A DNA stretch of 64,000 bases from Lysobacteraceae bacterium (GTDB taxonomy: Bacteria > Pseudomonadota > Gammaproteobacteria > Nevskiales > Nevskiaceae), in assembly GCA_013823855.1 (NCBI GenBank), contig PNMW01000032.1, positions 1 through 64,000 of the forward strand, in the 5' to 3' direction. Under the pieces are notes generated by a model. The model saw only the letters and a list, made by a program, of their open reading frames with translations, did not search any database and was not told the DNA's origin. Made by a program: the position numbers and the translations under genes. How positions within the stretch are numbered: position 1 is the first letter of the stretch; each line of letters opens with the position of its first letter. Shown here piece by piece: positions 1 through 64,000 of this stretch.

Positions 1-2
1 TT

Positions 3-131
3 GCCAACGCGATCGCCGCAGTGCTGCTGCTGCCGGCGTTCGCCTACTTCCTGATGAACCCCGCGAAGATGGTGGCGCAGGCGGCCAAGGACAAAGCCAA
101 GGAAGAGGCGCAAGCCGCAGCGAGCAAGTAA
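3..131 (+). CDS. C-terminal end of a membrane protein, probably MMPL/RND-type transporter (partial)
   Basis: Only the last 42 codons lie in the window and the frame is open to the left edge. The visible part has one hydrophobic segment (IAAVLLLPAFAYFLM) followed by a short Ala/Lys/Glu-rich cytoplasmic tail ending in AAASK and a TAA stop. A final TM helix with a charged tail fits the C-terminus of an MMPL/RND-superfamily permease. Such permeases commonly sit beside DUF1329 and DUF1302 genes, which follow here after 150 bp. The family assignment is inference from context; what is seen directly is a membrane-protein C-terminus. Confidence 0.5.
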   Translation, partial: ANAIAAVLLLPAFAYFLMNPAKMVAQAAKDKAKEEAQAAASK

Positions 132-281
132 GGCGTACGGGGAGCGCGTCCCCGGACCGGTGCCGCCCGTATCGTCAGATGCGGTCGCGCCAGTGATGAG
201 TGCCGAGGAGGCGATCGGGTCGGCGGCAGGGGTCCGATCGCAACATCAAGAAATATTCAACGAGCAAGAGAGGTGCGAAAA

Positions 282-1643
282 ATGAAGAAGCAATTGTGGA
301 TGTCGCCGCTGATCGCGGCGGCCGTCGCGTTCGCGGTGCCGGCTCATGCCAAGGTCAGCGCCGAGGAAGCCGCCAAGCTCGGCAAGGAACTGACCCCGAT
401 CGGCGCCGAGAAGGCCGGCAACAAGGCCGGCACGATCCCGGCCTGGACCCCGCAGAGCCAGATCGCCTACAAGAAGGGCGAATACCCGAACGATCCGGCG
501 CTCGAAGCGGAGAAGCCGCTGTTCACGATCACCGCGGCCGATGTCGGCAAGTACGCCGCGCAGCTGACCGAGGGTCACAAGGAACTGTTCAAGCGCTACC
601 CGAACACCTACAAGCTGACCGTCTACCCGTCGCATCGCAACTTCAACTTCCCCGAGAAGTACATGGAAGAGACGATGAAGAACGCGACCCGCGCCGAGCT
701 GGAAGGCGTGGACAATCCGAAGGGCGCGTTCATCGGCTTCCCGTTCCCGATCCCGAAGAGCGGTGCCGAGCCGATCTGGAACCACCGCGTGAAGTTCCGC
801 GGCTCGACGGTGCGTCGCTACAACAACCAGATGATCGTCCAGCAGAACGGCAAGTTCACGCTGACCAAGATCGTCGAGGACGTTAAGTTCTATTACGCGA
901 ACCTCAACAACGACAAGCCGATCGAGCTGAAGCCGGGTGCGGACTTCCTGCGCTACCTGTCGGAAACCGTGTCGCCGCCGAGAGTCGCCGGCACCTTCAT
1001 CCTGGTGCATGAAAAGGCCGGTTTCGGACCGGAAGGCCGTTCGGCCTGGCTTTACGCGCCGGCGCTGAAGCGCATCCGCCGCGCCCCGGCGGTCTGCTGC
1101 GACAACCCGTACGAAGGCACCGACGGTCACCAGTTCTACGACCAGGTCGACATGTACAACGGCGTGCTCGAGCGCTTCACCTGGAAGCTGGTCGGCAAGA
1201 AGGAAATGTACATCCCGTACAACTCCTACAAGATCGCTGGCCCGAAGACGAAGTACGCCGACATCGCCAAGCCGAACCACATCAATGTCGATCTGCCGCG
1301 CTACGAGCTGCACAGAGTCTGGGTGGTCGAGGCCGACAACAAGGCGGATCAGCGCCACACCTTCAAGAAGCGGGTCGTCTACTTCGACGAGGACAGCTGG
1401 AACATCGTCGCCGTCGACGACTACGACCAGCAGGGCAAGCTGCTGCAGTTCCAGGAAGGTCACCCGATCCAGTACCGCGACGTGCTGGCGGTGACCACGC
1501 AGCCGGAAGTGATCTATCACTTCGATTCCGGCCGCTACTTCGTGACCGCGATGGGCAACGAAGACAAGCCGTACGACAACTCCGTGACGCTGAAGGATTC
1601 GGACTTCGAAGCCGACACGGTCCAGAAGCGCACCTCGAAGTAA
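282..1643 (+). CDS. DUF1329 family periplasmic/outer-membrane lipoprotein-like protein
   Basis: A 453-residue protein with a classic Sec signal peptide (MKKQLWMSPLIAAAVAFAVPAHA). The mature N-terminus contains the hallmark LTPIGAEKAGNKAGTIPAWT stretch of DUF1329 (PF07044). The start is the ATG at 282, preceded at good spacing by AGAGAGG; the GTG nine bases upstream sits in that Shine-Dalgarno region. DUF1329 proteins resemble LolA/LolB-type beta folds and regularly pair with DUF1302 proteins, as here (next gene, 194 bp downstream). A role in carrying a hydrophobic molecule across the periplasm is inference. The biochemical function of the family is not established. Confidence 0.9.
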   Translation: MKKQLWMSPLIAAAVAFAVPAHAKVSAEEAAKLGKELTPIGAEKAGNKAGTIPAWTPQSQIAYKKGEYPNDPALEAEKPLFTITAADVGKYAAQLTEGHKELFKRYPNTYKLTVYPSHRNFNFPEKYMEETMKNATRAELEGVDNPKGAFIGFPFPIPKSGAEPIWNHRVKFRGSTVRRYNNQMIVQQNGKFTLTKIVEDVKFYYANLNNDKPIELKPGADFLRYLSETVSPPRVAGTFILVHEKAGFGPEGRSAWLYAPALKRIRRAPAVCCDNPYEGTDGHQFYDQVDMYNGVLERFTWKLVGKKEMYIPYNSYKIAGPKTKYADIAKPNHINVDLPRYELHRVWVVEADNKADQRHTFKKRVVYFDEDSWNIVAVDDYDQQGKLLQFQEGHPIQYRDVLAVTTQPEVIYHFDSGRYFVTAMGNEDKPYDNSVTLKDSDFEADTVQKRTSK

Positions 1644-1691
1644 GTCACGGCGGTTGCGGCACGCGGTATCACCACGGACTTTCGCCCCACC

Positions 1692-1717
1692 GTCACCCTG
1701 CCTCGGCAGGGCTGACG
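1692..1717 (+). other. Hairpin between DUF1329 and DUF1302 genes
   Basis: CCCTGCC and GGCAGGG form a 7-bp stem with a 2-nt loop. It is extended by GTCA/TGAC across a single-base bulge. No T-run follows, so it is more likely an mRNA processing or stabilising structure or a weak terminator than an intrinsic terminator. Confidence 0.4.
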
Positions 1718-1837
1718 GGGAGGATGGGAGCGGTTGCCGGTGCGAAGCAGAGACCGGTCGGCGCATGGGGGTGCGACGGCGACGGCGTTGAAGAAACGCC
1801 AACCATCAAATAACGACGAGCAGTCGGGAGAATCGGG

Positions 1838-4336
1838 ATGCGTGTGAGCGGCACATCAGCAGCATGGGGACTGGCAGCGGTGCTTGCCGTGATGTCCAAC
1901 GGCGTCCAGGCGCTGGAGTTCGACGCGAACTTCCTCGATCAGGACTTCAATGCCGTTCTCAACCAGACCCTCACCGCCGGTGTCGGCTTCCGGATCGAGG
2001 AGCGCGACTCGCGCCTGGTCGGCAAGTCCAACATCAACCCGAACGTCTGTGCGGGCGTCTACCAGACCTGCCAGGGCCTGCACCGCCAGCAGATCTATCC
2101 GGCGCAGCAGCTGCGCCGCGCACCCGGTGCGGCGTCGATCAACTTCGACGACGGCAACCTCAATTTCGATCGCGGCGACGTCACCCAGTCGCCGATCGTC
2201 TGGACCCACGATCTGAAGATCGAGTCCGGCGATTTCGGATTCTTCTATCGCGGCCGCGCGGTCTATGACCCGGCCCTGTATCACCTGAACACCAATCGTC
2301 CGAACGTCATCACCTCGGACAATGTCGCGAGCGTCGGCAATCGCACGCCGGGCAGCGCGTCGAACCGCTATTTCGTGCAGACCTTCGGGCCCGGCGCCCA
2401 GGCCGGCGGCTCGCTGGCCGAGGCCGAAGCACAGCAGATCGGTCTGCGCTACCAGTTCCTCGACACCAACTTCTTCGGCTCGGTGCCGCTGCCGGGCGAG
2501 CGCGACCTGCAGTTCCGCATCGGCCGCCAGACCGTGCAGTGGGGCGAGTCGACCGTCGCCATCCTGAACTCGATCAACCAGGCGCAGCCGATCAGCGCCA
2601 ACAACTTCTACCGCTACGGCAACGGCCTGCTCGAAGACCTGTACATCCCGGTCAACATGCTGCGCCTGTCGACCAACATCACCGACGGCCTGTCGGTCGA
2701 AGGCTATTACCAGTTCGAGTGGCGTTCGGTCGAAGTGCCGGTGCCGGGCACGTTGAACTCGTTCGTCGATCTCGGCACGCCGAACCAGCGCGACTCGGTC
2801 AACGCTGCCTTCGGTGGCGCCGCCGATGATCCTGAATGCCTGGCCGGCGGCCGCCTCGACAATCCGCTGACCCTGATCACGCCGACCTGCCTGCGCATCG
2901 GACGTGCCGCCGATCGTCGCGCCAGCGACCAGGGCCAGTTCGGCTTCAAGCTGACCTACTTCGCCGAAGAGCTGAACAACGGCACCGAGTTCAGCGCCTA
3001 CTTCATGAACTACCACTCGCAGCTGCCGTATTTCAACGGCTATGCGACCAATGCCAGCTGCGCGCGCCGCGAAGGCTCGGCGGTCGGCATCGATGCCCGC
3101 AACACGGCAGAGTTCCTGCAGTCCTGCCCGAACCTGCCGCTGACCGCGCTGACCGCATCGAGCCAGCTCGGCATCGACACCCTGAACCTGGCGCTGCAGA
3201 GCCCCGGCGTGCTCGCCGATCTCGGCGTCGCCGACCTCAACTCGCTGGCCGGCTTCGCCAACCTGCTGCTGCCGCGTCCGGGCCTGCAGCAGTCCGACGC
3301 CGTGCCGTTCGAGACCGCGCGCTTCCAGTTCGAGTACCCGGAAAACCGCCACCTGATCGGCTTCAGCTTCAACACCACCTACGGCGACTACAGCTACCAG
3401 GGCGAAGTCTCCTACCGTCCGAACGTGCCGCTGCAGGTGGCGATCGTCGACGTGGTGTTCGCCTCGTTCGGCCCGACCTTGACCCGCTGCCACGACCAGG
3501 CGATCGGCTGCGCCGGCACCACGGCCACGCTCGGCTTCACCGAGGACGGCGGCAACACCTACACCCAGTACGACAGCTCGAACTTCGTCGACGCCAACGG
3601 CAACCAGCCGTATGGCGACAACATCAACCTCGTGGTCGGTGCCGCGCCCGGCTCGGCGCGCAGCTTCCCGAACTTCATCACCCCGTATCGTGGCGGCACC
3701 ATCGGCGAGAACGCGCCGAACTCGTACATCCAGGGCTGGATTCCCGGCAAGGTGCTGAACTATGTGTTCGGTGCGACCCGCGTGCTGTCCGGCACCGAGA
3801 ACTGGATCGGCGCCGACCAGGTCATCCTGCTCTACGAAGTCGGCGCCACCCAGGTGCTGAACCTGCCGAAGTTCGACCAGCTGCAGATCGAAGGTCCGGG
3901 TGCCGCGTATACCCATGCCTCGGCCGGTGCCGATGGTTCGGGCGCCGACGGCTCGCGTCTGGCCTGCTCGACCAATCCGAGCTGCACCGTCGGCCCGGAC
4001 GGCCTGCGCTTCAATCCGTTCCAGGCCAAGCGCAACCAGTTCGCCCATTCGTTCGCCGGCGGCTATCGCGTGGTCGGCCGCATCAGCTACGAGTCGGTGC
4101 TGCCGGGCATCAGCGTGCAGCCGCTGTTCATCTTCCAGCACGACGTCTACAACAACTCGCCGGGGCCGGGCGCGAACTACGTCGAAGGGCGTATCCAGCT
4201 GAATTCGGTCGTCGAGATCCGCTACGAGAAGTCGGCGTCGTTCTCGATCGCCTACAACATGTATACCCGCGGTGGCGGCAACAATCTGTACCGCGACCGC
4301 GACAACATCGGCTTTTTCCTGAAGTACCAGTTCTGA
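1838..4336 (+). CDS. DUF1302 family outer-membrane protein
   Basis: An 832-residue protein with a signal peptide (residues 1 to about 25, ending VQA) and then the DUF1302 (PF06980) N-terminus LEFDANFLDQDFNAVLNQTLTAG. The body is rich in alternating aromatic strands (FRIGRQTVQWGES, SVEGYYQFEW) and ends in Phe (FFLKYQF), the usual C-terminal signature of an outer-membrane beta-barrel. GGGAG lies 7 nt before the ATG. It follows DUF1329 and precedes the YCF48-like gene by only 14 nt, so the cluster is probably co-transcribed. DUF1302 genes recur near pathways for alkanes, sterols and other hydrophobic substrates. A channel or lipid-transfer role is inferred. Confidence 0.9.
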   Translation: MRVSGTSAAWGLAAVLAVMSNGVQALEFDANFLDQDFNAVLNQTLTAGVGFRIEERDSRLVGKSNINPNVCAGVYQTCQGLHRQQIYPAQQLRRAPGAASINFDDGNLNFDRGDVTQSPIVWTHDLKIESGDFGFFYRGRAVYDPALYHLNTNRPNVITSDNVASVGNRTPGSASNRYFVQTFGPGAQAGGSLAEAEAQQIGLRYQFLDTNFFGSVPLPGERDLQFRIGRQTVQWGESTVAILNSINQAQPISANNFYRYGNGLLEDLYIPVNMLRLSTNITDGLSVEGYYQFEWRSVEVPVPGTLNSFVDLGTPNQRDSVNAAFGGAADDPECLAGGRLDNPLTLITPTCLRIGRAADRRASDQGQFGFKLTYFAEELNNGTEFSAYFMNYHSQLPYFNGYATNASCARREGSAVGIDARNTAEFLQSCPNLPLTALTASSQLGIDTLNLALQSPGVLADLGVADLNSLAGFANLLLPRPGLQQSDAVPFETARFQFEYPENRHLIGFSFNTTYGDYSYQGEVSYRPNVPLQVAIVDVVFASFGPTLTRCHDQAIGCAGTTATLGFTEDGGNTYTQYDSSNFVDANGNQPYGDNINLVVGAAPGSARSFPNFITPYRGGTIGENAPNSYIQGWIPGKVLNYVFGATRVLSGTENWIGADQVILLYEVGATQVLNLPKFDQLQIEGPGAAYTHASAGADGSGADGSRLACSTNPSCTVGPDGLRFNPFQAKRNQFAHSFAGGYRVVGRISYESVLPGISVQPLFIFQHDVYNNSPGPGANYVEGRIQLNSVVEIRYEKSASFSIAYNMYTRGGGNNLYRDRDNIGFFLKYQF

Positions 4337-4350
4337 ACCCGAGTCCCGCC

Positions 4351-5418
4351 ATGCGCTTTCCGTCCGCCTCGCTGTCTGCCCTGATCCTTGCCGTTGCGCT
4401 TGCCTCGCTGTCGCTGCTGGTGCGTGCGCAGGACGAACCGGCAGCCGATCCTGCCGCGGCGGAAGCGCCTGCTGCCGAAGCGCCGGCGGAAGCGGCAGCA
4501 CCGGCCGCCGCGCCGGTGACGCCGCGTGCCTCGGAAATGGCGGTCAAGGCGACCAGCAATCCGCTGCTGAAGGTGGTCAGTACCGGCAAGCGCTACGTCG
4601 CCGTCGGCGCCCGCGGCCACATCCTGGTGTCGGCTGACGCCAAGGACTGGAAGCAAGTCGCAGCGCCGGTCGACGCGCTGCTGACCAGCGTCACCTTCGC
4701 CGACGCCGAGCACGGCTGGGCGGTCGGTCACGACGCCAGCATCCTGGCCACCACCGACGGCGGCAACACCTGGACCCTGCAGCACTTCCAGCCCGATCTC
4801 GGCAAGCCGCTGTTCGACGTGCTGTTCCTCGATCCGCAGAACGGCCTTGCTGTCGGCGCCTACGGCCTGATGCTGGCCACCCAGGACGGCGGCGCCAGCT
4901 GGGCGCAGGTCGCGACCAACCCGGTCACCGAGGAGGAGCGCCACTTCAACGCCCTGACCCGGCTTGGCGACGGCAGCCTGATGGTGGTCGGCGAAGCCGG
5001 CCTGATCGGCCTCAGCGCCGATCGCGGCCAGACCTGGACCAAGGTCGCCAGCCCCTACGAAAGCTCGCTGTTCTGCGTCATCGCCGCCGGCGACAAGGGT
5101 GCCCTGATCGGCGGCCTGCGCGGCAACTCGTTCTTCAGCGCCGATGTCGCTGCCGCCAGCTGGAAGAAGATGGATACCGGCACGGACCAGTCGCTGTTCG
5201 GCATGGCTTCGCTGCCCGGCGATCGGGTGGCGATGGTCGGGCTCAACGCCACGCTGCTGATCTTCGACACCGCCGGCAAGACCAAGCAGGTGCCGATCAC
5301 CGACCGCATCGGCAACAAGCAGACCGACACCCTGTCGTGGCTGCTGCCAACCCGCGACGGCACCCTGCTGCTGGTCGGCGATGCCGGCGTCCAGCGCCTG
5401 GACGCAGCGAAGTTCTGA
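4351..5418 (+). CDS. YCF48-like (BNR-type) beta-propeller exported protein
   Basis: A 355-residue exported protein: signal peptide, then a low-complexity Ala/Pro/Glu linker (about residues 28-55), then a beta-propeller with recurring AEHGWAVGHDASILATTDGGNTW-type units (GWAVG, TTDGGNTW, NGLAVGAYG, TQDGGASW, SADRGQTW). These are characteristic of Ycf48/sortilin-like BNR repeats. The same reading frame stays open far upstream, but the ATG at 4351 directly after the DUF1302 stop, with signal peptide, is the sensible start. Members of this family often accompany DUF1302/DUF1329/MMPL sets. An assembly or scaffold role for the envelope complex is inference. Confidence 0.85.
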   Translation: MRFPSASLSALILAVALASLSLLVRAQDEPAADPAAAEAPAAEAPAEAAAPAAAPVTPRASEMAVKATSNPLLKVVSTGKRYVAVGARGHILVSADAKDWKQVAAPVDALLTSVTFADAEHGWAVGHDASILATTDGGNTWTLQHFQPDLGKPLFDVLFLDPQNGLAVGAYGLMLATQDGGASWAQVATNPVTEEERHFNALTRLGDGSLMVVGEAGLIGLSADRGQTWTKVASPYESSLFCVIAAGDKGALIGGLRGNSFFSADVAAASWKKMDTGTDQSLFGMASLPGDRVAMVGLNATLLIFDTAGKTKQVPITDRIGNKQTDTLSWLLPTRDGTLLLVGDAGVQRLDAAKF

Positions 5419-5464
5419 CGGTCGTCGCGCCGGTCCGCGACGGATCGCAAACGCCAGTCGTCCC

Positions 5465-7144
5465 GTGAGTCTCCGGCGCTTCGGCGCCGCCATCGGCCTG
5501 ATGGTGGCAGTGCTGTTCGCGCCGGCCGCGATGGCCGACGAGCAGGCGCCGCCGCAGTCGCTGTCGGCGCGTCTGGCGGCGCTGCGGGAAAGCCGGTTCC
5601 ACCAGCGCTGGCCGTCGGCGGCGCTGCCCGAGCTGCCTGCCGATGTACTGCTGAAGGAGCTCCGCGAACGGCAGGCTGTGCGGCAGCCCTGGCCGCTGGC
5701 GCTGCAGGCGGCGCGGCTGGAAGCCGATCTCGGCGAGTCTCCCGAGGCCGCTGCCCTGCTTGCCGCCGCTGCGGCGCGCAGCGGCCTGACCGAAACCGCG
5801 CGTAGCGCGCTCAGCCGCGCGGCCGGTGCGGAGCGCCTGCCGCTGACCGATGCGGCACTCGCGGTTGCCGAACGCCTGCTGGTCGATGGCGCGCCGGACG
5901 CCGCACTCGCCGCGTTGCCGGCGCTGCCGGTGCGGCTCGAACGCCGCGACCGCCATCGGCTGGCGATGATCAAGGCGCGCGCCCAGTTCGCGCTCGGTCG
6001 GCCCCGCGATGCGGCGCAGGCGCTGCAATCGGCGGAATTCGATCCGCTGCGGCTGGTCGGCGCCTCGGCGGCCGAGCGGCTCGATGCCGCGGTGCTGCAG
6101 TACGACCTCGGCATCGCCCTGATCCGCAGCGGCGCCACGGCACGCGGTCATGCATTGCTCGAACGGCTCGGCCGCAGCGCCAGCATCGGCGACGAAGCCG
6201 AGGCGCAGGCGCTGCGCGATCGCGCCAACCTCGGCCTTGCGGCCGAATTTCTCGCCGCCGGTCAGGGCGCGACGGCGCGCGCCCTGTTCGAGCGTGTGGC
6301 GCTCGAAGGTCCGTATTCGAACCGCGCCTTGCTCGGCATGGGCTGGGCCGCACTCGGCCCCCAGGGCGATCCGCAGGCTGGCGGCCTGAACCTCGACAGT
6401 GCCGGCACCCGGTCGACGCCGAAGTTCGTGCTGCGGGTGATGCAGCGCCGCCGGCTGATCGACTGCGAGAACTACAACCGCCGGGCGCTGGCGCCCACCG
6501 AGCTGTGCAGCCGCCAGCCGCGCTTCGAGCAGGCAAGGGTGCCGGATCGCGTCGAATCGCTGGCCGAGGAAGCGATCGCCGTCTGGCAGGAGCTGAGCGC
6601 CCGCGAGCCCCGTGATCCGACCGTCCGCGAAGCCTGGGGGGCGCTGGGCCACGCGGCGGCGCGGGCCGGGCTGCGCGGCGAAGCGATCGCCGGCTACGAG
6701 GCGGCGGCCGGCCATCTGGAAACGGCACTGGCCGCCAATGAGGACGCCCGCCGCCGCGTCGCTGCCGAAGGGCTTGCGGCCGGCTGGGCGGCGTTGCCGG
6801 CCGAGGCCGAGGCGAGCGCGGTGCTGGCGCCGGGCGACAGCTTGCCGCTGGCGACGCTGATCCGCTTCGAAGCCGCACTCGGTGTCGATGCCGCGCCGGC
6901 ATCGGCGGCGCGCCGGCGACTGCTGGCCGAGCACCTCGAGGCGCGCTGGCTGCTGGCCGAGTACGGCGAAGACCCGGCGCTGGCCGAACTGCTCGACGCC
7001 CAGCGGCAGGCGCTGGCGGCGACGGTCAGCGAGTCGCTCGACGGCGAACGCCGGCAGCTGGCGCACTGGCTGGCCTCGGTGCGTGCCGGTCTAGCGACCT
7101 TGTCCGATCCCAGCTTCGTGCTGCCGCCGCCGTCACCGCCATAG
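5465..7144 (+). CDS. Exported alpha-helical repeat (TPR-like) protein, function unknown
   Basis: About 559 residues starting at a GTG (5465) that gives a convincing signal peptide (SLRRFGAAIGLMVAVLFAPAAMA). An upstream start at 5381 would overlap the previous gene and lack a signal sequence; an ATG at 5501 would truncate it. The mature protein is almost entirely Ala/Leu/Arg-rich helices with spacing that suggests tetratricopeptide-like repeats (for example AVAERLLVDGAPDAALAALPALP), so it may be a periplasmic adaptor. It ends the envelope cluster 46 bp after the YCF48-like gene and I do not recognise a named family. A cytosolic location is unlikely. Confidence 0.7.
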   Translation: MSLRRFGAAIGLMVAVLFAPAAMADEQAPPQSLSARLAALRESRFHQRWPSAALPELPADVLLKELRERQAVRQPWPLALQAARLEADLGESPEAAALLAAAAARSGLTETARSALSRAAGAERLPLTDAALAVAERLLVDGAPDAALAALPALPVRLERRDRHRLAMIKARAQFALGRPRDAAQALQSAEFDPLRLVGASAAERLDAAVLQYDLGIALIRSGATARGHALLERLGRSASIGDEAEAQALRDRANLGLAAEFLAAGQGATARALFERVALEGPYSNRALLGMGWAALGPQGDPQAGGLNLDSAGTRSTPKFVLRVMQRRRLIDCENYNRRALAPTELCSRQPRFEQARVPDRVESLAEEAIAVWQELSAREPRDPTVREAWGALGHAAARAGLRGEAIAGYEAAAGHLETALAANEDARRRVAAEGLAAGWAALPAEAEASAVLAPGDSLPLATLIRFEAALGVDAAPASAARRRLLAEHLEARWLLAEYGEDPALAELLDAQRQALAATVSESLDGERRQLAHWLASVRAGLATLSDPSFVLPPPSPP

Positions 7145-7212
7145 CGGCCGGCCCGCCTGACGCCGCTGAAGGCACGCGGCATGGACGTCGCCGCTGACCG
7201 GCACCGTCGTCG

Positions 7213-8649
7213 CTAGAGATACGGCGAGAACAGCCAGCAGATGGCATCGCGGGCGCGGCTGAGGCCGGAGGCGCGATCCAGTTCGGCCACGGTTCTCGGC
7301 CGGCATTGGTGGCGCACCGCGTCGAAGTGCTGCAGCAGCGACCGGGCCAGCTGCTGGCAATAGGTTTCGACCACCAGCTCGAAGTTCAGCCGCAGGCTGC
7401 GCGGATCGAGGTTGGCCGAGCCGATGTGGGCGTAGTAGTCGTCGACCACGAACAGCTTGGCGTGGGCGAACGGCCCCGGTCGCAGGTGGATTTTCACGCC
7501 GTGTGCCAGCAGCTCGCGTTGCCAGCGGCGGCTGGCCCAGTCGACCCAGCGCAGGTTGCTGCGCGCCGGCAGGATCAGCTCCACGGCGACACCGCGCAGC
7601 GCGGCGGCTTCCAGCCCGCGCGCCAGTTCCGGCATCGGGATGAAGTACGGGGTCATGATGCAGACCCGGTGATGGGCGTTGGCGAGCGCCGCCTGCAGTA
7701 CCAGCTCCAGCCGTTCGACGCTTTCGTTCGGCCCGGCGGTGATGGTCCGGCAATGACTGGCGCCGGCGCTCGCGATGACCGTTGCCGCGGGTGCCGCGGG
7801 TGCCGCGGGTGCCGCAGCCGCCGTGCCGCCGCTGTCGCGCCAGTCGTCGTCGAAGGCGCCGGCCAGCTGGCTGGCGATCGGGCCCCGCAGCCGGAAATGC
7901 AGGTCGACGAGGCCGCCACCCGGCTTCCCGAGCATCGTGTGATCGCTGATGTTCATGCCGCCGGTGAAGGCGAGGTCGTCGTCGACGATCAGCAGCTTGC
8001 GGTGGTTGCGCAGGTTCAGGTGCGGCAGCGGCAGGAAGCGGCGCGACAGCTGGAAGCGCCGGGTGGGCACGTCGGCCTGCATCAGCAGCGCGGACGCGCG
8101 CGGGAAGTAGTAGAAGTCGCCGACCGCGTCGATCAGCACCCGCACCTCGACGCCACGCCGGTGCGCCGCCGCCAGCGCGGCGACGAACTCGGCGCCGACC
8201 CCTCGGCCGGAAAAGATGTAGCTGGCCAGCCAGACGCGCGACCGGGCTGCGGCGATCGCCGCCAGCATCGCCGGATAGACCTGCTCGCCGCTGTGCAGGA
8301 TGTCGACGCGGTTGCCGGCGACCAGCGGCCGCCCGGTCATCGCGCCGCCGATGCGGACCAGCTCGCGCAGCTCTTCGGCGAGCACGCCGGGCAGCAGCGC
8401 CCGCAGCCCGGGCGGCACCGTGTCGTTGCCGGCGGCATGCACGCGCCGGGCTTGCGGATTGACCCGGTTGGTGCCGAGCAGCAGGTACAGCAGCGGGCCG
8501 GCGATCGGCGCCAGCAGGCAGGCGGCAATCCAGCCCCAGGCGGCGCGCGGATCGCGCACCTTGAGCAGGGCGTGGCCGGTGGTGGCGATGCCGAGCGCGG
8601 CATGCAGCAGCGCCAGCGCCCAGGCGAGGCTGTCGGCCGGCAGGTTCAT
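7213..8649 (-). CDS. cls: Cardiolipin synthase (phospholipase D superfamily)
   Basis: A 478-residue enzyme with two N-terminal hydrophobic helices (PLDc_N) and two catalytic HKD motifs, HRKLLIVDDD with GGMN and HAKLFVVDD with GSAN. It should condense two phosphatidylglycerol molecules, or a related pair, into cardiolipin at the inner membrane. Between the two PLD domains lies a short Ala/Pro linker built by a 9-bp tandem repeat. The start ATG (8649) overlaps the stop of the upstream EEP-family gene by 4 bp (ATGA), indicating translational coupling. The nearly contiguous convergent gene ends 68 bp away. ClsA versus ClsB/C subtype is not resolved. Confidence 0.88.
   Translation of the reverse strand: MNLPADSLAWALALLHAALGIATTGHALLKVRDPRAAWGWIAACLLAPIAGPLLYLLLGTNRVNPQARRVHAAGNDTVPPGLRALLPGVLAEELRELVRIGGAMTGRPLVAGNRVDILHSGEQVYPAMLAAIAAARSRVWLASYIFSGRGVGAEFVAALAAAHRRGVEVRVLIDAVGDFYYFPRASALLMQADVPTRRFQLSRRFLPLPHLNLRNHRKLLIVDDDLAFTGGMNISDHTMLGKPGGGLVDLHFRLRGPIASQLAGAFDDDWRDSGGTAAAAPAAPAAPAATVIASAGASHCRTITAGPNESVERLELVLQAALANAHHRVCIMTPYFIPMPELARGLEAAALRGVAVELILPARSNLRWVDWASRRWQRELLAHGVKIHLRPGPFAHAKLFVVDDYYAHIGSANLDPRSLRLNFELVVETYCQQLARSLLQHFDAVRHQCRPRTVAELDRASGLSRARDAICWLFSPYL
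7782..7817 (-). repeat. 9-bp tandem repeat inside cls (Ala-Ala-Pro linker)
   Basis: Four copies of a (G/T)TGCCGCGG-type unit, two of them identical, in frame with the gene, encoding an AAPAAPAAPAA linker between the two phospholipase D domains. A slippage-prone coding microsatellite in units of three codons changes linker length without frameshift. Confidence 0.75.
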
Positions 8650-9428
8650 GCCGCGCGGATCGAGATCTCGGCCGCCAGCGGCAGGTGATCCGAGCGGGCC
8701 TGGGCCAGCGTGCCGAGGCGATGCAGCTCGACCTGCGGCGACAGCAGGATGTGGTCGATGCTGCGGGTCGGCGCCCAGCTCGGGAAGGTCGGCGGCGGGC
8801 TGTCCGGCAGCCAGAAGCCGGCGGCCTTGAGCGCCGGATGGGCGCGCAGCAGCGCCGGTTCGGCATTGAGATCGCCGACGATTACCGACGGCTGGTCGCG
8901 CCCGGCGCGCGCCACCAGGTAATCGAGCTGCCGCTGCTGGGTGGCCCGGCCCAGCGACAGATGGGTGACGAAGATCTCCAGCGCTCGCGCCCCGCCCGGT
9001 ACCTGCAGCTCCAGCTGCAGCGCGCAGCGGCCGCGGATCGGGCCGGGCAGGGCGTGCTCCTCGATCACCCGGACCGGCCAGCGGCTCAGGTAGCCGAGAG
9101 CATGGCGGGCGAACGGCCTGAGGTTGCGGGTGATCGCCAGGCCGTGCTGCGGAAAGCCGGCGGCGGCGGCGAGATAGGCCATCTGGTCGACGAAGCCGGT
9201 GCGCAGGGACCCTGCATCGGCCTCCTGGATGGCGACGAAATCGTGGTCGCGGATCAGGGCGGCGATGTGGTCCAGCGCGGCGTGCGGATTGCGGCCCGGC
9301 ACAGCGTGGCGCCAGGCCCGTGTCAGGTAGTGACGGTATTGCGCCGTGTGTAGGCCGACCTGGATGTTGAAGCTGAGCAGCTTCAGGCGCGGCGGCGCGG
9401 GTGGCGTCGGAATCGGCGGCGTGGTCAT
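8646..9428 (-). CDS. Endonuclease/exonuclease/phosphatase (EEP) family hydrolase
   Basis: A 260-residue EEP-fold protein with the metal and catalytic signature in order: LLSFNIQVG, FVAIQEADAG (metal-binding Glu), VIVGDLNAEP (Asp/Asn), SIDHILLS and SDHLPLAAEI (catalytic Asp-His). The start chosen is the ATG at 9428; the frame stays open upstream but that part is Arg-rich antisense sequence. It lacks an obvious signal peptide. It is coupled by a 4-bp overlap to the cardiolipin synthase gene, a pairing seen in other proteobacteria, so a phospholipid or phosphodiester substrate is plausible. DNase activity cannot be excluded. Confidence 0.85.
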   Translation of the reverse strand: MTTPPIPTPPAPPRLKLLSFNIQVGLHTAQYRHYLTRAWRHAVPGRNPHAALDHIAALIRDHDFVAIQEADAGSLRTGFVDQMAYLAAAAGFPQHGLAITRNLRPFARHALGYLSRWPVRVIEEHALPGPIRGRCALQLELQVPGGARALEIFVTHLSLGRATQQRQLDYLVARAGRDQPSVIVGDLNAEPALLRAHPALKAAGFWLPDSPPPTFPSWAPTRSIDHILLSPQVELHRLGTLAQARSDHLPLAAEISIRAA

Positions 9429-9496
9429 CGGCAGCGCAGGTGGCGGTGCCGACACCTTATGCGAATTCGCGGCGTTCGCGTTCGGCCGACCGCGAC

Positions 9497-9892
9497 TCAG
9501 CGGCCGCGCTCGTACAGCAGCAGCGCGCTGGCCGGCACCTGCAGCAAGGGCGCGCCCGCGCTGCGCACGCAGGCGAAGACCATCCGCAGCTGATCGGAAC
9601 GACCGTCGGCGGTCGGCTCGCTGAACGCGAGCAGGGTCAGGTCGGCGCCCGGATAGGCACGCATGAAGCCGAGCAGTGCGACGAAGGCGTCGCCGTGACC
9701 CATCGCGAAGCGCTGCCGGTCGGCTTCCGGCACTCGCGGCCGGCACCAGGCCGCGAGGTCGGGGAAATTGCTGAATTCCCGCAGGCTCAGGCCGCGGGTG
9801 GGGTCGGTCGCCCGGTCGTCGGCGCCGTTCAGTCGCGTCGCGCGCGCTGCCGATTGGGGGGACTGCGGATCAGTGCTGCCGGGTTTCGACAT
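9497..9892 (-). CDS. Small hypothetical protein (131 aa)
   Basis: A 131-residue open frame starting with ATG, upstream of the EEP gene on the same strand (68 bp gap). There is no signal peptide or TM segment. The central part (DAFVALLGFMRAYPGADLTLLAF, interrupted) looks like an alpha/beta domain and the end is hydrophobic (LLQVPASALLLYERGR). I do not recognise the family. It is kept because no alternative reading of this interval is better and codon use matches its neighbours. Confidence 0.5.
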   Translation of the reverse strand: MSKPGSTDPQSPQSAARATRLNGADDRATDPTRGLSLREFSNFPDLAAWCRPRVPEADRQRFAMGHGDAFVALLGFMRAYPGADLTLLAFSEPTADGRSDQLRMVFACVRSAGAPLLQVPASALLLYERGR

Positions 9893-10025
9893 GGGGAATC
9901 AGGGTCATCGTGGAAAGCGCCGGGGACAACGCCGGCTCATCTCCTTAAAGACGAGATTCCGTGGCAAAACCGGTCATCGTTTCCGGCCATGGCTTCGTCG
10001 AGCCGCCGAACGGCAAGCGCCAGAA

Positions 10026-10058
10026 CGACGAAACCCGGCACGGGGCCGGGTTTCGTCG
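10026..10058 (-). terminator. Intrinsic terminator of pckA
   Basis: A perfect 14-bp stem (CGACGAAACCCGGC paired with its complement) with a 5-nt loop lies about 50 bp downstream of the pckA stop. On the minus strand it is followed by TTCT. The A-rich/T-rich outer stem and location support termination of pckA. Confidence 0.75.
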
Positions 10059-10109
10059 CTGCTGCGGAAGCTTGCGGCGGCGGTCAGGCCGCCGGCCGCT
10101 GGCGCGACC

Positions 10110-11786
10110 TCAGATGCGTGCCTCGATGCCGAAGGCGGCGAAGCCCTTGGTCTCGAAGTTCTTGCGGAACATGTCGCGCAGCTTGGTCGCCGTGGCGTCG
10201 TAATCCGCCGGATTCGGCCAGGTGTTGCGCGGGTTGAGGATCGCGGCATCCACACCCGGGCAGGACTTCGGCATCTTCAGGTTGAGGATCGGCTGTACCT
10301 CGGTTTCTACACCGTCCAGCTCGCCGTTGAGTGCCGCGTTGAGCAGCGCGCGGGTGACCTTCAGCGACATGCGCTTGCCGGTGCCGTACGGGCCGCCGCT
10401 CCAGCCGGTGTTCAGCAGGATGCAGCGCGACTTGTGCTTCTTCATCTTCTCGGCCAGCAGCTTGGCGTAGACGTTCGGCTTGTGGGCCATGAACGGGCCG
10501 CCGAAGCAGGCCGAGAAGGTCGGCTGCGGCTCGGTGACGCCGACTTCGGTGCCGGCGACGCGGGCGGTGAAGCCGGAAACGAAGTGATACATCACATCTT
10601 CCGGCTCGAGGATCGAGATCGGCGGCAGCACGCCGAAGGCATCGGCGGTCAACAGCACGATGGTTTCCGGATGCGGACCCTGGCCGTTCGGCATGGTGTT
10701 CGGCACCACGGAAAGCGGGTAGCTGAAGCGGGTGTTCTCGGCGATCGAACCGTCGTTGAGGTCCAGCTCATCCGGATGGCATTCGGCCATCGTCTTGCCC
10801 GGCAGCGGCGGCACGTTCTCGATGATCGTGCCCGGCTTCGACAGCGCTTCGGCGATCACCGGCTCGGCATTCTTGTCGAGGTTGATGAGCTTGGCGTAGC
10901 AGCCGCCTTCGAGGTTGCACAGGCCGTTGTCGGACCAGATGGTCTCGTCGTCGCCGATCAGGCGGCGCGAGGCATCGGCCGAAAGGGTGGTCTTGCCGGT
11001 GCCGGACAGGCCGAACAGGATCGCGCCGTCGCCCTTGGCACCGACGTTGGCCGAGCAGTGCATCGACAGGCGGCCCTGCTTCGGCAGCAGGTAGTTGCCG
11101 ACCGTGAAGATGGTCTTCTTGTTGACGCCGCAGTAATCGGCGCGGCCGGCGACGATGCAGATCTGGTTGCGGGTGTCGATGATCACCGCAGCTTCGGCAC
11201 GGCTGCCGTCACGCTCCGGCTCGCAGACGAAGCTCGGCACGTTGAGCATGGTCCAGCGGCGCGCGTCGACATCCGCAACACCCGGCAGGTCCTTCGGGAA
11301 CATGTTGTCGCAGAAGAACGCATGGGTCGCGTACTCGCCGACGAAGCGGTAGGGCACGGCGAAATCGGCGTCCGAACCCATGAACAGGTCCTTGACGTAG
11401 AGCGTCGCGTTCTTGTCGTTCAGATGGGCGACGACGCGCTTCAGCAGGCCCTCGTACTTCGTCGGGTCGTAGGGCGTCAGATCGGCCTTGAACCAGATCT
11501 CGTCTGCCACTTCCGGCCACTTCACGGCGAAGGTGTCCTTGGTGCGGCGGCCGGTGCAGTCCGGATCGGTGTAGTAGACCAGCGGGCCGTCGACGCCGAG
11601 CTGGGTCGGATAAGCCTTCTGGGCGTCCGACGGGCCATCGCGGGAGACGCGGCCGCGATCGTTGGCGATCGCTTCGTGAAACAGCTGTTCCTTGCTGAGT
11701 CCGTACTTGTAGGTGACGGACTTCAGGCCGAAAAGCTTTTCGAGATCAGCCTGAAAGCTCAGCGCCGCGCCTTTGTGATCATCCAT
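10110..11786 (-). CDS. pckA: Phosphoenolpyruvate carboxykinase (ATP)
   Basis: A 558-residue protein that converts oxaloacetate plus ATP to phosphoenolpyruvate, the entry to gluconeogenesis. It carries the ATP-type PEPCK kinase-1a P-loop GLSGTGKTTLSAD, the metal and substrate segments (SDNGLCNLEGGCYAK, HPETIVLLTADAFGVLPP) and the C-terminal LLNTGWSGGPYGTGKRM motif. The length is slightly longer than E. coli PckA (540). The ATG at 11786 gives the family N-terminus; upstream in-frame codons are not conserved-looking. It is transcribed alone, with a terminator downstream and a palindrome about 115 bp before the start codon. Confidence 0.95.
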   Translation of the reverse strand: MDDHKGAALSFQADLEKLFGLKSVTYKYGLSKEQLFHEAIANDRGRVSRDGPSDAQKAYPTQLGVDGPLVYYTDPDCTGRRTKDTFAVKWPEVADEIWFKADLTPYDPTKYEGLLKRVVAHLNDKNATLYVKDLFMGSDADFAVPYRFVGEYATHAFFCDNMFPKDLPGVADVDARRWTMLNVPSFVCEPERDGSRAEAAVIIDTRNQICIVAGRADYCGVNKKTIFTVGNYLLPKQGRLSMHCSANVGAKGDGAILFGLSGTGKTTLSADASRRLIGDDETIWSDNGLCNLEGGCYAKLINLDKNAEPVIAEALSKPGTIIENVPPLPGKTMAECHPDELDLNDGSIAENTRFSYPLSVVPNTMPNGQGPHPETIVLLTADAFGVLPPISILEPEDVMYHFVSGFTARVAGTEVGVTEPQPTFSACFGGPFMAHKPNVYAKLLAEKMKKHKSRCILLNTGWSGGPYGTGKRMSLKVTRALLNAALNGELDGVETEVQPILNLKMPKSCPGVDAAILNPRNTWPNPADYDATATKLRDMFRKNFETKGFAAFGIEARI

Positions 11787-11901
11787 TGGTTTCGTCACCA
11801 CTGTTCGCGAGGGGGTAAAGGGCATCGGCGACACGGAGGACACCGGCAGATCGCCGCATTTTACGGAAAGTCGGGGTCAAGCGGGTCGCGGGGGCAATTT
11901 T

Positions 11902-11919
11902 TTTGTGCGTATGCACAAA
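11902..11919. promoter_or_regulatory. Palindrome upstream of pckA (operator candidate)
   Basis: TTTGTGC-GTAT-GCACAAA is a perfect inverted repeat with 7-bp arms and a 4-bp centre. It lies in the 153-bp gap between the MCP gene end and the pckA start. Its flanks do not give a terminator U-tail on the MCP strand, so an operator for pckA is the more likely reading. Confidence 0.4.
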
Positions 11920-11939
11920 TTTCGTCGCTGAGTCGCCGC

Positions 11940-13184
11940 TCAGCGCCCCGGCAGGGTGAATCCGGCGACCGATTCGCGCAATTTTCCGGACAGCGTGTTC
12001 AGTGCGCCGACCGCTTCGGAGGCCCCGGTCGCCGAATCCGAGGTCTGCAAGGCCAGCTCGCGAATCGACAGCATGGTGTCGGCGATCCGCGTGGCGGCCG
12101 CCGATTCGCTGCGCGCGGCAACCGCAATGCCCTCGATCCTGCGCGCCAGTTCCAGTGACGAGGCCTCGATCCGGGTCAGCGCCTGACCAGCCTCCTCGGC
12201 GGACTGGGCGCCGGCGACGACATTCGCCGTCGAGCGTTCCATCGAGGTCACCGCTTCGTTGGTATCGGTCTGGATGGTCTTGACCAGCGTTTCGATCTGG
12301 CGCGTCGCCAGTGCGGCGCGCTCGGCCAGCTGCTGGACTTCGACCGCCACCAGCTGGAAGCCGCGCCCGGCGTCGCCGGCCTTGGCGGCCTCGATCGAGG
12401 CGTTCAGCGCCAGCGTGTTGGTCTGCTCGGCGATCTCGTCGATCACCGCGATGATGTCGCCGATCTCCTGCGACGACTCGCCGAGCCGCTTGATCCGCTT
12501 GGCGGTGTCCTGGATCTGCTCGCGCAGGGTCGCCATGTTGTGGATCGTGCGGCCGACCGTGCCGGCGCCGATGCGCGCGGTCTGCACGCTGGAATCGGCG
12601 TCGAGCGCGATGTGTTCGGCGCGGGCGGCGACCGCGCGCAGCGATTCGCTGGTCGTGGTGATCGCCGTCGAGGCGGCGGCGATCTCTTCCGACTGCTGGC
12701 CGGACGCCGCCTGCACGCGGCTGGCGATCGCCTGGGTGCCGACCGCCGAGGCGGCGATGTCGACCGCCGTGCGCTCGATGGTGCCGACCAGCCGGCGCAG
12801 GGTCTGCACCGTGTAGTTGATCGAATCGGCAATCGCGCCGGTGAAATTTTCGGTGACCGTGACGTCGACGGTCAGGTCGCCATTGGCGAGATTGGTGATT
12901 TCGTCGAGCAGCAGCAGGATCGCCTGCTGCTGGCTGGCCTCGCGGCGGGCGGCGGCGTCGGTGCGCGCGCGCTCGTCGGCGAGACGTGCGCCGAGAAACA
13001 GGCCGAGCGCGGCGATCGCCACCAGCACACCGGCGACGCCGACCATCGAGACCAGGAAATCGACCGGTTTCAGCACGCCGAGCAGCGCCGCAGCGGCGAC
13101 CAGCAGCCCGAGCGCCACCGCGCCGAGCAGCCGCAGATCCCGGCTGCGCAGCCTGCGTGCCGCGTCGGGCTGGGCGCCGGTCAT
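11940..13184 (-). CDS. PilJ-like methyl-accepting chemotaxis protein lacking a periplasmic sensor
   Basis: 414 residues. Two TM helices close together at about 20-42 and 46-70 leave no room for a periplasmic ligand domain. A HAMP-like linker of PilJ type follows ([28 protein letters not shown], interrupted), and then the MCP signalling coiled coil with hairpin tip [21 protein letters not shown]. The protein should relay a membrane or cytoplasmic cue to a CheA-type kinase that is not encoded here. Its start overlaps the stop of the response-regulator gene by 4 bp, so the two are translationally coupled. The signal sensed is unknown. Resemblance to PilJ suggests a twitching-motility type system. 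Confidence 0.88.
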
Positions 13185-13567
13185 CGGTAGCAGGGTTCGC
13201 CCGGCAAGCCGAGCAGCAGGTGGACCTGAACCAGCAGTTCGACTGCGCGCAGCGGCTTGCTCAGATAGGCGCGGGCGCCCTGGCGCAGTGCCCAGTGGCG
13301 ATCGGAGTCCTGATTCTTGCTCGACACGATGATCACCGGAATCATCGCCGTCAGCGGATCACGACTCAGCGTGCGGGTCGCTTCGAAGCCGTTGATGCCG
13401 GGCATCACCAGATCCATCACCACGCAGTCCGGGCGATGGCTGCGCACCAGCTGCAGCGCCTCGCTGCCGGATGCCGCCTCCAGCACCGCGTGGCCGGCGC
13501 CGGCCAGGGCCTGCTTCATCCAGGCCTGATCGGTCGGGGAGTCGTCGACCACCAGCACGCGTGCCAT
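13181..13567 (-). CDS. PilH/CheY-like single-domain response regulator
   Basis: 128 residues forming one receiver domain. It has the acidic pair in [10 protein letters not shown], the phospho-acceptor Asp in [11 protein letters not shown], a conserved Ser in IIVSSKNQD (the usual Thr/Ser) and the Lys in [11 protein letters not shown]. There is no output domain, as in PilG/PilH/CheY. The ATG at 13567 gives the normal receiver N-terminus (MARVLVVDD). It lies 52 bp downstream of pyrC' and overlaps the MCP start by 4 bp, so regulator and receptor form a minimal coupled pair without pilI, cheB or chpA neighbours. Confidence 0.9.
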
Positions 13568-13619
13568 TGCCGTCCGCTCGTCTTGGATGCCCCGCGATGC
13601 GGAAGCTTCGCCGACGGTT

Positions 13620-14861
13620 TTACCCGCGCCACACCCGCGTTGCACGGCCCCGGAAGGCCTCGCCGATGAAAGGCGTATTGCGTCCGACGCTGTTCATGCC
13701 GGCGGCGTCGAGACGCCATTCCTGTGACGGATCGACGAGGCAGAGATCGGCCGCTGCGCCGATCGCCAGTCCGCGGCCCGGCAGGCCGAGCACCTGCGCC
13801 GGGCCGCGCACCAGGCGTTCGGCCAATGCCAGCGGCGTCAGCACGCCGTCGTGCACCAGTCGCAGTCCCAGCGGCAGCAGCGTTTCGACGGCGGAGATGC
13901 CCGGTTCGGTCAGCGGCAGCGGATGGGTCTTGGCGTCCAGCTCGTGCGGCTGGTGGTCGGAGCAGATCGCGCCGATCAGGCCGCTGCCGACCGCTTCGCG
14001 CAGCGCAGCGCGATCGGCCGCCGAACGCAGCGGCGGGATCACATGGGCCAGCGCGTTGAAGCCTTCGAGCGCGGCGTCGGTCAGGAACAGCTGATGGGCC
14101 GCGACATCGGCGGTGATCGGCAGGCCGCGCGCCCGCGCCGCCGCCAGCAGCTCGACGCCGCGGGCGCTCGACAGCCGGCCGAAGTGCACGCGGGCGCCGG
14201 TGTCCTCGACCAGCGAGATCCACTGGCGCATCGCCACCGCTTCGGCGGCGACCGGGATCGACGCCAGCCCGAGCCGGGTCGCGACCGCACCCTCGTGGGC
14301 GCAGCCGTGGTTGGCCAGTGCGGCGTCGAGCGGCACCACGTGCACGGTCATGCCGAGGCTGGCGGCGTATTCCAGCGCCCGGCGCGCGACCAGGGCATTG
14401 GCGACCGGCGCCAGGCCGTTGGTGACGCCGACGCAGCCGGCCGACTTCAGCGCGCTGATCTCGGCCAGCGCGTCGCCTTCGAGGCCCTTGGTCAGCGCGC
14501 CGAGCATGTAGACATAGGCGCCACCGGCGGCCTTGGCGATCCGGTTGACGCGGATCACCACCGCCGTGTTGTCGATCACCGGCTTGGTATCCGGCGGCAG
14601 GCACAGCGCGGTGATGCCGGAGGCGAACGCGGCGTTCGATTCCGAGCGCATCGTGCCCTTCTGGGTCGCGCCCGGATCGCGCGTGCGCGCGCAGAGATCG
14701 ACGATGCCGGGCAGCAGCCACTGGCCGCCGGCGTCGATGCTGTCGTCGAAGGCGCCGGTACTGGCGACGATCACGCCGTCGCGGAATGCGAGATCGCCGA
14801 TTTCGTCGCGGCCGGTGAACGGGTCGAGCAGGCGGGCATTGCGAATCAGCACCGCGCTCAT
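13620..14861 (-). CDS. pyrX: Dihydroorotase-like non-catalytic subunit of aspartate carbamoyltransferase (PyrC'/PyrX)
   Basis: 413 residues with an amidohydrolase fold, but the metal-binding HxH that should follow the first strand is missing. Residues 55-64 read [10 protein letters not shown] where active dihydroorotases have DxHxHxRxPG. The protein is therefore expected to be inactive as a dihydroorotase. In Pseudomonas-type class A ATCases such a pseudo-enzyme is needed structurally for the PyrB dodecamer. Its ATG overlaps the pyrB stop by 4 bp, as expected for a stoichiometric partner. A true pyrC must lie elsewhere in the genome. Confidence 0.9.
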
Positions 14862-15823
14862 GCTGCGGCTCCGGTGCTGCTCAGGATCATCGCCATCACC
14901 GCCATCCGCACGGCAATGCCGTGTTCCACCTGTTCGAGAATCAGCGAACGCTCGCCGTAGGCGACATCGCCTTCGATTTCCACACCGCGATTGATCGGTC
15001 CCGGGTGCATCACCAGCACCTCCGGCGACAGCCTGGCGAGGCGGGCGCGGGTCAGGCCGAAGTCGCGGTGGAACTCGCCGGTCGACGGCAGGAAGGCGCC
15101 GACCATGCGCTCCTTCTGCAGCCGCAGCAGCATGATCACGTCGGCACCCTTCAGCCCCGAATCGAGATCGTTGAACACGGTGACGCCCATGTCCTCGATG
15201 CCGGCCGGAATCAGGGTGCGCGGACCGACGACGCGGATTTCCTTGGCGCCGAGGATGCGCAGTGCATGGATGTCCGAGCGCGCCACCCGCGAATGCAGGA
15301 TGTCGCCGACGATGGCGACCGTCAGCTGCGAGAAATCCGGCCGGTGGCGGCGGATCGTGAACATGTCGAGCAGCGCTTGCGTCGGGTGCGCATGGCGACC
15401 GTCGCCGGCGTTCAGGATGGCGACCTCGGGGGCGGCGTGCTGGGCGAAGAAATGCGCCGCACCGCTGGCCTCGTGGCGGATCACGAACATGTCGACCTGC
15501 ATCGCTTCCATGGTCTTCAGCGTGTCGAGCAGGGTTTCGCCCTTCGACGTCGAACTCGCCGCGATCTGCAGGTTCAGCACGTCGGCCGACAGGCGCTTGG
15601 CGGCCAGCTCGAAGGTCATCCGGGTGCGCGTCGAGGCCTCGAAGAACAGGTTGACCACGGTCTTGCCGTGCAGCAGCGGAAATTTCTTGCCGCGGCTGTT
15701 GCGGCTGTCGGCGAACTGTTCGGCGGTATCGAGGATTTCGGTCAGCAGCGGCTTCGACAGCCCCTCGATGCTCAGCAGGTGGCGCAGACGTCCGTCCGAC
15801 GTCAGTTGCAGCGTGTCGCTCAT
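14858..15823 (-). CDS. pyrB: Aspartate carbamoyltransferase catalytic subunit
   Basis: 321 residues. It catalyses carbamoyl phosphate plus aspartate to carbamoyl aspartate, the committed step of UMP synthesis. Diagnostic segments are the carbamoyl-phosphate loop [13 protein letters not shown], the [11 protein letters not shown] motif and the C-terminal [11 protein letters not shown]. It sits inside a tight minus-strand operon, overlapping ruvX by 4 bp upstream and pyrC' by 4 bp downstream. No pyrR regulator gene separates ruvX and pyrB, unlike the order I recall from Pseudomonas aeruginosa. No pyrI regulatory chain is present. Confidence 0.96.
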
Positions 15824-16329
15824 GAGGGGTCGGGCAGGGCAAAGAAGCGGCTGCGGTCACCGCCGAGGAATTGTTCGAGGATCAGGCGCGCGGCAACACC
15901 GTCGCGTTCGCCCTTCTGGGTCTTCTTGGCCTTGCGGCCGTCGGCGCGCGCCTGGCGGATCTCGTCGTCGGCGGCACGCGAGCTCAGGCGCTCGTCGACC
16001 AGATAGACCGGCGTGCGGTAGCGGCGGCTCAGTTCGGCGGCGAAGGCGCGGGCCGGCGCGGTGATGCGCTGCTCCTCGCCATCGAGGTTGATCGGCAGGC
16101 CGACGATCAGCGCCGCCGGCCGCCAGTCGGTGATGCCGCGGCCGAGCGCGGTCCAGTCCGGCTCGCGGCCATTGGCAATCGCCGGCAGCGGCCGGGCCAG
16201 CTTGGTCAGGTCGTCGCCAACCGCCATGCCGATGCGCTTCAGGCCGAAATCGAAGGCGAGGTAGACGGCGGTGCGGCGGCTGGCGGGCTTGCCGGCATCC
16301 GCAGGGGTTTCGGTGACGGCTTCAGGCAT
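15820..16329 (-). CDS. ruvX: Putative pre-16S rRNA nuclease / Holliday junction resolvase-like RuvX (YqgF)
   Basis: 169 residues with an RNase H-like fold. [17 protein letters not shown] holds the first catalytic Asp, VGLPINLDG and VDERLSS the following metal ligands, and [18 protein letters not shown]-like sequence the last Asp. The family trims the 5' end of 16S rRNA. The ATG at 16329 was preferred over a TTG 18 bp upstream; both overlap the algH 3' end. The N-terminal about 25 residues are a non-conserved extension. It overlaps pyrB by 4 bp downstream. Confidence 0.93.
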
Positions 16330-16882
16330 GTCCTGCACGGCTCGCAAGGTGGGAGATGTCGACGCCGATCAGCCGGGTGGCGGCGATCCAGCGGTCGGCG
16401 GCTGGCGTGTCGAACAGCACATGCTGTTCGACCGGCGCGTTCAGCCAGGAATTGTTGAGGATTTCGCTTTCCAGCTGGCCTTCACCCCAGCCGGCGTAGC
16501 CGAGCAGCACCATGTAGGCGCGCGGTCCTTCGCCGCGGCCGATCGCACCGAGCACGTCGCGCGAGGTGGTGATGTAGAGGTTGTCATCGACCCGCAGCGT
16601 CGAATCCCAGCCGCCGGGCGCGGTGTGCACGACGAAGCCGCGTTCCGGCTGCACCGGCCCGCCCCAGAAGACGATCGGATCGCTCGGCATCGCTTCGTGA
16701 TCGACGCCGATCTGGTCGAGCATGTCGGACAGCCGCAGATCGGTCGGCCGGTTGACCACCAGGCCCAGCGCGCCCTTTTCCGAGTGCTCGCAGAGCAGGG
16801 TCACCGAATGACGGAAATTCTCGTCTTCGAGACCCGGCATGGCCACGAGAAACTGGTTGCTGAAATAGCTGTCGTCGGCCAT
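16322..16882 (-). CDS. algH: YqgE/AlgH family protein
   Basis: 186 residues with the family opening YFSNQFLVAMPGLEDENF and the conserved VVNRPT, WGGPVQPERGFVVH and GYAGWGEGQLE segments of UPF0301 (PF02622). The molecular function is unresolved; it was named for an effect on alginate in Pseudomonas. It is followed immediately by ruvX, which overlaps it, the near-universal arrangement in gammaproteobacteria. It starts 77 bp after gshB ends, so the whole gshB-algH-ruvX-pyrB-pyrC' set may be one transcript. Confidence 0.95.
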   Translation of the reverse strand: MADDSYFSNQFLVAMPGLEDENFRHSVTLLCEHSEKGALGLVVNRPTDLRLSDMLDQIGVDHEAMPSDPIVFWGGPVQPERGFVVHTAPGGWDSTLRVDDNLYITTSRDVLGAIGRGEGPRAYMVLLGYAGWGEGQLESEILNNSWLNAPVEQHVLFDTPAADRWIAATRLIGVDISHLASRAGHA

Positions 16883-16959
16883 GGCGGCAGTATCGGGGTG
16901 GTCAGGAACAGTAACAAGGCAGCAGCAGCGTAAAGCCTTTCCCGGCGCGGAGTCTCAGC

Positions 16960-17913
16960 TCAGCGGCCCGCCAGCCGCCGCTCCATGGCCTCGACCAGCA
17001 GGCCGCCGATGTCGGTGCCGAAAGCGGCGTCGATCTCGCGGGCGCAGGTCGGGCTGGTGACGTTGATCTCGGTCAGGCGGTCGCCGATCACGTCGAGGCC
17101 GACGAACAGCAGGCCGCGGCGTACCAGCTCCGGGCCGACCGCCTCGGCGATCCGCCGCTGCGCTGCGGTCAGCGGCCGTGGCACGCCCTTGCCGCCGGCA
17201 GCGAGGTTGCCGCGGGTTTCCGTGCCCTGCGGAATGCGCGCCAGGCCGTACGGCACCGGCACGCCATCGACGACCAGCACCCGGGTGTCGCCGTCGACGA
17301 TCGCCGGCAGGTAGCGCTGCGCGACGATCGTGCGGCGGCCGTTGTCGGACAGCTGTTCGATGACGCTGCCGAGGTTCATCGCATCGGCGCCGATCCGGAA
17401 GATGCCGCTGCCGCCCATGCCGTCGAGCGGCTTGTAGATGACGTCGCGGTGTTCGCCATGGAAGGCCCGCAAGGTCGCGTCATCGCGCGAGAACAGGGTC
17501 GGCGGGCACAGTTCCGGGAACCAGGCGGTGAATGCCTTCTCGTTGCAGTCGCGCAAGCTCGACGGCCGGTTGATCACCAGCGCGCCCTGCGCCTCGGCGC
17601 GCTCGAGCATGTAGGTCGAGGCGACGAATTCCATGTCGAACGGCGGGTCCTTGCGCATCAGGATCGCGCTCAGGTCACCGAGTTTCGCGACCTCCGGGGC
17701 AGCCGTGAACTCGAACCAGCGCTGCTTGTCGTCGAACACGGTGACGGCGCGGCTACGGCCCCAGGCGATGCCGTCGCGCAGCCACAGGTCGCCCTGTTCG
17801 AGATAGCGCAGGGCCCAGCCGCGCTTCTGCGCCGCCAGCATCAGGGCGAGCGTCGTGTCCTTGTATGGTTTGATCGACCCGATCGGGTCCATGACGATGC
17901 CGAGGGTTTTCAT
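16960..17913 (-). CDS. gshB: Glutathione synthetase
   Basis: 317 residues of an ATP-grasp ligase joining gamma-glutamylcysteine and glycine. The start at 17913 gives the family N-terminus MKTLGIVMDPIGSIKPYKDT. Other landmarks are LMRKDPPFDMEFV, INRPSSLRDCNEK, the ATP-grasp lysine region VIYKPLDGMGGSGIFR and the C-terminal DVIGDRLTEINVTSPT. It heads the minus-strand operon and is divergent from the molybdopterin/pentapeptide gene, sharing an 82-bp promoter region. The frame stays open upstream but that part is antisense to the divergent gene. Confidence 0.96.
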   Translation of the reverse strand: MKTLGIVMDPIGSIKPYKDTTLALMLAAQKRGWALRYLEQGDLWLRDGIAWGRSRAVTVFDDKQRWFEFTAAPEVAKLGDLSAILMRKDPPFDMEFVASTYMLERAEAQGALVINRPSSLRDCNEKAFTAWFPELCPPTLFSRDDATLRAFHGEHRDVIYKPLDGMGGSGIFRIGADAMNLGSVIEQLSDNGRRTIVAQRYLPAIVDGDTRVLVVDGVPVPYGLARIPQGTETRGNLAAGGKGVPRPLTAAQRRIAEAVGPELVRRGLLFVGLDVIGDRLTEINVTSPTCAREIDAAFGTDIGGLLVEAMERRLAGR

Positions 17914-17995
17914 CGGGGCGCGCGGAATGGGTGGCGGCGGCATGGTACCGGATGCGCCCCGGACGGCCGCTGCCGCGAACAGCGATACTTTGCCG

Positions 17996-19042
17996 ATGCC
18001 CGTTCCCCCCGCATCGCCGCCGCTGCCGCCTGGCCAGGCGCTGACCCGCCACTTCCCGGTGGTCGGCGAAAGCGCGCCCGCGCCAGGGCGGGACGCGGCG
18101 CACTGGCAGGTCTCGATCGGCGGCTGCGTGGCGCGCCCGCTGAACCTGGCGCTCGCCGATCTGCTGGCCCGGCCGCAGGTCTTGCGGACGGTGGACATCC
18201 ACTGCGTGACCGGCTGGTCGCGGCAGGCGCTGCAGCTGCAGGGCTGGCCGCTGGCCGAAGTGCTGGCGCCGGCCGGCGTGACCGCCGAAGCGGCGTTCGT
18301 GCGCTTCGTCGCCGACAGCCCGCGCGGGCACGACACCTCGCTGCCGCTCGCCCATGCGCTGGCCGATACCTGGCTGGTCACGGCGATCGACGGCGCCCCG
18401 CTGAGTGTCGAGCACGGCGGCCCGCTGCGCACCGTCACTCCGGGCCGCTACTTCTACAAGAGCCTGAAATGGCTGGCCCGGATCGAGCTGCTGCGCGCTG
18501 ACCAGCCGGGCTACTGGGAGCGCGAAAGCGGCTATCACAACGAGGCCGACTTCACGCGCGAGCAGCGCTTCGACGCCGCCAGGGTGACCGGCGCCGACGA
18601 GGTCGCGGCGTTCCGCGCGGCCACCGATCTGTCGCCGTGGCGCCGCCGGGTGCTGCTCAAGGCCCGGCTCGGCGGCTGGCAGCCGCTGACCACCGACCTG
18701 TCGGGCATCCAGGCCAAGTACTGCTCGCTGCGCAACGCGCGGCTGGCCGGCGTCAGCCTGCGCGGCGCCAATCTGAGCCTGAGCAACTGCGAGGGCGCGG
18801 ACCTGCGCGGTGCGGATTTCACCGCTGCCGATCTCGAAGGCGCGAGCTTCGCCGGCGCCGATCTGCGCGACGCGGTGATGGTCGACGTGGCGCTGTCGGC
18901 AACCCGCTTCTTCCGCGACTTCGGCAATGGCAAGCGGCTGGCGGCTCAGGTCGCCGGCCTGCGGCTGCTTCGCCCGCGCGGGCTGCTGGAATCACAGGCC
19001 GCATTCCTGCGCGAGGCCGGTGTCATCGGCGTCGATTCATGA
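17996..19042 (+). CDS. Molybdopterin-dependent oxidoreductase domain fused to pentapeptide repeats
   Basis: 348 residues with two unrelated parts. Residues about 20-170 are a sulfite-oxidase-type molybdopterin domain (PF00174) with the presumed Mo-ligand Cys70 in VDIHCVTGWS and the conserved RYFYKSLKWL near its end. Residues about 235-307 are a run of some a dozen A(D/N)LxX pentapeptides (LRGAN, LSLSN, CEGAD, LRGAD, FTAAD, LEGAS, FAGAD), predicting a right-handed quadrilateral beta-helix. There is no signal peptide, so it is probably cytoplasmic. An ATG at 17942 is an alternative start. The 3' end overlaps the CDF gene by 4 bp. Substrate and purpose of the fusion are unknown. Confidence 0.85.
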   Translation: MPVPPASPPLPPGQALTRHFPVVGESAPAPGRDAAHWQVSIGGCVARPLNLALADLLARPQVLRTVDIHCVTGWSRQALQLQGWPLAEVLAPAGVTAEAAFVRFVADSPRGHDTSLPLAHALADTWLVTAIDGAPLSVEHGGPLRTVTPGRYFYKSLKWLARIELLRADQPGYWERESGYHNEADFTREQRFDAARVTGADEVAAFRAATDLSPWRRRVLLKARLGGWQPLTTDLSGIQAKYCSLRNARLAGVSLRGANLSLSNCEGADLRGADFTAADLEGASFAGADLRDAVMVDVALSATRFFRDFGNGKRLAAQVAGLRLLRPRGLLESQAAFLREAGVIGVDS

Positions 19043-19941
19043 GTGGTTCGCCGCTGCGCTATGCCGCCCTCTCGATCGCCACCTCGTTGGTCGTCCTCGG
19101 GCTGAAGCTGACGGCCTGGAAGGTCAGCGGCTCGGTCGGCCTGCTGTCCGATGCGCTGGAAACGCTGACCAATGTCGGCGGGGCGCTGATGGCGTTCACC
19201 ATGCTGCGGATCGCCCTGCAGCCGCCGGACGAGGCGCACGCCTACGGGCACGGCAAGGCCGAGTATTTCTCGTCCGGCTTCGAGGGCATGCTGATCTTCG
19301 CGGCGGCGGCGATGATCGCCGTCGAGGCGGTGCCGCGGTTGACCGACCCGCAGCCGATCGAGTCGCCGGGCCTGGGGCTCGGCATCGCGGTGCTGGCCAG
19401 CGCGATCAATCTCGGCGTCGCCCGGCTGCTGCTGCGCGCGGGCCGGCGCCTGCACTCGGTGAGCCTGACCGCCGACGGCCGCCACCTGATGACCGACGTC
19501 TGGACCACCGTCGGCGTGCTTGCGGGCCTGGTCCTGGTCGTGCTGTCCGGCTGGCTGTGGCTCGATGCCGCGATCGCACTGCTGGTTGCGGCCCACGTGC
19601 TGTTCGAAGGCTTCAAGCTGATCAGCGAAGCCGCGCACGGGCTGATGGACAGCGCCTGGCCGGCCGATGAGCAGGCCCGGCTGAACGCCGTGCTCGACCG
19701 TTTCCGCGTCGCTGGCGAGGTCGACTTCCACGCCATCCGCACCCGCCGCGCTGCGGCGCTGCGCTTCGCCGATTTCCACGTGCTGGTGCCCGGCGACTGG
19801 ACCGTGCAGCGCGGCCACGACCTGATCGAGCAGATCGAGGCGGTGCTCGCGGGGGAGTTCGAGCGGCTGATCGTCAGCACCCACCTGGAACCTTCCGAAG
19901 ACCCGCGGTCGTACGAAGGCCGGCCTATGCACCGTTCATAA
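19039..19941 (+). CDS. Cation diffusion facilitator (CDF) family transporter
   Basis: 300 residues with six predicted TM helices and the CDF landmarks: GLLSDALETLTNVGG in TM2, HAYGHGKAEYFSSGFEG in the first loop and RHLMTDVWTTVGVL in TM5. A cytoplasmic C-terminal ferredoxin-like domain follows, ending FERLIVSTHLEPSED. It should exchange a divalent metal (Zn, Fe, Co or Mn) for protons at the inner membrane. The metal site (S/H/D in TM2, H/D in TM5) departs slightly from the ZitB pattern, so the metal is not predicted. The ATG overlaps the stop of the molybdopterin/pentapeptide gene (ATGA), implying coupled expression. Confidence 0.9.
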   Translation: MSGSPLRYAALSIATSLVVLGLKLTAWKVSGSVGLLSDALETLTNVGGALMAFTMLRIALQPPDEAHAYGHGKAEYFSSGFEGMLIFAAAAMIAVEAVPRLTDPQPIESPGLGLGIAVLASAINLGVARLLLRAGRRLHSVSLTADGRHLMTDVWTTVGVLAGLVLVVLSGWLWLDAAIALLVAAHVLFEGFKLISEAAHGLMDSAWPADEQARLNAVLDRFRVAGEVDFHAIRTRRAAALRFADFHVLVPGDWTVQRGHDLIEQIEAVLAGEFERLIVSTHLEPSEDPRSYEGRPMHRS

Positions 19942-20015
19942 TCTGTATCTGACCCCGATTTCGCGCGGAGCGGGTCTTCTACAATGCGCGCCCCTGCATC
20001 ATCGTTGAAGCTGCC

Positions 20016-21563
20016 ATGACTGTCGCCGTCGATTCCGCCTCGCTGCCCCGTCTGCTCGGTGCCCATTGCACGATCGATCCCGATCGCCTGAAGCGCTACG
20101 AGATTCCCGAGCGTGGCGAACCCGGCAAGGCCAGCGGGCTGGTGGTGCCGCAGAGCGAAGCGGAAGTCGGCCAGCTGCTGGCGACCTGCAGTGCCCATGG
20201 CATCGCCCTGGTGGTCAGCGCCGGCCGCACCGGGCTGGTCGAAGCGCAGCGGCCTGATGGCGAATGCGTGCTCAGCCTTGAAAAGCTCAACCGGCCGCTG
20301 TCGTTCACCACGCCCGATGGCGAGGTGTTCCGCTTCGATGACGCCGCCGCGGCCTCGCCGGAAGCGGCCGCCGATGCCCTCGGTGCCTGGTGGCGCGGTC
20401 TCGGCCAGCCGCCGTGCCACGACGGTGTGCTCGAAGTGCAGGCCGGCATGGCGGTCGACGCCGTCAATCTGATCCTCGGCGCGCTCGGCCTGATGTGGCC
20501 GATGGAGATGGGCTCCTCCAGCGCGGCCAGCGTCGGTGGCTGCATCGCCAATGCCTCGGCCGGCGCCAACGCCGTCTGCTACGGCACGGCGGCGCATCTG
20601 GCAATCCAGGCGGTCGGTTACAGCGGCGACGGTCGCGAAGTGGTCAGCGACGCGCCGGTCTGGAAGCCGGTGCCCGGCGACATCCTGGCGATCAATTCGG
20701 CGCAGCCGCGTCCGGAGTGGGGCCTGATCGGCACCCAGGGCGTGCTCGGCGTGATCACCCGCGCGCGGCTTCGCGCCTACGCGATCCCGGTGCAGCGCGA
20801 AGCGGCTTTGCTTCCGGTCGCCGGCATGCCGGCGGCGATGCGCATCCTGGCGGCGGCGCGCAGCACGTTCGGCGACGACGTCGAGGAATTCGAGTTCATC
20901 GGCCGTCCGGCGCTGGAACTGGTGCGCGACTTGCGCGGCGAGGCGTTCCGTTCGCCGCTGGCGCGCCACGACGCGCCCTATTACCTGCTGCTGCAGGTGA
21001 AGTCGCACAAGGCGCATGTCGATCTGGCCGGCATGCTCTACGAGTTCCTGGCCGACGACATCGGCCTTGCCGAGGACGACATCGGCTACGCGCCGCTTAA
21101 AGTCCTGAAGGAAATCCGCCATTCGATCACCGAGGCGAGCAATGCGCGGATGCGCAAGCTCGGCGGCGGCCGGCTGAGCTTCGATACCGCCACGCCGGTC
21201 GCGGTATTCGGCGATTACCTGAAGGTGCTGGAGCAGGAGCTGAGCGCCGAATTCCCGGAAGTCGCGCTGATCGCCTTCGGTCATGCCGGGGTGGGTGGCG
21301 CGCACCTGCACATCCTCGGCTCGAAGGAGTCGCCGGCCGCGGTCCACGCCAAGGCGCTGACCCGGATCCTGTTCGATGTCACCCAGGATTTCGGCGGCAC
21401 CTTCAGCGCCGAGCACGGCGTCGGCTCGAAGTGGGGCAGCGAGTTCATCGCCCGAGCGCCGAAGGATGTCCAGGACGCGCTGGTTGCCGCCAAGCGCCGC
21501 CACGATCCGCACACGGTGCTCAGCCCGCGCAACTTCGCGCTGGATCGACTTTTGCGGGCCTGA
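20016..21563 (+). CDS. FAD-binding oxidoreductase (D-lactate / D-2-hydroxyacid dehydrogenase type)
   Basis: 515 residues with a p-cresol-methylhydroxylase/VAO-type FAD domain: VVPQSEAEVGQLL, SAGRTGLVEAQ, GGCIANASAG and GLIGTQGVLGVITRARL. The C-terminal cap carries the histidine cluster FGHAGVGGAHLHI and the FSAEHGVGSKWG motif of GlcD, Dld-2 and D-2-hydroxyglutarate dehydrogenases. It probably oxidises a D-2-hydroxyacid and feeds electrons to quinone or an electron-transfer flavoprotein. There is no TM segment. It is monocistronic, with a perfect hairpin about 70 bp past its stop. The exact hydroxyacid is undetermined. Confidence 0.87.
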   Translation: MTVAVDSASLPRLLGAHCTIDPDRLKRYEIPERGEPGKASGLVVPQSEAEVGQLLATCSAHGIALVVSAGRTGLVEAQRPDGECVLSLEKLNRPLSFTTPDGEVFRFDDAAAASPEAAADALGAWWRGLGQPPCHDGVLEVQAGMAVDAVNLILGALGLMWPMEMGSSSAASVGGCIANASAGANAVCYGTAAHLAIQAVGYSGDGREVVSDAPVWKPVPGDILAINSAQPRPEWGLIGTQGVLGVITRARLRAYAIPVQREAALLPVAGMPAAMRILAAARSTFGDDVEEFEFIGRPALELVRDLRGEAFRSPLARHDAPYYLLLQVKSHKAHVDLAGMLYEFLADDIGLAEDDIGYAPLKVLKEIRHSITEASNARMRKLGGGRLSFDTATPVAVFGDYLKVLEQELSAEFPEVALIAFGHAGVGGAHLHILGSKESPAAVHAKALTRILFDVTQDFGGTFSAEHGVGSKWGSEFIARAPKDVQDALVAAKRRHDPHTVLSPRNFALDRLLRA

Positions 21564-21630
21564 TCGGCAGGCGTGGGCAGGCAGGCTGACGCTGTCCGCT
21601 GACGCGCGTTCCTTAGCATCGCAGCACCAC

Positions 21631-21653
21631 GTGGGCAGGCGAAGCCTGCCCAC
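21631..21653 (+). terminator. Perfect hairpin between FAD oxidase and AEC genes
   Basis: GTGGGCAGGC-GAA-GCCTGCCCAC is a perfect 10-bp stem with a 3-nt loop followed by TTTCCGTTTT. It most likely terminates the FAD-oxidase transcript. A partial copy of the arm (GTGGGCAGGCAGGC) occurs about 55 bp upstream, so it may also belong to a small dispersed palindromic repeat family. Confidence 0.65.
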
Positions 21654-21678
21654 TTTCCGTTTTCGGCTTCAAGAAACC

Positions 21679-22575
21679 ATGAGCGCCATCCTCCTCCTCG
21701 CGCTGTGTCTGGGCATCGGCCTGGCCATGGCGCGCCACGAACGTCTGCCCCCCGGCGCGCCGCAGGCGCTGAACTTCTGGATCGTCAACATCGCGCTGCC
21801 GGCGCTGATCCTGGTCGAGATTCCGAAGCTGCACTTTTCCAGCGAGCTGTTGTTCCCGGCGGCCGCGCCGTGGTTCGTGTTCCTCGGCGCAGTCGCGGTG
21901 TTCCCGGCCGTCGGCCGCCGGCGCGGCTGGAGCCGCGGCACCATCGGCGCGATGATCCTGACCTGCGGCCTCGGCAACACCGCCTACATGGGGCTGGCGA
22001 TGGTCGAAGCGCTCAGGGGCGCGGACTACGTCGGCCCGGCGGTGATCGCCGATCAGTTCGGTTCGTTCGCGGCGCTGTCGATCGGCGGCGTGATCGTCGC
22101 GGCGATCTACTCCGGTGCGCCGCCGTCGGTCGGCGACATCGCCCGCCGCATGCTCGGCTTCACGCCGTTCCTGGCGCTGGTGGTGGCCTTGCTGATCTGG
22201 CCGCTCGGCGGCCTGCCGGAGGTGCTGCAGACGGTGCTGACCCGCATCGGCCAGACGCTGACGCCGCTGGCGCTGTTCTCGGTCGGCCTGCAGCTGAAGC
22301 TCGGCGGCATCGGCGCCCAGTGGAAGACCCTGATCGGCGGCCTCGGCTGGAAGATGGTGATCGCACCGGCCGTGGTCTTCGCGGCGGCCTGGACGCTCGG
22401 CCTGCAGGGGCCGGTTCCGGTCGCCGGCATCCTGCAGTGCGCGATGCCGCCGATGGTCACCGCCGGCATTCTCGCCGAGCAGTACAAGCTCGATCCGCTG
22501 CTGGCCAACCTGGTGATCGGCGTCGGCACGTTGCTGTCGCTGGCGACCCTGCCGCTGGCCTCGGCGCTGCTCTGA
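21679..22575 (+). CDS. AEC (auxin efflux carrier) family transporter
   Basis: 298 residues, almost all hydrophobic, with about ten predicted TM helices in two halves. Typical family landmarks are NFWIVNIALPALIL in the first half, the crossover region LTCGLGNTAYMGLAMVEAL, and AMPPMVTAGILAEQY with LLANLVIGVGTLLSL in the last helices (PF03547). Bacterial AEC members move organic acids such as malate or malonate. The neighbouring D-2-hydroxyacid-type oxidase suggests a hydroxyacid substrate, but the two genes are separated by a probable terminator. It converges on the PQQ dehydrogenase gene with 27 bp between stops. Confidence 0.88.
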   Translation: MSAILLLALCLGIGLAMARHERLPPGAPQALNFWIVNIALPALILVEIPKLHFSSELLFPAAAPWFVFLGAVAVFPAVGRRRGWSRGTIGAMILTCGLGNTAYMGLAMVEALRGADYVGPAVIADQFGSFAALSIGGVIVAAIYSGAPPSVGDIARRMLGFTPFLALVVALLIWPLGGLPEVLQTVLTRIGQTLTPLALFSVGLQLKLGGIGAQWKTLIGGLGWKMVIAPAVVFAAAWTLGLQGPVPVAGILQCAMPPMVTAGILAEQYKLDPLLANLVIGVGTLLSLATLPLASALL

Positions 22576-22602
22576 GCCGCGCGCCGAGGCCGGCGGCGCG
22601 GA

Positions 22603-24759
22603 TTACTTCGCGGCGACCGGCGCGGCCTGGGCGTCGAGCGCCGCCTTCAGGTCGTGGGAGCGCTTGATCAGGTACTGGCGGATCGCTTCGACCTCGTCGA
22701 GCGAGAAGCGGCCGGCGAATGACGGCATGCCGCGATCGGAGCGGGCGCCGGCGACGATGCCGGCGAAGATCGCGTGCTTGTCCGGCGTCAGGTAGCGCAG
22801 ATCCGGAATCACGCCGCCGCCGACCGCATTCAGGCCGTGGCAGGGTGCGCAGGCGCCGAGGAACAGTTCGGCGCCATGGGCCAGCGTCTTATCGTCGGCC
22901 TTCAGGGCCTGCAGTTCGGGCAGCGGCACCACCTCGTTCTTCGGGGCCGGCAGGCTGGCCTTGCCGCCGAGCTTGAAGCTCAGCACCCGCGCTTCCGGCC
23001 GCACCTTGGCGTAGTTGGCGATCGCGCCGCCGATCAGCGGAAACACGCCGCCCCAGCCGGCCATCACGCTGATGTACTGCTCGCCGTCGATCTCGTAGCT
23101 GACCGGCCCGGCCATCACGCCGGAATTGGCCGGCGATTCCCAGAGCTTCTCGCCACGGTCGGCGGAGTAGGCGACGACGCGGCCGTCGGCCGTGCCCTGG
23201 AACACCAGATTGCCGGCGGTGGCCAGGGTGCCGCCGTTCCAGATATTGGCGTGGGTCTGGCTCCAGACCTGCTTCTGGGCGATCGGATCCCAGGCCACCA
23301 GCCGGCCTTTCAGCGAGCCGGCGATCTGGGCGATCACCTTGTCGTCGTCCGGCAGCGGCAGATCGCCGCCGATGTTCCAGACGCCTTCGCGGTTATCGAA
23401 GCCGGGCGCTTTGTGCGGCGCCATCAGCGAGGCGACGTCCTGCACCGGGATGTAGACCAGGCCGGTCTTCGGGCTGAACGACATCGGCTGCCAGTTGTGG
23501 GCGCCGAACGGGCCGGGCGCGACGATCTTGGCCTCCTTGCTCCAGTCGGCGACCTTCTGGTCGACCACCGGCCGGCCGGTCTTCAGGTCGACATGCGTGG
23601 CCCAGGTGGTCGGGGCGAATTTTTCCGCCGACAGCAGCCGGCCGCTGGTCCGGTCGATGACGTAGAAGAAGCCGTTCTTCGGCGCGTGCAGCAGCACCTT
23701 GCGCGGCTGGCCCTGGAACTCGACATCGGCCAGCACGATGTTGGCGCAGGCGTCGTAATCCCAGTTGTCGTTCGGCGTTTCCTGGTAGTGCCAGACGTAC
23801 TCGCCGGTCGTCGCCTTGACCGCGACGATCGACGAGATGAACAGGTTGTCGCCATCCGGCTCGCCGCGTTCCAGCTTGTTCCAGCTGACGCCGTTGCCGG
23901 TGCCGAAGTACAGCAGGTCGGTTTCGGGGTCATAGGCCATGCCGTTCCAGACCGTGCCGCCGCCGCCCTGCTGCCAGTACTGGTCGCCGGTCCAGGTCTT
24001 GCGCGCCAGGGTCAGCGCGGGATTCTCGTCCGGCTTCTTTGGGTCGCCCGGAACGGTGTAGAAGCGCCAGGCCAGCTTGCCGGTATCGATGTCGAAGGCC
24101 GAGACATAGCCGCGGGCATTGAACTCGGCGCCGCCGCTGCCGACCAGCACCCGCTTGCCGATCAGCAGCGGCGAGCCGGTCAGCGCGAAGGTACGGCCGG
24201 TGCCGTCGCTGGCGTCGGTCTCCCAGGCCTTGCTGCCGTCCTTGGCGTTGATCGCCACGACACGGCCGTCGAAGGCGGCGACGAACACCTTGCCGTGGCC
24301 GAGTGCGACGCCGCGGTTGACCACGTCGCAGCAGGCATTGCCGGATTTGGCGCGGTTGATCTGCGGGTCGTACTTCCAGAGCAGCTCGCCGGATTTCGCA
24401 TTGATCGCATAGACGATGCTGTAGGCGCCGGTTGTGTACATCACGCCATCGGCGACCACCGGCGTGGCTTCGGCGCCGCGGTCGACGTCGACCTTGTAGG
24501 TCCACGCCAGCCCGAGGCTGGCGACGTTGCCGGTGGTGATCCTGTCGAGCGGGCTGTAGCGCTGCTCGTTGTAGCCGCGGCCGGTACTCAGCCAGTTGCC
24601 GGGTTCGCTGTCGCTGGCCGAGATGCGCGCGCTGTCGACGATTTTCGCGGGCGCAGCGACATCGCTGGCAGCCGGCACGGCCGGTGCCTCGCGCTTGCAG
24701 CCTGCCAGCGTCACCAGGCTGGCAAAGATCAGGGAGGAGAGGGCAATCGAACGGGTCAT
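22603..24759 (-). CDS. PQQ-dependent alcohol dehydrogenase with C-terminal cytochrome c (lipoprotein)
   Basis: 718 residues. A lipobox (LVTLAGC) predicts lipid anchoring in the periplasm. An eight-bladed PQQ propeller follows, with the vicinal disulfide Cys-Cys in SGNACCDVVN that caps PQQ. The catalytic region is NDNWDYDACAN: Asp334 is the likely catalytic residue and Asp336 is the extra Asp that coordinates rare-earth ions in XoxF/ExaF/PedH-type enzymes. The C-terminal domain binds one haem c (CAPCH, distal Met in RGMPSF). It should oxidise alcohols and pass electrons to a periplasmic cytochrome. No pqq biosynthesis genes are in the window. Confidence 0.9.
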   Translation of the reverse strand: MTRSIALSSLIFASLVTLAGCKREAPAVPAASDVAAPAKIVDSARISASDSEPGNWLSTGRGYNEQRYSPLDRITTGNVASLGLAWTYKVDVDRGAEATPVVADGVMYTTGAYSIVYAINAKSGELLWKYDPQINRAKSGNACCDVVNRGVALGHGKVFVAAFDGRVVAINAKDGSKAWETDASDGTGRTFALTGSPLLIGKRVLVGSGGAEFNARGYVSAFDIDTGKLAWRFYTVPGDPKKPDENPALTLARKTWTGDQYWQQGGGGTVWNGMAYDPETDLLYFGTGNGVSWNKLERGEPDGDNLFISSIVAVKATTGEYVWHYQETPNDNWDYDACANIVLADVEFQGQPRKVLLHAPKNGFFYVIDRTSGRLLSAEKFAPTTWATHVDLKTGRPVVDQKVADWSKEAKIVAPGPFGAHNWQPMSFSPKTGLVYIPVQDVASLMAPHKAPGFDNREGVWNIGGDLPLPDDDKVIAQIAGSLKGRLVAWDPIAQKQVWSQTHANIWNGGTLATAGNLVFQGTADGRVVAYSADRGEKLWESPANSGVMAGPVSYEIDGEQYISVMAGWGGVFPLIGGAIANYAKVRPEARVLSFKLGGKASLPAPKNEVVPLPELQALKADDKTLAHGAELFLGACAPCHGLNAVGGGVIPDLRYLTPDKHAIFAGIVAGARSDRGMPSFAGRFSLDEVEAIRQYLIKRSHDLKAALDAQAAPVAAK

Positions 24760-24998
24760 GGGCTAGGGCTTCCGGATGAAGGCGGTCGGATGCGCCAGGC
24801 ACCCGGCCGGAGACGATATCCCAGCCCGCGACGGCAGTCCCTCCCCGAAAGAGCGGGACCATCTGATTGTCCCGGCGTCGCAGGGTGCGATGGTCGCCGC
24901 AGGCCGGCATCGGCTACGATGTGCGCCGTCGACAGCTTCCGGATTCGCCGCAATCCGCCGCAATAGCGCCTCGACCCGCCACAAGCCCGCAACCCTGC

Positions 24999-25074
24999 GC
25001 CGACTTAGCTCAGTTGGTAGAGCAACTGATTTGTAATCAGTAGGTCGTCAGTTCGATCCTGACAGTCGGCACCA
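24999..25074 (+). tRNA. tRNA-Thr (anticodon TGT)
   Basis: A 76-nt cloverleaf with the CCA end encoded. The acceptor GCCGAC pairs with GTCGGC, the D-loop contains AGCTCAGTTGGTAGAGC, and the anticodon stem ACTGA/TCAGT encloses loop TTTGTAA (anticodon TGT). The T-arm is CAGTTCGATCCTG. It is isolated from other tRNAs and marks the left edge of the accessory region that follows. Confidence 0.97.
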
Positions 25075-25090
25075 TTTATCAAGGACTTAC

Positions 25091-25123
25091 GACCGATAAA
25101 AAGGTCGCTGTCCAATATCGGTC
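25091..25123 (+). other. Hairpin downstream of tRNA-Thr
   Basis: GACCGATA and TATCGGTC form an 8-bp stem around a 17-nt loop, followed by AAAAATA. It lies 17 bp after the tRNA 3' end and is probably a processing or stabilising structure ahead of the true terminator. Confidence 0.4.
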
Positions 25124-25144
25124 AAAAATAATCCGGTCACTCAG

Positions 25145-25170
25145 AAGCGCCGGCGAGCCCGGCGCTTTTT
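25145..25170 (+). terminator. Intrinsic terminator of tRNA-Thr
   Basis: AAGCGCCGG pairs with CCGGCGCTT across loop CGAGC and runs into a five-T tail ending at 25170: a GC-rich stem plus T-run in the sense orientation of the tRNA. Confidence 0.85.
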
Positions 25171-25457
25171 GTTCGGGCCGTTCCCAGCCGGGAGCGAAGC
25201 GCGCGTCACGGAATGACCCCGCCACGGCCGGGCGTGCCGCCGGTGCTGCCGTTCCTCGCCGGCCATGGCGTCGACGCGAAGCCGGCGTCGAAAGCCTTCC
25301 GACCTGCCGGGTTTTGTCGGTTGAGCGGAGCCTGGAGACTGGCGCCGTGTCGGCTTGATTGTTCCAGTGCAGCCCCGAGTTCGACGAGGTTCTGCATCGG
25401 CTGACGACAATCGTCCCGGCCCGCGGCGATGTCGGTGGGCGGCGGTAAGATGCCGTG
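25171..25457. other. Non-coding interval before the CRP/FNR gene
   Basis: I see no credible gene here. It holds the presumptive promoter region of the regulator. The only structured element noticed is GACGA-CAA-TCGTC at 25403-25415, a 5-bp-arm palindrome about 45 bp before the start codon that could be an autoregulatory site. Confidence 0.4.
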
Positions 25458-26165
25458 ATGATTCCCCTGCCACACGCTCACGATTTCTACGACGTACAGC
25501 CTCCGGACGTGCGCGCGGCCATCGACGCGGCCAGCACCTTTCGCGACCTGCCGAAAGGAAGCCAGGTGACGCGGCAGGGCGAGCCGAGCCAGCATCTGCA
25601 TCAGGTGCTCAGCGGCATGGTGAAGGTGTCCTCGGTCAGCCGTGACGGTCGTGAAACCGTCGTTGCGCTGATTCGCACCGGCGGCTGGGTGTCGCTGTCC
25701 GAAATCTTTTCCGGCCTGCCCGGCAATGCCGATGTGACAGCACTCACGCCGGTGCGGATCCGCTCGGTCGCCAGGCCAGCGTTGCTGGCGCTGATGCGCG
25801 ACCACCCGACGATCGCCGAAGAACTGCTGCGGGTGCTGAGCCAGCGTTTCAGCATCCTGTATCACGCCAGCGTCGACCGCTCCGTTCTCGGCCTGAAGGA
25901 ACGCGTGATCAAGGTGCTGTACATCCAGGCCCTGTCCCACGGCACGCCGACTGGCGAAGTGACCATCTCCCTGCCGCAGGAAGAACTGGCCAAGATGCTC
26001 GATGCCGGCCGGCAGGCGCTGAACCGGGTCCTGCAGGAATTGCAGCGGGAAGGCCTGATCGAAGCTGTCTACGGCGCGGTTCGACTGCTGAGCCTGGCTG
26101 CCGTCGAGCGCCGTTACGGCCATCTCATCGACGTCGACCAGCCCGTCGCGATCTATCCGGATTAA
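25458..26165 (+). CDS. CRP/FNR family transcriptional regulator
   Basis: 235 residues. An N-terminal cyclic-nucleotide-binding-type beta roll (LPKGSQVTRQGEPSQHLHQVLSG) is followed by a dimer helix and a C-terminal winged HTH with ISLPQEELAKMLDAGRQALNRVLQEL. No N-terminal cysteine cluster is present, so it is not an Fe-S oxygen sensor like FNR. A conserved cAMP-binding arginine is not obvious, so the effector is unknown. The ATG at 25458 was chosen; a GTG directly precedes it. It is the first gene of the accessory region, and a CRP-architecture palindrome follows 5 bp after its stop, ahead of the next gene. Confidence 0.9.
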   Translation: MIPLPHAHDFYDVQPPDVRAAIDAASTFRDLPKGSQVTRQGEPSQHLHQVLSGMVKVSSVSRDGRETVVALIRTGGWVSLSEIFSGLPGNADVTALTPVRIRSVARPALLALMRDHPTIAEELLRVLSQRFSILYHASVDRSVLGLKERVIKVLYIQALSHGTPTGEVTISLPQEELAKMLDAGRQALNRVLQELQREGLIEAVYGAVRLLSLAAVERRYGHLIDVDQPVAIYPD

Positions 26166-26170
26166 GCGAT

Positions 26171-26186
26171 TGTCGCGCGGACGACA
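26171..26186. promoter_or_regulatory. CRP-type operator candidate (TGTCG-N6-CGACA)
   Basis: A perfect 5-N6-5 inverted repeat with the same geometry as the CRP consensus TGTGA-N6-TCACA. It lies between the regulator stop and the start of the DHSWGPR-motif gene at 26247. A second overlapping palindrome, GACGAC-AGA-GTCGTC (26180-26194), shares half of it. It is the best candidate binding site for the adjacent CRP/FNR-type protein. Confidence 0.45.
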
Positions 26187-26246
26187 GAGTCGTCGGACCG
26201 TTTCCGACTAGCTTTCGGGCGCCTCGTCCGCCTACCGGAATCCGCC

Positions 26247-27254
26247 GTGATCAAACCTGAAGACATCGACTACCACGTCCCCGCCGGGATCGATTACCGC
26301 TACGCGGAGACCAATTACTTCGTGGCCTATGTTCCCGAAGAACGGATCCTCGCCACGTTCTACACGCTGACCCGCAAGGCCATCGGTGTCTGCCTGGTGG
26401 ATGTCGCGATCTTCGGCTGCCTCGCCGACAACCGCTCGGAAATGCTGTACCTGGATACGCAGCAGCAGCTGCCCGCACCGGAACGCCTGAGCCGCTTCGA
26501 GACGCCGAACGGCCTCAAGGTGACGGCGGCGGACCTGCGTCACTACCAGCTCGACTACGTCGGCTTCGATGACACCGAAGCGCACCTGTCGTTCGAAGGC
26601 CTGACCGAGCCGTTCGACATCCACGATCCGGCGCACAGTCCCAGGGCCACGCCGCAGGATGCTGCGGCCCGCGCCGAAGGCTCGGGGCTGGGTGCGGCCT
26701 ACGGCAATCACTTCGACATGAGCTGCCGGGTGACCGGGACGCTCAAAGTGCGTGGCAAGCGCTATCGCGTGGATTGTGTTTCCACGATGGACCATAGCTG
26801 GGGGCCGCGCTGCGAGGTCGGCCTCAAGGCGATGGGCTGGATGAATGCCCATTTCGGACCGGACTATGCGCTGCACTGGATCAACAGCCTCGACCTGAGC
26901 CAGCCCGCCGGCAGGCAGGAAGCGCTGGCGCACGGCTACGTCCTCGAGAACGGCCAACTCCATGGCCTGAAGGACTTGCGGATGATCAGCAACCGCCTCG
27001 GTGCCGTGAATGTCGGCATCGACATCGTCGCCACCGACATCCGCGGCAAGCAGCACACGCTGCATGGCACTGCGGTCGTCGGCGCGCCGTGGTCCTGCTA
27101 CACCGGCGTGATGCTGCAGGTCGCGATGACCCGCTGGATCACCTCGACAGGCCGCATCGGCCATGGGCTCAACATGGAAAACTACCCGCTCGATCAGCTG
27201 GCCCGCCTGCGCGGCCGCCGCTGGGACGCGCCAGCGGGCCGCATCGGTACCTGA
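26247..27254 (+). CDS. DUF7064/CrtC-AttH-like lipocalin-fold protein (DHSWGPR motif), copy 1
   Basis: 335 residues, no signal peptide or TM segment. The C-terminal half contains the motif STMDHSWGPRCE and is beta-rich, resembling tocopherol-cyclase/AttH/hydroxyneurosporene-synthase-like proteins now split into DUF7064/DUF7065. A second protein with the same DHSWGPR motif is encoded at 44971-45897. These proteins occur in clusters acting on lipophilic or terpenoid-like molecules, but no reaction is established. It begins a plus-strand run of five genes with small gaps (20-25 bp), probably one operon controlled from the upstream palindrome. Confidence 0.7.
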   Translation: MIKPEDIDYHVPAGIDYRYAETNYFVAYVPEERILATFYTLTRKAIGVCLVDVAIFGCLADNRSEMLYLDTQQQLPAPERLSRFETPNGLKVTAADLRHYQLDYVGFDDTEAHLSFEGLTEPFDIHDPAHSPRATPQDAAARAEGSGLGAAYGNHFDMSCRVTGTLKVRGKRYRVDCVSTMDHSWGPRCEVGLKAMGWMNAHFGPDYALHWINSLDLSQPAGRQEALAHGYVLENGQLHGLKDLRMISNRLGAVNVGIDIVATDIRGKQHTLHGTAVVGAPWSCYTGVMLQVAMTRWITSTGRIGHGLNMENYPLDQLARLRGRRWDAPAGRIGT

Positions 27255-27274
27255 ACCCCGGAACGCCCTCCATC

Positions 27275-28036
27275 ATGAAAGTACTGATCGTCTACGCCCA
27301 CTCGCAGCCCTCCTCCTTCAACGGCGCACTGCTGCGCACCGCCGTCGAATCGCTGACCGCCGGAGGCCACGAGGTGAAGGTCTCCGACCTCTACGCGATG
27401 GGCTTCAATCCCGTCGCCTCGGCCGCGGACTTTCAGGACCGTCGCTTTGAAGGGCATCTGCAGTACGACCGCGAGCAGAAGCACGCGGTGGAACATCGCA
27501 GCTTCAGCGACGACATCCAGGCCGAGATCGACAAGGTCCTGTGGTGCGAGCTGCTGATCCTGCAGTTCCCGCTGTGGTGGTACTCGGTGCCGGCAATCAT
27601 GAAGGGCTGGTTCGACCGGGTGTTCGCCAACGGCCTGATGTACGGCCAGTTCGGCCGCTTCGACAAGGGCGGCATGAAGGGCAAGCGGGCGATGGTGTCG
27701 ACCACCACCGGCTGCTTTCCCGGCATGGTCGAGGAAGGCGGGGTCATGGGCCATCTCGACGCCGTCCTCTGGCACCTGCAGTACGGCACGCTCGCCTATG
27801 TCGGCTTCGAGGTGCTGGAGCCGTTCGTGACCTGGTCGGTCCGCTACGAAGACGACCAGGCACGGGCGCTCTACCTCCAGGGCCTGGCCGAACGCCTGCG
27901 CCGGATCGATGACGTGCCGCTCAAGGCCCTGCACCCGGTGGACGATTTCGGCAAGGACTGGAAGCTCAAGCCCGGCATCGCAGCGCGCACCTTCGGGCAT
28001 CAGAAACGGCCGGGCACAGAACCCGGGTCGTGCTGA
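27275..28036 (+). CDS. Flavodoxin-fold NAD(P)H:quinone oxidoreductase
   Basis: 253 residues with the NQO/MdaB-like flavodoxin_2 fold (PF02525). The FMN/FAD phosphate loop is IVYAHSQPSSFNGAL, the core strand is ELLILQFPLWWYSVPAIMKGWFDRV and a later loop is MVSTTTGCFPG. It should transfer two electrons from NAD(P)H to quinones or related electrophiles in the cytoplasm. It starts 20 bp after the preceding gene and is probably co-transcribed, where it could reduce or detoxify a quinonoid intermediate of the pathway. Confidence 0.88.
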   Translation: MKVLIVYAHSQPSSFNGALLRTAVESLTAGGHEVKVSDLYAMGFNPVASAADFQDRRFEGHLQYDREQKHAVEHRSFSDDIQAEIDKVLWCELLILQFPLWWYSVPAIMKGWFDRVFANGLMYGQFGRFDKGGMKGKRAMVSTTTGCFPGMVEEGGVMGHLDAVLWHLQYGTLAYVGFEVLEPFVTWSVRYEDDQARALYLQGLAERLRRIDDVPLKALHPVDDFGKDWKLKPGIAARTFGHQKRPGTEPGSC

Positions 28037-28060
28037 AGAATTCAAACCAGGGGAGAACGC

Positions 28061-28855
28061 ATGGCCATTGGCACCCAGTACATCGGCGTCGAAGCAAGAC
28101 CGCTGGACGCGGTGATGCCCGCCCTGCCGCAGGACATCGTCACCGGCATCACCGGCGTGCTGGTGGCGCTGCTGTACTTCTTTGCGCTGTGGCAGGCGTT
28201 TTCGGCGAAGCGCGACGATCGCTGGCTGATCATGCTGGTGGCGGCATCGATCACGATCCTGATGGAGCCGTTCGCCTGTTTCATGGTCAAGGCGCATCAC
28301 CCGGCGGTCGGCGCTCATGTGCTGCTCCGCGGGCTCGACGTGACCGTGCCCTGGCAGTTGCTGTTCTTCTACATCCTGTACTTCGCACCGACCGGCGCCT
28401 ACCTGATCCGGCGGGCCTCGAAAGCTGTTTCGGCAGGCGGCTACTGGCTGGATTTCCTCGGCATTTTCCTGCTGCTCTGGGGCGCCGAGGCGCTCTGCAT
28501 CTGGCTTGGCGTGTGGTTCTTCTACGACTACAACCCGTTCGTGCTCGCCGGCCTGCCGGTCTGGGTGGCGCTGACCAACATCTCGGCGGTCTACGCCTGG
28601 TCGGTCGCCACCGGCTACTGCCTGGATCACCTGAAGGGGGCGGCGCGCTGGACCGCCGTGCTGGCCGCCCCGTTTGCCGCCATTGCCGTCTACGGCCCGG
28701 TCAGCCTGCCCGGCGCGGTCGCCTTGTATCGTGATGGTGCCGGCTTTGACGTCACCGGCCCGGCCTGTGCGGCGAGCGTGCTCGTGGGGCTGGCCTTCAT
28801 CGCCGGCGCGCGACATCTGCTGCTGCTCAGCGCCGGCCGCCTGCGATCCGCCTGA
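28061..28855 (+). CDS. Seven-TM integral membrane protein, function unknown
   Basis: 264 residues with about seven hydrophobic helices: ITGVLVALLYFFALWQAF, LIMLVAASITILMEPF, PWQLLFFYILYFAP, FLGIFLLLWGAEALCIWLGV, VWVALTNISAVYAW, WTAVLAAPFAAIAVYG and ASVLVGLAFIAGA. A strong AGGGGAG ribosome site lies 6-7 nt before the ATG. I do not recognise a named family. The layout resembles small membrane proteins seen beside CrtC/AttH-like genes, so it may hold or modify a membrane-dissolved substrate (inference). It lies between the quinone reductase and crotonase genes. Confidence 0.75.
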   Translation: MAIGTQYIGVEARPLDAVMPALPQDIVTGITGVLVALLYFFALWQAFSAKRDDRWLIMLVAASITILMEPFACFMVKAHHPAVGAHVLLRGLDVTVPWQLLFFYILYFAPTGAYLIRRASKAVSAGGYWLDFLGIFLLLWGAEALCIWLGVWFFYDYNPFVLAGLPVWVALTNISAVYAWSVATGYCLDHLKGAARWTAVLAAPFAAIAVYGPVSLPGAVALYRDGAGFDVTGPACAASVLVGLAFIAGARHLLLLSAGRLRSA

Positions 28856-28880
28856 TTCCCACTGTTCCGGAAGAACCCAC

Positions 28881-29669
28881 ATGTCCACTGAATGCACCGC
28901 CCTGTCGATCGACAACGGCATCGCCCGCCTGCGCCTGACCGATCTGGACAAGGGCAATCCGATCCACCGGCGTTTCTGCGACGCGCTCTGCGACCGCGCC
29001 ATCGAGCTGTCCTGCCGTGACGACGTGCGCGCCGTGCTGGTCACCGCCGAAGGCAAGAACTTCGGCTTCGGCGGCGACATCGCGCATTTCGTCGCCCAGG
29101 GCGATGCGCTGCCGTCGGAGATCAAGCGCATGACCGCCACCATCCACAGCGCGATCGCCAGATTGCAGCGGATGGACGCGCCGATGGTGGTCGCCGTGCA
29201 GGGCGTCTGCGCCGGTGGCTCGGCCGCCTTCGCGGCCGGCTGCGACACCGTGATCAGCGCCGACAATGCCCGCTGGGTCGCCGCCTATGCCGGCATCGGC
29301 TACAGCACCGATGCCAGTGCCACGGTGATGTTCTCGCGCCGCATGGGCCTGGCCCGCGCCCGCAACTTCCTGCTGCGCAACCAGACGCTGGATGCGCAGG
29401 CCGCGCTCGCAGCCGGTCTGGTGGACGAAGTGGTACCTGCAGCCGACCTGCTCGCTCACGCCGAAGCCATCGCCGCCCAGTACGCCGCCGGCCCGACCAA
29501 GGCCTACGGCGAGATCCGCCGCCTGCTGCTGACGGTGCAGAACCAGCCGCTGGAAACCCAGCTCGAACTGGAAGCGCAGGCGCTGGCGCGGGTCGCCGCA
29601 ACCGAGGATGCGCGCGCCGGGCTGTGCGCCTTCAGCGAGAAGCGCAAGCCTGTTTTCACGGGCCGCTGA
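28881..29669 (+). CDS. Crotonase-fold acyl-CoA protein (isomerase-like; hydratase glutamates absent)
   Basis: 262 residues with a crotonase fold. The oxyanion-hole glycines are in NFGFGGDIAHF and QGVCAGGSAAF. Both catalytic glutamates of enoyl-CoA hydratase are replaced: the GGGCE position is Ala116 and the later Glu position is Tyr. Instead there is an Asp144 in AGIGYSTDASAT, the position where PaaG/enoyl-CoA isomerase-type members carry LSPDGGS. It is therefore more likely an isomerase or unusual lyase acting on a CoA ester than a standard hydratase. It sits 25 bp after the membrane-protein gene and 9 bp before the molybdopterin-domain gene. Confidence 0.85.
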   Translation: MSTECTALSIDNGIARLRLTDLDKGNPIHRRFCDALCDRAIELSCRDDVRAVLVTAEGKNFGFGGDIAHFVAQGDALPSEIKRMTATIHSAIARLQRMDAPMVVAVQGVCAGGSAAFAAGCDTVISADNARWVAAYAGIGYSTDASATVMFSRRMGLARARNFLLRNQTLDAQAALAAGLVDEVVPAADLLAHAEAIAAQYAAGPTKAYGEIRRLLLTVQNQPLETQLELEAQALARVAATEDARAGLCAFSEKRKPVFTGR

Positions 29670-29678
29670 AGCCGCGTC

Positions 29679-30377
29679 ATGAAACTGCCGCCCGGACAGC
29701 AGGCGCGCGCCGACTTTCCGCGCTTCGGCCTCGGCAAGTTCGCGCGCCGCTTTCCGGCGACGCCCGAGCGCATCCGCTTCCGCATCGTGGGTGACGTCGG
29801 GCGCGAGGTGACGGTCGAGCATCAACTGCAAGGCCTGCCCCGCGTCGAACAGACGAGCGACTTCCATTGCGTCACCACCTGGTCCGCGCTGGCACGGGGC
29901 TGGAGCGGCTGGCGCTTCTCGGATGTCTACGAACAGCTTGCGCGGCGCGACGCCGCTGCGCCGCCGGAAGCCGAGGTGGTCGTGTTTCGTGGCGAGGACG
30001 GCTACTGCAGCTGCCTGATGCTCGACGACCTGCTCAAGCCCGACGTCATGCTTGCCGACCGCCTCGACGGGCAGCCACTCGGGCTCGGGCACGGCGCGCC
30101 GCTGCGTCTCGTGGCTCCGGCGCATTACGGCTACAAGAACGTCAAGCACCTCGTTGCCATCGAGTTCTGGCGCGATCGGCGGGCCTACCGCTTCCCGTTC
30201 CCGTATCCCGCGCTGATGGACCATCCACGTGCCCGGGTCGCCTTCGAGGAACGCGGGCGCTGGATTCCCGGCGCCATCCTGCGCCGCCTGTATCGGCTGA
30301 TCATCCCGCTGACAGTCTGGAACTTCGCACGAGCGCTGAACGAGCATCGCCGCCGCACATCGATGTCAATCCGTTGA
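29679..30377 (+). CDS. Molybdopterin-dependent oxidoreductase (sulfite-oxidase-type domain), stand-alone
   Basis: 232 residues of PF00174 type with presumed Mo-ligand Cys64 in TSDFHCVTTWS and the conserved GYKNVKHLVAIEFW near the C-terminus. No signal peptide, no haem or dimerisation domain, so it is a minimal cytoplasmic-looking SUOX domain. It is the last gene of the 26.2-30.4 kb operon (9 bp after the crotonase) and converges on the desaturase-fusion gene. A second, pentapeptide-fused member is at 17996-19042. The substrate is unknown. Confidence 0.83.
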   Translation: MKLPPGQQARADFPRFGLGKFARRFPATPERIRFRIVGDVGREVTVEHQLQGLPRVEQTSDFHCVTTWSALARGWSGWRFSDVYEQLARRDAAAPPEAEVVVFRGEDGYCSCLMLDDLLKPDVMLADRLDGQPLGLGHGAPLRLVAPAHYGYKNVKHLVAIEFWRDRRAYRFPFPYPALMDHPRARVAFEERGRWIPGAILRRLYRLIIPLTVWNFARALNEHRRRTSMSIR

Positions 30378-30424
30378 ACGGATGCCCCGCAAGGAATCCG
30401 GGATTCTGATCGACGCGACTGCGC

Positions 30425-32296
30425 TCAAAGGTCGATGGACAGCCGATCCGCCTTGGCGCGGGACACGCACAGGCACATCTGGGTGTTGGCGGCCTTCTCG
30501 GTCTCCGACAGGTAGGCGTCGCGGTGATCGACGTCACCACTCACCACCTTGACCACGCAGGTGCCGCAGGTGCCCTGCATGCAGGCGTAGCGCGGGTCGA
30601 TGCCGGCGTGCTGCAGCGCATCCAGAATCGACTGGCCGGCCTGCACGGGAACGTCCTTGTTCGAGCGCTCCAGATGCAGGGTGAACGCGTGGTTGCTGCC
30701 GTCGGTGCTGATCGGGGCCGAGAACGATTCGATACGGACGTTCTCCGGCAGCCAGCCCTGCTTGACTGCCGCTCCGCTGAGCCAGTTCATGAAGCCGCCC
30801 GGGCCGCAGATATAGATCTGCGCATCGGCGTCGGGGCGGGCGAAGATCGTTTCCGGTGAAAGGGTCGATCCGCCTTCCGGCTTGTCGAGATGAATCGTCA
30901 CGTGGCGGGCGAGGCGGCTCACGCTCAGTTCGTCCTTGAACGGCACCGCGTCCTCGTTGCGGGCGCAGACGTGCAACTCGAAATCCTTGCCGAGACGGAT
31001 CAGGCGATGCGCCATCGCCAGCATCGGGGTGATGCCGATACCGCCGGAGATCAGGATGAAGCGCCGGGCGTTCTCGTACAGCATGAAGTTGTTCTTCGGC
31101 GGGCTGATGCGCAGCACGTCGCCGACGGCGAGCGCGTGCATGGCACGCGAGCCGCCGCGGCCCTTGTCGTCGCGCTTGACCGCGATGCGGTAGCGGTTGC
31201 GAACGTCATCGTGCTCCACCAGCGAATACTGGCGGATCAGCTTGTCGTTGACGAATACCGTCATGTGCGCGCCGGCCGCGCCTTCGGGCAGCAGCGCGTT
31301 CGGGTCGGTCGGTTCGAAATCGAAGGAGCGGATGTCTTCGCCGACTTCGCGGATTGCGGTGATCCGCACTTCGATGGGTGCTGCGACTTCGTCGCCCGGC
31401 ACGCGGATGTCGCCCTCGATCCCCTTCAGCCAGCCGCGCTGCGGAATCGCCTGCTTGCGCAGCACGCCGTTGGCCAGGTCCCAGACGCGGCGATAGCGGT
31501 ACCAGGGCAGGTGCGGCAGCAGGTGGTGGATGTGGTGGTTCTCCTGGCCGAACATCAGACCGCGCAGCGGCGAGGTTTCGAAGATGTGCACGGTGGACTG
31601 GAACGGCTGCTTTTCCCAGGACATGCCATGCGGGTGCTGGATGTGGGCGAAGGTGTAGGCGACCAGGCCCAGGCCGAGGCGCTGCGGCACCACATACAGC
31701 AGCAGGAATTCCGCCCAGTACGGTGACGCCAGGAACAGCGCGTGCAGGCCGATCACCGTGGCCATCATCACGTACACATACATCTTGATCTTCGGCGACC
31801 AGTGCGCGCGTCCGTTCTTGAAGAACCAGAACAGCCAGTGGATGTCGGTGAACATCAGGTAGGAGATGCCGGCCCACTTCGGCACATCGACCAGACCCGC
31901 GTCGGGATCGCGCCCTTCCTGGCCGACGTAGCGGTGGTGGTCCATGTGGATCGCGCGGAACGCGGGCATGTTCATGCCCGGCAGCAGGATCTGGCCGGCC
32001 AACGTTCCGAGCAGGTCATTGACGAAGCTGTCGGAGGACACCGAGCGGTGCGAGCCGTCGTGCATCGGCGTGAAGGCGAGGAACACCGCGACGATGTTGA
32101 ATGCCACCGCCAGCCATCCCGGGATGGCATCCACCAGATAGCCGTAACAGGACAGGCCGAAGGTCGCGAGCGACGCGGAGGTCAGCAGGATCTGCACGAC
32201 GTCGTATTTGTGCATCCGCATCACGTCGTCGTAATGCGGATCATGGGTGATCTGGCTGAGGACCTCGCGGACGGAGGCGTTGGCTGTGACGGTCAT
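30425..32296 (-). CDS. Membrane fatty-acid desaturase/hydroxylase fused to ferredoxin reductase and [2Fe-2S] ferredoxin
   Basis: 623 residues in one chain. Residues about 30-290 form a membrane di-iron desaturase with three His boxes, HDGSH (79-83), HMDHH (117-121) and HHIHHLLPH. Residues about 310-530 are an FAD/NAD(P) reductase (RQYSL flavin motif, GGIGITPM nucleotide loop, ICGPGGFM). The last about 80 residues are a plant-type ferredoxin (CMQGTCGTC plus a fourth Cys near the end). The enzyme carries its own electron chain from NAD(P)H to the di-iron site. It should desaturate or hydroxylate a hydrophobic substrate at the inner membrane. It has a 359-bp leader with a palindrome. Confidence 0.9.
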   Translation of the reverse strand: MTVTANASVREVLSQITHDPHYDDVMRMHKYDVVQILLTSASLATFGLSCYGYLVDAIPGWLAVAFNIVAVFLAFTPMHDGSHRSVSSDSFVNDLLGTLAGQILLPGMNMPAFRAIHMDHHRYVGQEGRDPDAGLVDVPKWAGISYLMFTDIHWLFWFFKNGRAHWSPKIKMYVYVMMATVIGLHALFLASPYWAEFLLLYVVPQRLGLGLVAYTFAHIQHPHGMSWEKQPFQSTVHIFETSPLRGLMFGQENHHIHHLLPHLPWYRYRRVWDLANGVLRKQAIPQRGWLKGIEGDIRVPGDEVAAPIEVRITAIREVGEDIRSFDFEPTDPNALLPEGAAGAHMTVFVNDKLIRQYSLVEHDDVRNRYRIAVKRDDKGRGGSRAMHALAVGDVLRISPPKNNFMLYENARRFILISGGIGITPMLAMAHRLIRLGKDFELHVCARNEDAVPFKDELSVSRLARHVTIHLDKPEGGSTLSPETIFARPDADAQIYICGPGGFMNWLSGAAVKQGWLPENVRIESFSAPISTDGSNHAFTLHLERSNKDVPVQAGQSILDALQHAGIDPRYACMQGTCGTCVVKVVSGDVDHRDAYLSETEKAANTQMCLCVSRAKADRLSIDL

Positions 32297-32655
32297 GGTT
32301 CACCTGAGCATGATGACGACGAACAGAATCGCTTCGTCTCGAAGTCGCTTGCCGCAAGCCGACGCATCGCTGAAGAGGGCAGACACCACTGCACGATCCT
32401 CCAACCGGAGACCTCCCGGATCTCGTCTGGCGCATCGCTGGCGCCCCCCAGCACGATCGGCGTCGGCCGGAGGTCGTGCAATAGCGACTTCCGGCGTGAA
32501 CCCCAAGACCTTTATCCCCACTGACTGCAAGTGGTATGCAACCATACCAATAGGTCGCTGGCAACACCATCGGTCGTAGACGGCATGCGCCGGTTGCGGT
32601 TCAGGTCAGGGCCTGCCGGGGCCCCGGAATGCTTCGTACAGCCGGGCGTCGATGC
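32297..32655. other. Regulatory interval upstream of the desaturase fusion
   Basis: A 359-bp stretch between the DUF4188 gene end and the desaturase start, both on the minus strand. I see no credible gene. It contains the palindrome at 32532-32549 and presumably the desaturase promoter with a leader of over 200 nt. Confidence 0.45.
32532..32549. promoter_or_regulatory. Palindromic operator candidate upstream of the desaturase gene
   Basis: TGGTATG-CAAC-CATACCA is a perfect inverted repeat with 7-bp arms and a 4-bp centre, about 236 bp before the desaturase start codon, in a region with no gene. The architecture suits a TetR- or MarR-type dimer. It differs from the TGACCA-type operators at the efflux genes, so a different regulator is implied. 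Confidence 0.45.
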
Positions 32656-33144
32656 TCATGAAGCTTTCGGATCGCCCATGCGGTCATTGCCGGTGGAGCT
32701 TTCGCGCAGCGGGCGATACTCGCCGGCCGCCGCCAGGCTCATCTCGGGCATGTTCGCGTAGATCGCCTCGAACTGGCCCTTGCCGACCTTGTAGGCCTCG
32801 TGCCAGACGCCGACGTTGCCGTTGTACGCGGTGCGCCGGAAGAACGCCTTCTGCGCCGGCTTGTGCCGCAGATCCTTGTTGTTCGCCCAGACCATCAGCT
32901 CCTCGAAGGAGCGCCAGTGCTGGACGAAGAAGAACACGCGCGGGTCGCTGACCGACCAGACCGTGTTCGAGTTCAGCAGCGGCGTGTCCGGCAGCTTGAG
33001 CGCCTCGTCGGTCATCGCGAACGCGGCCCGCATCACCGGCGCCCATTCGTTGACTCTCCAGAGCTTGTTGATTCGCAGCCCGATCAGCAGCACGACGAAT
33101 CCGTCCGGGTAATTGGCGGTGTAGCGGCCGGCTTTGACATCCAT
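32656..33144 (-). CDS. DUF4188 domain protein (ABM-like fold)
   Basis: 162 residues with the DUF4188 (PF13826) pattern: GRYTANYPDGFVVLLIGLRINKLW (interrupted) at the N-terminus, SVSDPRVFFFVQHWRSFEELMVWAN in the middle and GVWHEAYKVGKGQFEAIYANMP at the end. The family has an antibiotic-biosynthesis-monooxygenase-like alpha/beta barrel, and some members sit beside haem aldoxime dehydratases or monooxygenases. There is no signal peptide. It lies 31 bp downstream of the efflux permease gene on the same strand... in transcription order it precedes the desaturase and follows nothing co-oriented within 30 bp except the pump, so it may extend the pump operon. The reaction is unknown. Confidence 0.78.
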   Translation of the reverse strand: MDVKAGRYTANYPDGFVVLLIGLRINKLWRVNEWAPVMRAAFAMTDEALKLPDTPLLNSNTVWSVSDPRVFFFVQHWRSFEELMVWANNKDLRHKPAQKAFFRRTAYNGNVGVWHEAYKVGKGQFEAIYANMPEMSLAAAGEYRPLRESSTGNDRMGDPKAS

Positions 33145-33175
33145 GGTGATGTGCCTTCAGTGGAAGGAGAAGGGT

Positions 33176-36100
33176 TTAGTGACGTGCTGGCGCGGCTTCC
33201 GGCTTGATCCCGAACCAGATCGCGTACAGCGGCGGCAGGAACAGCAGGGTCAGCACGGTGCCGCCGATGGTGCCGCCGATCAGCGTGAAGGCCAGCGAGC
33301 CCCAGAACGCCGAGAAGGTCAGCGGGATGAACGCGAACACGGCGGCCAGTGCGGTCAGCAGCACCGGCCGTGAACGCTGCACAGTGGCTTCGACGACGGC
33401 ATGGAACGGCGTCATGCCGTCGCGCTGGTTGTCCTCGATCTGGCCGATCAGGATCAGCGTGTTGCGCATGATGATGCCGGCCAGCCCGATCAGGCCGATG
33501 ATGGTGTTGAAGCCGAACGGCTGATGGAACAGCAGGATCGCCGGCACCACGCCGACCAGCCCCAGCGGCGCGGTAAGCAGCACCATGCCGAGCCCGGCCA
33601 GCGAGCGCACCTGGAAGATGATCACCACCATCAGCAGCACGAACATGATCGGGAACACCTTGGCCAGTTCGACATTGGCCTTGGCGTCTTCCTCGAACGC
33701 GCCGGCGGTCTCGATGTGGTAACCCTCAGGCAGCTTCGCGACGATCGGCGCGATCTTGTCGATCACCAGTTTCGACACTTCCAGCGGCTGGAACTCCTCG
33801 CCGATGTCGCCGCGCACGGTGATCGTCGGATAACGGTCGCGGCGCCGCAGGATCGGATTTTCGCTGCGCACTTCGGTGTGGCCGATCTGCGACAGCGGCA
33901 CCCGCTGGCCGGTGGCCGTGACCAGGGTGAAGGCCTCGAGCTTGGCCGGATCGAGCCGATCCGGCCCGGCGCTGCGGGCGATCACGTCGACGGCGCGGAT
34001 GTCTTCGCGGACCTGGGTCACCGGCACGCCGCCGAGCAGGAACTGCAGTTGGAGGCTGACATCGCGGGTGTTCAACCCCATCGCCTGCAGGCGATCCTGA
34101 TCGAGCACGAAATGCACGGTCGGTACCCGCTCGCTCCAGTCGGTGTTGACGGTGCGCATCGGTGGCATCGCCGCCATCGTTGCCCGCAACACTTCGGCGA
34201 TGCCGCGCACCGTGGCTTCGTCCGGCCCCTTGACCCGGAATGCGACCGGGAACGGCGACGGCGGGCCGAACACGATCTGGGTGGCGCGGATGCGCGCCTC
34301 CGGCACCAGGCCTTCGGCGGCAACCTGGCGGACGCGCAGCTTCAGCGCCTCGCGCGCCGCCGGATCGGCGGTCAGCACGACGATCTTGGCGAACGACGGG
34401 TCCGGCAATTCCGGCGACAGCGCCAGATAGAAGCGCGGCGCGCCCTGGCCGATGTAGCTGGTGACGATCTCCGCTTCCGGCTGCTGTGCCAGCCAGGTCT
34501 CGACCTTGGCCGCCGCCGCACTGGTGGCCTCGATGCTGCTGCCTTCCGGCATCTGCACTTCGATCAGCACTTCAGGACGATCGGAAATCGGGAAGAACTG
34601 CTGCTTGGCGACACCAATCCCCAGCACCGACAGCACCAGCATCACCACCACCGCGACGGCGGTCTTGCCCTTGTGGGTGATCAGACGGATCAGCAGCGCC
34701 CGCAGCTGCCGGTAGCGCGGCGTGCCGTAGATGGCGCCATGGCCACCTTCGACGCGCCTGATCTCCGGAAGCAGCTTGACGCCGAGGTACGGCGTGAACA
34801 CCACGGCCACCAGCCACGAGGCCAGCAGCGCGAAGCTGACCACCCAGAAGATGTTGCCGGCGTATTCGCCAGCGCCGGATTTCGCGAAGCCGACCGGCAT
34901 CAGGCCGATCGCGGTCAGCAAGGTGCCGGACAGCATCGGCGCCGCCGTGTGGCCCCAGGCGTGGTTGGCGGCGGCGATGCGGTCGACGCCTTCCTCCATC
35001 TTCACGACCATTGCTTCGATGACGATGATCGCGTCGTCGACCAAGAGGCCCAGCGCCAGGATCAGCGCGCCGAGCGTGATCCGGTCAAAGTCGCGCCCGG
35101 TGGCCAGCATGATCAGGAACACCGCGGACAGGGTCAGCGGCACGGCGGCGGCGACCACCAGGCCGACGCGGTAACCCATGCTGATCAGGCAGATGGCGAT
35201 CACCACCATCAGCGCCACCGCGAACTTGATCATGAATTCGTCGTAGGCCTCGCGGATGTTCACCGACTGGTCGGTGACCTTGGTCAGCGACAGACCCAGC
35301 GGCATCTCGGCGGCAATCGCGGCGATCTCCTGCTCCAGCGACTTGCCGAGCAGCAGCCCGTCATAGCGATCCTTCATCACCACGCCGAGAATCAGCGCCG
35401 GCTCGCCGCCGTTGCGGATCAGGAAACTCGCCGGATCCTCGTAGCCGTACTTGACCTCGGCCAGATCGGACAGCCGCAGGCTGCGGCCGTTGGCGGCGAT
35501 CGGCGTGCTGCGGATGGCGTCGAGATCGTCGAGCGCACCATCCAGCCGGACAAACACCTGCGGCCCCTGGGTATCGATCGAGCCGGCCGGCGTCAGCAGG
35601 TTGCGGTTGTTCAGTGCTTCGAACACCGCCGTCGGCGGAATGCCCAAGGTCGCCAGCTTCGGGTACGACAGCTCGACATAGATGCGCTCCGGCCGCTCGC
35701 CGGCGATCTGCACCTTCTTCACGCCTTCGACATGCAGCAGCCGCTGGCGCAGCTTCTCCGCCTCGCGCACCAGCAGGCGATGCGGCTGGCCCCTGGCTTT
35801 CAGCGCATACAGGGTGAAGGTGACATCGCCGTATTCGTCGTTGATCAGCGGGCCGATCACGCCGCGCGGCAGCTTGAGCACTTCGTCGCCAAGCTTCTTG
35901 CGTGCCTGATAGAACTCGCCCGGCACCTCCGGCGGCGGCGTCGAATCCTTGAGCGTCACAACCATGAAGGCGAGGCCCGGCCGCGTGTAGCTTTCGACCC
36001 GGTCGTACCACTTCAGCTCCTGCATGCGCTTTTCGAGCGGATCGAGCACCTGGTCCTGCATCTCCTCGGCGGTGGCCCCGGGCCAGGCCAGCGCCACGGT

Positions 36101-36244
36101 CATGATCTTGATCGTGAACCCCGGGTCTTCGGCGCGGCCGAGCTTCACGAAGGCAAAGCTGCCGGCAATGACGATGGCGATGATCAGGAACAGCGTGATC
36201 GCGCGCTCGCGGACTGCCCAGGCGGAGATGTTGAAGCCGCTCAT
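33176..36244 (-). CDS. RND multidrug efflux permease (AcrB-like)
   Basis: 1022 residues, twelve TM helices in the RND layout with two large periplasmic loops. The first helix opens ERAITLFLIIAIVIAG. TM4 carries the proton-relay aspartates in LGLLVDDAIIVIEAM. TM10 has GIIMRNTLILIGQIEDN, with Arg where AcrB has the functional Lys. It should pump hydrophobic compounds from the periplasm or inner membrane. Its ATG overlaps the stop of the adaptor gene by 4 bp, so the two are coupled and under the TetR operator at 37401. Confidence 0.95.
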   Translation of the reverse strand: MSGFNISAWAVRERAITLFLIIAIVIAGSFAFVKLGRAEDPGFTIKIMTVALAWPGATAEEMQDQVLDPLEKRMQELKWYDRVESYTRPGLAFMVVTLKDSTPPPEVPGEFYQARKKLGDEVLKLPRGVIGPLINDEYGDVTFTLYALKARGQPHRLLVREAEKLRQRLLHVEGVKKVQIAGERPERIYVELSYPKLATLGIPPTAVFEALNNRNLLTPAGSIDTQGPQVFVRLDGALDDLDAIRSTPIAANGRSLRLSDLAEVKYGYEDPASFLIRNGGEPALILGVVMKDRYDGLLLGKSLEQEIAAIAAEMPLGLSLTKVTDQSVNIREAYDEFMIKFAVALMVVIAICLISMGYRVGLVVAAAVPLTLSAVFLIMLATGRDFDRITLGALILALGLLVDDAIIVIEAMVVKMEEGVDRIAAANHAWGHTAAPMLSGTLLTAIGLMPVGFAKSGAGEYAGNIFWVVSFALLASWLVAVVFTPYLGVKLLPEIRRVEGGHGAIYGTPRYRQLRALLIRLITHKGKTAVAVVVMLVLSVLGIGVAKQQFFPISDRPEVLIEVQMPEGSSIEATSAAAAKVETWLAQQPEAEIVTSYIGQGAPRFYLALSPELPDPSFAKIVVLTADPAAREALKLRVRQVAAEGLVPEARIRATQIVFGPPSPFPVAFRVKGPDEATVRGIAEVLRATMAAMPPMRTVNTDWSERVPTVHFVLDQDRLQAMGLNTRDVSLQLQFLLGGVPVTQVREDIRAVDVIARSAGPDRLDPAKLEAFTLVTATGQRVPLSQIGHTEVRSENPILRRRDRYPTITVRGDIGEEFQPLEVSKLVIDKIAPIVAKLPEGYHIETAGAFEEDAKANVELAKVFPIMFVLLMVVIIFQVRSLAGLGMVLLTAPLGLVGVVPAILLFHQPFGFNTIIGLIGLAGIIMRNTLILIGQIEDNQRDGMTPFHAVVEATVQRSRPVLLTALAAVFAFIPLTFSAFWGSLAFTLIGGTIGGTVLTLLFLPPLYAIWFGIKPEAAPARH

Positions 36245-37356
36245 TTCGTGTTCACCGGCCGCGCCGCGGCAGTGACGCCTTCATCGAGCCGTACGCGGTC
36301 GCCGGCATGCAGCAGATGGGCGCCCAAGGCGACGAAGCGGTCGCCGCCGGCCAGTCCAGCGGACAGGCTGGCGCTTTCCTCGCCGAGGCTGGCAATGGTC
36401 ACCGGCCGCCAGGCCACCACCGCTTCCTGATCGGCATCGGCCTCGATGATCCAGACCCCGGGCCCTTGTCCCTGATCGGTGATCGCGCTCAACGGCACGC
36501 TCGCCGAGGCTCCGGCATTCGGGTCGTTGATCTGCAGCGTGACGGTCGCGCCCAGCGGCGCGCGCGCGGCTTCGGCGGCGAGCGCGTAGCGAGCCTCGTA
36601 GGTGCGAGTCGCCGGATCGGCGGCCGCCGACAACTGACGCAGCCGCGCGCCGATGACTTTCTGCGCATCGCCATAGAGACGGGCGCGGGCCGTGGAGCCG
36701 ATGTCCGGGCGCAGCGTTTCCGGCAGGTCGACCCGCGCTTCGCGGTCGCCATTGCGGGCTAACCGGATCACCGGCTGACCGGCGGCCACGACCTGTCCCG
36801 GTTCCGCCAGCGTGTCGACCACCACGCCGTCGGCATCGGCCCGCAGCACGGTGTAGTCGGTGGCGTTGGCGGACACTTCCGCCTGCGCCTCGGTGGCTTT
36901 CAGCTCGGCGGCCGCGGCAAGTGCCGCGGTCTTCGACTGGGCGTGGGCCAGCACCGAGATCGCGCCATATTCGACCAGTCCGCGATAGCGCAGCTCGTCG
37001 GCGGCGGCCTGCTCGGCACGGGCGCGGGCGGCTTCGACGGCGGCCCGCCGCGCCGAGCGATCGAGCTGCAGATCGGCGACATCGATCCGCATCAGCGGTT
37101 GGCCGCGCTTGACGGTCTCGCCACTGTCGACCAGCCGCTCGACGACCTTGCCCGGCACCCGGAAGCCCAGATCGCTCTGCACCCGCGCCGTCACCACGCC
37201 GGTGAAGCGGTGTTCGGGGGCCGTCGGCGCCGCCACCTGCGCGACTCGCACCTTGGGTGGCAGTTGTCGGGGATCGGCCGGGGTCTCGTGACAGCCGCCG
37301 AGCAGCAGTGCGATCGCGAACGGGGAAATGACGGCAGCGAGGGCAGGACGAGGCAT
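36241..37356 (-). CDS. RND periplasmic adaptor (membrane fusion lipoprotein)
   Basis: 371 residues starting at ATG 37356, which gives a lipoprotein signal (AIALLLGGC). The HlyD/lipoyl half-motif FRVPGKVVERLVDSGETVKRGQPLMRID is followed by an alanine-rich alpha-hairpin (about 95-165), the second lipoyl half (VVDTLAEPGQVVAAGQPVIRL) and beta-barrel domains. It links the permease to the outer-membrane channel encoded at 38150. It is separated from the tetR stop by 85 bp containing the first TetR operator, and it overlaps the permease gene by 4 bp. Confidence 0.93.
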   Translation of the reverse strand: MPRPALAAVISPFAIALLLGGCHETPADPRQLPPKVRVAQVAAPTAPEHRFTGVVTARVQSDLGFRVPGKVVERLVDSGETVKRGQPLMRIDVADLQLDRSARRAAVEAARARAEQAAADELRYRGLVEYGAISVLAHAQSKTAALAAAAELKATEAQAEVSANATDYTVLRADADGVVVDTLAEPGQVVAAGQPVIRLARNGDREARVDLPETLRPDIGSTARARLYGDAQKVIGARLRQLSAAADPATRTYEARYALAAEAARAPLGATVTLQINDPNAGASASVPLSAITDQGQGPGVWIIEADADQEAVVAWRPVTIASLGEESASLSAGLAGGDRFVALGAHLLHAGDRVRLDEGVTAAARPVNTK

Positions 37357-37400
37357 TGGCGTAGGCGACCCCAAGAAAGAGGACGCAGTCTGATTGACCA

Positions 37401-37424
37401 GTGACCAATTCGTCAAATGGTCAC
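37401..37424. promoter_or_regulatory. TetR operator site 1 (adaptor-permease promoter)
   Basis: GTGACCA and TGGTCAC arms separated by 10 nt (24 bp in all), 45 bp before the adaptor start codon. The same arms with the same spacing recur at 38097-38120; beyond the arms the shared flanks (GTGACCAAT, ATGGTCACA) also match. Its position predicts repression of the adaptor-permease transcript. Confidence 0.8.
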
Positions 37425-37441
37425 ATTCCGCTTATCCGGAA

Positions 37442-38056
37442 TCAGGGCGCCAGGCTGCGCAGGACCAGCGCGATGACCTTGTTCGAGCCTTCCGGCACCG
37501 AGTCGAGGTTGTGCTGCAGCAGCAGCGGCCGCAGGTAGCTGCTCATCGACGCCATGATGCCGTGCACGGTGTCGTCGAGCGGCGTCTTGCGCTCGAACTC
37601 GCCGGCCTGCCGGCCTTCCAGTACGACCTCGCCGATCAAGGTACTCAACTGTTCGACGTAGGCAACCGACGTCGACCAGCCTTCGCCGCAGGAGTGCGCC
37701 GCGATGTCGTACAGCTTGCGGTCGTTGAAGAACAGTCGAACGCTATATGAAACAGCGGTTTCCAGCAGTTTCCGCAACTTGTCCGTCGGCGTCTTCGCCT
37801 GTGCGATCGCGGTTTCTATTTCGCCGATGATCGCGCCCAGGGTGGTCGCGCAGATCGCTTCGGCGATCGCCTGCTTGGAGTTGAAGAACTTGTAGATGTA
37901 GGCCTTGGAAAACCCGATGGCCTCGGCGAGATCGGACACCGTGGTCTTTTCGTAACCGTAGCGGCTGAAGTGCTGGCCGGCGGCGATCACGATCTGCTCG
38001 CGGATCGCGTGCTCGGCCGGGCCGCGCTGGCTGGAATCGGGCGTTGTGCTGGTCAT
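37442..38056 (-). CDS. TetR/AcrR family transcriptional repressor of the efflux pump
   Basis: 204 residues. The N-terminal TetR HTH is clear (IVIAAGQHFSRYGYEKTTVSDLAEAIG, then FSKAYIYKFFNSKQAIAEAI). The rest is a helical ligand and dimer domain. ATG 38056 was chosen over an upstream in-frame start because upstream residues lie inside the promoter. The gene stands between the adaptor-permease pair (same strand, downstream) and the outer-membrane channel (divergent), with one identical-arm palindrome on each side. It therefore most likely represses the whole tripartite pump and itself. The inducer is unknown, probably a hydrophobic pump substrate. Confidence 0.93.
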   Translation of the reverse strand: MTSTTPDSSQRGPAEHAIREQIVIAAGQHFSRYGYEKTTVSDLAEAIGFSKAYIYKFFNSKQAIAEAICATTLGAIIGEIETAIAQAKTPTDKLRKLLETAVSYSVRLFFNDRKLYDIAAHSCGEGWSTSVAYVEQLSTLIGEVVLEGRQAGEFERKTPLDDTVHGIMASMSSYLRPLLLQHNLDSVPEGSNKVIALVLRSLAP

Positions 38057-38086
38057 GACGCTCGGAGTGTACCCGACGCATCGGAT

Positions 38087-38114
38087 TTGACAACAAGTGA
38101 CCAATAAGTAATAT
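38087..38114 (+). promoter_or_regulatory. Sigma-70-type promoter of the outer-membrane channel gene
   Basis: TTGACA (38087-38092) matches the -35 consensus and TAATAT (38109-38114) is a near-consensus -10 with a 16-bp spacer. The TetR operator occupies the spacer and -10, which explains repression by steric block. Confidence 0.65.
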
Positions 38115-38120
38115 GGTCAC
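38097..38120. promoter_or_regulatory. TetR operator site 2 (tetR / outer-membrane channel divergent promoters)
   Basis: Same 24-bp structure as site 1: GTGACCA and TGGTCAC arms with a 10-bp centre. It lies 40 bp before the tetR start and 29 bp before the channel start, overlapping the plus-strand -10 box, consistent with autoregulation and control of the channel gene. Confidence 0.8.
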
Positions 38121-38149
38121 ATATCATCGCCGAAGCCGCCGGAGTTTCC

Positions 38150-39631
38150 ATGCGCTTTCTCGTTCCCGTTGCGGCAACCACTCTGCTCGGCGCGCTGGCG
38201 ACGGGCTGTGCGGTCGGTCCGGACTACCAGCGGCCGACGCTCGAAGCGCCGGCGCAGTTCCACCAGCAGGCGGCGCTGGCGACGCGCGCTGCCCAGGCAG
38301 ACGTGTCCGCAGCAGTGGCGTCCGGCTGGTGGCAGCGCTTCGACGATCCGGTGCTGACCGCCATCGTCGCCAAGGCACTGGCCGACAACCTCGATCTGGC
38401 CCAGGTGGTGGCGAGAGTCGGCCAGTCGCGGGCACTGGTGGGTCTGTCGACGGCCGCGCTGCTGCCGGCCGGCGAAATCAGCGGCCAGTCGGTGCGCTTT
38501 CATCAGTCGCTGCGTTCGCAGCTGGGCCAGATCCTCGATGCCAGCGCGCCGGACTTCGACCGCAATGGCAGCTACAACGAACTCAACCTCGGCGCGAGCT
38601 GGGAACTCGACCTGTTCGGCGGACGCCGCCGCGCCCGCGAGGCGGCGATGGCCGAGTTGCAGGCCGCCGAAGCCGGCGCCGATGCCGCGCGCCTGACGGT
38701 CGCCGCCCAGGTCGCCGACACCTATCTGCTGGTGCGCGGCCTGCAGCGACGGCTGGCGATTGCCCAAGCGCAGATCAGCACCACGCGGCAGCTGGTGGCC
38801 CTCGTCCAGCGCCAGTTCGATGCCGGTGTCGCCGCCGAACTGCAGCTGCGGCAGGCCGAAGGCGCGCTGTCGCAGGTGGCCGCCAGCGTGCCGGTGCTTG
38901 AAGCCGGGCTCGACGTGGCGATGAACGCGCTCGACGTCGCCGCCGGCAGCCAGCCCGGCAGTCATCGGGCCTTGCTGATGCCGGTCGCGCCGCTGCCGGT
39001 GGCGCCGGCCGTCACCGATGTCGGCGGTCCTGTCGACCTGCTGCGCCGCCGTCCGGATCTGGTGCTCGCCGAGCGGCGACTGGCGGCGGCCAATGCCCGC
39101 ATCGGCGTGGCGGTTGCCGAGTACTACCCGAAATTTTCGCTGGGCGGGCTGATCGGCACTGCCACCACCGGCACCTCGGCCCTGTTCACCAGCGATGCCA
39201 ACCAGGCCAGCGGCGTGCTCGGCCTGCGCTGGCGGCTGTTCGATTTCGGGCGCATCGACGCCGCGATCCAGGCCAGCCGGGGCCAGCAGGCCGAAGCGCT
39301 GGCGGCCTACCGGCTGGCGGCGCTGCATGCGTCCGAAGATGTCGAGAACGCCATCGCCACGCTGCTGCGCCGGGAAATCCAGCTGCGGACGCTGGCCGAT
39401 GGCGAAGCCGCGCTGACCCGGGCGCGGGCTGCCGCGCAGGCCGCCTACGAAGGCGGCGTGGTCAGCCTGCTCGAAGTGCTCGACGCCGATGGCCGGCTGC
39501 TCGCGCAGCGGGATGCCATGGTCATGGCGCAACTGGAGGCCTCGCGCGCCGCCGTGGCTTCGTTCAAGGCGCTGGGCGGCGGCTGGGATGCGGAACACCC
39601 TGCTGCTGAAGCAAGCCTCGCTGCTCGATAG
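38150..39631 (+). CDS. Outer-membrane efflux channel, NodT/TolC-like lipoprotein
   Basis: 493 residues with a lipobox (LLGALATGC) and the OMF family opening AVGPDYQRP. Two repeats of the long alpha-helical barrel follow, including GASWELDLFGGRRRAREAA and the second-half DLLRRRPDLVLAERRLAAANARIGVAVAEYYPKFSL (interrupted here only by length). This is the outer-membrane duct of the tripartite pump. It is divergent from tetR and 4 kb from the permease, so pump stoichiometry depends on the shared repressor. GGAG precedes the ATG by 5 nt. Confidence 0.93.
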   Translation: MRFLVPVAATTLLGALATGCAVGPDYQRPTLEAPAQFHQQAALATRAAQADVSAAVASGWWQRFDDPVLTAIVAKALADNLDLAQVVARVGQSRALVGLSTAALLPAGEISGQSVRFHQSLRSQLGQILDASAPDFDRNGSYNELNLGASWELDLFGGRRRAREAAMAELQAAEAGADAARLTVAAQVADTYLLVRGLQRRLAIAQAQISTTRQLVALVQRQFDAGVAAELQLRQAEGALSQVAASVPVLEAGLDVAMNALDVAAGSQPGSHRALLMPVAPLPVAPAVTDVGGPVDLLRRRPDLVLAERRLAAANARIGVAVAEYYPKFSLGGLIGTATTGTSALFTSDANQASGVLGLRWRLFDFGRIDAAIQASRGQQAEALAAYRLAALHASEDVENAIATLLRREIQLRTLADGEAALTRARAAAQAAYEGGVVSLLEVLDADGRLLAQRDAMVMAQLEASRAAVASFKALGGGWDAEHPAAEASLAAR

Positions 39632-39684
39632 CCCGATCACCACCGGACTTGCCGCCGGCAAGCCCCAGCATTGGAGAAGACGAC

Positions 39685-40428
39685 ATGACTCAACCGACAG
39701 CCATCGTGTTCGGCGTTGGCACTGCCCGCGGCGTCGGCGGTGCGGTCTGCAAGCGCTTTGCCCGCGAGGGCTATCACGTGATCGTCGCCGGCCGCACACC
39801 GGCCAAGATCAACGAAGTCGTCGCCGAGATCGCAGCCACGGGCATCGGCAGCGCCGAAGCGCTTCCGACCGATGTCACCGATGAAGCGCAGGTGATCGCA
39901 GCCTTCGACCGCGCGATGGACCCTGGTCCGGGCCGGGCGCCGGTGGATGTCGTGGTCTCCAACGCTGGCAACAACGCGATCATCGATTTCACGAAACTGA
40001 CCGCCGCCCAGTTCGAGGACTTCTGGCGGGTCGGCTGCTTCTCCGGCTTCCTGATCGGCCGGGAAGCCGCGCGCCGGCTGCTGCCGCTGGGCCGCGGCAC
40101 GGTGATCTTCACCGGCGCTTCCGGCAGCCTGCGCGGCAAGCCGGGCTTCGCCCATTTCGCCGCCGCCAAGGCCGGGCTGCGGATGATTTCGCAAAGCATG
40201 GCGCGCGAGTACGGGCCCAAGGGTCTGCACATCGCCCACGTCGTGATCGACGGCGGCATCGATGGCGACCGGCTGCGCGGCGCGTTTCCGCAGATGGTCG
40301 ACAAGCTCGGAGCCGACGGCCTGCTCGGCTTCGACGCGATTGCCGACAACTACTGGCTGCTGCACCAGCAGCCGAAGTCGGCCTGGACGCAGGAACTCGA
40401 AATCCGGCCCTACCGGGAAAACTGGTGA
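39685..40428 (+). CDS. Short-chain dehydrogenase/reductase with Phe in place of the catalytic Tyr
   Basis: 247 residues with a Rossmann nucleotide loop (GVGTARGVGGAVC, an atypical TGxxxGxG), the VVSNAGN strand and a serine-containing TGASGSLRG strand. The YxxxK position reads FAHFAAAK: Phe158 replaces the catalytic tyrosine while Lys162 is kept. A common SDR subgroup with this change exists and its activity is poorly known. It begins 53 bp after the efflux channel gene and 43 bp before a normal SDR, so the three may be co-transcribed. Confidence 0.88.
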   Translation: MTQPTAIVFGVGTARGVGGAVCKRFAREGYHVIVAGRTPAKINEVVAEIAATGIGSAEALPTDVTDEAQVIAAFDRAMDPGPGRAPVDVVVSNAGNNAIIDFTKLTAAQFEDFWRVGCFSGFLIGREAARRLLPLGRGTVIFTGASGSLRGKPGFAHFAAAKAGLRMISQSMAREYGPKGLHIAHVVIDGGIDGDRLRGAFPQMVDKLGADGLLGFDAIADNYWLLHQQPKSAWTQELEIRPYRENW

Positions 40429-40471
40429 GCCCCGCCGTGCCACGCTGCCCCTTCGTAGAGGAGAACCTGCA

Positions 40472-41290
40472 ATGACCCCGAACCCACCCATTGCCCTGGT
40501 CACGGGCGCGTCCTCCGGCATCGGCAAGGCCACGGCAGAACGGCTGGCCAGCGCCGGCTACAAGGTCTACGGCACCAGCCGGCGCGGCGCGCAGCCAGGT
40601 CAGTACCCGTTCGAGATGCTGGCCCTCGACGTCACCAGCGATGATTCGGTGGCCGCCGCAGTGGCCGAACTGCTGCGGCGCGAAGGCCGCATCGACGTGC
40701 TGGTCAACAATGCCGGCTTCGGCGTCGCCCCGGCGGGTGCGGAGGAAAGCACCATCGAGCAGGCGAAGTCGATCTTCGATACCAATTTCTTCGGCATCGT
40801 CCGGATGACCCGCGCCGTCGTGCCGGCGATGCGCCGGCAGGGCAGCGGCCGGATCATCAACATCGGCTCGGTGCTGGGCCTGCTGCCGATGCCGTACGGG
40901 GCGCTGTATTCGGCAACCAAGCACGCGGTCGAGGGCTATTCGGAATCGATGGACCATGAGCTGCGCACCCGCGGCATCCGGGTGTCGGTGGTCGAACCGG
41001 CGTTCACGAAGACCGCGTTCGACGCCAACGTCGTCGAGCCCGACGCGATGATCGACGAGTACCGCCGCAACCGCACGGCGCTCACTGCCTTCGTGCAGGT
41101 CTCGATTGCCAAGGGCGATGACCCGGCGGTGGTCGCCGAGGTGGTGCTGAAGGCCGCGCGGGCGGCCAAGCCGCGGCTGCGCTACGCAGCGGGAAATCTG
41201 GCTGGCCGCCTGAGCCTGCTGCGCCGCTTCGCGCCGGCCGCGCTGGTCGATGCCGGCATTCGCAAGGATTTCCAGCTCGACACGCACTGA
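40472..41290 (+). CDS. Classical short-chain dehydrogenase/reductase
   Basis: 272 residues with all classical SDR elements: TGASSGIGKA nucleotide loop, VLVNNAGFGV, catalytic Ser in NIGSVLG and YSATK (Tyr and Lys). The ending VVEPAFTKT marks the substrate loop of the retinol/steroid-dehydrogenase-like group. It probably oxidises or reduces a hydroxyl or ketone of a hydrophobic substrate with NAD(P). AGAGGAG lies 8 nt before the ATG. A strong hairpin follows 30 bp after the stop. Confidence 0.93.
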   Translation: MTPNPPIALVTGASSGIGKATAERLASAGYKVYGTSRRGAQPGQYPFEMLALDVTSDDSVAAAVAELLRREGRIDVLVNNAGFGVAPAGAEESTIEQAKSIFDTNFFGIVRMTRAVVPAMRRQGSGRIINIGSVLGLLPMPYGALYSATKHAVEGYSESMDHELRTRGIRVSVVEPAFTKTAFDANVVEPDAMIDEYRRNRTALTAFVQVSIAKGDDPAVVAEVVLKAARAAKPRLRYAAGNLAGRLSLLRRFAPAALVDAGIRKDFQLDTH

Positions 41291-41320
41291 GCGACACGCG
41301 CGGCAGCAACACATCAATGC

Positions 41321-41358
41321 CGGGCGGCCGGCTCCGGGGAATCGGAGCGGGCCGCCCG
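41321..41358 (+). other. Strong hairpin between SDR and DUF1302 genes
   Basis: CGGGCGGCC pairs with GGCCGCCCG and, inside it, GCTCCG pairs with CGGAGC around a 6-nt loop, with single-base bulges. No T-run follows. It could terminate the SDR transcript in a Rho-assisted way or structure the 5' leader of the DUF1302 mRNA. Confidence 0.5.
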
Positions 41359-41438
41359 GGAACTCGACCGGGCCACGGCCGGCCCGTCGAACACCCGGTG
41401 CGGCACCTGGCCGCAACCACCACCAGAAAGGGAGCGGG

Positions 41439-43541
41439 ATGCGTATGTCCAACACAAGGCGTTGGGGATGGATCGTGGCCGGCATCGCCGGTTTCGCAAG
41501 CGGTAGCGTGCAGGCGGCCGGCGGCGCCGGCTCGAAGTTTCTCGGCGCGGATTTCTCGTACAACGGCTTCGTTCGCTTCGACGTGGCCTTCAGTACCGAT
41601 GATCGCGTGCAGCAGGCCAATCAGTTCGGTGATCTTGCCAATGGCGTGCCGGTCCGGCGCGAGCCGGGCAACCCCGCCCTTGGCTTTGCCGTGCCGCTGC
41701 AGCCGACCGATGCGCTGATCGGCCCGGCCGGCATCATTCCGCTGTCCGGCCTGGGGGTCTTGCCGCCGACGCTCGGCGTCAGCCAGCAGGTCGGGCTCAA
41801 TGACACCGTGACCCGCTACGTGCCGCAGAAGAACCAGCTGCTGAACTACCACCTGCTGCGTTTCGAGATCACCCCGACCTTGTCCTGGGGCGACTGGTCG
41901 CTGATCACCCGCCTGCGGGCCGTCTACGATCCCGACGATCTCGGCTACACCGACTTCGACTACCGCGTCTACGACAACATCAACGGCGGCATCGAAGGCG
42001 GCCTGTCGCGGCAGTACCACACGACGCCGGACAAGCTCGGCTACCAAGTGGAAGGCAACAAGAACCCGATCTTCTTCGAGCGTTCCGGCCGCAACTACAT
42101 GGTCGATCTGCCGGCCTTCTTCGTGCAGTGGAACAGCGGCAACACCACGGTGCGCGTCGGCAACCAGACGGTGGCCTGGGGTCAGCTGCTGTTCTTCCGC
42201 ATCATGGACACCGCCAACGGCCTCGACCTGCGTCGTCACCTGATTCTCAACCGTGCGTTGGAGGAATACGCCGACGTCCGGGCGTCGGCACCGGGCATCC
42301 GCATCACCCAGCAGGTCACCGATCAGATTTCGGCTGATTTCTTCGCCCAGCAGTTCATCCCGACGGTGATCAACAACGTCAACACGCCGTACAACGTGGT
42401 GGCCTCGCAGTTCACGCTGCACGATCGCTACGACCAGGGCGGCTACAACAAGAACCTCAATTACGGCATCCGCTTCAAGGGCGAGTTCGGCAACTACAGC
42501 CTGCAGGCGATGTTCACGCACCGCTACAACCCGCTGGGTGCGATCCGCTGGAGCCGGTCCGGCATCAACAAGGCGCTGCCGAATACCAACGTCCTGGGCC
42601 TCGCCTTCAACCAGTACTGCAATCTCGTGCTGGGTACCGCCGCCCAGGGTTGTGGTCCGATCCTCGCCGAAACGCCGTTCGAAGCGTCGCCGGCCGGCCT
42701 GTTCAGCGCCGAGGAGTGGTTCAATTATGCGGGCTACCAGAAGCTCGACGGGCTCGACGGCTTCAACGCCGTGGTGCGCGATTTCGATGCCGCACGCCTG
42801 TTGCTGGTCCGCGACATCGGCCAGAACGCCGATGCTGCGGCCAACACGCTGAGTGCCGTCTTCATTGCCGGTGAAGGCCTGCGCGGCCACATCGAACGCC
42901 ACTACTTCTCCGAGAACGTGTTCGGCCTCGGCGGCGGCTACGTGACCGAAGCGGAACCGGGTTCGATCTTCGACCAGATCATCATGAATCTGGAAGCCAC
43001 CTACACGCCGAAGCGGGTGTTCACCTCGATCGATCTGGGCAGGAACTTCGACAAGCGCGAGGAAATCCAGATCGGCTTCGTGGCCGAGAAGTACCAGCGC
43101 TTCTCGACCGAGTTCCCGGCCACCTTCCTGGTGTTCCAGTACCTCTGGCAGAAGAACAGCGACCTCGTCGGCTTCCTGCTCGATGGCTACGGCAGCGAGA
43201 ACTACAGCCGCAACGGTGTGGTGCTCGATGCCCATGTTCCGACCAGCGCCAACCCGAAGATCACCCCTGGAATCGGTGCCGGTGCGAATTACGTCGTGTT
43301 CGGTGCGCTGCAGCCATTCCCGAACTACGTCTACGAACTCAGCGCCGTGACGCTGATCGACGTACAGGGCGGCGTGCTGTTCCAGCCCGGGCTGCAATGG
43401 AAGCCGCGCGGCAACCTGACGGTGAACCTGTTCTACAACTTCGTTCACGACAACGCCTGGGGCAACAACCCGAACAAGAACCTGATGCACCTGATCAGCC
43501 AGACCAACGAACTGGCGATCCGCCTTGGCTACCAGTTCTGA
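41439..43541 (+). CDS. DUF1302 family outer-membrane protein, second copy
   Basis: 700 residues with a signal peptide (ending SGSVQAAGG) and the DUF1302-type body: FEITPTLSWGDWSLITRLRAVYD, VRVGNQTVAWGQ and many aromatic beta-strands. It ends in ELAIRLGYQF with a terminal Phe. It is clearly a paralogue of the protein at 1838-4336 but shorter, and no DUF1329 partner is adjacent. GGGAG precedes the ATG at 41439; an ATG six bases later is an alternative. Its place among SDR, efflux and desaturase genes supports an envelope role in moving the pathway's hydrophobic substrate. Confidence 0.88.
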   Translation: MRMSNTRRWGWIVAGIAGFASGSVQAAGGAGSKFLGADFSYNGFVRFDVAFSTDDRVQQANQFGDLANGVPVRREPGNPALGFAVPLQPTDALIGPAGIIPLSGLGVLPPTLGVSQQVGLNDTVTRYVPQKNQLLNYHLLRFEITPTLSWGDWSLITRLRAVYDPDDLGYTDFDYRVYDNINGGIEGGLSRQYHTTPDKLGYQVEGNKNPIFFERSGRNYMVDLPAFFVQWNSGNTTVRVGNQTVAWGQLLFFRIMDTANGLDLRRHLILNRALEEYADVRASAPGIRITQQVTDQISADFFAQQFIPTVINNVNTPYNVVASQFTLHDRYDQGGYNKNLNYGIRFKGEFGNYSLQAMFTHRYNPLGAIRWSRSGINKALPNTNVLGLAFNQYCNLVLGTAAQGCGPILAETPFEASPAGLFSAEEWFNYAGYQKLDGLDGFNAVVRDFDAARLLLVRDIGQNADAAANTLSAVFIAGEGLRGHIERHYFSENVFGLGGGYVTEAEPGSIFDQIIMNLEATYTPKRVFTSIDLGRNFDKREEIQIGFVAEKYQRFSTEFPATFLVFQYLWQKNSDLVGFLLDGYGSENYSRNGVVLDAHVPTSANPKITPGIGAGANYVVFGALQPFPNYVYELSAVTLIDVQGGVLFQPGLQWKPRGNLTVNLFYNFVHDNAWGNNPNKNLMHLISQTNELAIRLGYQF

Positions 43542-43863
43542 TTCGGGCTGCCGGTCCGACTCTCATCGCCGCCGGCTCGCGCCGCGCGGCATCCGTGGAG
43601 CAATCCCATAACCCGGGCACCGAGCGCGGCGATGCGATGATCGATCGCCGCGCCCGGCAACGTGGTGACCGAGGACGAGACGGATCTGCCGCCGGTGCGG
43701 CAGTGGGTAGCGGCGATCCACGGCCCGGCGAAAGCGGCCTCCGGGCCTTCCTCAAGGCGGTGTCGAAGCGTGGCCGGGCACGCTTCAGACGCAGCGTCGA
43801 CGCGCCGGGGCCTGACGCCGTCCGGGGCCTGCTTGCCTGCGTGGCGCCGACGGGGTCCCGCGT
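43542..43863. other. Non-coding interval between convergent genes
   Basis: A 322-bp stretch between the DUF1302 stop and the end of the broken phosphotransferase gene. No credible gene and no clear intrinsic terminator. It contains short GC-rich inverted repeats only. Confidence 0.4.
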
Positions 43864-44952
43864 TCAGCCTGCGCGCGCCAGCTCGGCGAAGCTGTCGAGA
43901 TCGCGAACCTGGGCGGCGGTGCGGGCGATCCAGTTCTGCCACATGCGGTCGCCGCGAGGTGAACGCTTGACGGCGCCGAGGCCGAACACGCCGATCTGCA
44001 GGCCGTGGATGGCATTGCGCCGGTAGTCGCTCCAGCAGCGTTCGCGGCTGTAGTCGCGAACGCCATGGCCGATCAGGGTGGCGTGATAGTGGTCGACCAG
44101 CGCCCGCTCGTGGCTGCGCCGCTCGCGCGTGGCCATGCTGGTGCCCAGCCACTAGGCGACGTCGACGGTGCCGAGGCCGTAGCCCAGGCCCTGCCAGTCG
44201 AGGATCACCACCGGACGCTGGCCGCCGCAGGCCTCGAACATCACGTTGTCGGCGCGCAGGTCGCTGTGCCACAGGCACTGCGGCGTGCTGAACACCTGCT
44301 TCCAGCGCTCGGCATGGGCGATCAGCTTCGCCGCTTCCTGCAGGTCCTGATCCGGCACCAGATCGCCGCAGCGTTCCGGGAAGCGCTGGACGATGTCGGC
44401 GAAGGCGTCGGTGGCGTGACTGAAGATCGTCAGCGGGCTTTGCAGCCAGTCCACCGCGGCCAGCTCGGCGGCATGCCAGCTCCCGGCATGAAGTGCCGCG
44501 GCCTGCTCCAGCACCCGGGCCGATTCGTCGGCGCTGCAGCCGTCGAGCTGGTCGACCTGGCGCGCCGGCGCCAGGTCTTCCATCAGCAACACGAAATCGG
44601 TCTGGTTGGCGTCGAGCGCGGCATGTACCGCGACCGGCACCGAGACCGGTACCCGGGACGCCAGCTCGCGGTAGAAGCCGATCTCGCTGCGGTAGTAGCC
44701 GCTGCTGCGGCCGAACTCGCGGCTGGTGGCGTCGCGGGACGCGAACTTGGCGACCCAGGTCGTGGCCGCCGCGGTCGGGCGGTCGTAGCGCACCGTGTAG
44801 CGGAACGAATCGGCCAGCTGGCCGACGCCGCAGGCTGCGCGCTGGATATCGACGATCTGCTCGGCGCCGATGCGGCCGGCCTCGCGCAGCACGGCGCCCA
44901 GCCAGGCGGCATCGACGGCGTCGACCGGCGGCACGGCGGAGATCGGGTCCAT
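43864..44952 (-). pseudogene. APH-family phosphotransferase interrupted by an in-frame amber codon
   Basis: Read through in one frame this is a 362-residue aminoglycoside-phosphotransferase-fold kinase (PF01636/EcKL-like). The catalytic loop is CLWHSDLRADNVMF (HxDxxxxN) and the metal Asp is in VVILDWQGLGYG. A single TAG at 44152-44154 (codon 267) interrupts ...GTVDVA-stop-WLGTSMATRERRSHE. Family members typically have DVAY(F/W)LGTS there, so a Tyr codon most likely became TAG. About 95 residues of the C-terminal lobe follow intact and in frame. It lies 18 bp downstream of the DHSWGPR gene in the same operon. Sequencing error or readthrough are alternatives. Confidence 0.85.
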
Positions 44953-44970
44953 CGGCGGCTCCTGGCGGAA

Positions 44971-45897
44971 TCAGCCGTAAGTCTGGACGTGCTGGCGCGC
45001 GAATTCGAGGTAGTTGCGGTTCCAGCAGAACTCGCACCAGCCGGTGCCGGCTTCGCCGTCGACGCCGAGCGTCAGCGCCGCTTCGTTCAGATAGATCATC
45101 GGATCGAATTCGAGCTGGATGTTGGCGAAGGCCCGGGCCTCGACGACCGCGCGGCGGCCGGCGACATCGACGACGGAGGCGCGCAAGGTCTTGTGCATCA
45201 TCTGGCCGTCGAAGCTGTAGTCGCAGTCGACGCTGGCCAGATGCTCCATCACGCCGTCGCGGTGCAGGAAGCCGCGCAGCTGGACGCGGCCGAAGGAATG
45301 CATCTCGAAGAAGTGGATCGAGCAGCTGGCGGTGATCGCGTGGAACCACTTGTAGTGCTGGTTCAGGCCCCAGATGCGCGGCCCCCAGGAATGATCGCGA
45401 ACCAGCCAGCCCTCGGCCTTCACCGCCCGGCCATCGACGGCCAGATCGCAGACGACGCGGCCATGCTGCTCGGTGCGATCGTCGCCGTAGTACGGCGGAT
45501 TGCCGAGCGGATGCATGCTGAACGCGTACGGCGGGTGCCTCGCTTCGAAGCGGCCGTCGAACTGGATGCGCGTGCCCTGCCAGGACAGGTCGACGGTCTG
45601 GTGCGGTTTCAGCACCGCCATCCGCAGCGGGCCGGTCTGCCAGTCGTCGAAGTCGAGGCTGTCCGGCACCGGGCCGTCGATCTCCTCCTGCACCGGCTCG
45701 GGCAGGCCCGGGCCGAACAGGTGGGCGCGGCCCTTCGCGTGACCGGTGCTCAGTACCGTCGGGTAGATGAAGCCGGCGATGCCGTGCTCCGGGAACATCA
45801 GCATGTGAGCCAGCGATTCGCGGCCGCCGTCGCGCATCCGGTGGCGCATCGCATGGGCCGCCGGGAAGTCGGTGGCGATCTCGGTCAAGGTCGGCAT
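44971..45897 (-). CDS. DUF7064/CrtC-AttH-like lipocalin-fold protein (DHSWGPR motif), copy 2
   Basis: 308 residues, cytoplasmic-looking, beta-rich. It contains WLVRDHSWGPRIWGLNQHYKWFHA, the same DHSWGPR core as the protein at 26247-27254, with low similarity elsewhere, plus a C-terminal GTGWCEFCWNRNYLEF segment with two cysteines. It starts at ATG 45897, between the DUF2834 gene (41 bp upstream) and the broken phosphotransferase. The duplicate suggests two related steps or a pair of binding proteins in one pathway. The reaction is unknown. Confidence 0.72.
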   Translation of the reverse strand: MPTLTEIATDFPAAHAMRHRMRDGGRESLAHMLMFPEHGIAGFIYPTVLSTGHAKGRAHLFGPGLPEPVQEEIDGPVPDSLDFDDWQTGPLRMAVLKPHQTVDLSWQGTRIQFDGRFEARHPPYAFSMHPLGNPPYYGDDRTEQHGRVVCDLAVDGRAVKAEGWLVRDHSWGPRIWGLNQHYKWFHAITASCSIHFFEMHSFGRVQLRGFLHRDGVMEHLASVDCDYSFDGQMMHKTLRASVVDVAGRRAVVEARAFANIQLEFDPMIYLNEAALTLGVDGEAGTGWCEFCWNRNYLEFARQHVQTYG

Positions 45898-45938
45898 GGT
45901 GTGCCTCGGGCAGTCGTGCGTCAGACGCCAGGCCTTGC

Positions 45939-46295
45939 TCAGCCGGCGGGGGTCCTGCGGCCGTCGAGGAAGCGTTCGCGGGTGACCAGGTAGACCGGGA
46001 AGGTGAACGACACGCCGATGTACGAAAGGGCGACGAAGAACCAGCCCCACTTGGCGCCCATGCCGATGCGCTGCGCGTCGTAGACCACCCAGATCATGAA
46101 CACCAGCCAGGCGATCGCCATGTCGATGGACAGGAAGGCGGCCGTGCCGCCGGCGTTGATCGCATCGCCGAAGAACTGGAAGGGATCGAGGATGGTGCCG
46201 CCGCCGCGCATCCAGTCGAAGGCGTGCGGCCAGGTGAGCAGCATGGCGGCGATGCCGAGGATGATGAACAGGCCGTGCTTGATGTTCTGGGTCAT
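45939..46295 (-). CDS. DUF2834 small membrane protein
   Basis: 118 residues with three TM helices (HGLFIILGIAAMLLTW, MAIAWLVFMIWVVYDAQRIG, WGWFFVALSYIGVSFTFPVYL) and the central FQFFGDAINAGGTAAFLSIDM segment typical of DUF2834 (PF11196). It is encoded 32 bp after the PF10118 gene in the same minus-strand operon. The family function is unknown; it tends to occur near catabolic genes for lipophilic compounds. Confidence 0.85.
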   Translation of the reverse strand: MTQNIKHGLFIILGIAAMLLTWPHAFDWMRGGGTILDPFQFFGDAINAGGTAAFLSIDMAIAWLVFMIWVVYDAQRIGMGAKWGWFFVALSYIGVSFTFPVYLVTRERFLDGRRTPAG

Positions 46296-46327
46296 GTCGG
46301 AACGTTGGGGCGGGGTGGCGGGGAGGG

Positions 46328-47170
46328 TCATGCGACTTGAGGCTGGGGCTGCGGCTTGCGGGCCCAGCGGGTCTCCGCATGTTCGAGCACCGCCATCGCC
46401 TTCTTCGGCGGTGGCAGATGCATCGGGTCGTACTTCGGATGCAGGCTGGCGATGGTGCGCGGGATCACGTAGGCGAACATCCGGGCCAGCATGCCGGCGA
46501 AGCGCAGGCGGCTCTTCCACGGGTCCTTGATCCGTCCGGACTTCCAGTCCTCCTTCACCATGTACCAGCCGGTCCGGATCATGTAGCCGAGCATGTGCGG
46601 CGCCGAGTAGCAGATGCCCCACAGCCGGTACCAGTAGCTGTCGTAGATCGCATGGAACTGGTAGTTGGCGACGTGCCGGTGCTCGTACTCCTCGGCCAGA
46701 TGCCAGCGCCACAGGTCGGCGGTCGGATCGTCGACGCTGGCCTTGTCGAGTTCGCGCGCGGCTTCGAGGAAATAGCTGGCGATGATCGGCCCCAGCGTCT
46801 CGAAGCCTTCGGCGTAACCCATGCAGTACTTGTGGCCCTTGTTGTCCCAGTAGTGCTGGTAGTCGGCCTTCATCTTCGCTTCGCGCGCGCCGAGCCCCGG
46901 ATAGCCGTTGGCGCGCAGGAAGGCGTTGAGCTTTTCGTGGTTCTTGTAGTGCCGGCCTTCCTGGGCGATGAAGATGCGGCAGTGCTCGCGCAGTTCGGTG
47001 GCGTCTTCCGGCAGCTTGTCGATGCCGGCGCGGACGGTGCGGTTCAGGAACGGTTCCAGATACGGCAGAAAGGTCGATGTGGCGTTCCAGAACTGCGCGA
47101 ATTCCGGATCTTCCGGGGTCCAGTGCAGCTTGCCTTCGGTGAAGTCGATGTCGATTTCCCGGACTTTCAT
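46328..47170 (-). CDS. Predicted metal-dependent hydrolase, PF10118 (ferritin-like di-metal fold)
   Basis: 280 residues opening with the family pattern VREIDIDFTEGKLHWTPEDPEF (interrupted). Di-metal ligand motifs are EGRHYKNHEK and AEEYEHRHVANYQFH (two ExxxH-type pairs), as in ferritin-like carboxylate-bridged sites. The family is annotated as a hydrolase but an oxygenase role is equally plausible. A strong GGAGGA lies 5 nt before the ATG at 47170, inside a 12-bp palindrome. It leads a minus-strand operon with DUF2834, a DHSWGPR protein and the broken kinase, divergent from a LuxR/MalT regulator that probably controls it. Confidence 0.88.
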   Translation of the reverse strand: MKVREIDIDFTEGKLHWTPEDPEFAQFWNATSTFLPYLEPFLNRTVRAGIDKLPEDATELREHCRIFIAQEGRHYKNHEKLNAFLRANGYPGLGAREAKMKADYQHYWDNKGHKYCMGYAEGFETLGPIIASYFLEAARELDKASVDDPTADLWRWHLAEEYEHRHVANYQFHAIYDSYWYRLWGICYSAPHMLGYMIRTGWYMVKEDWKSGRIKDPWKSRLRFAGMLARMFAYVIPRTIASLHPKYDPMHLPPPKKAMAVLEHAETRWARKPQPQPQVA

Positions 47171-47178
47171 GGTGTTCC

Positions 47179-47190
47179 TCCAAGCTTGGA
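47179..47190. promoter_or_regulatory. Palindrome overlapping the ribosome binding site of the PF10118 gene
   Basis: TCCAAGCTTGGA is a perfect 12-bp palindrome whose minus-strand copy runs into GGAGGA, 5 nt before the start codon. It could be a regulator site near the transcript start or a hairpin that hides the Shine-Dalgarno. Confidence 0.4.
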
Positions 47191-47314
47191 ATTTTTGTCG
47201 ACGGAGCTTCTCAGCGATGGTCGGCGGAAACGCCCCCCGCCAGGGGTGGGGCGATGGGTGGGACGCCGGCCGACAGCGGGTGGTTGCGGCGCTCGACGCG
47301 CTAATCTTTCGCCG

Positions 47315-50041
47315 ATGAATGCCCGCAAGTCGCCGAAACCGCAGCTCCCGCTCGTCGAAGCACGCCTGTCGCCACCGGCGGTGCCGCCGCTGCGGCTCCG
47401 GCGCGAAGGCCTGTGTGGCGAGGTGCTCAAGCGCCTCGACGGACCCGCGAGCATCGTCTCGATCCTGGCGCCTGCGGGCCACGGCAAGACCAGTCTGCTG
47501 CGCCTGCTGCACGCCGAATGCGTGCAGCGGTCGCGCGCCGTCGCCTGGCTGTCGCTGGCCGACGATGCCGGCGACGCCGAACAGCTGCTGGCCTATCTCG
47601 TCGCCAGCCTGGCCCGCGCCGGATTGAGCGCCGCCGGTGGCGCAGCCCCGCCGACGGTATCCGCGCTCCTCAATGCGCTGGCGCGCCTGCCGGAGCCGGT
47701 GGTCCTGCTGGTCGACCAACTGGAACGGCTGCAGCGCCCGGACGGGCTGCATGCGCTGCAGCTGTTGCTGGATGTCCCGACCCCCGGCCTGCGCGTGGTA
47801 CTGGCCGGTCGCCACAACCCGGGCCTGCGCTTGAGCGGCTGGCTGGCGGCGCGTCGACTGACAGCCATCGAGCCCGCCGAACTCGCCTTCAGCTTCGCCG
47901 AGACCACGGACTACGTGATCGGTGAATGCAAGGAATCGCCGGGTGCGGTCGCGCTCAGCGACATCCACGAACGCAGCGAGGGCTGGCCGGGGCTGCTGAG
48001 CCTGATGATCGCCAGCCTGCCGCGCGATGCCACGCTGGAGAACGCGGTCCGCGACGGCCTGCTGCCGCGCCGGCAGGTCGCCGCCTATGTCGCCGAGGAA
48101 GTGCTGTCCGGCCTGCCTGACGACGATCGTCAGGCGCTGGAGGTGCTGGCGCTGGCCGGTGTCGCCGATGAACGCCTGATGCGCCACGTCCACGCCGACA
48201 GCACCGCGCCATCGCTGGATGCGCTGGCGGCGCGCAATCCGCTGGTGCGCACCCGTGGCGCCGATCGTTACGCGCTGCACCCGGTGGTCCGCGACAGCCT
48301 GCGCAGCCATCTCGCAGCCGAAGCGCCGGCCCGCTTCCGGGCGCTGTCGGCCCGGCTGGCGGAATGGGCCGGCAGCCAGAAGGACGCGGCAACGGCGATC
48401 GACCGCTGGATCGACGCCGGGGACGCGGCGCAGGCCGGCGCCCTGCTGGAAGCGGAAGGCCGGAACATCGCGCTGGAAGGCTTTCCGAACCGCTGTCTGG
48501 ACTGGCTGGACCGCCTGCACGCCACGCACCTCGAACGCCACCCCGGCCTGCAGCTGACCGAGGTCTGGGCGCGCGTCACGATGCACGAAACGACGGCCAC
48601 CGCCGCCTTGCTGGCCTCGCAGCGCCTGAAGGCGGCGCAGCGGCGCAATGCCGCGCTGGATATCGAAGTGAAAACCGCGACGGCGTTCAGCCATGCGATC
48701 TCCGATCATGTCGAGGCCGCAGCGGCGGCCGTTGCTGCGGTGCCGGACGAGGCCCGGCAGATGAGTGCCGTGGTCAACGCCGGCTGTGCCAGCGTGTTCG
48801 CCTGGACCCAGTTTGTCCGTGGCGAATTCGACGGCGCGCGGCGCACGCTGTACCAGTCCGGCGCGCTCGACATGCAGGGCCAGGGTCTGTTGACCCATGC
48901 CTATGCCGCCGTGGTCTCCGGTGAATGCGATGCCGCCGAAGGTCGCATGCAGAGTGCGGAAACGATCCTGCGCCGCGCCGTGAAACTGGCCGAAGACCGG
49001 CGCGGCCGCCGCTCGATGGTGGTCGTGGTGACACTAGGGCCGCTGCTGGAAGTGCTCTACGAACGCGACCAGATCGACGAGGTGCTGGCGTTGGCCAGTG
49101 GCCGCGAACACCTGCGCCTGAAGTACTCGACGCCGGGCAGCAGCACCGCCGCCGGCGTGGCGCTGGCCCACAGCCTGATGCTGCGCGATGCCGCCGCCGA
49201 AGCCCGCGAAATGCTCGACGACATGCTGCGGGTCGGCGAGGAAAGCCGGTTGCCGAGGATCGTCGCCCACGCGCTGGCGACGCGGATCCAGTTCGCGCTG
49301 CGCGAGGGGCGCAGCCACGAGCTGGCCGAACTCGTCGGCCGCCTCGATGCGCTGCGCGACGATGCCGCCGGCTTGCTCAGCTCGCCGCAGGGCGTCATCA
49401 ATTACTGGGCCCGGGTGTCGGCGCTGCGCATCGCGGCCGGCCGCGGCTCGCTGGCCGCTGCGCGCCGGGACGCCGCTGCACTGGCCGCCGAGCTGAAGCC
49501 CTTGCCCTGGCTGCGCATGCGCCTGTCGGTCGACACGCTGGCTGCCAGCCTGGCCTGGCAGGCCGGGGATGCCGTCGCCGCTGTCGAGGCGCTCATTCCG
49601 GTGCTGGTCGCCGGCGCCGAACGGGGCCTGATCCGCAGCATCGTCGACGCGCTGGCAGATTCCGCGCTGCTCGATGCGCCCGAACTGCGCAAGGCGCTGC
49701 CGGCGCCGCTGCTGGGCTATCTGGATCGCCTGAAGGGCGCGATGGCGGTCGGTGTTCCGGTGCCGGCCGGCGGTCATCGCATGCTCGCGCCCGGCAGCGG
49801 CTGGACCGATGCGACGCTGAGCGGCGCCAAGGCGGGTTTCACGGCGCGCGAACGGGAAATCCTGTTCCTGCTGGCCCGCGACATCGCGACCAAGCGCATC
49901 GCCCAGACCTTGCGGATCTCGCCGGAAACGGCGAAGTGGCACACGCGCAACATCTACGAAAAGCTGGGCGTCCACGACCGCGCATCGGCCCGGATGGCGT
50001 TGCAACGCCTGCAGATGACCGGCGACGGGGGGCGCAGCTGA
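47315..50041 (+). CDS. MalT/LAL-type LuxR family transcriptional regulator
   Basis: 908 residues. An N-terminal STAND-type ATPase has Walker A APAGHGKTSLLRLLH near residue 55 and Walker B PVVLLVDQLE near 130. A long helical (TPR-like) sensor region covers about 330-800. The C-terminal LuxR HTH is GFTAREREILFLLARD ... SPETAKWHTRNIYEKLGVHDRASA. Such proteins bind an inducer and ATP, oligomerise and activate nearby promoters. The gene is divergent from the PF10118-DUF2834-DHSWGPR operon across 144 bp, making that operon the likely target. The inducer is unknown. Confidence 0.92.
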   Translation: MNARKSPKPQLPLVEARLSPPAVPPLRLRREGLCGEVLKRLDGPASIVSILAPAGHGKTSLLRLLHAECVQRSRAVAWLSLADDAGDAEQLLAYLVASLARAGLSAAGGAAPPTVSALLNALARLPEPVVLLVDQLERLQRPDGLHALQLLLDVPTPGLRVVLAGRHNPGLRLSGWLAARRLTAIEPAELAFSFAETTDYVIGECKESPGAVALSDIHERSEGWPGLLSLMIASLPRDATLENAVRDGLLPRRQVAAYVAEEVLSGLPDDDRQALEVLALAGVADERLMRHVHADSTAPSLDALAARNPLVRTRGADRYALHPVVRDSLRSHLAAEAPARFRALSARLAEWAGSQKDAATAIDRWIDAGDAAQAGALLEAEGRNIALEGFPNRCLDWLDRLHATHLERHPGLQLTEVWARVTMHETTATAALLASQRLKAAQRRNAALDIEVKTATAFSHAISDHVEAAAAAVAAVPDEARQMSAVVNAGCASVFAWTQFVRGEFDGARRTLYQSGALDMQGQGLLTHAYAAVVSGECDAAEGRMQSAETILRRAVKLAEDRRGRRSMVVVVTLGPLLEVLYERDQIDEVLALASGREHLRLKYSTPGSSTAAGVALAHSLMLRDAAAEAREMLDDMLRVGEESRLPRIVAHALATRIQFALREGRSHELAELVGRLDALRDDAAGLLSSPQGVINYWARVSALRIAAGRGSLAAARRDAAALAAELKPLPWLRMRLSVDTLAASLAWQAGDAVAAVEALIPVLVAGAERGLIRSIVDALADSALLDAPELRKALPAPLLGYLDRLKGAMAVGVPVPAGGHRMLAPGSGWTDATLSGAKAGFTAREREILFLLARDIATKRIAQTLRISPETAKWHTRNIYEKLGVHDRASARMALQRLQMTGDGGRS

Positions 50042-50248
50042 ATGCCCCATCCAGCCGTCGCCGACACGCTGGTTGGGGCCATCGTCGTGAAGCGGGTCTC
50101 GACGACACGCGTCTCGTGTGGGGCCGGCGCTTCATCCGGCAACGCTGCACGCTGATCGACACGAGGGCCGGTTGCGGTAGCGAATTCCGGCGCGTTGTCA
50201 TTAGAGTGCAACGCTTTTCTGTCAGGCGCGGTGCGCCAGGAATCTGCC

Positions 50249-51805
50249 GTGAAACTCATCTGGGCCGCCCTGGCCACGACACTGGCCGTCGGCGCGGTTG
50301 CCGCGGTGCCGAAAGCGCTGTCGCCGACGCCGCAGGCCGGATCGCCACCCGCCGCGCCGATGTCGCGGCCACGCGCGCAGCGCCCGCCACCGCAACGCCA
50401 GCAGCTGCGCCATCAGGGCGGCTGGATGGTCGATCGCGACGGTCGCGTGGTGATCCTGCATGGGGTCAATGCGGTATGGAAGCAGGCGCCGTACGTGCCG
50501 CCGGACTCGGTCGACGGCTTCACTGCCGCCGATGCCGACTGGCTCGCCGAGCATGGTTTCAACGCCGTGCGGCTCGGCGTGCTGTTCGCTGGCGTCATGC
50601 CGCAGCGCGGGGTGATCGATCACGACTATCTGGCGCGGATGGATCGCGTGGTCAGGCTGCTGGCGTCGCGGCAGATCTACGTGATGATCGACTTTCATCA
50701 GGACCTGTTCGGCGAAAGCTACGCCGGCGAAGGCTTTCCGGCCTGGGCGCATCCGGCGCGCACCGACGGCCTGCTGCGCGCCGGCTTTCCGCTCGGCTAT
50801 GTCACGCCGCGGGTCGGTCGCGCCTTCGACGGCTTCTGGAACGATCCGCAGGGCCTGCAGGCGGCCTATGCCCAGGCCTGGGTCGCCGTCGCCACGCAGT
50901 GGCGCGACGCCGAATACCTGATGGGCTACGACCTGATCAACGAACCCTGGAGCGGCAGCCAGTGGCCGGCCTGCGCGCGGCCCGGCGGTTGCGCCGGTTT
51001 CGAGCAGGACAAGCTGCAGACCCTGTACGAGCGGGTGCTGGCCGGCATCCGCAGGGTCGATGCCGACAACATCGTCTGGCTGGAGCCGCAGGTGCTGTTC
51101 GAGTTCGGTGCCGATTCCCATCTCGGCACGCGGCCGATCGACGACGACCAGCTCGGCCTGTCCTGGCACAACTACTGTATTGCCGCGCCGCTGGTGAAGG
51201 CGACCGGCGGCGCTGAATCGCAGACCTGCAGCCGCTTGTCGCGGCGGGTCTATCGCAATGCCGACACCGTCGCCCGGCGGCTCGGCGCGGCCTCGGTGCT
51301 CAGCGAGTTCGGCGCCAGCGACGATGCGCCGGACATCGCCCGGGTCGCGGCGCGCGCCGACGATCATCGGGTCGGCTGGATGTACTGGTCGTACAAGGAC
51401 TGGGGCGATCCGACCACGCAGGGGCAGGGCACCGGCGCCCAGAGCATGTTCCGGCGCGACCAGGATCTGGCCTCGGTCAAGGTCGCCAAGCTGATGGCGC
51501 TGGAACGGCCGTTCCCGCAGGCGATCGCCGGGGTGCCGCTGGCCTGGGGCTTCGATGCCGCCAGCCGCCGCTTCAGCCTGCGCTATTCGACGACGCTGGC
51601 CTCGGGCCGGAAAGCGGCCGCCGCCGCGATCACCGACATCCACGTGCCGACGCTGCACTATCCGCATGGCTACGCGGTGCGCGTCGAAGGCGGCACGGCG
51701 CGGTCGGCCGCCAACGCGCGCCGACTGCAGATCGTCGCCGATCCGCTGGCGACGGAGGTGATCGTCAGTGTCGTGCCGTCGACGGGCGGGGGCGCCAGTT
51801 TCTGA
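50249..51805 (+). CDS. GH5 family glycoside hydrolase, endoglycoceramidase-like
   Basis: About 518 residues from a GTG (50249, with AGGA 8 nt upstream), which gives a Sec signal-like N-terminus (KLIWAALATTLAVGAVAAVPKA). A Pro/Arg-rich linker precedes a GH5 barrel: ILHGVNAVWK, VMIDFHQDLFGE, the acid/base Glu in GYDLINEPW, the HNYC strand, the nucleophile Glu in VLSEFGAS and WMYWSYKDWG. A C-terminal beta-sandwich (residues about 430-518) completes the endoglycoceramidase layout. It should cleave glycosidic bonds of glycolipids or steryl glycosides in the periplasm or outside. It is monocistronic. Confidence 0.87.
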   Translation: MKLIWAALATTLAVGAVAAVPKALSPTPQAGSPPAAPMSRPRAQRPPPQRQQLRHQGGWMVDRDGRVVILHGVNAVWKQAPYVPPDSVDGFTAADADWLAEHGFNAVRLGVLFAGVMPQRGVIDHDYLARMDRVVRLLASRQIYVMIDFHQDLFGESYAGEGFPAWAHPARTDGLLRAGFPLGYVTPRVGRAFDGFWNDPQGLQAAYAQAWVAVATQWRDAEYLMGYDLINEPWSGSQWPACARPGGCAGFEQDKLQTLYERVLAGIRRVDADNIVWLEPQVLFEFGADSHLGTRPIDDDQLGLSWHNYCIAAPLVKATGGAESQTCSRLSRRVYRNADTVARRLGAASVLSEFGASDDAPDIARVAARADDHRVGWMYWSYKDWGDPTTQGQGTGAQSMFRRDQDLASVKVAKLMALERPFPQAIAGVPLAWGFDAASRRFSLRYSTTLASGRKAAAAAITDIHVPTLHYPHGYAVRVEGGTARSAANARRLQIVADPLATEVIVSVVPSTGGGASF

Positions 51806-52146
51806 GCCCGCGACCGGTGTTGCCGGTGCCGGCAGCAGCGCCCGCCGCCCGCCGGTGGCGCTGCACCAAGACAGTGAGATCGCCGTCCGCTGCCGCGCCG
51901 GACCTGGCACTGCGGCCCGAAGGCTGCGGAACGTTCGCTGACAGGACCGCCGCAATTGTCACCGAAGGTGAAACAAGCCTTTGATGGAAATAAAGATTCC
52001 TTGGCTGATCAGGGCTCGCGCGCCCGCGGCGGCGCCGTCATAACTGGCTGGCATATCGTTTGCTTGATCGAACCTCATAAAGCCGCGACGAGACGGTCAG
52101 TAGTTCGGATTCGGATTTCTGCAGGCCGTGAACGGGGCGAACTGTT
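51806..52146. other. Non-coding interval upstream of the ECF sigma gene
   Basis: A 341-bp stretch with an AT-richer part at about 51970-52090. No gene is credible. It holds a sigma-54-like promoter (52049-52064) and no Fur-box-like repeat that I could see. Confidence 0.5.
52049..52064 (+). promoter_or_regulatory. Sigma-54 (-24/-12) promoter candidate for the ECF sigma gene
   Basis: TGGCAT-N5-TTGCT matches the TGGCAC-N5-TTGCW consensus with one deviation and has the obligatory 10 nt between GG and GC. Transcription would start near 52076, giving a leader of about 70 nt before the ATG at 52147. No sigma-54 activator gene is nearby. Confidence 0.45.
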
Positions 52147-52734
52147 ATGGGAACTTTTACGCTGCTGGCGTCTTCGACGGCGTTCGCGCCGGAGGCGGTC
52201 GATGAGACGCGACCGCCGCTGTCGGTGGATGCGGTCATCCGCGAGAACCATGGGGCGCTGCTGAACTTCCTGCGCCGCCGGATGCGGACGCCGGAAGACG
52301 CGCACGACGTCGCCCAGGAAGCCTATGTGCGGATGATGCAGTACGAGGGCGCGCGCAACATCCACTCGCCTTCGTCGCTGCTGTTCCGGATCGCCACCAA
52401 TGTTGCCAACGATTTCGCCCGGGCCGATCAGTCCCGGCGTGTCCAGGACCAGTGCAACATCGACGATCACGAGCTGGCCTCGCGCGAGCCTTCCGCAGAG
52501 CAGCACATCGCCGGCGCCGAGGATCTGGCCACCCTGCTGGTGGCGATCCGGCAGCTGCCGCAGAAGTGTCAGCAGGTGTTCCTGCTCAGCCGCGTCAAGC
52601 ACATGACCTACCCTGAGATCGCCAAGCACTGCGGCATCAGCGTCAAGATGGTCGAGAAGCACATCAGCCACGCGCTGGCGGTGTGCATGAAGAAGGTAGG
52701 TGAGAACGACCGCCATCCGTCTCTCAGGAAGTAG
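52147..52734 (+). CDS. ECF RNA polymerase sigma factor, FecI-like
   Basis: 195 residues with sigma region 2 (AVIRENHGALLNFLRRRMRTPEDAHDVAQEAYVRM, interrupted) and region 4 (AIRQLPQKCQQVFLLSRVKHMTYPEIAKHCGISVKMVEKHISHAL). It lacks regions 1 and 3, as expected for an ECF factor. The following fecR-like and STN-type receptor genes form the standard FecI-FecR-FecA surface-signalling cassette, so it should transcribe the receptor operon when the outer-membrane receptor is loaded. The upstream region carries a sigma-54-like site rather than an obvious Fur box. Confidence 0.93.
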   Translation: MGTFTLLASSTAFAPEAVDETRPPLSVDAVIRENHGALLNFLRRRMRTPEDAHDVAQEAYVRMMQYEGARNIHSPSSLLFRIATNVANDFARADQSRRVQDQCNIDDHELASREPSAEQHIAGAEDLATLLVAIRQLPQKCQQVFLLSRVKHMTYPEIAKHCGISVKMVEKHISHALAVCMKKVGENDRHPSLRK

Positions 52735-52945
52735 CCCGACAAGAATCCTCGGCGACGGTGCCGATGCGGCACGGGAATCCGAGCGGAATCGGGATGACGC
52801 AACCGGAACGCGCCATCTGAAGCTGGTGCCGGCCTGTGGCTACAGGCCCTGAGCCAGGCCTCGCGGCCTTGCCGGGATTGCAGTACCGAAGGCTGGAACG
52901 CCGGCCTGCGTCGCCGTTGCCTGCGGGCAATGGCAGAATTGGAAG

Positions 52946-53944
52946 ATGAATAGCCAAAAGCAAGCGCAGTTGCTCGACGAGGCCGCTCACTGGGCTGCCC
53001 GTCTGGCGTCGCCGATGTGCACGGCGGAGGAGCGTCACGCTGCAGAGTGCTGGCGCAATCTCAGCCCCGCGCATGCGCATGCCTGGAAGCTGGCGCTGCG
53101 TGTCGATCACGGTGTTGCCAGCCTCGCCGACGACAATGCCGAACTGCTGGCGATGGCCGATGCCGCCCTGCTCGACAGCGCCGCCTCGACGCCCGGCCAG
53201 CGGCGCTGGACCACCTGGGCGCTGGCCGCCGGTGTCGCGGCCGCAGGCGTGTTCCTGACCTCGATGCTGGTGAGCCGCTCCGCTGAAGACGGCGTGACCG
53301 TCTATGAAAGCGCCAACGCCGCCGATGGCCGGCGCAGCCTGGCGCTCGCCGATGGCTCGACCGTCGAGCTGGATGTCGGCAGCGCCATCGAAGTCGAGCT
53401 GGGTGACGATCAGCGCCGCGTCGCACTGCTGCGCGGCCGGGCGATGTTCTCCGTGGCTCACGATGCCGCGCGGCCGTTCTCGGTGCAGGCCGGCGAGGGC
53501 CGCACGGTGGCGCTGGGCACCCGCTTCCAGGTCGATCTGCGCGGTGACGCGGTCGCCGTGACCCTGGCCGAGGGTTCGGTAGCGGTCTCCGGCACTGGCC
53601 GGCTCGAAGGACGGAGCGAACGGCTGCAGCCCGGCGAACAGCTGAGCTACGGCGCCGAGCCGCAAGCCTGGGCGAAGCGCGAGGTCGACATCCAGGTCGC
53701 CACCGGCTGGGAGCGCGGACGCCTGGTGTTTCACGGCACGCCGCTGTCGGAAGCGCTGGCGGAAGTGAATCGCTACGTCGAGCAGCCGATCCGGATCGCC
53801 GACCCGGCGCTGGCCGGCCTGCCGGTCAGCGGCAATTTCATTGCCGGCGACAGCCACCTGGTGGCGTCCGCGCTGGTGCAGACGCTGCCGATCAGCGCCC
53901 GGGAACAGGGCCAGGAAATCATCCTGAGCCGGCGCAGCGACTGA
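52946..53944 (+). CDS. FecR family anti-sigma/signal-transducing protein
   Basis: 332 residues. A cytoplasmic N-terminal domain (AAHWAARLASPMCTAEERHAAECWRNLSPAHAHAW, the DUF4880-type opening), one TM helix at about 90-110 (WALAAGVAAAGVFLTSML), then the periplasmic FecR domain (RRSLALADGSTVELDVGSAIEV, GRAMFSVAHDAARPFSVQAG, ALGTRFQVDL). It should hold the ECF factor inactive until the receptor's STN domain signals. It is separated from the sigma gene by 211 bp, unusually far for this pair. Confidence 0.94.
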   Translation: MNSQKQAQLLDEAAHWAARLASPMCTAEERHAAECWRNLSPAHAHAWKLALRVDHGVASLADDNAELLAMADAALLDSAASTPGQRRWTTWALAAGVAAAGVFLTSMLVSRSAEDGVTVYESANAADGRRSLALADGSTVELDVGSAIEVELGDDQRRVALLRGRAMFSVAHDAARPFSVQAGEGRTVALGTRFQVDLRGDAVAVTLAEGSVAVSGTGRLEGRSERLQPGEQLSYGAEPQAWAKREVDIQVATGWERGRLVFHGTPLSEALAEVNRYVEQPIRIADPALAGLPVSGNFIAGDSHLVASALVQTLPISAREQGQEIILSRRSD

Positions 53945-53947
53945 TCG

Positions 53948-53968
53948 CCCGCCCTGCAACGGGGCGGG
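53948..53968 (+). other. Hairpin after the fecR-like gene
   Basis: CCCGCCC pairs with GGGCGGG around a 7-nt loop 4 bp past the stop codon. No T-run follows. It may attenuate read-through into the receptor gene. Confidence 0.35.
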
Positions 53969-54200
53969 ATCGCAGTTCCGGGCATGGCACGAAGTGTGCG
54001 TTTGTTCACACTTTCAACGCCCGTCATCTCCACTGTCTTCGTGAGTGTGCCGTGCGTGTCTGCCGAGGCGGGCCGTGCCTCCGGCGCGCGGGTCCAGGGA
54101 CGGCGCAACGCTGATTCCGGATGCAGTCGGGGTGCAGGCGATTCTCGGTGGCGTCCGTCTTGAGCTGACGGATGGGGTACTCGGGTACCAGGCGAATCTC

Positions 54201-57200
54201 ATGCGCAGCAGGTGTTGCCGACGGAGGGGCTGGGGTTTGGCTTTTCGCGCGTCTCTGACCGCATCGCTGATGTTCTGCACGGGCACGACGATGGCAGTGG
54301 AGGACAGCGTGCCGATCGAAGCGGCGCGGGCGGAAGTCCGTGCCTACGAGATCGGCGCCTCGTCGCTGGCCGTCGCGCTGGACCGCTTCGGTGAGCAGAG
54401 CGGCCTGCAGGTGGTCTACCCGCACGGCATCACCGACGGTCACGACAGCGCGGCGCTGCACGGCCGCTACAGCGCGGGCGACGCGCTGGGCCGGCTGCTG
54501 GCCGGCAGCGGCCTGCGCGTGCTGTTCGCCAATCCGCAGACCGTGGTGATCCTGTCGTCGACGGTCGGCTCGACCGCCGCCGCCGAGATCGCAGGCGACC
54601 CGGCGTCGATCCGCGTGCAGACCGTGCAGCTCGGCGCGGTGAACGTTCGCGACGTGCGGCGCACGCTGCCGCAGGAATCGAGCATGTCGGCGTTCGGCTT
54701 CGACAAGCAGCTGCTCGACACGCCGCGCTCGGTGTCGTTCATCAGCAAGGAAACCATCGATCTGTTCGGCCTGTCGTCGGTCGAGGATCTGGTGCGCGTG
54801 GTGCCGGGCGCGTTCACGCCGTCGCGCTTCGGCATCCAGGGCGGCATCGATGTCCGCTCGGTGCCGGCCGACACCTTCTTTCGCGGCATGAAGCGCGTCT
54901 ACCTGCAGGGCCACGTCAACAGCGTGCTGTCGGCCAACGACTCCATCGAGGTGGTGCGCGGCCCGCCGTCGCCGATCTACGGCATGGGCAAGGTCGGCGG
55001 CTACACCAATGTCGTGCCGCGCACCGCGCGCGCCAGCGACGGCCGGCTGGCGACCGAAGACAAGGGCTTCGTGCAGCTGGTTGCCGGCAGCTACGACCTG
55101 CGCGAGGTCAGCTTCGGCGTCGATGGCCCGTTCAAGCTCGGCGGCCGTTCCGGCGGCTATTCGGTGTACGGCGCGCTGTCGACCGCCAATGCCTACGCCC
55201 GTGGCGTGCCCAACGACGCGCAGCTGCTGCAGCTGTCCTCGAGCCTCGATCGCTTCGCCGGCCGCTTCCGCCTGGAATCCGGCCTGGCGCTGCAGCGCTC
55301 GATGACCGCCGGCGCGCTGATCGGCCGCTTCACCCAGGACGTCGCCGACACCGGTCGCTACGTGACCGGCTCGCCGCTGGTCGATCTCGACGCCAACGGC
55401 AACGGCCACATCGGTTTTCTGGAGATGCATCGCGGCTCGCCGGTCGTCGGCAACCTCAGCGCCAACAATCAGCCGCTGGTGCAGATCTTCCCGTGGCAGT
55501 ACGACAGCAGCGGCAAGCCGCTGCGTCTCGATCAGTTTGCCCGTGTCGCCGGCATCCCCCAGACGCTGTTCGACTATCTCGGCGCCCATCCGGAGGCCGA
55601 TCCGGGCGGTCTGCTGCGCGCCCAGGGCGTCGGCGGGCCGCTGCCGATCTCCGGCTCGGTGCCGATCGGCATGGCGCTCGATCCGCGCACCACCGGCTAC
55701 GGCAAGCTCGACATCCGCCGTTTCGCCGCCTACGAACGGCGGCTCGAAGCCGATCTGGCGACCGCCTACATCGACCTGATCAACGACGACGATCCCGACT
55801 TCACGATCAAGAACCAGCTGTTCTTCGATTCGATGAACCAGTACAAGGAATCCGAGCAGCCATTCGGCACCGACCAGAATCCGCGCATCTGGGAGGACAA
55901 GCTGACCATCACCCGGCGGATCAAGGATCTGCCGTCGTGGCTGCGCATCAACATGCTCGGCTCGCTGAACTACCGCAGCACCTATGCGCCGATCGCGCAG
56001 TGCTTCGGCGACTACAGCAACAACCGCACCGATGCCACGGCCAGCAGCTGGAGCAACAGCAACGGCGGGATGACGCCGAACAGCACCTTTTCGGTCTGCA
56101 CCGCCAATGCCGACCTCAACGACGACGGCCTGCCGTACACCGTGCACGGCAAGTCGACGCTGTCGGAAATGGGCGCCGCGGCGCTGTTCGACGTCGACTT
56201 CTCCACCGGCACCAACCTGCTGTTCGGCTATCGCATCGACGGCTCCAAGGCCCGCAATGTGGAGTATGCCGGCACCCTCAACACCACGGGCGGGACCTCG
56301 GCGAATCCCGGTGTCTTCGCCGCCCGCGATGCCTCGGCCAAGGGCTGGGACGACGGCACCTCGTGGAGTGTCAGCCTGTCGCAGCACCTGCCGGGCCGGA
56401 TCGTGCCGTACGCCACCTACGCGCGTTCGAGCCTGACGCTCGACAACAACATCAACCGGGTCAGCAACGCCCAGATCGAGCTGGGTCACATCGGTGCCTC
56501 GCGCTTCATCGAGTTCGGCATCAAGGCCAGCCTGCTCGATCGTTCGCTGTTCTTCAGCTCGGCCGGCTACGAGCAGCGCCGGGTCAGCGTCAACAGCATC
56601 GGCGATCCGAGCCTCGCCAATACCGAGGTCGCCGGCACCCGCACGCGCGGCTGGGAAAGCGAGCTCAAGTGGGTGCCGACGCGCAACTTCCTGATGACGC
56701 TCTACGCGCTCAATCAGAAGACTTACTACACGCCGAACCGCGGCGGCAATATCCAGGTCGATGCCCGTGCGCTCGGCTTCCAGGATGTCGTCGATCCGGC
56801 GACCGGCGCGGTGGTCTACCCGGCCGAAGCCTTCCTCTACGGCGGCCGTGCCTTCGTGGCGCTGCCGGCCGGCCTCGATGTCTATCGCGAGAAGCAGGGC
56901 AACCCCAATACCCAGCTCGGCTTCACCAGCCAGCTGCTGCTGCGTCGTGGTCTCGGCATCACGATGAGCGGCAACTACCTGTCCAGTGTCTCGGCCGGCC
57001 GCCTGCAGCTGACCGAGCTTCCCGAAGCCCGCGTGTTCAATGCCGGGCTGTTCGGCGAATGGCGCAAGTGGCGGCTGAAAGCCGATGTCTTCAACGTCAC
57101 CAACCAGCGCTATTTCCGCGCCCGCAACGGCGACACCCTGGCCGACGTGCCGGTATCGGCCCTGCCCGGACGCCGATTCCAGTTCACCGTGCGGCGCGAT

Positions 57201-57206
57201 TTCTAG
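54201..57206 (+). CDS. TonB-dependent receptor with STN signalling domain (FecA-type)
   Basis: 1001 residues from ATG 54201; the frame is open upstream but that part has no signal peptide. After a signal sequence comes an STN domain (about 45-125: SLAVALDRFGEQSGLQVVYPHGI). The plug follows (SMSAFGFDKQLLDTPRSVSFISKETI, SVEDLVRVVPG, IEVVRGPPSPIYGMGKVGGYTN), then a 22-strand barrel ending in RRFQFTVRRDF with a terminal Phe. It should import a TonB-energised ligand and signal to the FecR/ECF pair. The ligand is unknown. A second receptor sharing the FFRGMKR/YWRGMKR plug motif follows, so the two are tandem paralogues. Confidence 0.94.
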   Translation: MRSRCCRRRGWGLAFRASLTASLMFCTGTTMAVEDSVPIEAARAEVRAYEIGASSLAVALDRFGEQSGLQVVYPHGITDGHDSAALHGRYSAGDALGRLLAGSGLRVLFANPQTVVILSSTVGSTAAAEIAGDPASIRVQTVQLGAVNVRDVRRTLPQESSMSAFGFDKQLLDTPRSVSFISKETIDLFGLSSVEDLVRVVPGAFTPSRFGIQGGIDVRSVPADTFFRGMKRVYLQGHVNSVLSANDSIEVVRGPPSPIYGMGKVGGYTNVVPRTARASDGRLATEDKGFVQLVAGSYDLREVSFGVDGPFKLGGRSGGYSVYGALSTANAYARGVPNDAQLLQLSSSLDRFAGRFRLESGLALQRSMTAGALIGRFTQDVADTGRYVTGSPLVDLDANGNGHIGFLEMHRGSPVVGNLSANNQPLVQIFPWQYDSSGKPLRLDQFARVAGIPQTLFDYLGAHPEADPGGLLRAQGVGGPLPISGSVPIGMALDPRTTGYGKLDIRRFAAYERRLEADLATAYIDLINDDDPDFTIKNQLFFDSMNQYKESEQPFGTDQNPRIWEDKLTITRRIKDLPSWLRINMLGSLNYRSTYAPIAQCFGDYSNNRTDATASSWSNSNGGMTPNSTFSVCTANADLNDDGLPYTVHGKSTLSEMGAAALFDVDFSTGTNLLFGYRIDGSKARNVEYAGTLNTTGGTSANPGVFAARDASAKGWDDGTSWSVSLSQHLPGRIVPYATYARSSLTLDNNINRVSNAQIELGHIGASRFIEFGIKASLLDRSLFFSSAGYEQRRVSVNSIGDPSLANTEVAGTRTRGWESELKWVPTRNFLMTLYALNQKTYYTPNRGGNIQVDARALGFQDVVDPATGAVVYPAEAFLYGGRAFVALPAGLDVYREKQGNPNTQLGFTSQLLLRRGLGITMSGNYLSSVSAGRLQLTELPEARVFNAGLFGEWRKWRLKADVFNVTNQRYFRARNGDTLADVPVSALPGRRFQFTVRRDF

Positions 57207-57266
57207 CGGCGGTACGCCACACGCGGGGTAGGGTGACCCGCCGCGTTCCCGTCAGATGAGCAGGGA

Positions 57267-57295
57267 CGCCGCACACGAACGACACGTGTGCGGCG
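57267..57295 (+). other. 11-bp-stem hairpin in the leader of the second TonB receptor
   Basis: CGCCGCACACG pairs perfectly with CGTGTGCGGCG around a 7-nt loop, ending 26 nt before the start codon. A weaker hairpin (ACGCGG/CCGCGT) precedes it at about 57221-57246. No T-run follows, so the pair may control translation or act as a pause or partial terminator between the two receptor genes. Confidence 0.55.
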
Positions 57296-57321
57296 CCCAC
57301 CTGACATCCACGGGGAACGCC

Positions 57322-60195
57322 ATGCGCAGCCGCAGAAAGCTTCGGAAATCCGGCCAGACACTTCGTGACGCCACGAAGGACCTGACCGCCGCTCTCGCCA
57401 TTCTGGTTCCGACCGGAATGGCCTATGCCCAGTCCGCGACGCCGCCGGAGACGCCGGTGACGCAGGAGGCCGCGCCGCCCGGCGAAGCCTCGGTGCTCAG
57501 CGACATGGTGGTCAACGCCAGCGCCATTCCGTCGATCGCCAGCGAGGCGGTCGGTGGCGCCGGCTTCGCCAAGCCCTTGCTGGAGACGCCGCGCGCGGTG
57601 TCGCTGATCAACGAGGACACGCTGAACCTGCTCGGCATCAATGCGATCGAGGACATCGTCCGCGCCGTGCCCGGCACCTACACCACCACCCGCTACGGCC
57701 TGCAGGGCGGCATCAACGTCCGCGGCATTCCGGCCGACGTCTACTGGCGCGGCATGAAGCGCATCACTGCGCAGGGCCATTACCGCACCGATCTGTCGTC
57801 GCTGTCGTCGATGGAAATCGTCAAGGGCGCGGCACCGCCGATCTTCGGCCTCGGCCGCATCGGCGGCTATGTCAACCAGCAGCCGCGCTCCGGCGGCAAG
57901 GCGCAGACCGGCTCCTATCTCACCGATCTCGCCGGCTTCGTGCAGGGCGTGGTCGGCTCGTTCGACAAGCTCGAAGCGACCACAGGCGTCGGCGGACCGG
58001 TCGATGTCGCCGGCAAGCAGGGCGGCTTCTACACCTATGGCCTGGTCGAGAACTCCGGCTCCTGGGTGCGTCAGGTGAACGTGCGCCAGCGCCTGCTGCA
58101 GTCGGCGCTGAGCCTGAACAACATCGGCATCTTCAGGGTCGAGAGCGGCTTCCAGGCGCAGAACTCGCAGACCTCCGGCGGCTACATGAATCGCGTCACC
58201 CAGAGCCTGCTCGATCGCGGCCAGTACGTGCGCGGCAGCCCGCTGGTCAACCTCGATGCCGGTGCCGGGGCCAATCTCGACGGCCTCGGCGACGGCTTCA
58301 TCGGCCAGCGCGAACTGCACGCCAACTCGCCGGTGAACGGCGCGGTATCGGCCGCCAACCGGCCGCTCGACCAACGCTTCGCCTGGCCGAAGTGCACCGG
58401 CGAGAACGCCCAGTTCGCCGGTCCCGGCGGCTACTGCCTGCCCGGGCATTTCCCGGTGCAGGCGGGTATTCCGGACTCGCTGTTCGCCTATCTGGAAGCC
58501 AATCCGAACAAGGATCCGACCGGCGCGGTGCGGGCCGCCCGCGCGCTCGGCGCCGGCGTCACGCCGGTGTCCGGCACGCTGCCGGTCGGCTTCTTCCTCG
58601 ATCCGACCACCACCGGCTTCGCCGATGTCGACTACCGCCGCAACGGTTCCTACGAACGGCTGCAGAACGCCAATGTCGGTCTGGCCTGGTTCGATCTGGT
58701 CTACGACACCGATCCGGACTTCACGATGAAGATCCAGACCTTCACCGACAACCTCGACACCTTCAAGGATTCCTACCTGCCGTACGGCGAGAAGCAGGGC
58801 ATCCACCGCTTCGAGGAAAAGTTCACCGTCACCAGGCGCCTGCCGGAGAAGTGGACGCCGAGCTGGGTCGACGTCAACACGCTGACCTCGATCAACTACC
58901 GGCGCACTTCCGGCTACATCCGCAACTCCAATGGCGACTACGACTATCGCCAGGACGTGCTGCGCGGCGACCCGCAGTACGGCGACGGCCAGCACTATCC
59001 GAACACCAAGTTCGCCAACCAGCTCAACGACCCGTCGTGGCTGACCGGCGCCCCGGCGGAAGGCGAGCGGCGCAGCGTCTACGACGAGTTCGGTGCCGGC
59101 CTGATGTTCGACGTCACCCTGTTCAAGAACACCAGCCTGACCTTCGGTGGCCGCTGGGACGGCTCGACGGCGCGCGACATCGAATACGCCCACAACAACC
59201 AGCAGAAGCCGACGCTCGGCAACTCCTGCAACCTGCCGGGCAATGCCCTGGCGGCGCCGACCTCGGCGCAGATTGCCGCTTCGGAACAGCAGCTGCTGGT
59301 ACTGACCTCCGGTCGTTGCGACTACGGTCCGAGCTGGGACGACGGCAAGACCTGGAGCATCAGCCTGTCGCAGCAGCTGCCGTACGGCTTCCGGCCGTAT
59401 TTCACGATCGCCGATGCCTCGGTGATCCTCGATGCCTCGAACAACATCGTCTCGAACGCCATCGTCACCGCGCCGGGCGGTCACATCGGCCGCTCCAAGC
59501 TGTCGGAAGCCGGCATCAAGGGCAACTGGTTCGGCGGCAAGCTGTTCGCATCGGCCGCGATGTATCGCCAGCTGCGCAGCGATGTCTCCAATCCCGCCGA
59601 TCCGACCGCCGGTGCCGACTCCTCGGCGACCAAGACCCGCGGCCTCGAACTGCAGGTCGATGCCAATCCGACGCGCAAGTTCCACGTCGGCATGTACTTC
59701 GTCGGCCAGCATCAGAAGTACGTGTTCAACACCAACTCGCAGTTGCAGCTCAACGGTCGCCAGCTCGGCTTCCAGGACATCCTCAACGCCGATGGTTCGG
59801 TGCTCTATCCGGCCGAAGCCTTCCTCTACGGCGGTCGCGTGCAGCTGGTGATGCCGGCTGAAATCGGGGCCCTGTATCTGGACCGTGTCGGCGAGCCGCG
59901 CTACCAGACCGGCGTCAACATGGACTACAAGATCGGCCACGGCTTTGCGATCCACGTCGATGGCCAGCGCTTCTCGTCGTTCTATCTCGACCGCACCAAG
60001 CTGGTGAAGCTGCCGCAGTCGTTCACGCTGAACACCGGCTTCACCTACGACCGCAACCGGCTGCACCTGAAGCTCAGCGGCTTCAATGTGCTCGATCAGC
60101 GCTACTTCCGTGCCGGTACCGGCGATACCAACGTCAACCTCGTCTCGGTGATGCCGGGCGCGGCGGTGCAGTTCCAGGCCAAGCTCGACTACTGA
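57322..60195 (+). CDS. TonB-dependent receptor without STN domain
   Basis: 957 residues from ATG 57322 (CGGGGAA 6 nt upstream) with an extended, Arg-rich signal peptide ending AYAQS. The plug is of the same type as the preceding gene (FAKPLLETPRAVSLINEDTL, AIEDIVRAVPGTYTT, IPADVYWRGMKR, MEIVKGAAPPIFGLGRIGGYVN). The barrel ends GAAVQFQAKLDY, a terminal Tyr. It lacks the STN signalling domain, so it should transport without signalling, possibly induced through its paralogue. It is followed 101 bp later by the energising module. The ligand is unknown. Confidence 0.94.
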   Translation: MRSRRKLRKSGQTLRDATKDLTAALAILVPTGMAYAQSATPPETPVTQEAAPPGEASVLSDMVVNASAIPSIASEAVGGAGFAKPLLETPRAVSLINEDTLNLLGINAIEDIVRAVPGTYTTTRYGLQGGINVRGIPADVYWRGMKRITAQGHYRTDLSSLSSMEIVKGAAPPIFGLGRIGGYVNQQPRSGGKAQTGSYLTDLAGFVQGVVGSFDKLEATTGVGGPVDVAGKQGGFYTYGLVENSGSWVRQVNVRQRLLQSALSLNNIGIFRVESGFQAQNSQTSGGYMNRVTQSLLDRGQYVRGSPLVNLDAGAGANLDGLGDGFIGQRELHANSPVNGAVSAANRPLDQRFAWPKCTGENAQFAGPGGYCLPGHFPVQAGIPDSLFAYLEANPNKDPTGAVRAARALGAGVTPVSGTLPVGFFLDPTTTGFADVDYRRNGSYERLQNANVGLAWFDLVYDTDPDFTMKIQTFTDNLDTFKDSYLPYGEKQGIHRFEEKFTVTRRLPEKWTPSWVDVNTLTSINYRRTSGYIRNSNGDYDYRQDVLRGDPQYGDGQHYPNTKFANQLNDPSWLTGAPAEGERRSVYDEFGAGLMFDVTLFKNTSLTFGGRWDGSTARDIEYAHNNQQKPTLGNSCNLPGNALAAPTSAQIAASEQQLLVLTSGRCDYGPSWDDGKTWSISLSQQLPYGFRPYFTIADASVILDASNNIVSNAIVTAPGGHIGRSKLSEAGIKGNWFGGKLFASAAMYRQLRSDVSNPADPTAGADSSATKTRGLELQVDANPTRKFHVGMYFVGQHQKYVFNTNSQLQLNGRQLGFQDILNADGSVLYPAEAFLYGGRVQLVMPAEIGALYLDRVGEPRYQTGVNMDYKIGHGFAIHVDGQRFSSFYLDRTKLVKLPQSFTLNTGFTYDRNRLHLKLSGFNVLDQRYFRAGTGDTNVNLVSVMPGAAVQFQAKLDY

Positions 60196-60296
60196 ACGCA
60201 AGCCGGTGTCCCGCCGGCAGGCGGGCCACCGGTCCATCGAAACCCCTGCCGCAGCCGTGCCGCTGCGGCGCCAGGAAACGAAAGGCAGGTGAAACC

Positions 60297-61070
60297 ATGA
60301 ATCTCAAGTTGAAGACGCTGACCGGTGCAACCGCTGCAGCCTTGCTCTGCAGTCTCTATCTCGGCGATGTCGCGATCGCCGCCGACACGCCGGTCAAGGC
60401 GGCGATCGGCGAGCAGGCCAAGGCCGAGGAATCCGGCCGCAACTCGCAGAAGCGCATCGACGAAATGGACGACGCCGTGGTCGGCATCGTTGCCAGCTAC
60501 CGCCAGGCGCTGACCGAAACCAGCAGCCTGAAGGACTACAACGACCAGCTCGCCGTGCAGACCGCATCGCAGGACGAGGAGATCGCCGCACTCAACCAGC
60601 AGCTCGCCGAGATCGACAAGACCGCGCGCGAAGTGACGCCGCTGATGTCGAACATGCTGGCCACGCTCGATACCTTCGTGACGCTCGACACGCCGTTCCT
60701 GCCCGAGGAGCGCGCCAAGCGCATCAAGGGCCTGAAGGAAATGATGGGCCGCGCCGACATCTCGGTGTCCGAAAAATACCGGCGCATCGTCGAGGGCTAC
60801 CAGATCGAGATGGAGTACGGCCGCACGCTGGAGGCCTACCAGGGCAAGGTCGACGACAAGACTGTCGACTTCGTTCGCGCCGGCCGCGTGGCGCTGCTGT
60901 ACCAGACGCTCGACGGCAAGGAGACCGGCTACTGGGATGCCGACGCCAAGGCCTGGAAAGTCGACAACAGTTACGAGCTCGACGCCAAGTCCGGCCTGAA
61001 GATCGCCAAGAAGCAGTCCGCCCCCGATTTCCTCGTTGTTCCCGTGCACGCACCCGTGGAGGCCAAGTAA
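60297..61070 (+). CDS. DUF3450 family periplasmic coiled-coil protein
   Basis: 257 residues with a signal peptide (ending VAIAAD), a long coiled coil (about 45-110: SLKDYNDQLAVQTASQDEEIAALNQQLAEID, interrupted) and a C-terminal domain with GRVALLYQTLDGKETGYWDADAKAWK, the PF11932 pattern. The family is almost always encoded beside TonB/ExbB-type systems with a TtpC partner and is needed for some TonB2-like systems (known for relatives; role here inferred). Its stop codon shares a base with the next start (TAATG), so the two are tightly coupled. Confidence 0.93.
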   Translation: MNLKLKTLTGATAAALLCSLYLGDVAIAADTPVKAAIGEQAKAEESGRNSQKRIDEMDDAVVGIVASYRQALTETSSLKDYNDQLAVQTASQDEEIAALNQQLAEIDKTAREVTPLMSNMLATLDTFVTLDTPFLPEERAKRIKGLKEMMGRADISVSEKYRRIVEGYQIEMEYGRTLEAYQGKVDDKTVDFVRAGRVALLYQTLDGKETGYWDADAKAWKVDNSYELDAKSGLKIAKKQSAPDFLVVPVHAPVEAK

Positions 61071-62458
61071 TGTCCCGCAAGAATCTGATCGCCAACGCCC
61101 TGGTCACGGCCGCGCTGAGCCTCGGCTCGCTGCTGGCGACGAGCGCCATGGCTGCGCCTGCCACGCTCGACGAACTGCTCGAGCAGACCAAGACCGTGCG
61201 CCAGCGCGAGGAACAGCTGAACGCCGAGCGTGAAGCCAAGTTCAAGGCCGAGGTCGACAAGCAGTCGGCGCTGATGTCGGAAGCGCAGGCGGAGCTGGGC
61301 AAGCAGCGCAAGCGCGGCACCGATCTGGCCGCCGCCTTCGATGCCAACGAAAAGAAGATCGGCGAACTGCAGGCGCAGCTCGAAGCCCGCAGTGGCAACC
61401 TCGGCGAGCTGTTTGGCGTGGTCCGCCAGGTGTCGAACGATTTCTCGTCGGTGGTGCGCAGCTCGATGATCTCCGCGCAGTATCCGGAGCGCGAGGAATT
61501 CATGAACACGCTGTCGGCGACCAAGGCGGTGCCGTCGATCGCCACCCTCGAACGCTTCTGGTTCGAGCTGCAGCGGGAGATGACCGAGAGCGGCAAGGTG
61601 GTGCGCTTCAACACCAAAGTCGTCACCCCGGGCGGCGCGCCGGCGGAGGCGACGGTGGTGCGGGTCGGCCCGTTCAACGCGATGGCCGACGGCAAGTTCC
61701 TGGCGTATCTGCCGTCCGAGAAGTCGCTGGCGATCATGGCCCGGCAGCCGGACGAGAAATTCCAGGACGCCGCCAAGGCGCTGCAGAACGCGACCTCGGG
61801 CTATGCCAAGACCGTGCTTGATCCGACCCGCGGCGTGCTGCTGACCATCTACTCGCTGAGGCCCGACCTGATGGAGCGCATCGAGAAAGGTGAGTCGATC
61901 GGCTACGTGATCCTGCTGGTCGGCTTCATCGGTGCCGTGCTCGCGATCTTCCAGTTCGGCTACCTGCTCAAGGTCCGCGCCAAGGTGCTGCAGCAGCTGA
62001 AGAACGTGCAGCTGCCGAAGCTCGACAATCCGCTCGGCCGGGTGCTCGCCTCGTTCACCGGCGGCAGCGCCAAGAAGCTCGAGGAAGATGCCGAGATCGT
62101 CGAGCTGCGCATCTCCGAAGCGGTGCTCAAGGAAGTGCCGAAGCTGGAACGCTTCCAGGCCTTCCTGCGGTTGGCGGTCGCGGCCGGCCCGCTGCTCGGC
62201 CTGATCGGCACCGTGGTCGGCATGATCATCACCTTCCAGTCGATCACCGAATCCGGCTCCAGCGATCCGAAGCTGATGGCCGCCGGCATTTCGCAGGCGA
62301 TGATCGCCACCGTGCTCGGCCTCGGCATCGCCATCCCGCTGCTGTTCGCCAACGCCTGGCTGACCTCGATGTCGAAGGCCATCCTGCAGGTGCTCGACGA
62401 GCAGAGCACCGGCCTGCTCGCCGGCATCCTCGAGAAGGAGGACGCCCGCCGTGCTTGA
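61070..62458 (+). CDS. TtpC-like MotA/TolQ/ExbB proton channel protein
   Basis: 462 residues. A signal peptide (ending SAMAA) leads to a periplasmic coiled coil (about 30-110: KTVRQREEQLNAEREAKFKAEVDKQ, interrupted) and a small periplasmic domain. A MotA/TolQ/ExbB channel unit occupies the C-terminal third, with three TM helices and the characteristic FLRLAVAAGPLLGLIGTVVGMIITFQSI. The large N-terminal extension distinguishes TtpC of TonB2 systems from plain ExbB. It shares a base with the DUF3450 stop and its own end overlaps the exbB start by 8 bp. Confidence 0.92.
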   Translation: MSRKNLIANALVTAALSLGSLLATSAMAAPATLDELLEQTKTVRQREEQLNAEREAKFKAEVDKQSALMSEAQAELGKQRKRGTDLAAAFDANEKKIGELQAQLEARSGNLGELFGVVRQVSNDFSSVVRSSMISAQYPEREEFMNTLSATKAVPSIATLERFWFELQREMTESGKVVRFNTKVVTPGGAPAEATVVRVGPFNAMADGKFLAYLPSEKSLAIMARQPDEKFQDAAKALQNATSGYAKTVLDPTRGVLLTIYSLRPDLMERIEKGESIGYVILLVGFIGAVLAIFQFGYLLKVRAKVLQQLKNVQLPKLDNPLGRVLASFTGGSAKKLEEDAEIVELRISEAVLKEVPKLERFQAFLRLAVAAGPLLGLIGTVVGMIITFQSITESGSSDPKLMAAGISQAMIATVLGLGIAIPLLFANAWLTSMSKAILQVLDEQSTGLLAGILEKEDARRA

Positions 62459-62975
62459 ACTGATCCTGGCGCCGATTTCCGCTTTCACCGAGATGATGAG
62501 TCTGGGCGGCGAAGTCGTCGCCCTGATCTTCGCGGCCTGCGTGGTCATGTGGTCGATCGTCATCGAACGCTGGTGGTATTTCTTCGGCGTGCTGCCGAAG
62601 CAGTCGAAGGGCCTGCTGGCCGCCTGGAACGCGCGCAGCGAGCGTTCCAGCTGGCGGGCCCACCAGATCCGCAAGGCGATGATCTCCCGGCTCAACGCCG
62701 GCATGTCGACCAACCTGCTGCTGCTCCGGGTGCTGGTGCCGCTGTGCCCGCTGCTCGGCCTGCTCGGCACCGTCACCGGCATGCTCGCGGTGTTCGACGT
62801 GATGGCGGCCCGCGGTTCGGCCGACGCCCGCTCGATGGCCAACGGCGTGTCGGAAGCGATGATCTGCACCTTGACCGGCCTCGCCGTGAGCATCACCGGC
62901 CTGTACCCGAGCTTCTACTTCCGCCGCCGCGTCGCGATGGAAACCGAGCGACTGTCGGACCAGTTCCAGTTCTGA
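62451..62975 (+). CDS. exbB: ExbB/TolQ proton channel subunit
   Basis: 174 residues with three TM helices and the family core RVLVPLCPLLGLLGTVTGMLAVFDVM plus EAMICTLTGLAVSITGLY. It starts with GTG at 62451, eight bases inside the TtpC-like gene, so it is translationally coupled. The short N-terminus matches ExbB of TonB2-type operons. With ExbD it uses the proton gradient to energise TonB for the two receptors upstream. Confidence 0.93.
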   Translation: MLELILAPISAFTEMMSLGGEVVALIFAACVVMWSIVIERWWYFFGVLPKQSKGLLAAWNARSERSSWRAHQIRKAMISRLNAGMSTNLLLLRVLVPLCPLLGLLGTVTGMLAVFDVMAARGSADARSMANGVSEAMICTLTGLAVSITGLYPSFYFRRRVAMETERLSDQFQF

Positions 62976-63006
62976 AATCCACTGACCGAAAGCGGGGAAC
63001 CAGTTC

Positions 63007-63420
63007 ATGCGCCAGCGCAAACGCGGCATCGTCAACATGGAGGAGAGCACCGGCATCGATCTGGCGCCGATGCTCGACTTCGTCCTCAACCTGCTGATCT
63101 TTTTCATCATCACCGCCGTGTTCCTGAAGGAAGTCGGCATCAACGTGAGCCGGCCGAATTCGTCGTCGTCGGCCGAGAAGAGCGAGAGCAGCAGCATCGT
63201 CATCCTGATCGCCGCCAACGGCGAGATCACCGTCGACCGCAAGGTCGTCGACCAGCGCTCGGTGCGCGCCAAGATCGAAAGCCTGCACGCCCAGAAGCCG
63301 GATGACCCGGTGGTGGTCGCCGCCGATCCGGGTGCGGCCACCGGCATCCTGGTCGACGTCATCGACCAGGTGCGTCAGGGCGGCGTGCAGGCGGTATCGA
63401 TCGCCCCGACCAAGAGCTGA
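63007..63420 (+). CDS. exbD: ExbD/TolR family protein, first copy
   Basis: 137 residues: a short cytoplasmic N-terminus, one TM helix with the proton-pathway Asp (IDLAPMLDFVLNLLIFFII) and a periplasmic TolR/ExbD domain (ILIAANGEITVDRKVVDQRSVRAKIESL, interrupted). A second, near-identical TM segment is encoded by the next gene. It sits 31 bp after exbB and 45 bp before exbD copy 2. Confidence 0.94.
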   Translation: MRQRKRGIVNMEESTGIDLAPMLDFVLNLLIFFIITAVFLKEVGINVSRPNSSSSAEKSESSSIVILIAANGEITVDRKVVDQRSVRAKIESLHAQKPDDPVVVAADPGAATGILVDVIDQVRQGGVQAVSIAPTKS

Positions 63421-63465
63421 GCGACACGCAGTTCCACGCCACGAGATTCCAGGAGTCACCGCGCC

Positions 63466-63873
63466 ATGATGTCCAGACGACACGCCGAAGAATCCGAGGA
63501 GACCGGCATCGACTTAGCGCCGATGCTCGACTTCGTCCTCAACCTGCTGATCTTCTTCATCATCACCACCTCCTTCGTGAAGGAGTCCGGCATCCAGGTC
63601 ACGCGGCCGCAGGCGCTGACCGCCGAGCACAAGGACAGCGGCAACATCCTGATCGCCATCCGTCCGAACGGCGACATCTGGATGGACAAGCGCCGCATGG
63701 GGATCGGCGAGATCCGCGGCGCCATCGAACGGCTCCACATCGAGCGTCCCGACGACACCGTGGTGATCATCGCCGACAAGGATTCCCAGACCGGCGTGCT
63801 GACCAAGGTGATGGACCAGGTGAAGCTCGGCGGCGTCGGCGATGTCTCCATTGCCGCTGCACCCCCGGCCTGA
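63466..63873 (+). CDS. exbD: ExbD/TolR family protein, second copy
   Basis: 135 residues with the same layout as the preceding gene: TM segment GIDLAPMLDFVLNLLIFFIITT (shown here in two parts in the protein: GIDLAPMLDF and VLNLLIFFIITT) and periplasmic domain with IRPNGDIWMDKRRMG. It is a tandem paralogue, diverged in the periplasmic domain but nearly identical in the TM helix. Tandem ExbD pairs are known in some proteobacteria. They may form hetero-complexes or serve different TonB proteins (inference). Confidence 0.93.
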   Translation: MMSRRHAEESEETGIDLAPMLDFVLNLLIFFIITTSFVKESGIQVTRPQALTAEHKDSGNILIAIRPNGDIWMDKRRMGIGEIRGAIERLHIERPDDTVVIIADKDSQTGVLTKVMDQVKLGGVGDVSIAAAPPA

Positions 63874-63884
63874 CGGAGTAGCCC

Positions 63885-64000
63885 ATGTCACCCGCAATCA
63901 CGACCCAGACCGAATTCGAACTCAACCTGCCGAAAGCCAGCTTCGGTACCCGGTGGACGACGGCGCTGTGTATGTCGATCCTCACCTCGCTGCTGTTCTT
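63885..64000 (+). CDS. tonB: TonB-like energy transducer, N-terminal fragment (cut by window end)
   Basis: The first 38 codons of a protein starting at ATG 63885 with GGAG 6-8 nt upstream. It has a short cytoplasmic lead (MSPAITTQTEFELNLPKASF) and then the start of a hydrophobic helix (TALCMSILTSLLFF). The position after two exbD genes, 11 bp from the last, fits TonB. The Pro-rich linker and C-terminal domain lie outside the window. Confidence 0.65.
   Translation, partial: MSPAITTQTEFELNLPKASFGTRWTTALCMSILTSLLF

Follow-up and report, generated by a model that had tools for sequence, protein, structure and literature searches.

An apparent mosaic of catabolic and efflux modules in a Lysobacteraceae genome, with a putative kinase-DUF7064 pair for the dehydration of hindered alcohols via a phosphoester

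Genes encoded between tRNA-Thr and the LuxR regulator

The window considered in the current analysis is a stretch of 64,000 nucleotides from a Lysobacteraceae bacterium, and the region of interest (25458-50041) follows a tRNA-Thr gene (24999-25074), as the first-pass annotation had noted. All the genes named in that annotation have been identified close to their proposed positions, nearly all of them by Pfam searches. The start of the first coding sequence is moved to 25455, and that of the LuxR gene probably lies near 47315. The region is made up of several transcription units running in opposing directions.

A group of forward-strand genes, referred to here as module A, begins with a CRP/FNR-type regulator (25455..26165) having Pfam cNMP_binding and HTH_Crp_2 domains. 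It further comprises a quinone reductase-like protein with a Flavodoxin_2 domain (FlavQR, 27275..28036), a membrane protein with seven transmembrane segments (7TM, 28061..28855), a crotonase with the Pfam ECH domain (28881..29669) and a protein consisting of a stand-alone Oxidored_molyb domain assigned by Pfam (29679..30377). On the same strand, at 26247..27254, lies the first of two proteins with a DHSWGPR motif, DUF7064a, which is assigned to DUF7064/DUF7065 in Pfam and is a candidate phospho-alcohol lyase.

The minus strand encodes a fusion of a membrane desaturase/hydroxylase with an FAD/NAD/2Fe-2S reductase (30425..32296), recognised by FA_desaturase and FAD/NAD/Fer2 domains and by its His boxes, and a member of the af470-like monooxygenase family PF13826 (32656..33144), which we take to be the family called DUF4188. 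The parts of the RND pump, described earlier as complete and TetR-controlled, are all found by Pfam (module C): the permease (33176..36244), the membrane-fusion protein of the MFP family (36241..37416) and the TetR regulator (37442..38056) on the minus strand, and the outer membrane efflux protein of the OMF family (38150..39631) on the plus strand. Two short-chain dehydrogenases follow on the plus strand, SDR1 (39685..40428, Pfam) and SDR2 (40472..41290, Pfam), the latter scoring over the cut-off of the PRK06179 subfamily model, and then a DUF1302 outer-membrane barrel (41439..43541, Pfam). A minus-strand run consists of a predicted metal-dependent protein of the Pfam family PF10118 (46328..47170), a small membrane protein of Pfam DUF2834 (45939..46295), the second DHSWGPR protein and candidate phospho-alcohol lyase, DUF7064b (44971..45897), known from Pfam, its predicted fold and its profile, and an APH/EcKL-type kinase gene (43864..44952). 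The MalT-like LuxR regulator (47315..50041, plus strand, Pfam) is divergent from PF10118.

The kinase gene had been noted as broken, and it is indeed interrupted after codon 266 by a TAG in frame (44152-44154). The N-terminal piece (44152-44952) matches APH (E 3.4e-14) and EcKL (E 1e-9), and the C-terminal piece lies downstream in the same frame, which stays open for 95 more codons.

The 7TM protein was rightly called an orphan, having no Pfam or NCBIfam match at an E-value of 0.001. Its model (pLDDT 89.6) finds no significant fold match in the PDB (best E 0.055). Weak matches to DUF817 occur in 2 of 11 members of the family (best E 5.4e-4), and E69, P97, Y104, E143, P159 and P166 are invariant among the 11 sequences. 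Pyr4-like transmembrane terpene cyclases (PMC13307353) were considered as possible relatives of it. The gene is present in six of 146 related genomes including its own (E 1e-5), and none outside its own genome was found among the 369 genomes of a class sample (E 1e-6).

The crotonase was described as glutamate-less, and neither of the two Glu positions of the classical enoyl-CoA hydratases holds a Glu in it. It retains an Asp that aligns with an Asp of 3hrx, a residue that is catalytic in PaaG. Because of this Asp the protein looks from its sequence like a PaaG-like isomerase and not a dead enzyme, with a score under the cut-off of the NCBIfam PaaG model.

Conservation of the modules in related genomes

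The first-pass annotation had interpreted the region as a single system of uptake, oxidation and export. In the relatives its parts are scattered at different sites, and the conserved units comprise 2-5 genes that lie apart from one another. The modules observed are CRP-FlavQR-7TM-crotonase-molybdopterin, the RND quartet, PF10118-DUF2834 with LuxR, and DUF7064-kinase. An ortholog of the CRP/FNR regulator (74% identity) adjoins FlavQR in the genome G013 (L021), and the Oxidored_molyb gene adjoins the crotonase also in G013 and in a second genome, G002. The divergent arrangement of PF10118 and LuxR recurs in both of these genomes, and SDR1 is joined to the RND pump in G005 too.

A check for co-occurrence of the DHSWGPR genes with the desaturase fusion and PF10118 had also been suggested. 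Among 34 DUF7064b loci, three of which duplicate other loci, counting matches that cover more than 40% of the query in flanks of up to 10 kb, PF10118 is encoded at one; the desaturase fusion, DUF4188, the RND pump, FlavQR, 7TM and DUF1302 are encoded at none. The desaturase fusion has five other near-full-length places in four other genomes (146 searched, its own included), and no conserved partner was found at these. The relatives of window genes there are a crotonase of 26% identity (L005), weak SDRs (L007) and a DUF1302 protein of 37% identity (L008, G029). With so few other places and no close window-gene neighbours at them, the fusion was rejected as an anchor of the locus.

Several instances of proximity would be in keeping with a coordinated system that takes up, oxidises and exports a single class of hydrophobic compounds and processes them as CoA derivatives. 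In G002 some 13 kb separate the RND quartet from the DUF7064/PF10118 group, both falling within about 21 kb; in G014 DUF1302 and PF10118 are on one contig, about 14 kb apart; and in G005 RND-SDR-SDR is kept, along with remnants of the kinase and of DUF1302. Two of the 34 loci (L040, L045) encode a relative of the window crotonase, with 57% and 51% identity, within 5 kb of DUF7064, and DUF2834 is close to DUF7064-kinase in the plasmid loci L086 and L087. These cases give some support to a loose linkage of modules. In G002, however, the contig that carries the DUF7064 group has FlavQR about 0.97 Mb and DUF1302 about 1.2 Mb away from it, and the neighbours of the desaturase fusion elsewhere are without close kinship to the window genes. 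Since the kept units are short and scattered, the claim of one system is unsupported, and on the neighbourhoods and the 34-locus counts it has been rejected as very improbable. The general theme proposed earlier, of hydrophobic compounds, oxidation and CoA chemistry, does fit. The region, in a genome that is most likely of the Nevskiaceae, looks like a mosaic in which catabolic and efflux modules are each conserved on their own, rather than a single pathway, and the apparent 25-kb 'system' is not a sensible unit of study.

DUF7064 proteins and their associated kinases

The part of the region that tells most is DUF7064b together with the kinase gene next to it. The model of DUF7064b (pLDDT 95, pTM 0.92) has a predicted fold of a two-domain lipocalin-like barrel. 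In the PDB, 25-phosphosteroid lyase chains account for all five of its best matches (E 1.6e-15 to 7.7e-14, TMq 0.71-0.73), among them 9g4c (E 1.6e-15, TMq 0.72), with only 15-16% identity in the fold alignments. The profile built from DUF7064b (A3) reaches the same lyase with a whole-sequence E-value of 3.9e-6, over an alignment that spans the motif, its best single stretch having an i-E of 0.0028; no other solved protein is matched by this profile at E up to 1. The single sequence of DUF7064b does not find the lyase at E up to 1, and the DUF7064a profile (A5) gets to it only at E 0.019.

Both window copies read DHSWGPR, the Asp of DUF7064b being D168. In the 79 sequences covering the motif, which include near-identical ones and duplicate loci, Asp is retained in 78 and Arg in all 79. 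The lyase structure 9fzn reads RDRSWGVR and the product complex 9g4c reads RNRSWGVR, the motif Asp being replaced by Asn in the deposited complex. In its predicted fold and its D-S-W-G-R residues DUF7064b thus resembles 25-phosphosteroid lyase, and from sequence and model the DUF7064 proteins are likely to be phosphoester lyases of this type. No mention of DUF7064 or DUF7065 was found in the limited set of literature searched.

A kinase is encoded in 29 of 41 DUF7064 loci and in none of 38 remaining loci. The latter are a non-random set: 35 had been collected on account of other genes of the window, and three (L056-L058) have a partial DUF7064 match; with these three added to the DUF7064 loci the count is 29/44. 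An unnamed gene of about 175 residues, c3, often accompanies the kinase and occurs in 20 of the 41 loci and none of the 38. These counts and the kinase distances below in 40 loci and for 39 kinases omit the self-loci L001 and L059 and the duplicates L043, L025 and L026 (of L010, L012 and L013), and L054 was placed by hand among the DUF7064 loci, tblastn showing DUF7064 there. Twelve of the 41 loci are without a kinase by our in-house gene caller, which overlooks some genes: tblastn finds a kinase in two of them (L027, L051) and a cut piece in L033. Below-cut traces are present in two of the 38 remaining loci, a remnant in L065 and a sequence of 25% identity in L083. The kinase is within 3 kb of DUF7064 in 25/40 and, by tblastn, in 19 of the 34 DUF7064b loci. 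Of 39 kinases, 29 have a DUF7064 gene at most 200 bases away and in the same orientation. DUF7064a has no adjoining kinase in the window; its six closest orthologs (L015-L020) each directly adjoin one.

Uninterrupted relatives of the window kinase occur in L011 (G002), L012, L014 (G030) and L052, that of L011 being 68% identical to the window piece. An uninterrupted kinase-c3-DUF7064 set (L022) is encoded elsewhere in the same genome, with its kinases, on contig C38, and the DUF7064b copy in the window may be inactive or dependent on these kinases. The window-type kinase finds no solved kinase with its single sequence, and its profile gives at best 3ats at E 0.083, below significance. Another kinase type, c0, matches 3ats, which we take to be Rv3168, with an E-value of 9.6e-16. 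The c3 protein has no Pfam match at 0.001 (one member) or 0.01 (five members) and no NCBIfam match (one member).

The DUF7064-kinase set also recurs on sphingomonad and actinobacterial plasmids. Twelve plasmid regions fetched by kinase match were picked from 17 and 18 matching records; DUF7064 is present in only six, two of these matches (L097, L100) being weak and without a Pfam match, and L095 is without DUF7064, though it has a distant kinase as well as a c3-like gene. Plasmids of R. ruber and R. aetherivorans show the order DUF7064-kinase-c3-kinase, the last kinase being 63% identical to that of L011. In several hosts CYP or alkane-monooxygenase genes adjoin the set, and for this reason oxygen is probably used.

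Proposed reaction and its alternatives

With moderate confidence, and on sequence, models and analogy, we suggest that within this mosaic locus the kinase and the DUF7064 lyase would dehydrate a hindered alcohol via a phosphoester. The kinase, uninterrupted in relatives, would phosphorylate a hindered hydroxyl, probably tertiary and isoprenoid-like, at the expense of ATP. The DUF7064 barrel would then eliminate the phosphate using the Asp of the DHSWGPR motif, leaving an alkene open to further oxidation.

The same kinase and lyase logic is seen in the anaerobic degradation of cholesterol by Sterolibacterium denitrificans, where, according to PMC8449060 and PMC7411048, a 25-hydroxysteroid kinase step on the side chain precedes a phosphate-eliminating lyase, at that time unidentified. 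According to PMC8449060, the surroundings of the kinase gene there contain no lyase candidate, whereas here and in many relatives the kinase and DUF7064 genes adjoin. The proposed reaction is also supported by the relation of kinase type c0 to ACAD11 (8v3v) and by the phosphorylation of 4-hydroxyacyl-CoAs that precedes elimination in ACAD10/11 (PMC11342911, PMC12440821). In M. tuberculosis, Rv3168 and Rv3169 are neighbouring genes of one operon, for which the available part of PMC5340868 gives no enzymatic function. The Rv3169_fam model matches DUF7064b with an E-value of 8.2e-10, yet at 38 bits against a curated cut-off of 150.

Two alternatives are each considered unlikely. In the first, the DUF7064 proteins would be hydratases of the CrtC/kievitone-hydratase type converting an alkene to a tertiary alcohol, the kinases serving another step. 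The DUF7064b fold is shared with the hydratase, with Diels-Alderases and with AttH, and kievitone hydratase (7a0t, E 4.1e-12) is the next fold match after the lyase. The CrtC-like barrels, namely AttH, kievitone hydratase and the decalin-forming Diels-Alderases, have the same two domains and score below 25-phosphosteroid lyase, which is moreover the one solved protein reached by the profile; to our knowledge none of the three acts on a phosphorylated substrate. The repeated direct adjacency of kinase and DUF7064 also argues against a hydratase.

In the second, assigned the same low probability, the pair would act on hydroxyacyl-CoAs in the manner of LvaA/ACAD11. ACAD10/11 are described in PMC11342911 and PMC12440821 as phosphorylating 4-hydroxyacyl-CoAs, followed by elimination. 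LvaA/LvaC and ACAD10/ACAD11 share the sequence of APH-type kinase, phosphoester and elimination, but their eliminating partner is an acyl-CoA dehydrogenase, which DUF7064 would replace here. The match of kinase type c0 to ACAD11 (8v3v, E 1e-11) and the acyl-CoA dehydrogenase or CoA ligase genes near several such kinases are consistent with this reading. The best relative of DUF7064, however, works on a free steroid side chain and not a CoA ester, going by the PDB entry name and ligand.

A broader proposal, which we regard as possible though doubtful, extends the kinase-lyase reaction to a general mobile cassette of DUF7064, APH/EcKL kinase and c3 for the ATP-driven dehydration of tertiary isoprenoid-like alcohols, with 7TM as a new membrane enzyme family. 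The cassette part covers proteobacteria and actinobacteria and horizontal movement; the 7TM part cites the two invariant glutamates.

The proposed phosphoester elimination gives two domains of unknown function, DUF7064 and DUF7065, a reaction that can be tested. Tertiary alcohols are closed to direct further oxidation, and a kinase and a lyase with linked genes would provide a widespread bypass of this block. It would explain the recurring kinase beside DUF7064 genes, mycobacteria included. If true, the cassette carries the chemistry of anaerobic cholesterol degradation over to many substrates, and the Rv3169-type family would gain a function.

Conserved units of the region

The window is situated on contig C18 (70,001 bases) of a genome of 3.87 Mb in 87 contigs that is 88% complete. 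Genes were called from codon-position G+C and Pfam scans, with gene starts refined afterwards, and the gene inventory of the first-pass annotation was confirmed. The region 25458-50041 comprises several opposed transcription units, running from CRP to the molybdopterin protein (+), from the desaturase to TetR (-), from OMF to DUF1302 (+) and from PF10118 to the kinase (-), followed by LuxR (+). The window's left end (273-4336) carries DUF1329 and a second DUF1302 gene.

Nine window proteins were searched against 146 related genomes (own genome counted in), and the neighbourhoods were compared with the window genes. The conserved units in these relatives are short. Module A is found as CRP-FlavQR-7TM-crotonase-molybdopterin in G013 (FlavQR being a Flavodoxin_2 quinone reductase-like protein), as FlavQR-crotonase-molybdopterin with a 7TM remnant in G002, as FlavQR-crotonase in G030, and as FlavQR with the other genes of the module missing in G032. 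The site in G013 (L021) is without DUF7064a (26247..27254, +), whose six closest orthologs are in another conserved operon with a kinase directly adjoining each. In module B, the PF10118-DUF2834 pair occurs in G002, G010, G013 and G014, in G013 and G014 without adjoining DUF7064b or kinase; LuxR is divergent from PF10118 in G002 and G013, and the kinase adjoins DUF7064b (44971..45897, -) in G030. G010 belongs to the same genus as the window genome. Module C, the RND-MFP-TetR-OMF quartet, is encoded in G002, G013, G005, G048, G010 and G021, and partially (RND, MFP, OMF) in G053, which has a 45% SDR2-like gene adjoining the pump. Only G005 has SDR1-SDR2 behind the quartet, and its DUF1302 and kinase genes are reduced to fragments. 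The short DUF1302, kinase and CRP gene fragments behind RND-SDR-SDR in this genome (L065:12590-14209) represent the window arrangement in decay.

The desaturase fusion has five further near-full-length places among the 146 genomes, where the sole matches to window genes nearby are a crotonase at 26%, weak SDRs and a DUF1302 at 37%. A single contig of G002, whose assembly has 10, carries DUF1302 at about 0.05 Mb, FlavQR at about 0.27 Mb and the DUF7064b group at about 1.25 Mb. The named relatives of DUF7064b, which include Nevskia and Panacagrimonas records, provide 34 loci; the desaturase fusion, DUF4188, RND, FlavQR, 7TM and DUF1302 are found in none of them, PF10118 in one and DUF2834 in two. 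The proposal of a single system for oxidation and transport of lipophilic molecules is therefore unsupported, the units being short and scattered in relatives.

Looser proximities are also observed. RND is about 13 kb from the DUF7064/PF10118 group in G002, and DUF1302 about 14 kb from PF10118 in G014. Two loci, L040 of Novosphingobium resinovorum and L045 of a Sphingomonadales bin, encode a relative of the window crotonase less than 5 kb from DUF7064 (57% and 51%, respectively). DUF2834 is near DUF7064-kinase on plasmids of Mycobacterium paragordonae and Sphingopyxis macrogoltabida, in the latter adjoining an alkane monooxygenase. These proximities suggest a common theme and no fixed pathway.

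The window crotonase looks PaaG-like and not a dead enzyme. The 7TM protein, with relatives of 18-27% identity in G012, G017 and G035, gave a confident predicted model that has no significant counterpart among solved structures, and it remains an orphan. Distant relatives are present at L078, L079, L080, L081, L083 and L084; tblastn detects two of them in L081, where a third was recognised solely from the alignment. Near these relatives, L078 and L081 carry Rieske oxygenase genes, and L081 also encodes an amine-oxidase-like protein.

Similarity of DUF7064 to 25-phosphosteroid lyase

The DUF7064b model, built from a 24-relative alignment, has a pLDDT of 95 and pTM of 0.92. The top five Foldseek matches in the PDB are chains of 25-phosphosteroid lyase (E 1.6e-15 to 7.7e-14, TMq 0.71-0.73), followed by kievitone hydratase, Diels-Alderases and AttH. 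A single-sequence search with DUF7064b against solved proteins gave no match. The profile of the 24-relative alignment has this lyase as its sole solved-protein match at E <=1, with two distinct sequences at E 3.9e-6 and 3.3e-5 and a best single stretch of i-E 0.0028; the DUF7064a profile matches it weakly (E 0.019). The profile alignment falls on the motif, where DUF7064b reads RDHSWGPR, 9fzn RDRSWGVR and 9g4c RNRSWGVR. The last of these entries contains phosphate and desmost-1,4-diene-3-one, and its Asp to Asn change is presumably a replacement by the depositors to trap the product. Of 79 DUF7064 sequences covering the motif, near-identical ones included, all have the Arg and 78 have the Asp.

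Kinases and c3 genes adjoining DUF7064

Of 41 DUF7064 loci, 29 have an APH/EcKL-type kinase and 20 the c3 gene by hidden Markov models built for this analysis. These models detected neither gene in the 38 remaining loci; 35 of these loci were retrieved through other window genes, and the other three (L056-L058) have partial DUF7064 matches only. The kinase is within 3 kb of DUF7064 in 25 of 40 loci, and by tblastn in 19 of the 34 named loci. A same-strand DUF7064 gene is at most 200 bases away for 29 of 39 kinases, and c3 at most 100 bases away for 24 of 39. The DUF7064-kinase-c3 trio is tandemly repeated in L034, L037, L038 and L041. The c3 protein (L017:3483-4031 and relatives, about 175 residues), which adjoins such kinases in proteobacteria and actinobacteria, has no Pfam or NCBIfam match among the members scanned. 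Small COX3-like and COX4-like genes are close to DUF7064 at L010:10687-11570, L040:3800-4722 and L022:14504-15396.

The c3 query retrieved plasmids of Rhodococcus opacus, R. ruber and N. resinovorum, with DUF7064 and kinase in all three fetched regions. Kinase queries retrieved 17 and 18 plasmid records; DUF7064 is present in six of 12 regions fetched by kinase match (two of the six weak), and both records with a kinase more than 60% identical to that of L011 have the order DUF7064-kinase-c3-kinase. The conjugative plasmid pISP1 of Sphingomonas sp. MM-1 (L085) carries DUF7064-kinase-c3-MmgE/PrpD-alcohol dehydrogenase, with linA and linX some 5 kb away and an IS6100 copy in between.

Contig C38 of the window's own genome (L022:5969-15396) encodes an uninterrupted set, kinase-c3-DUF7064-DUF7064-kinase-c3-acyl-CoA dehydrogenase-MarR, followed by a 246-residue protein and the COX3/COX4-like genes, with frames open throughout. 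G016 (L023) has a resembling layout. The window kinase (43864..44952, -) is stopped in frame after 266 codons and only a fragment of the gene is left in G005; the window copy may therefore be decaying.

Proposed phosphoester route

In Sterolibacterium, a kinase phosphorylates the tertiary 25-hydroxyl, and subsequent elimination of the phosphate yields an alkene, as described in PMC8449060, PMC7411048 and PMC11061730. PMC8449060 states that the lyase gene was not known in 2021 and that no candidate was close to the kinase gene. ACAD10/11 and LvaA are described to act on 4-hydroxyacyl-CoAs by phosphorylation and then elimination (PMC11342911, PMC12440821). Kinases of the c0 type, found beside DUF7064, match 3ats, 9o56, 9fsg and ACAD11 (8v3v); the window-type kinase forms a subgroup distinct from c0, tied to solved kinases through shared Pfam families only.

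On these parallels, the most likely mechanism would be a kinase-then-DUF7064 route, in which the kinase would convert a hindered alcohol and ATP to a phosphoester, and DUF7064 would convert this to an alkene and phosphate with the motif Asp as base. For the activity, the substrate and the role of c3 in this route, we infer what is proposed here. The chemistry would be of a kind common to the Sterolibacterium pair and DUF7064-kinase, whereas the gene arrangement of the latter is its own. This candidate kinase-lyase pair, of known chemical kind but with its own gene arrangement, is the part of the region worth following.
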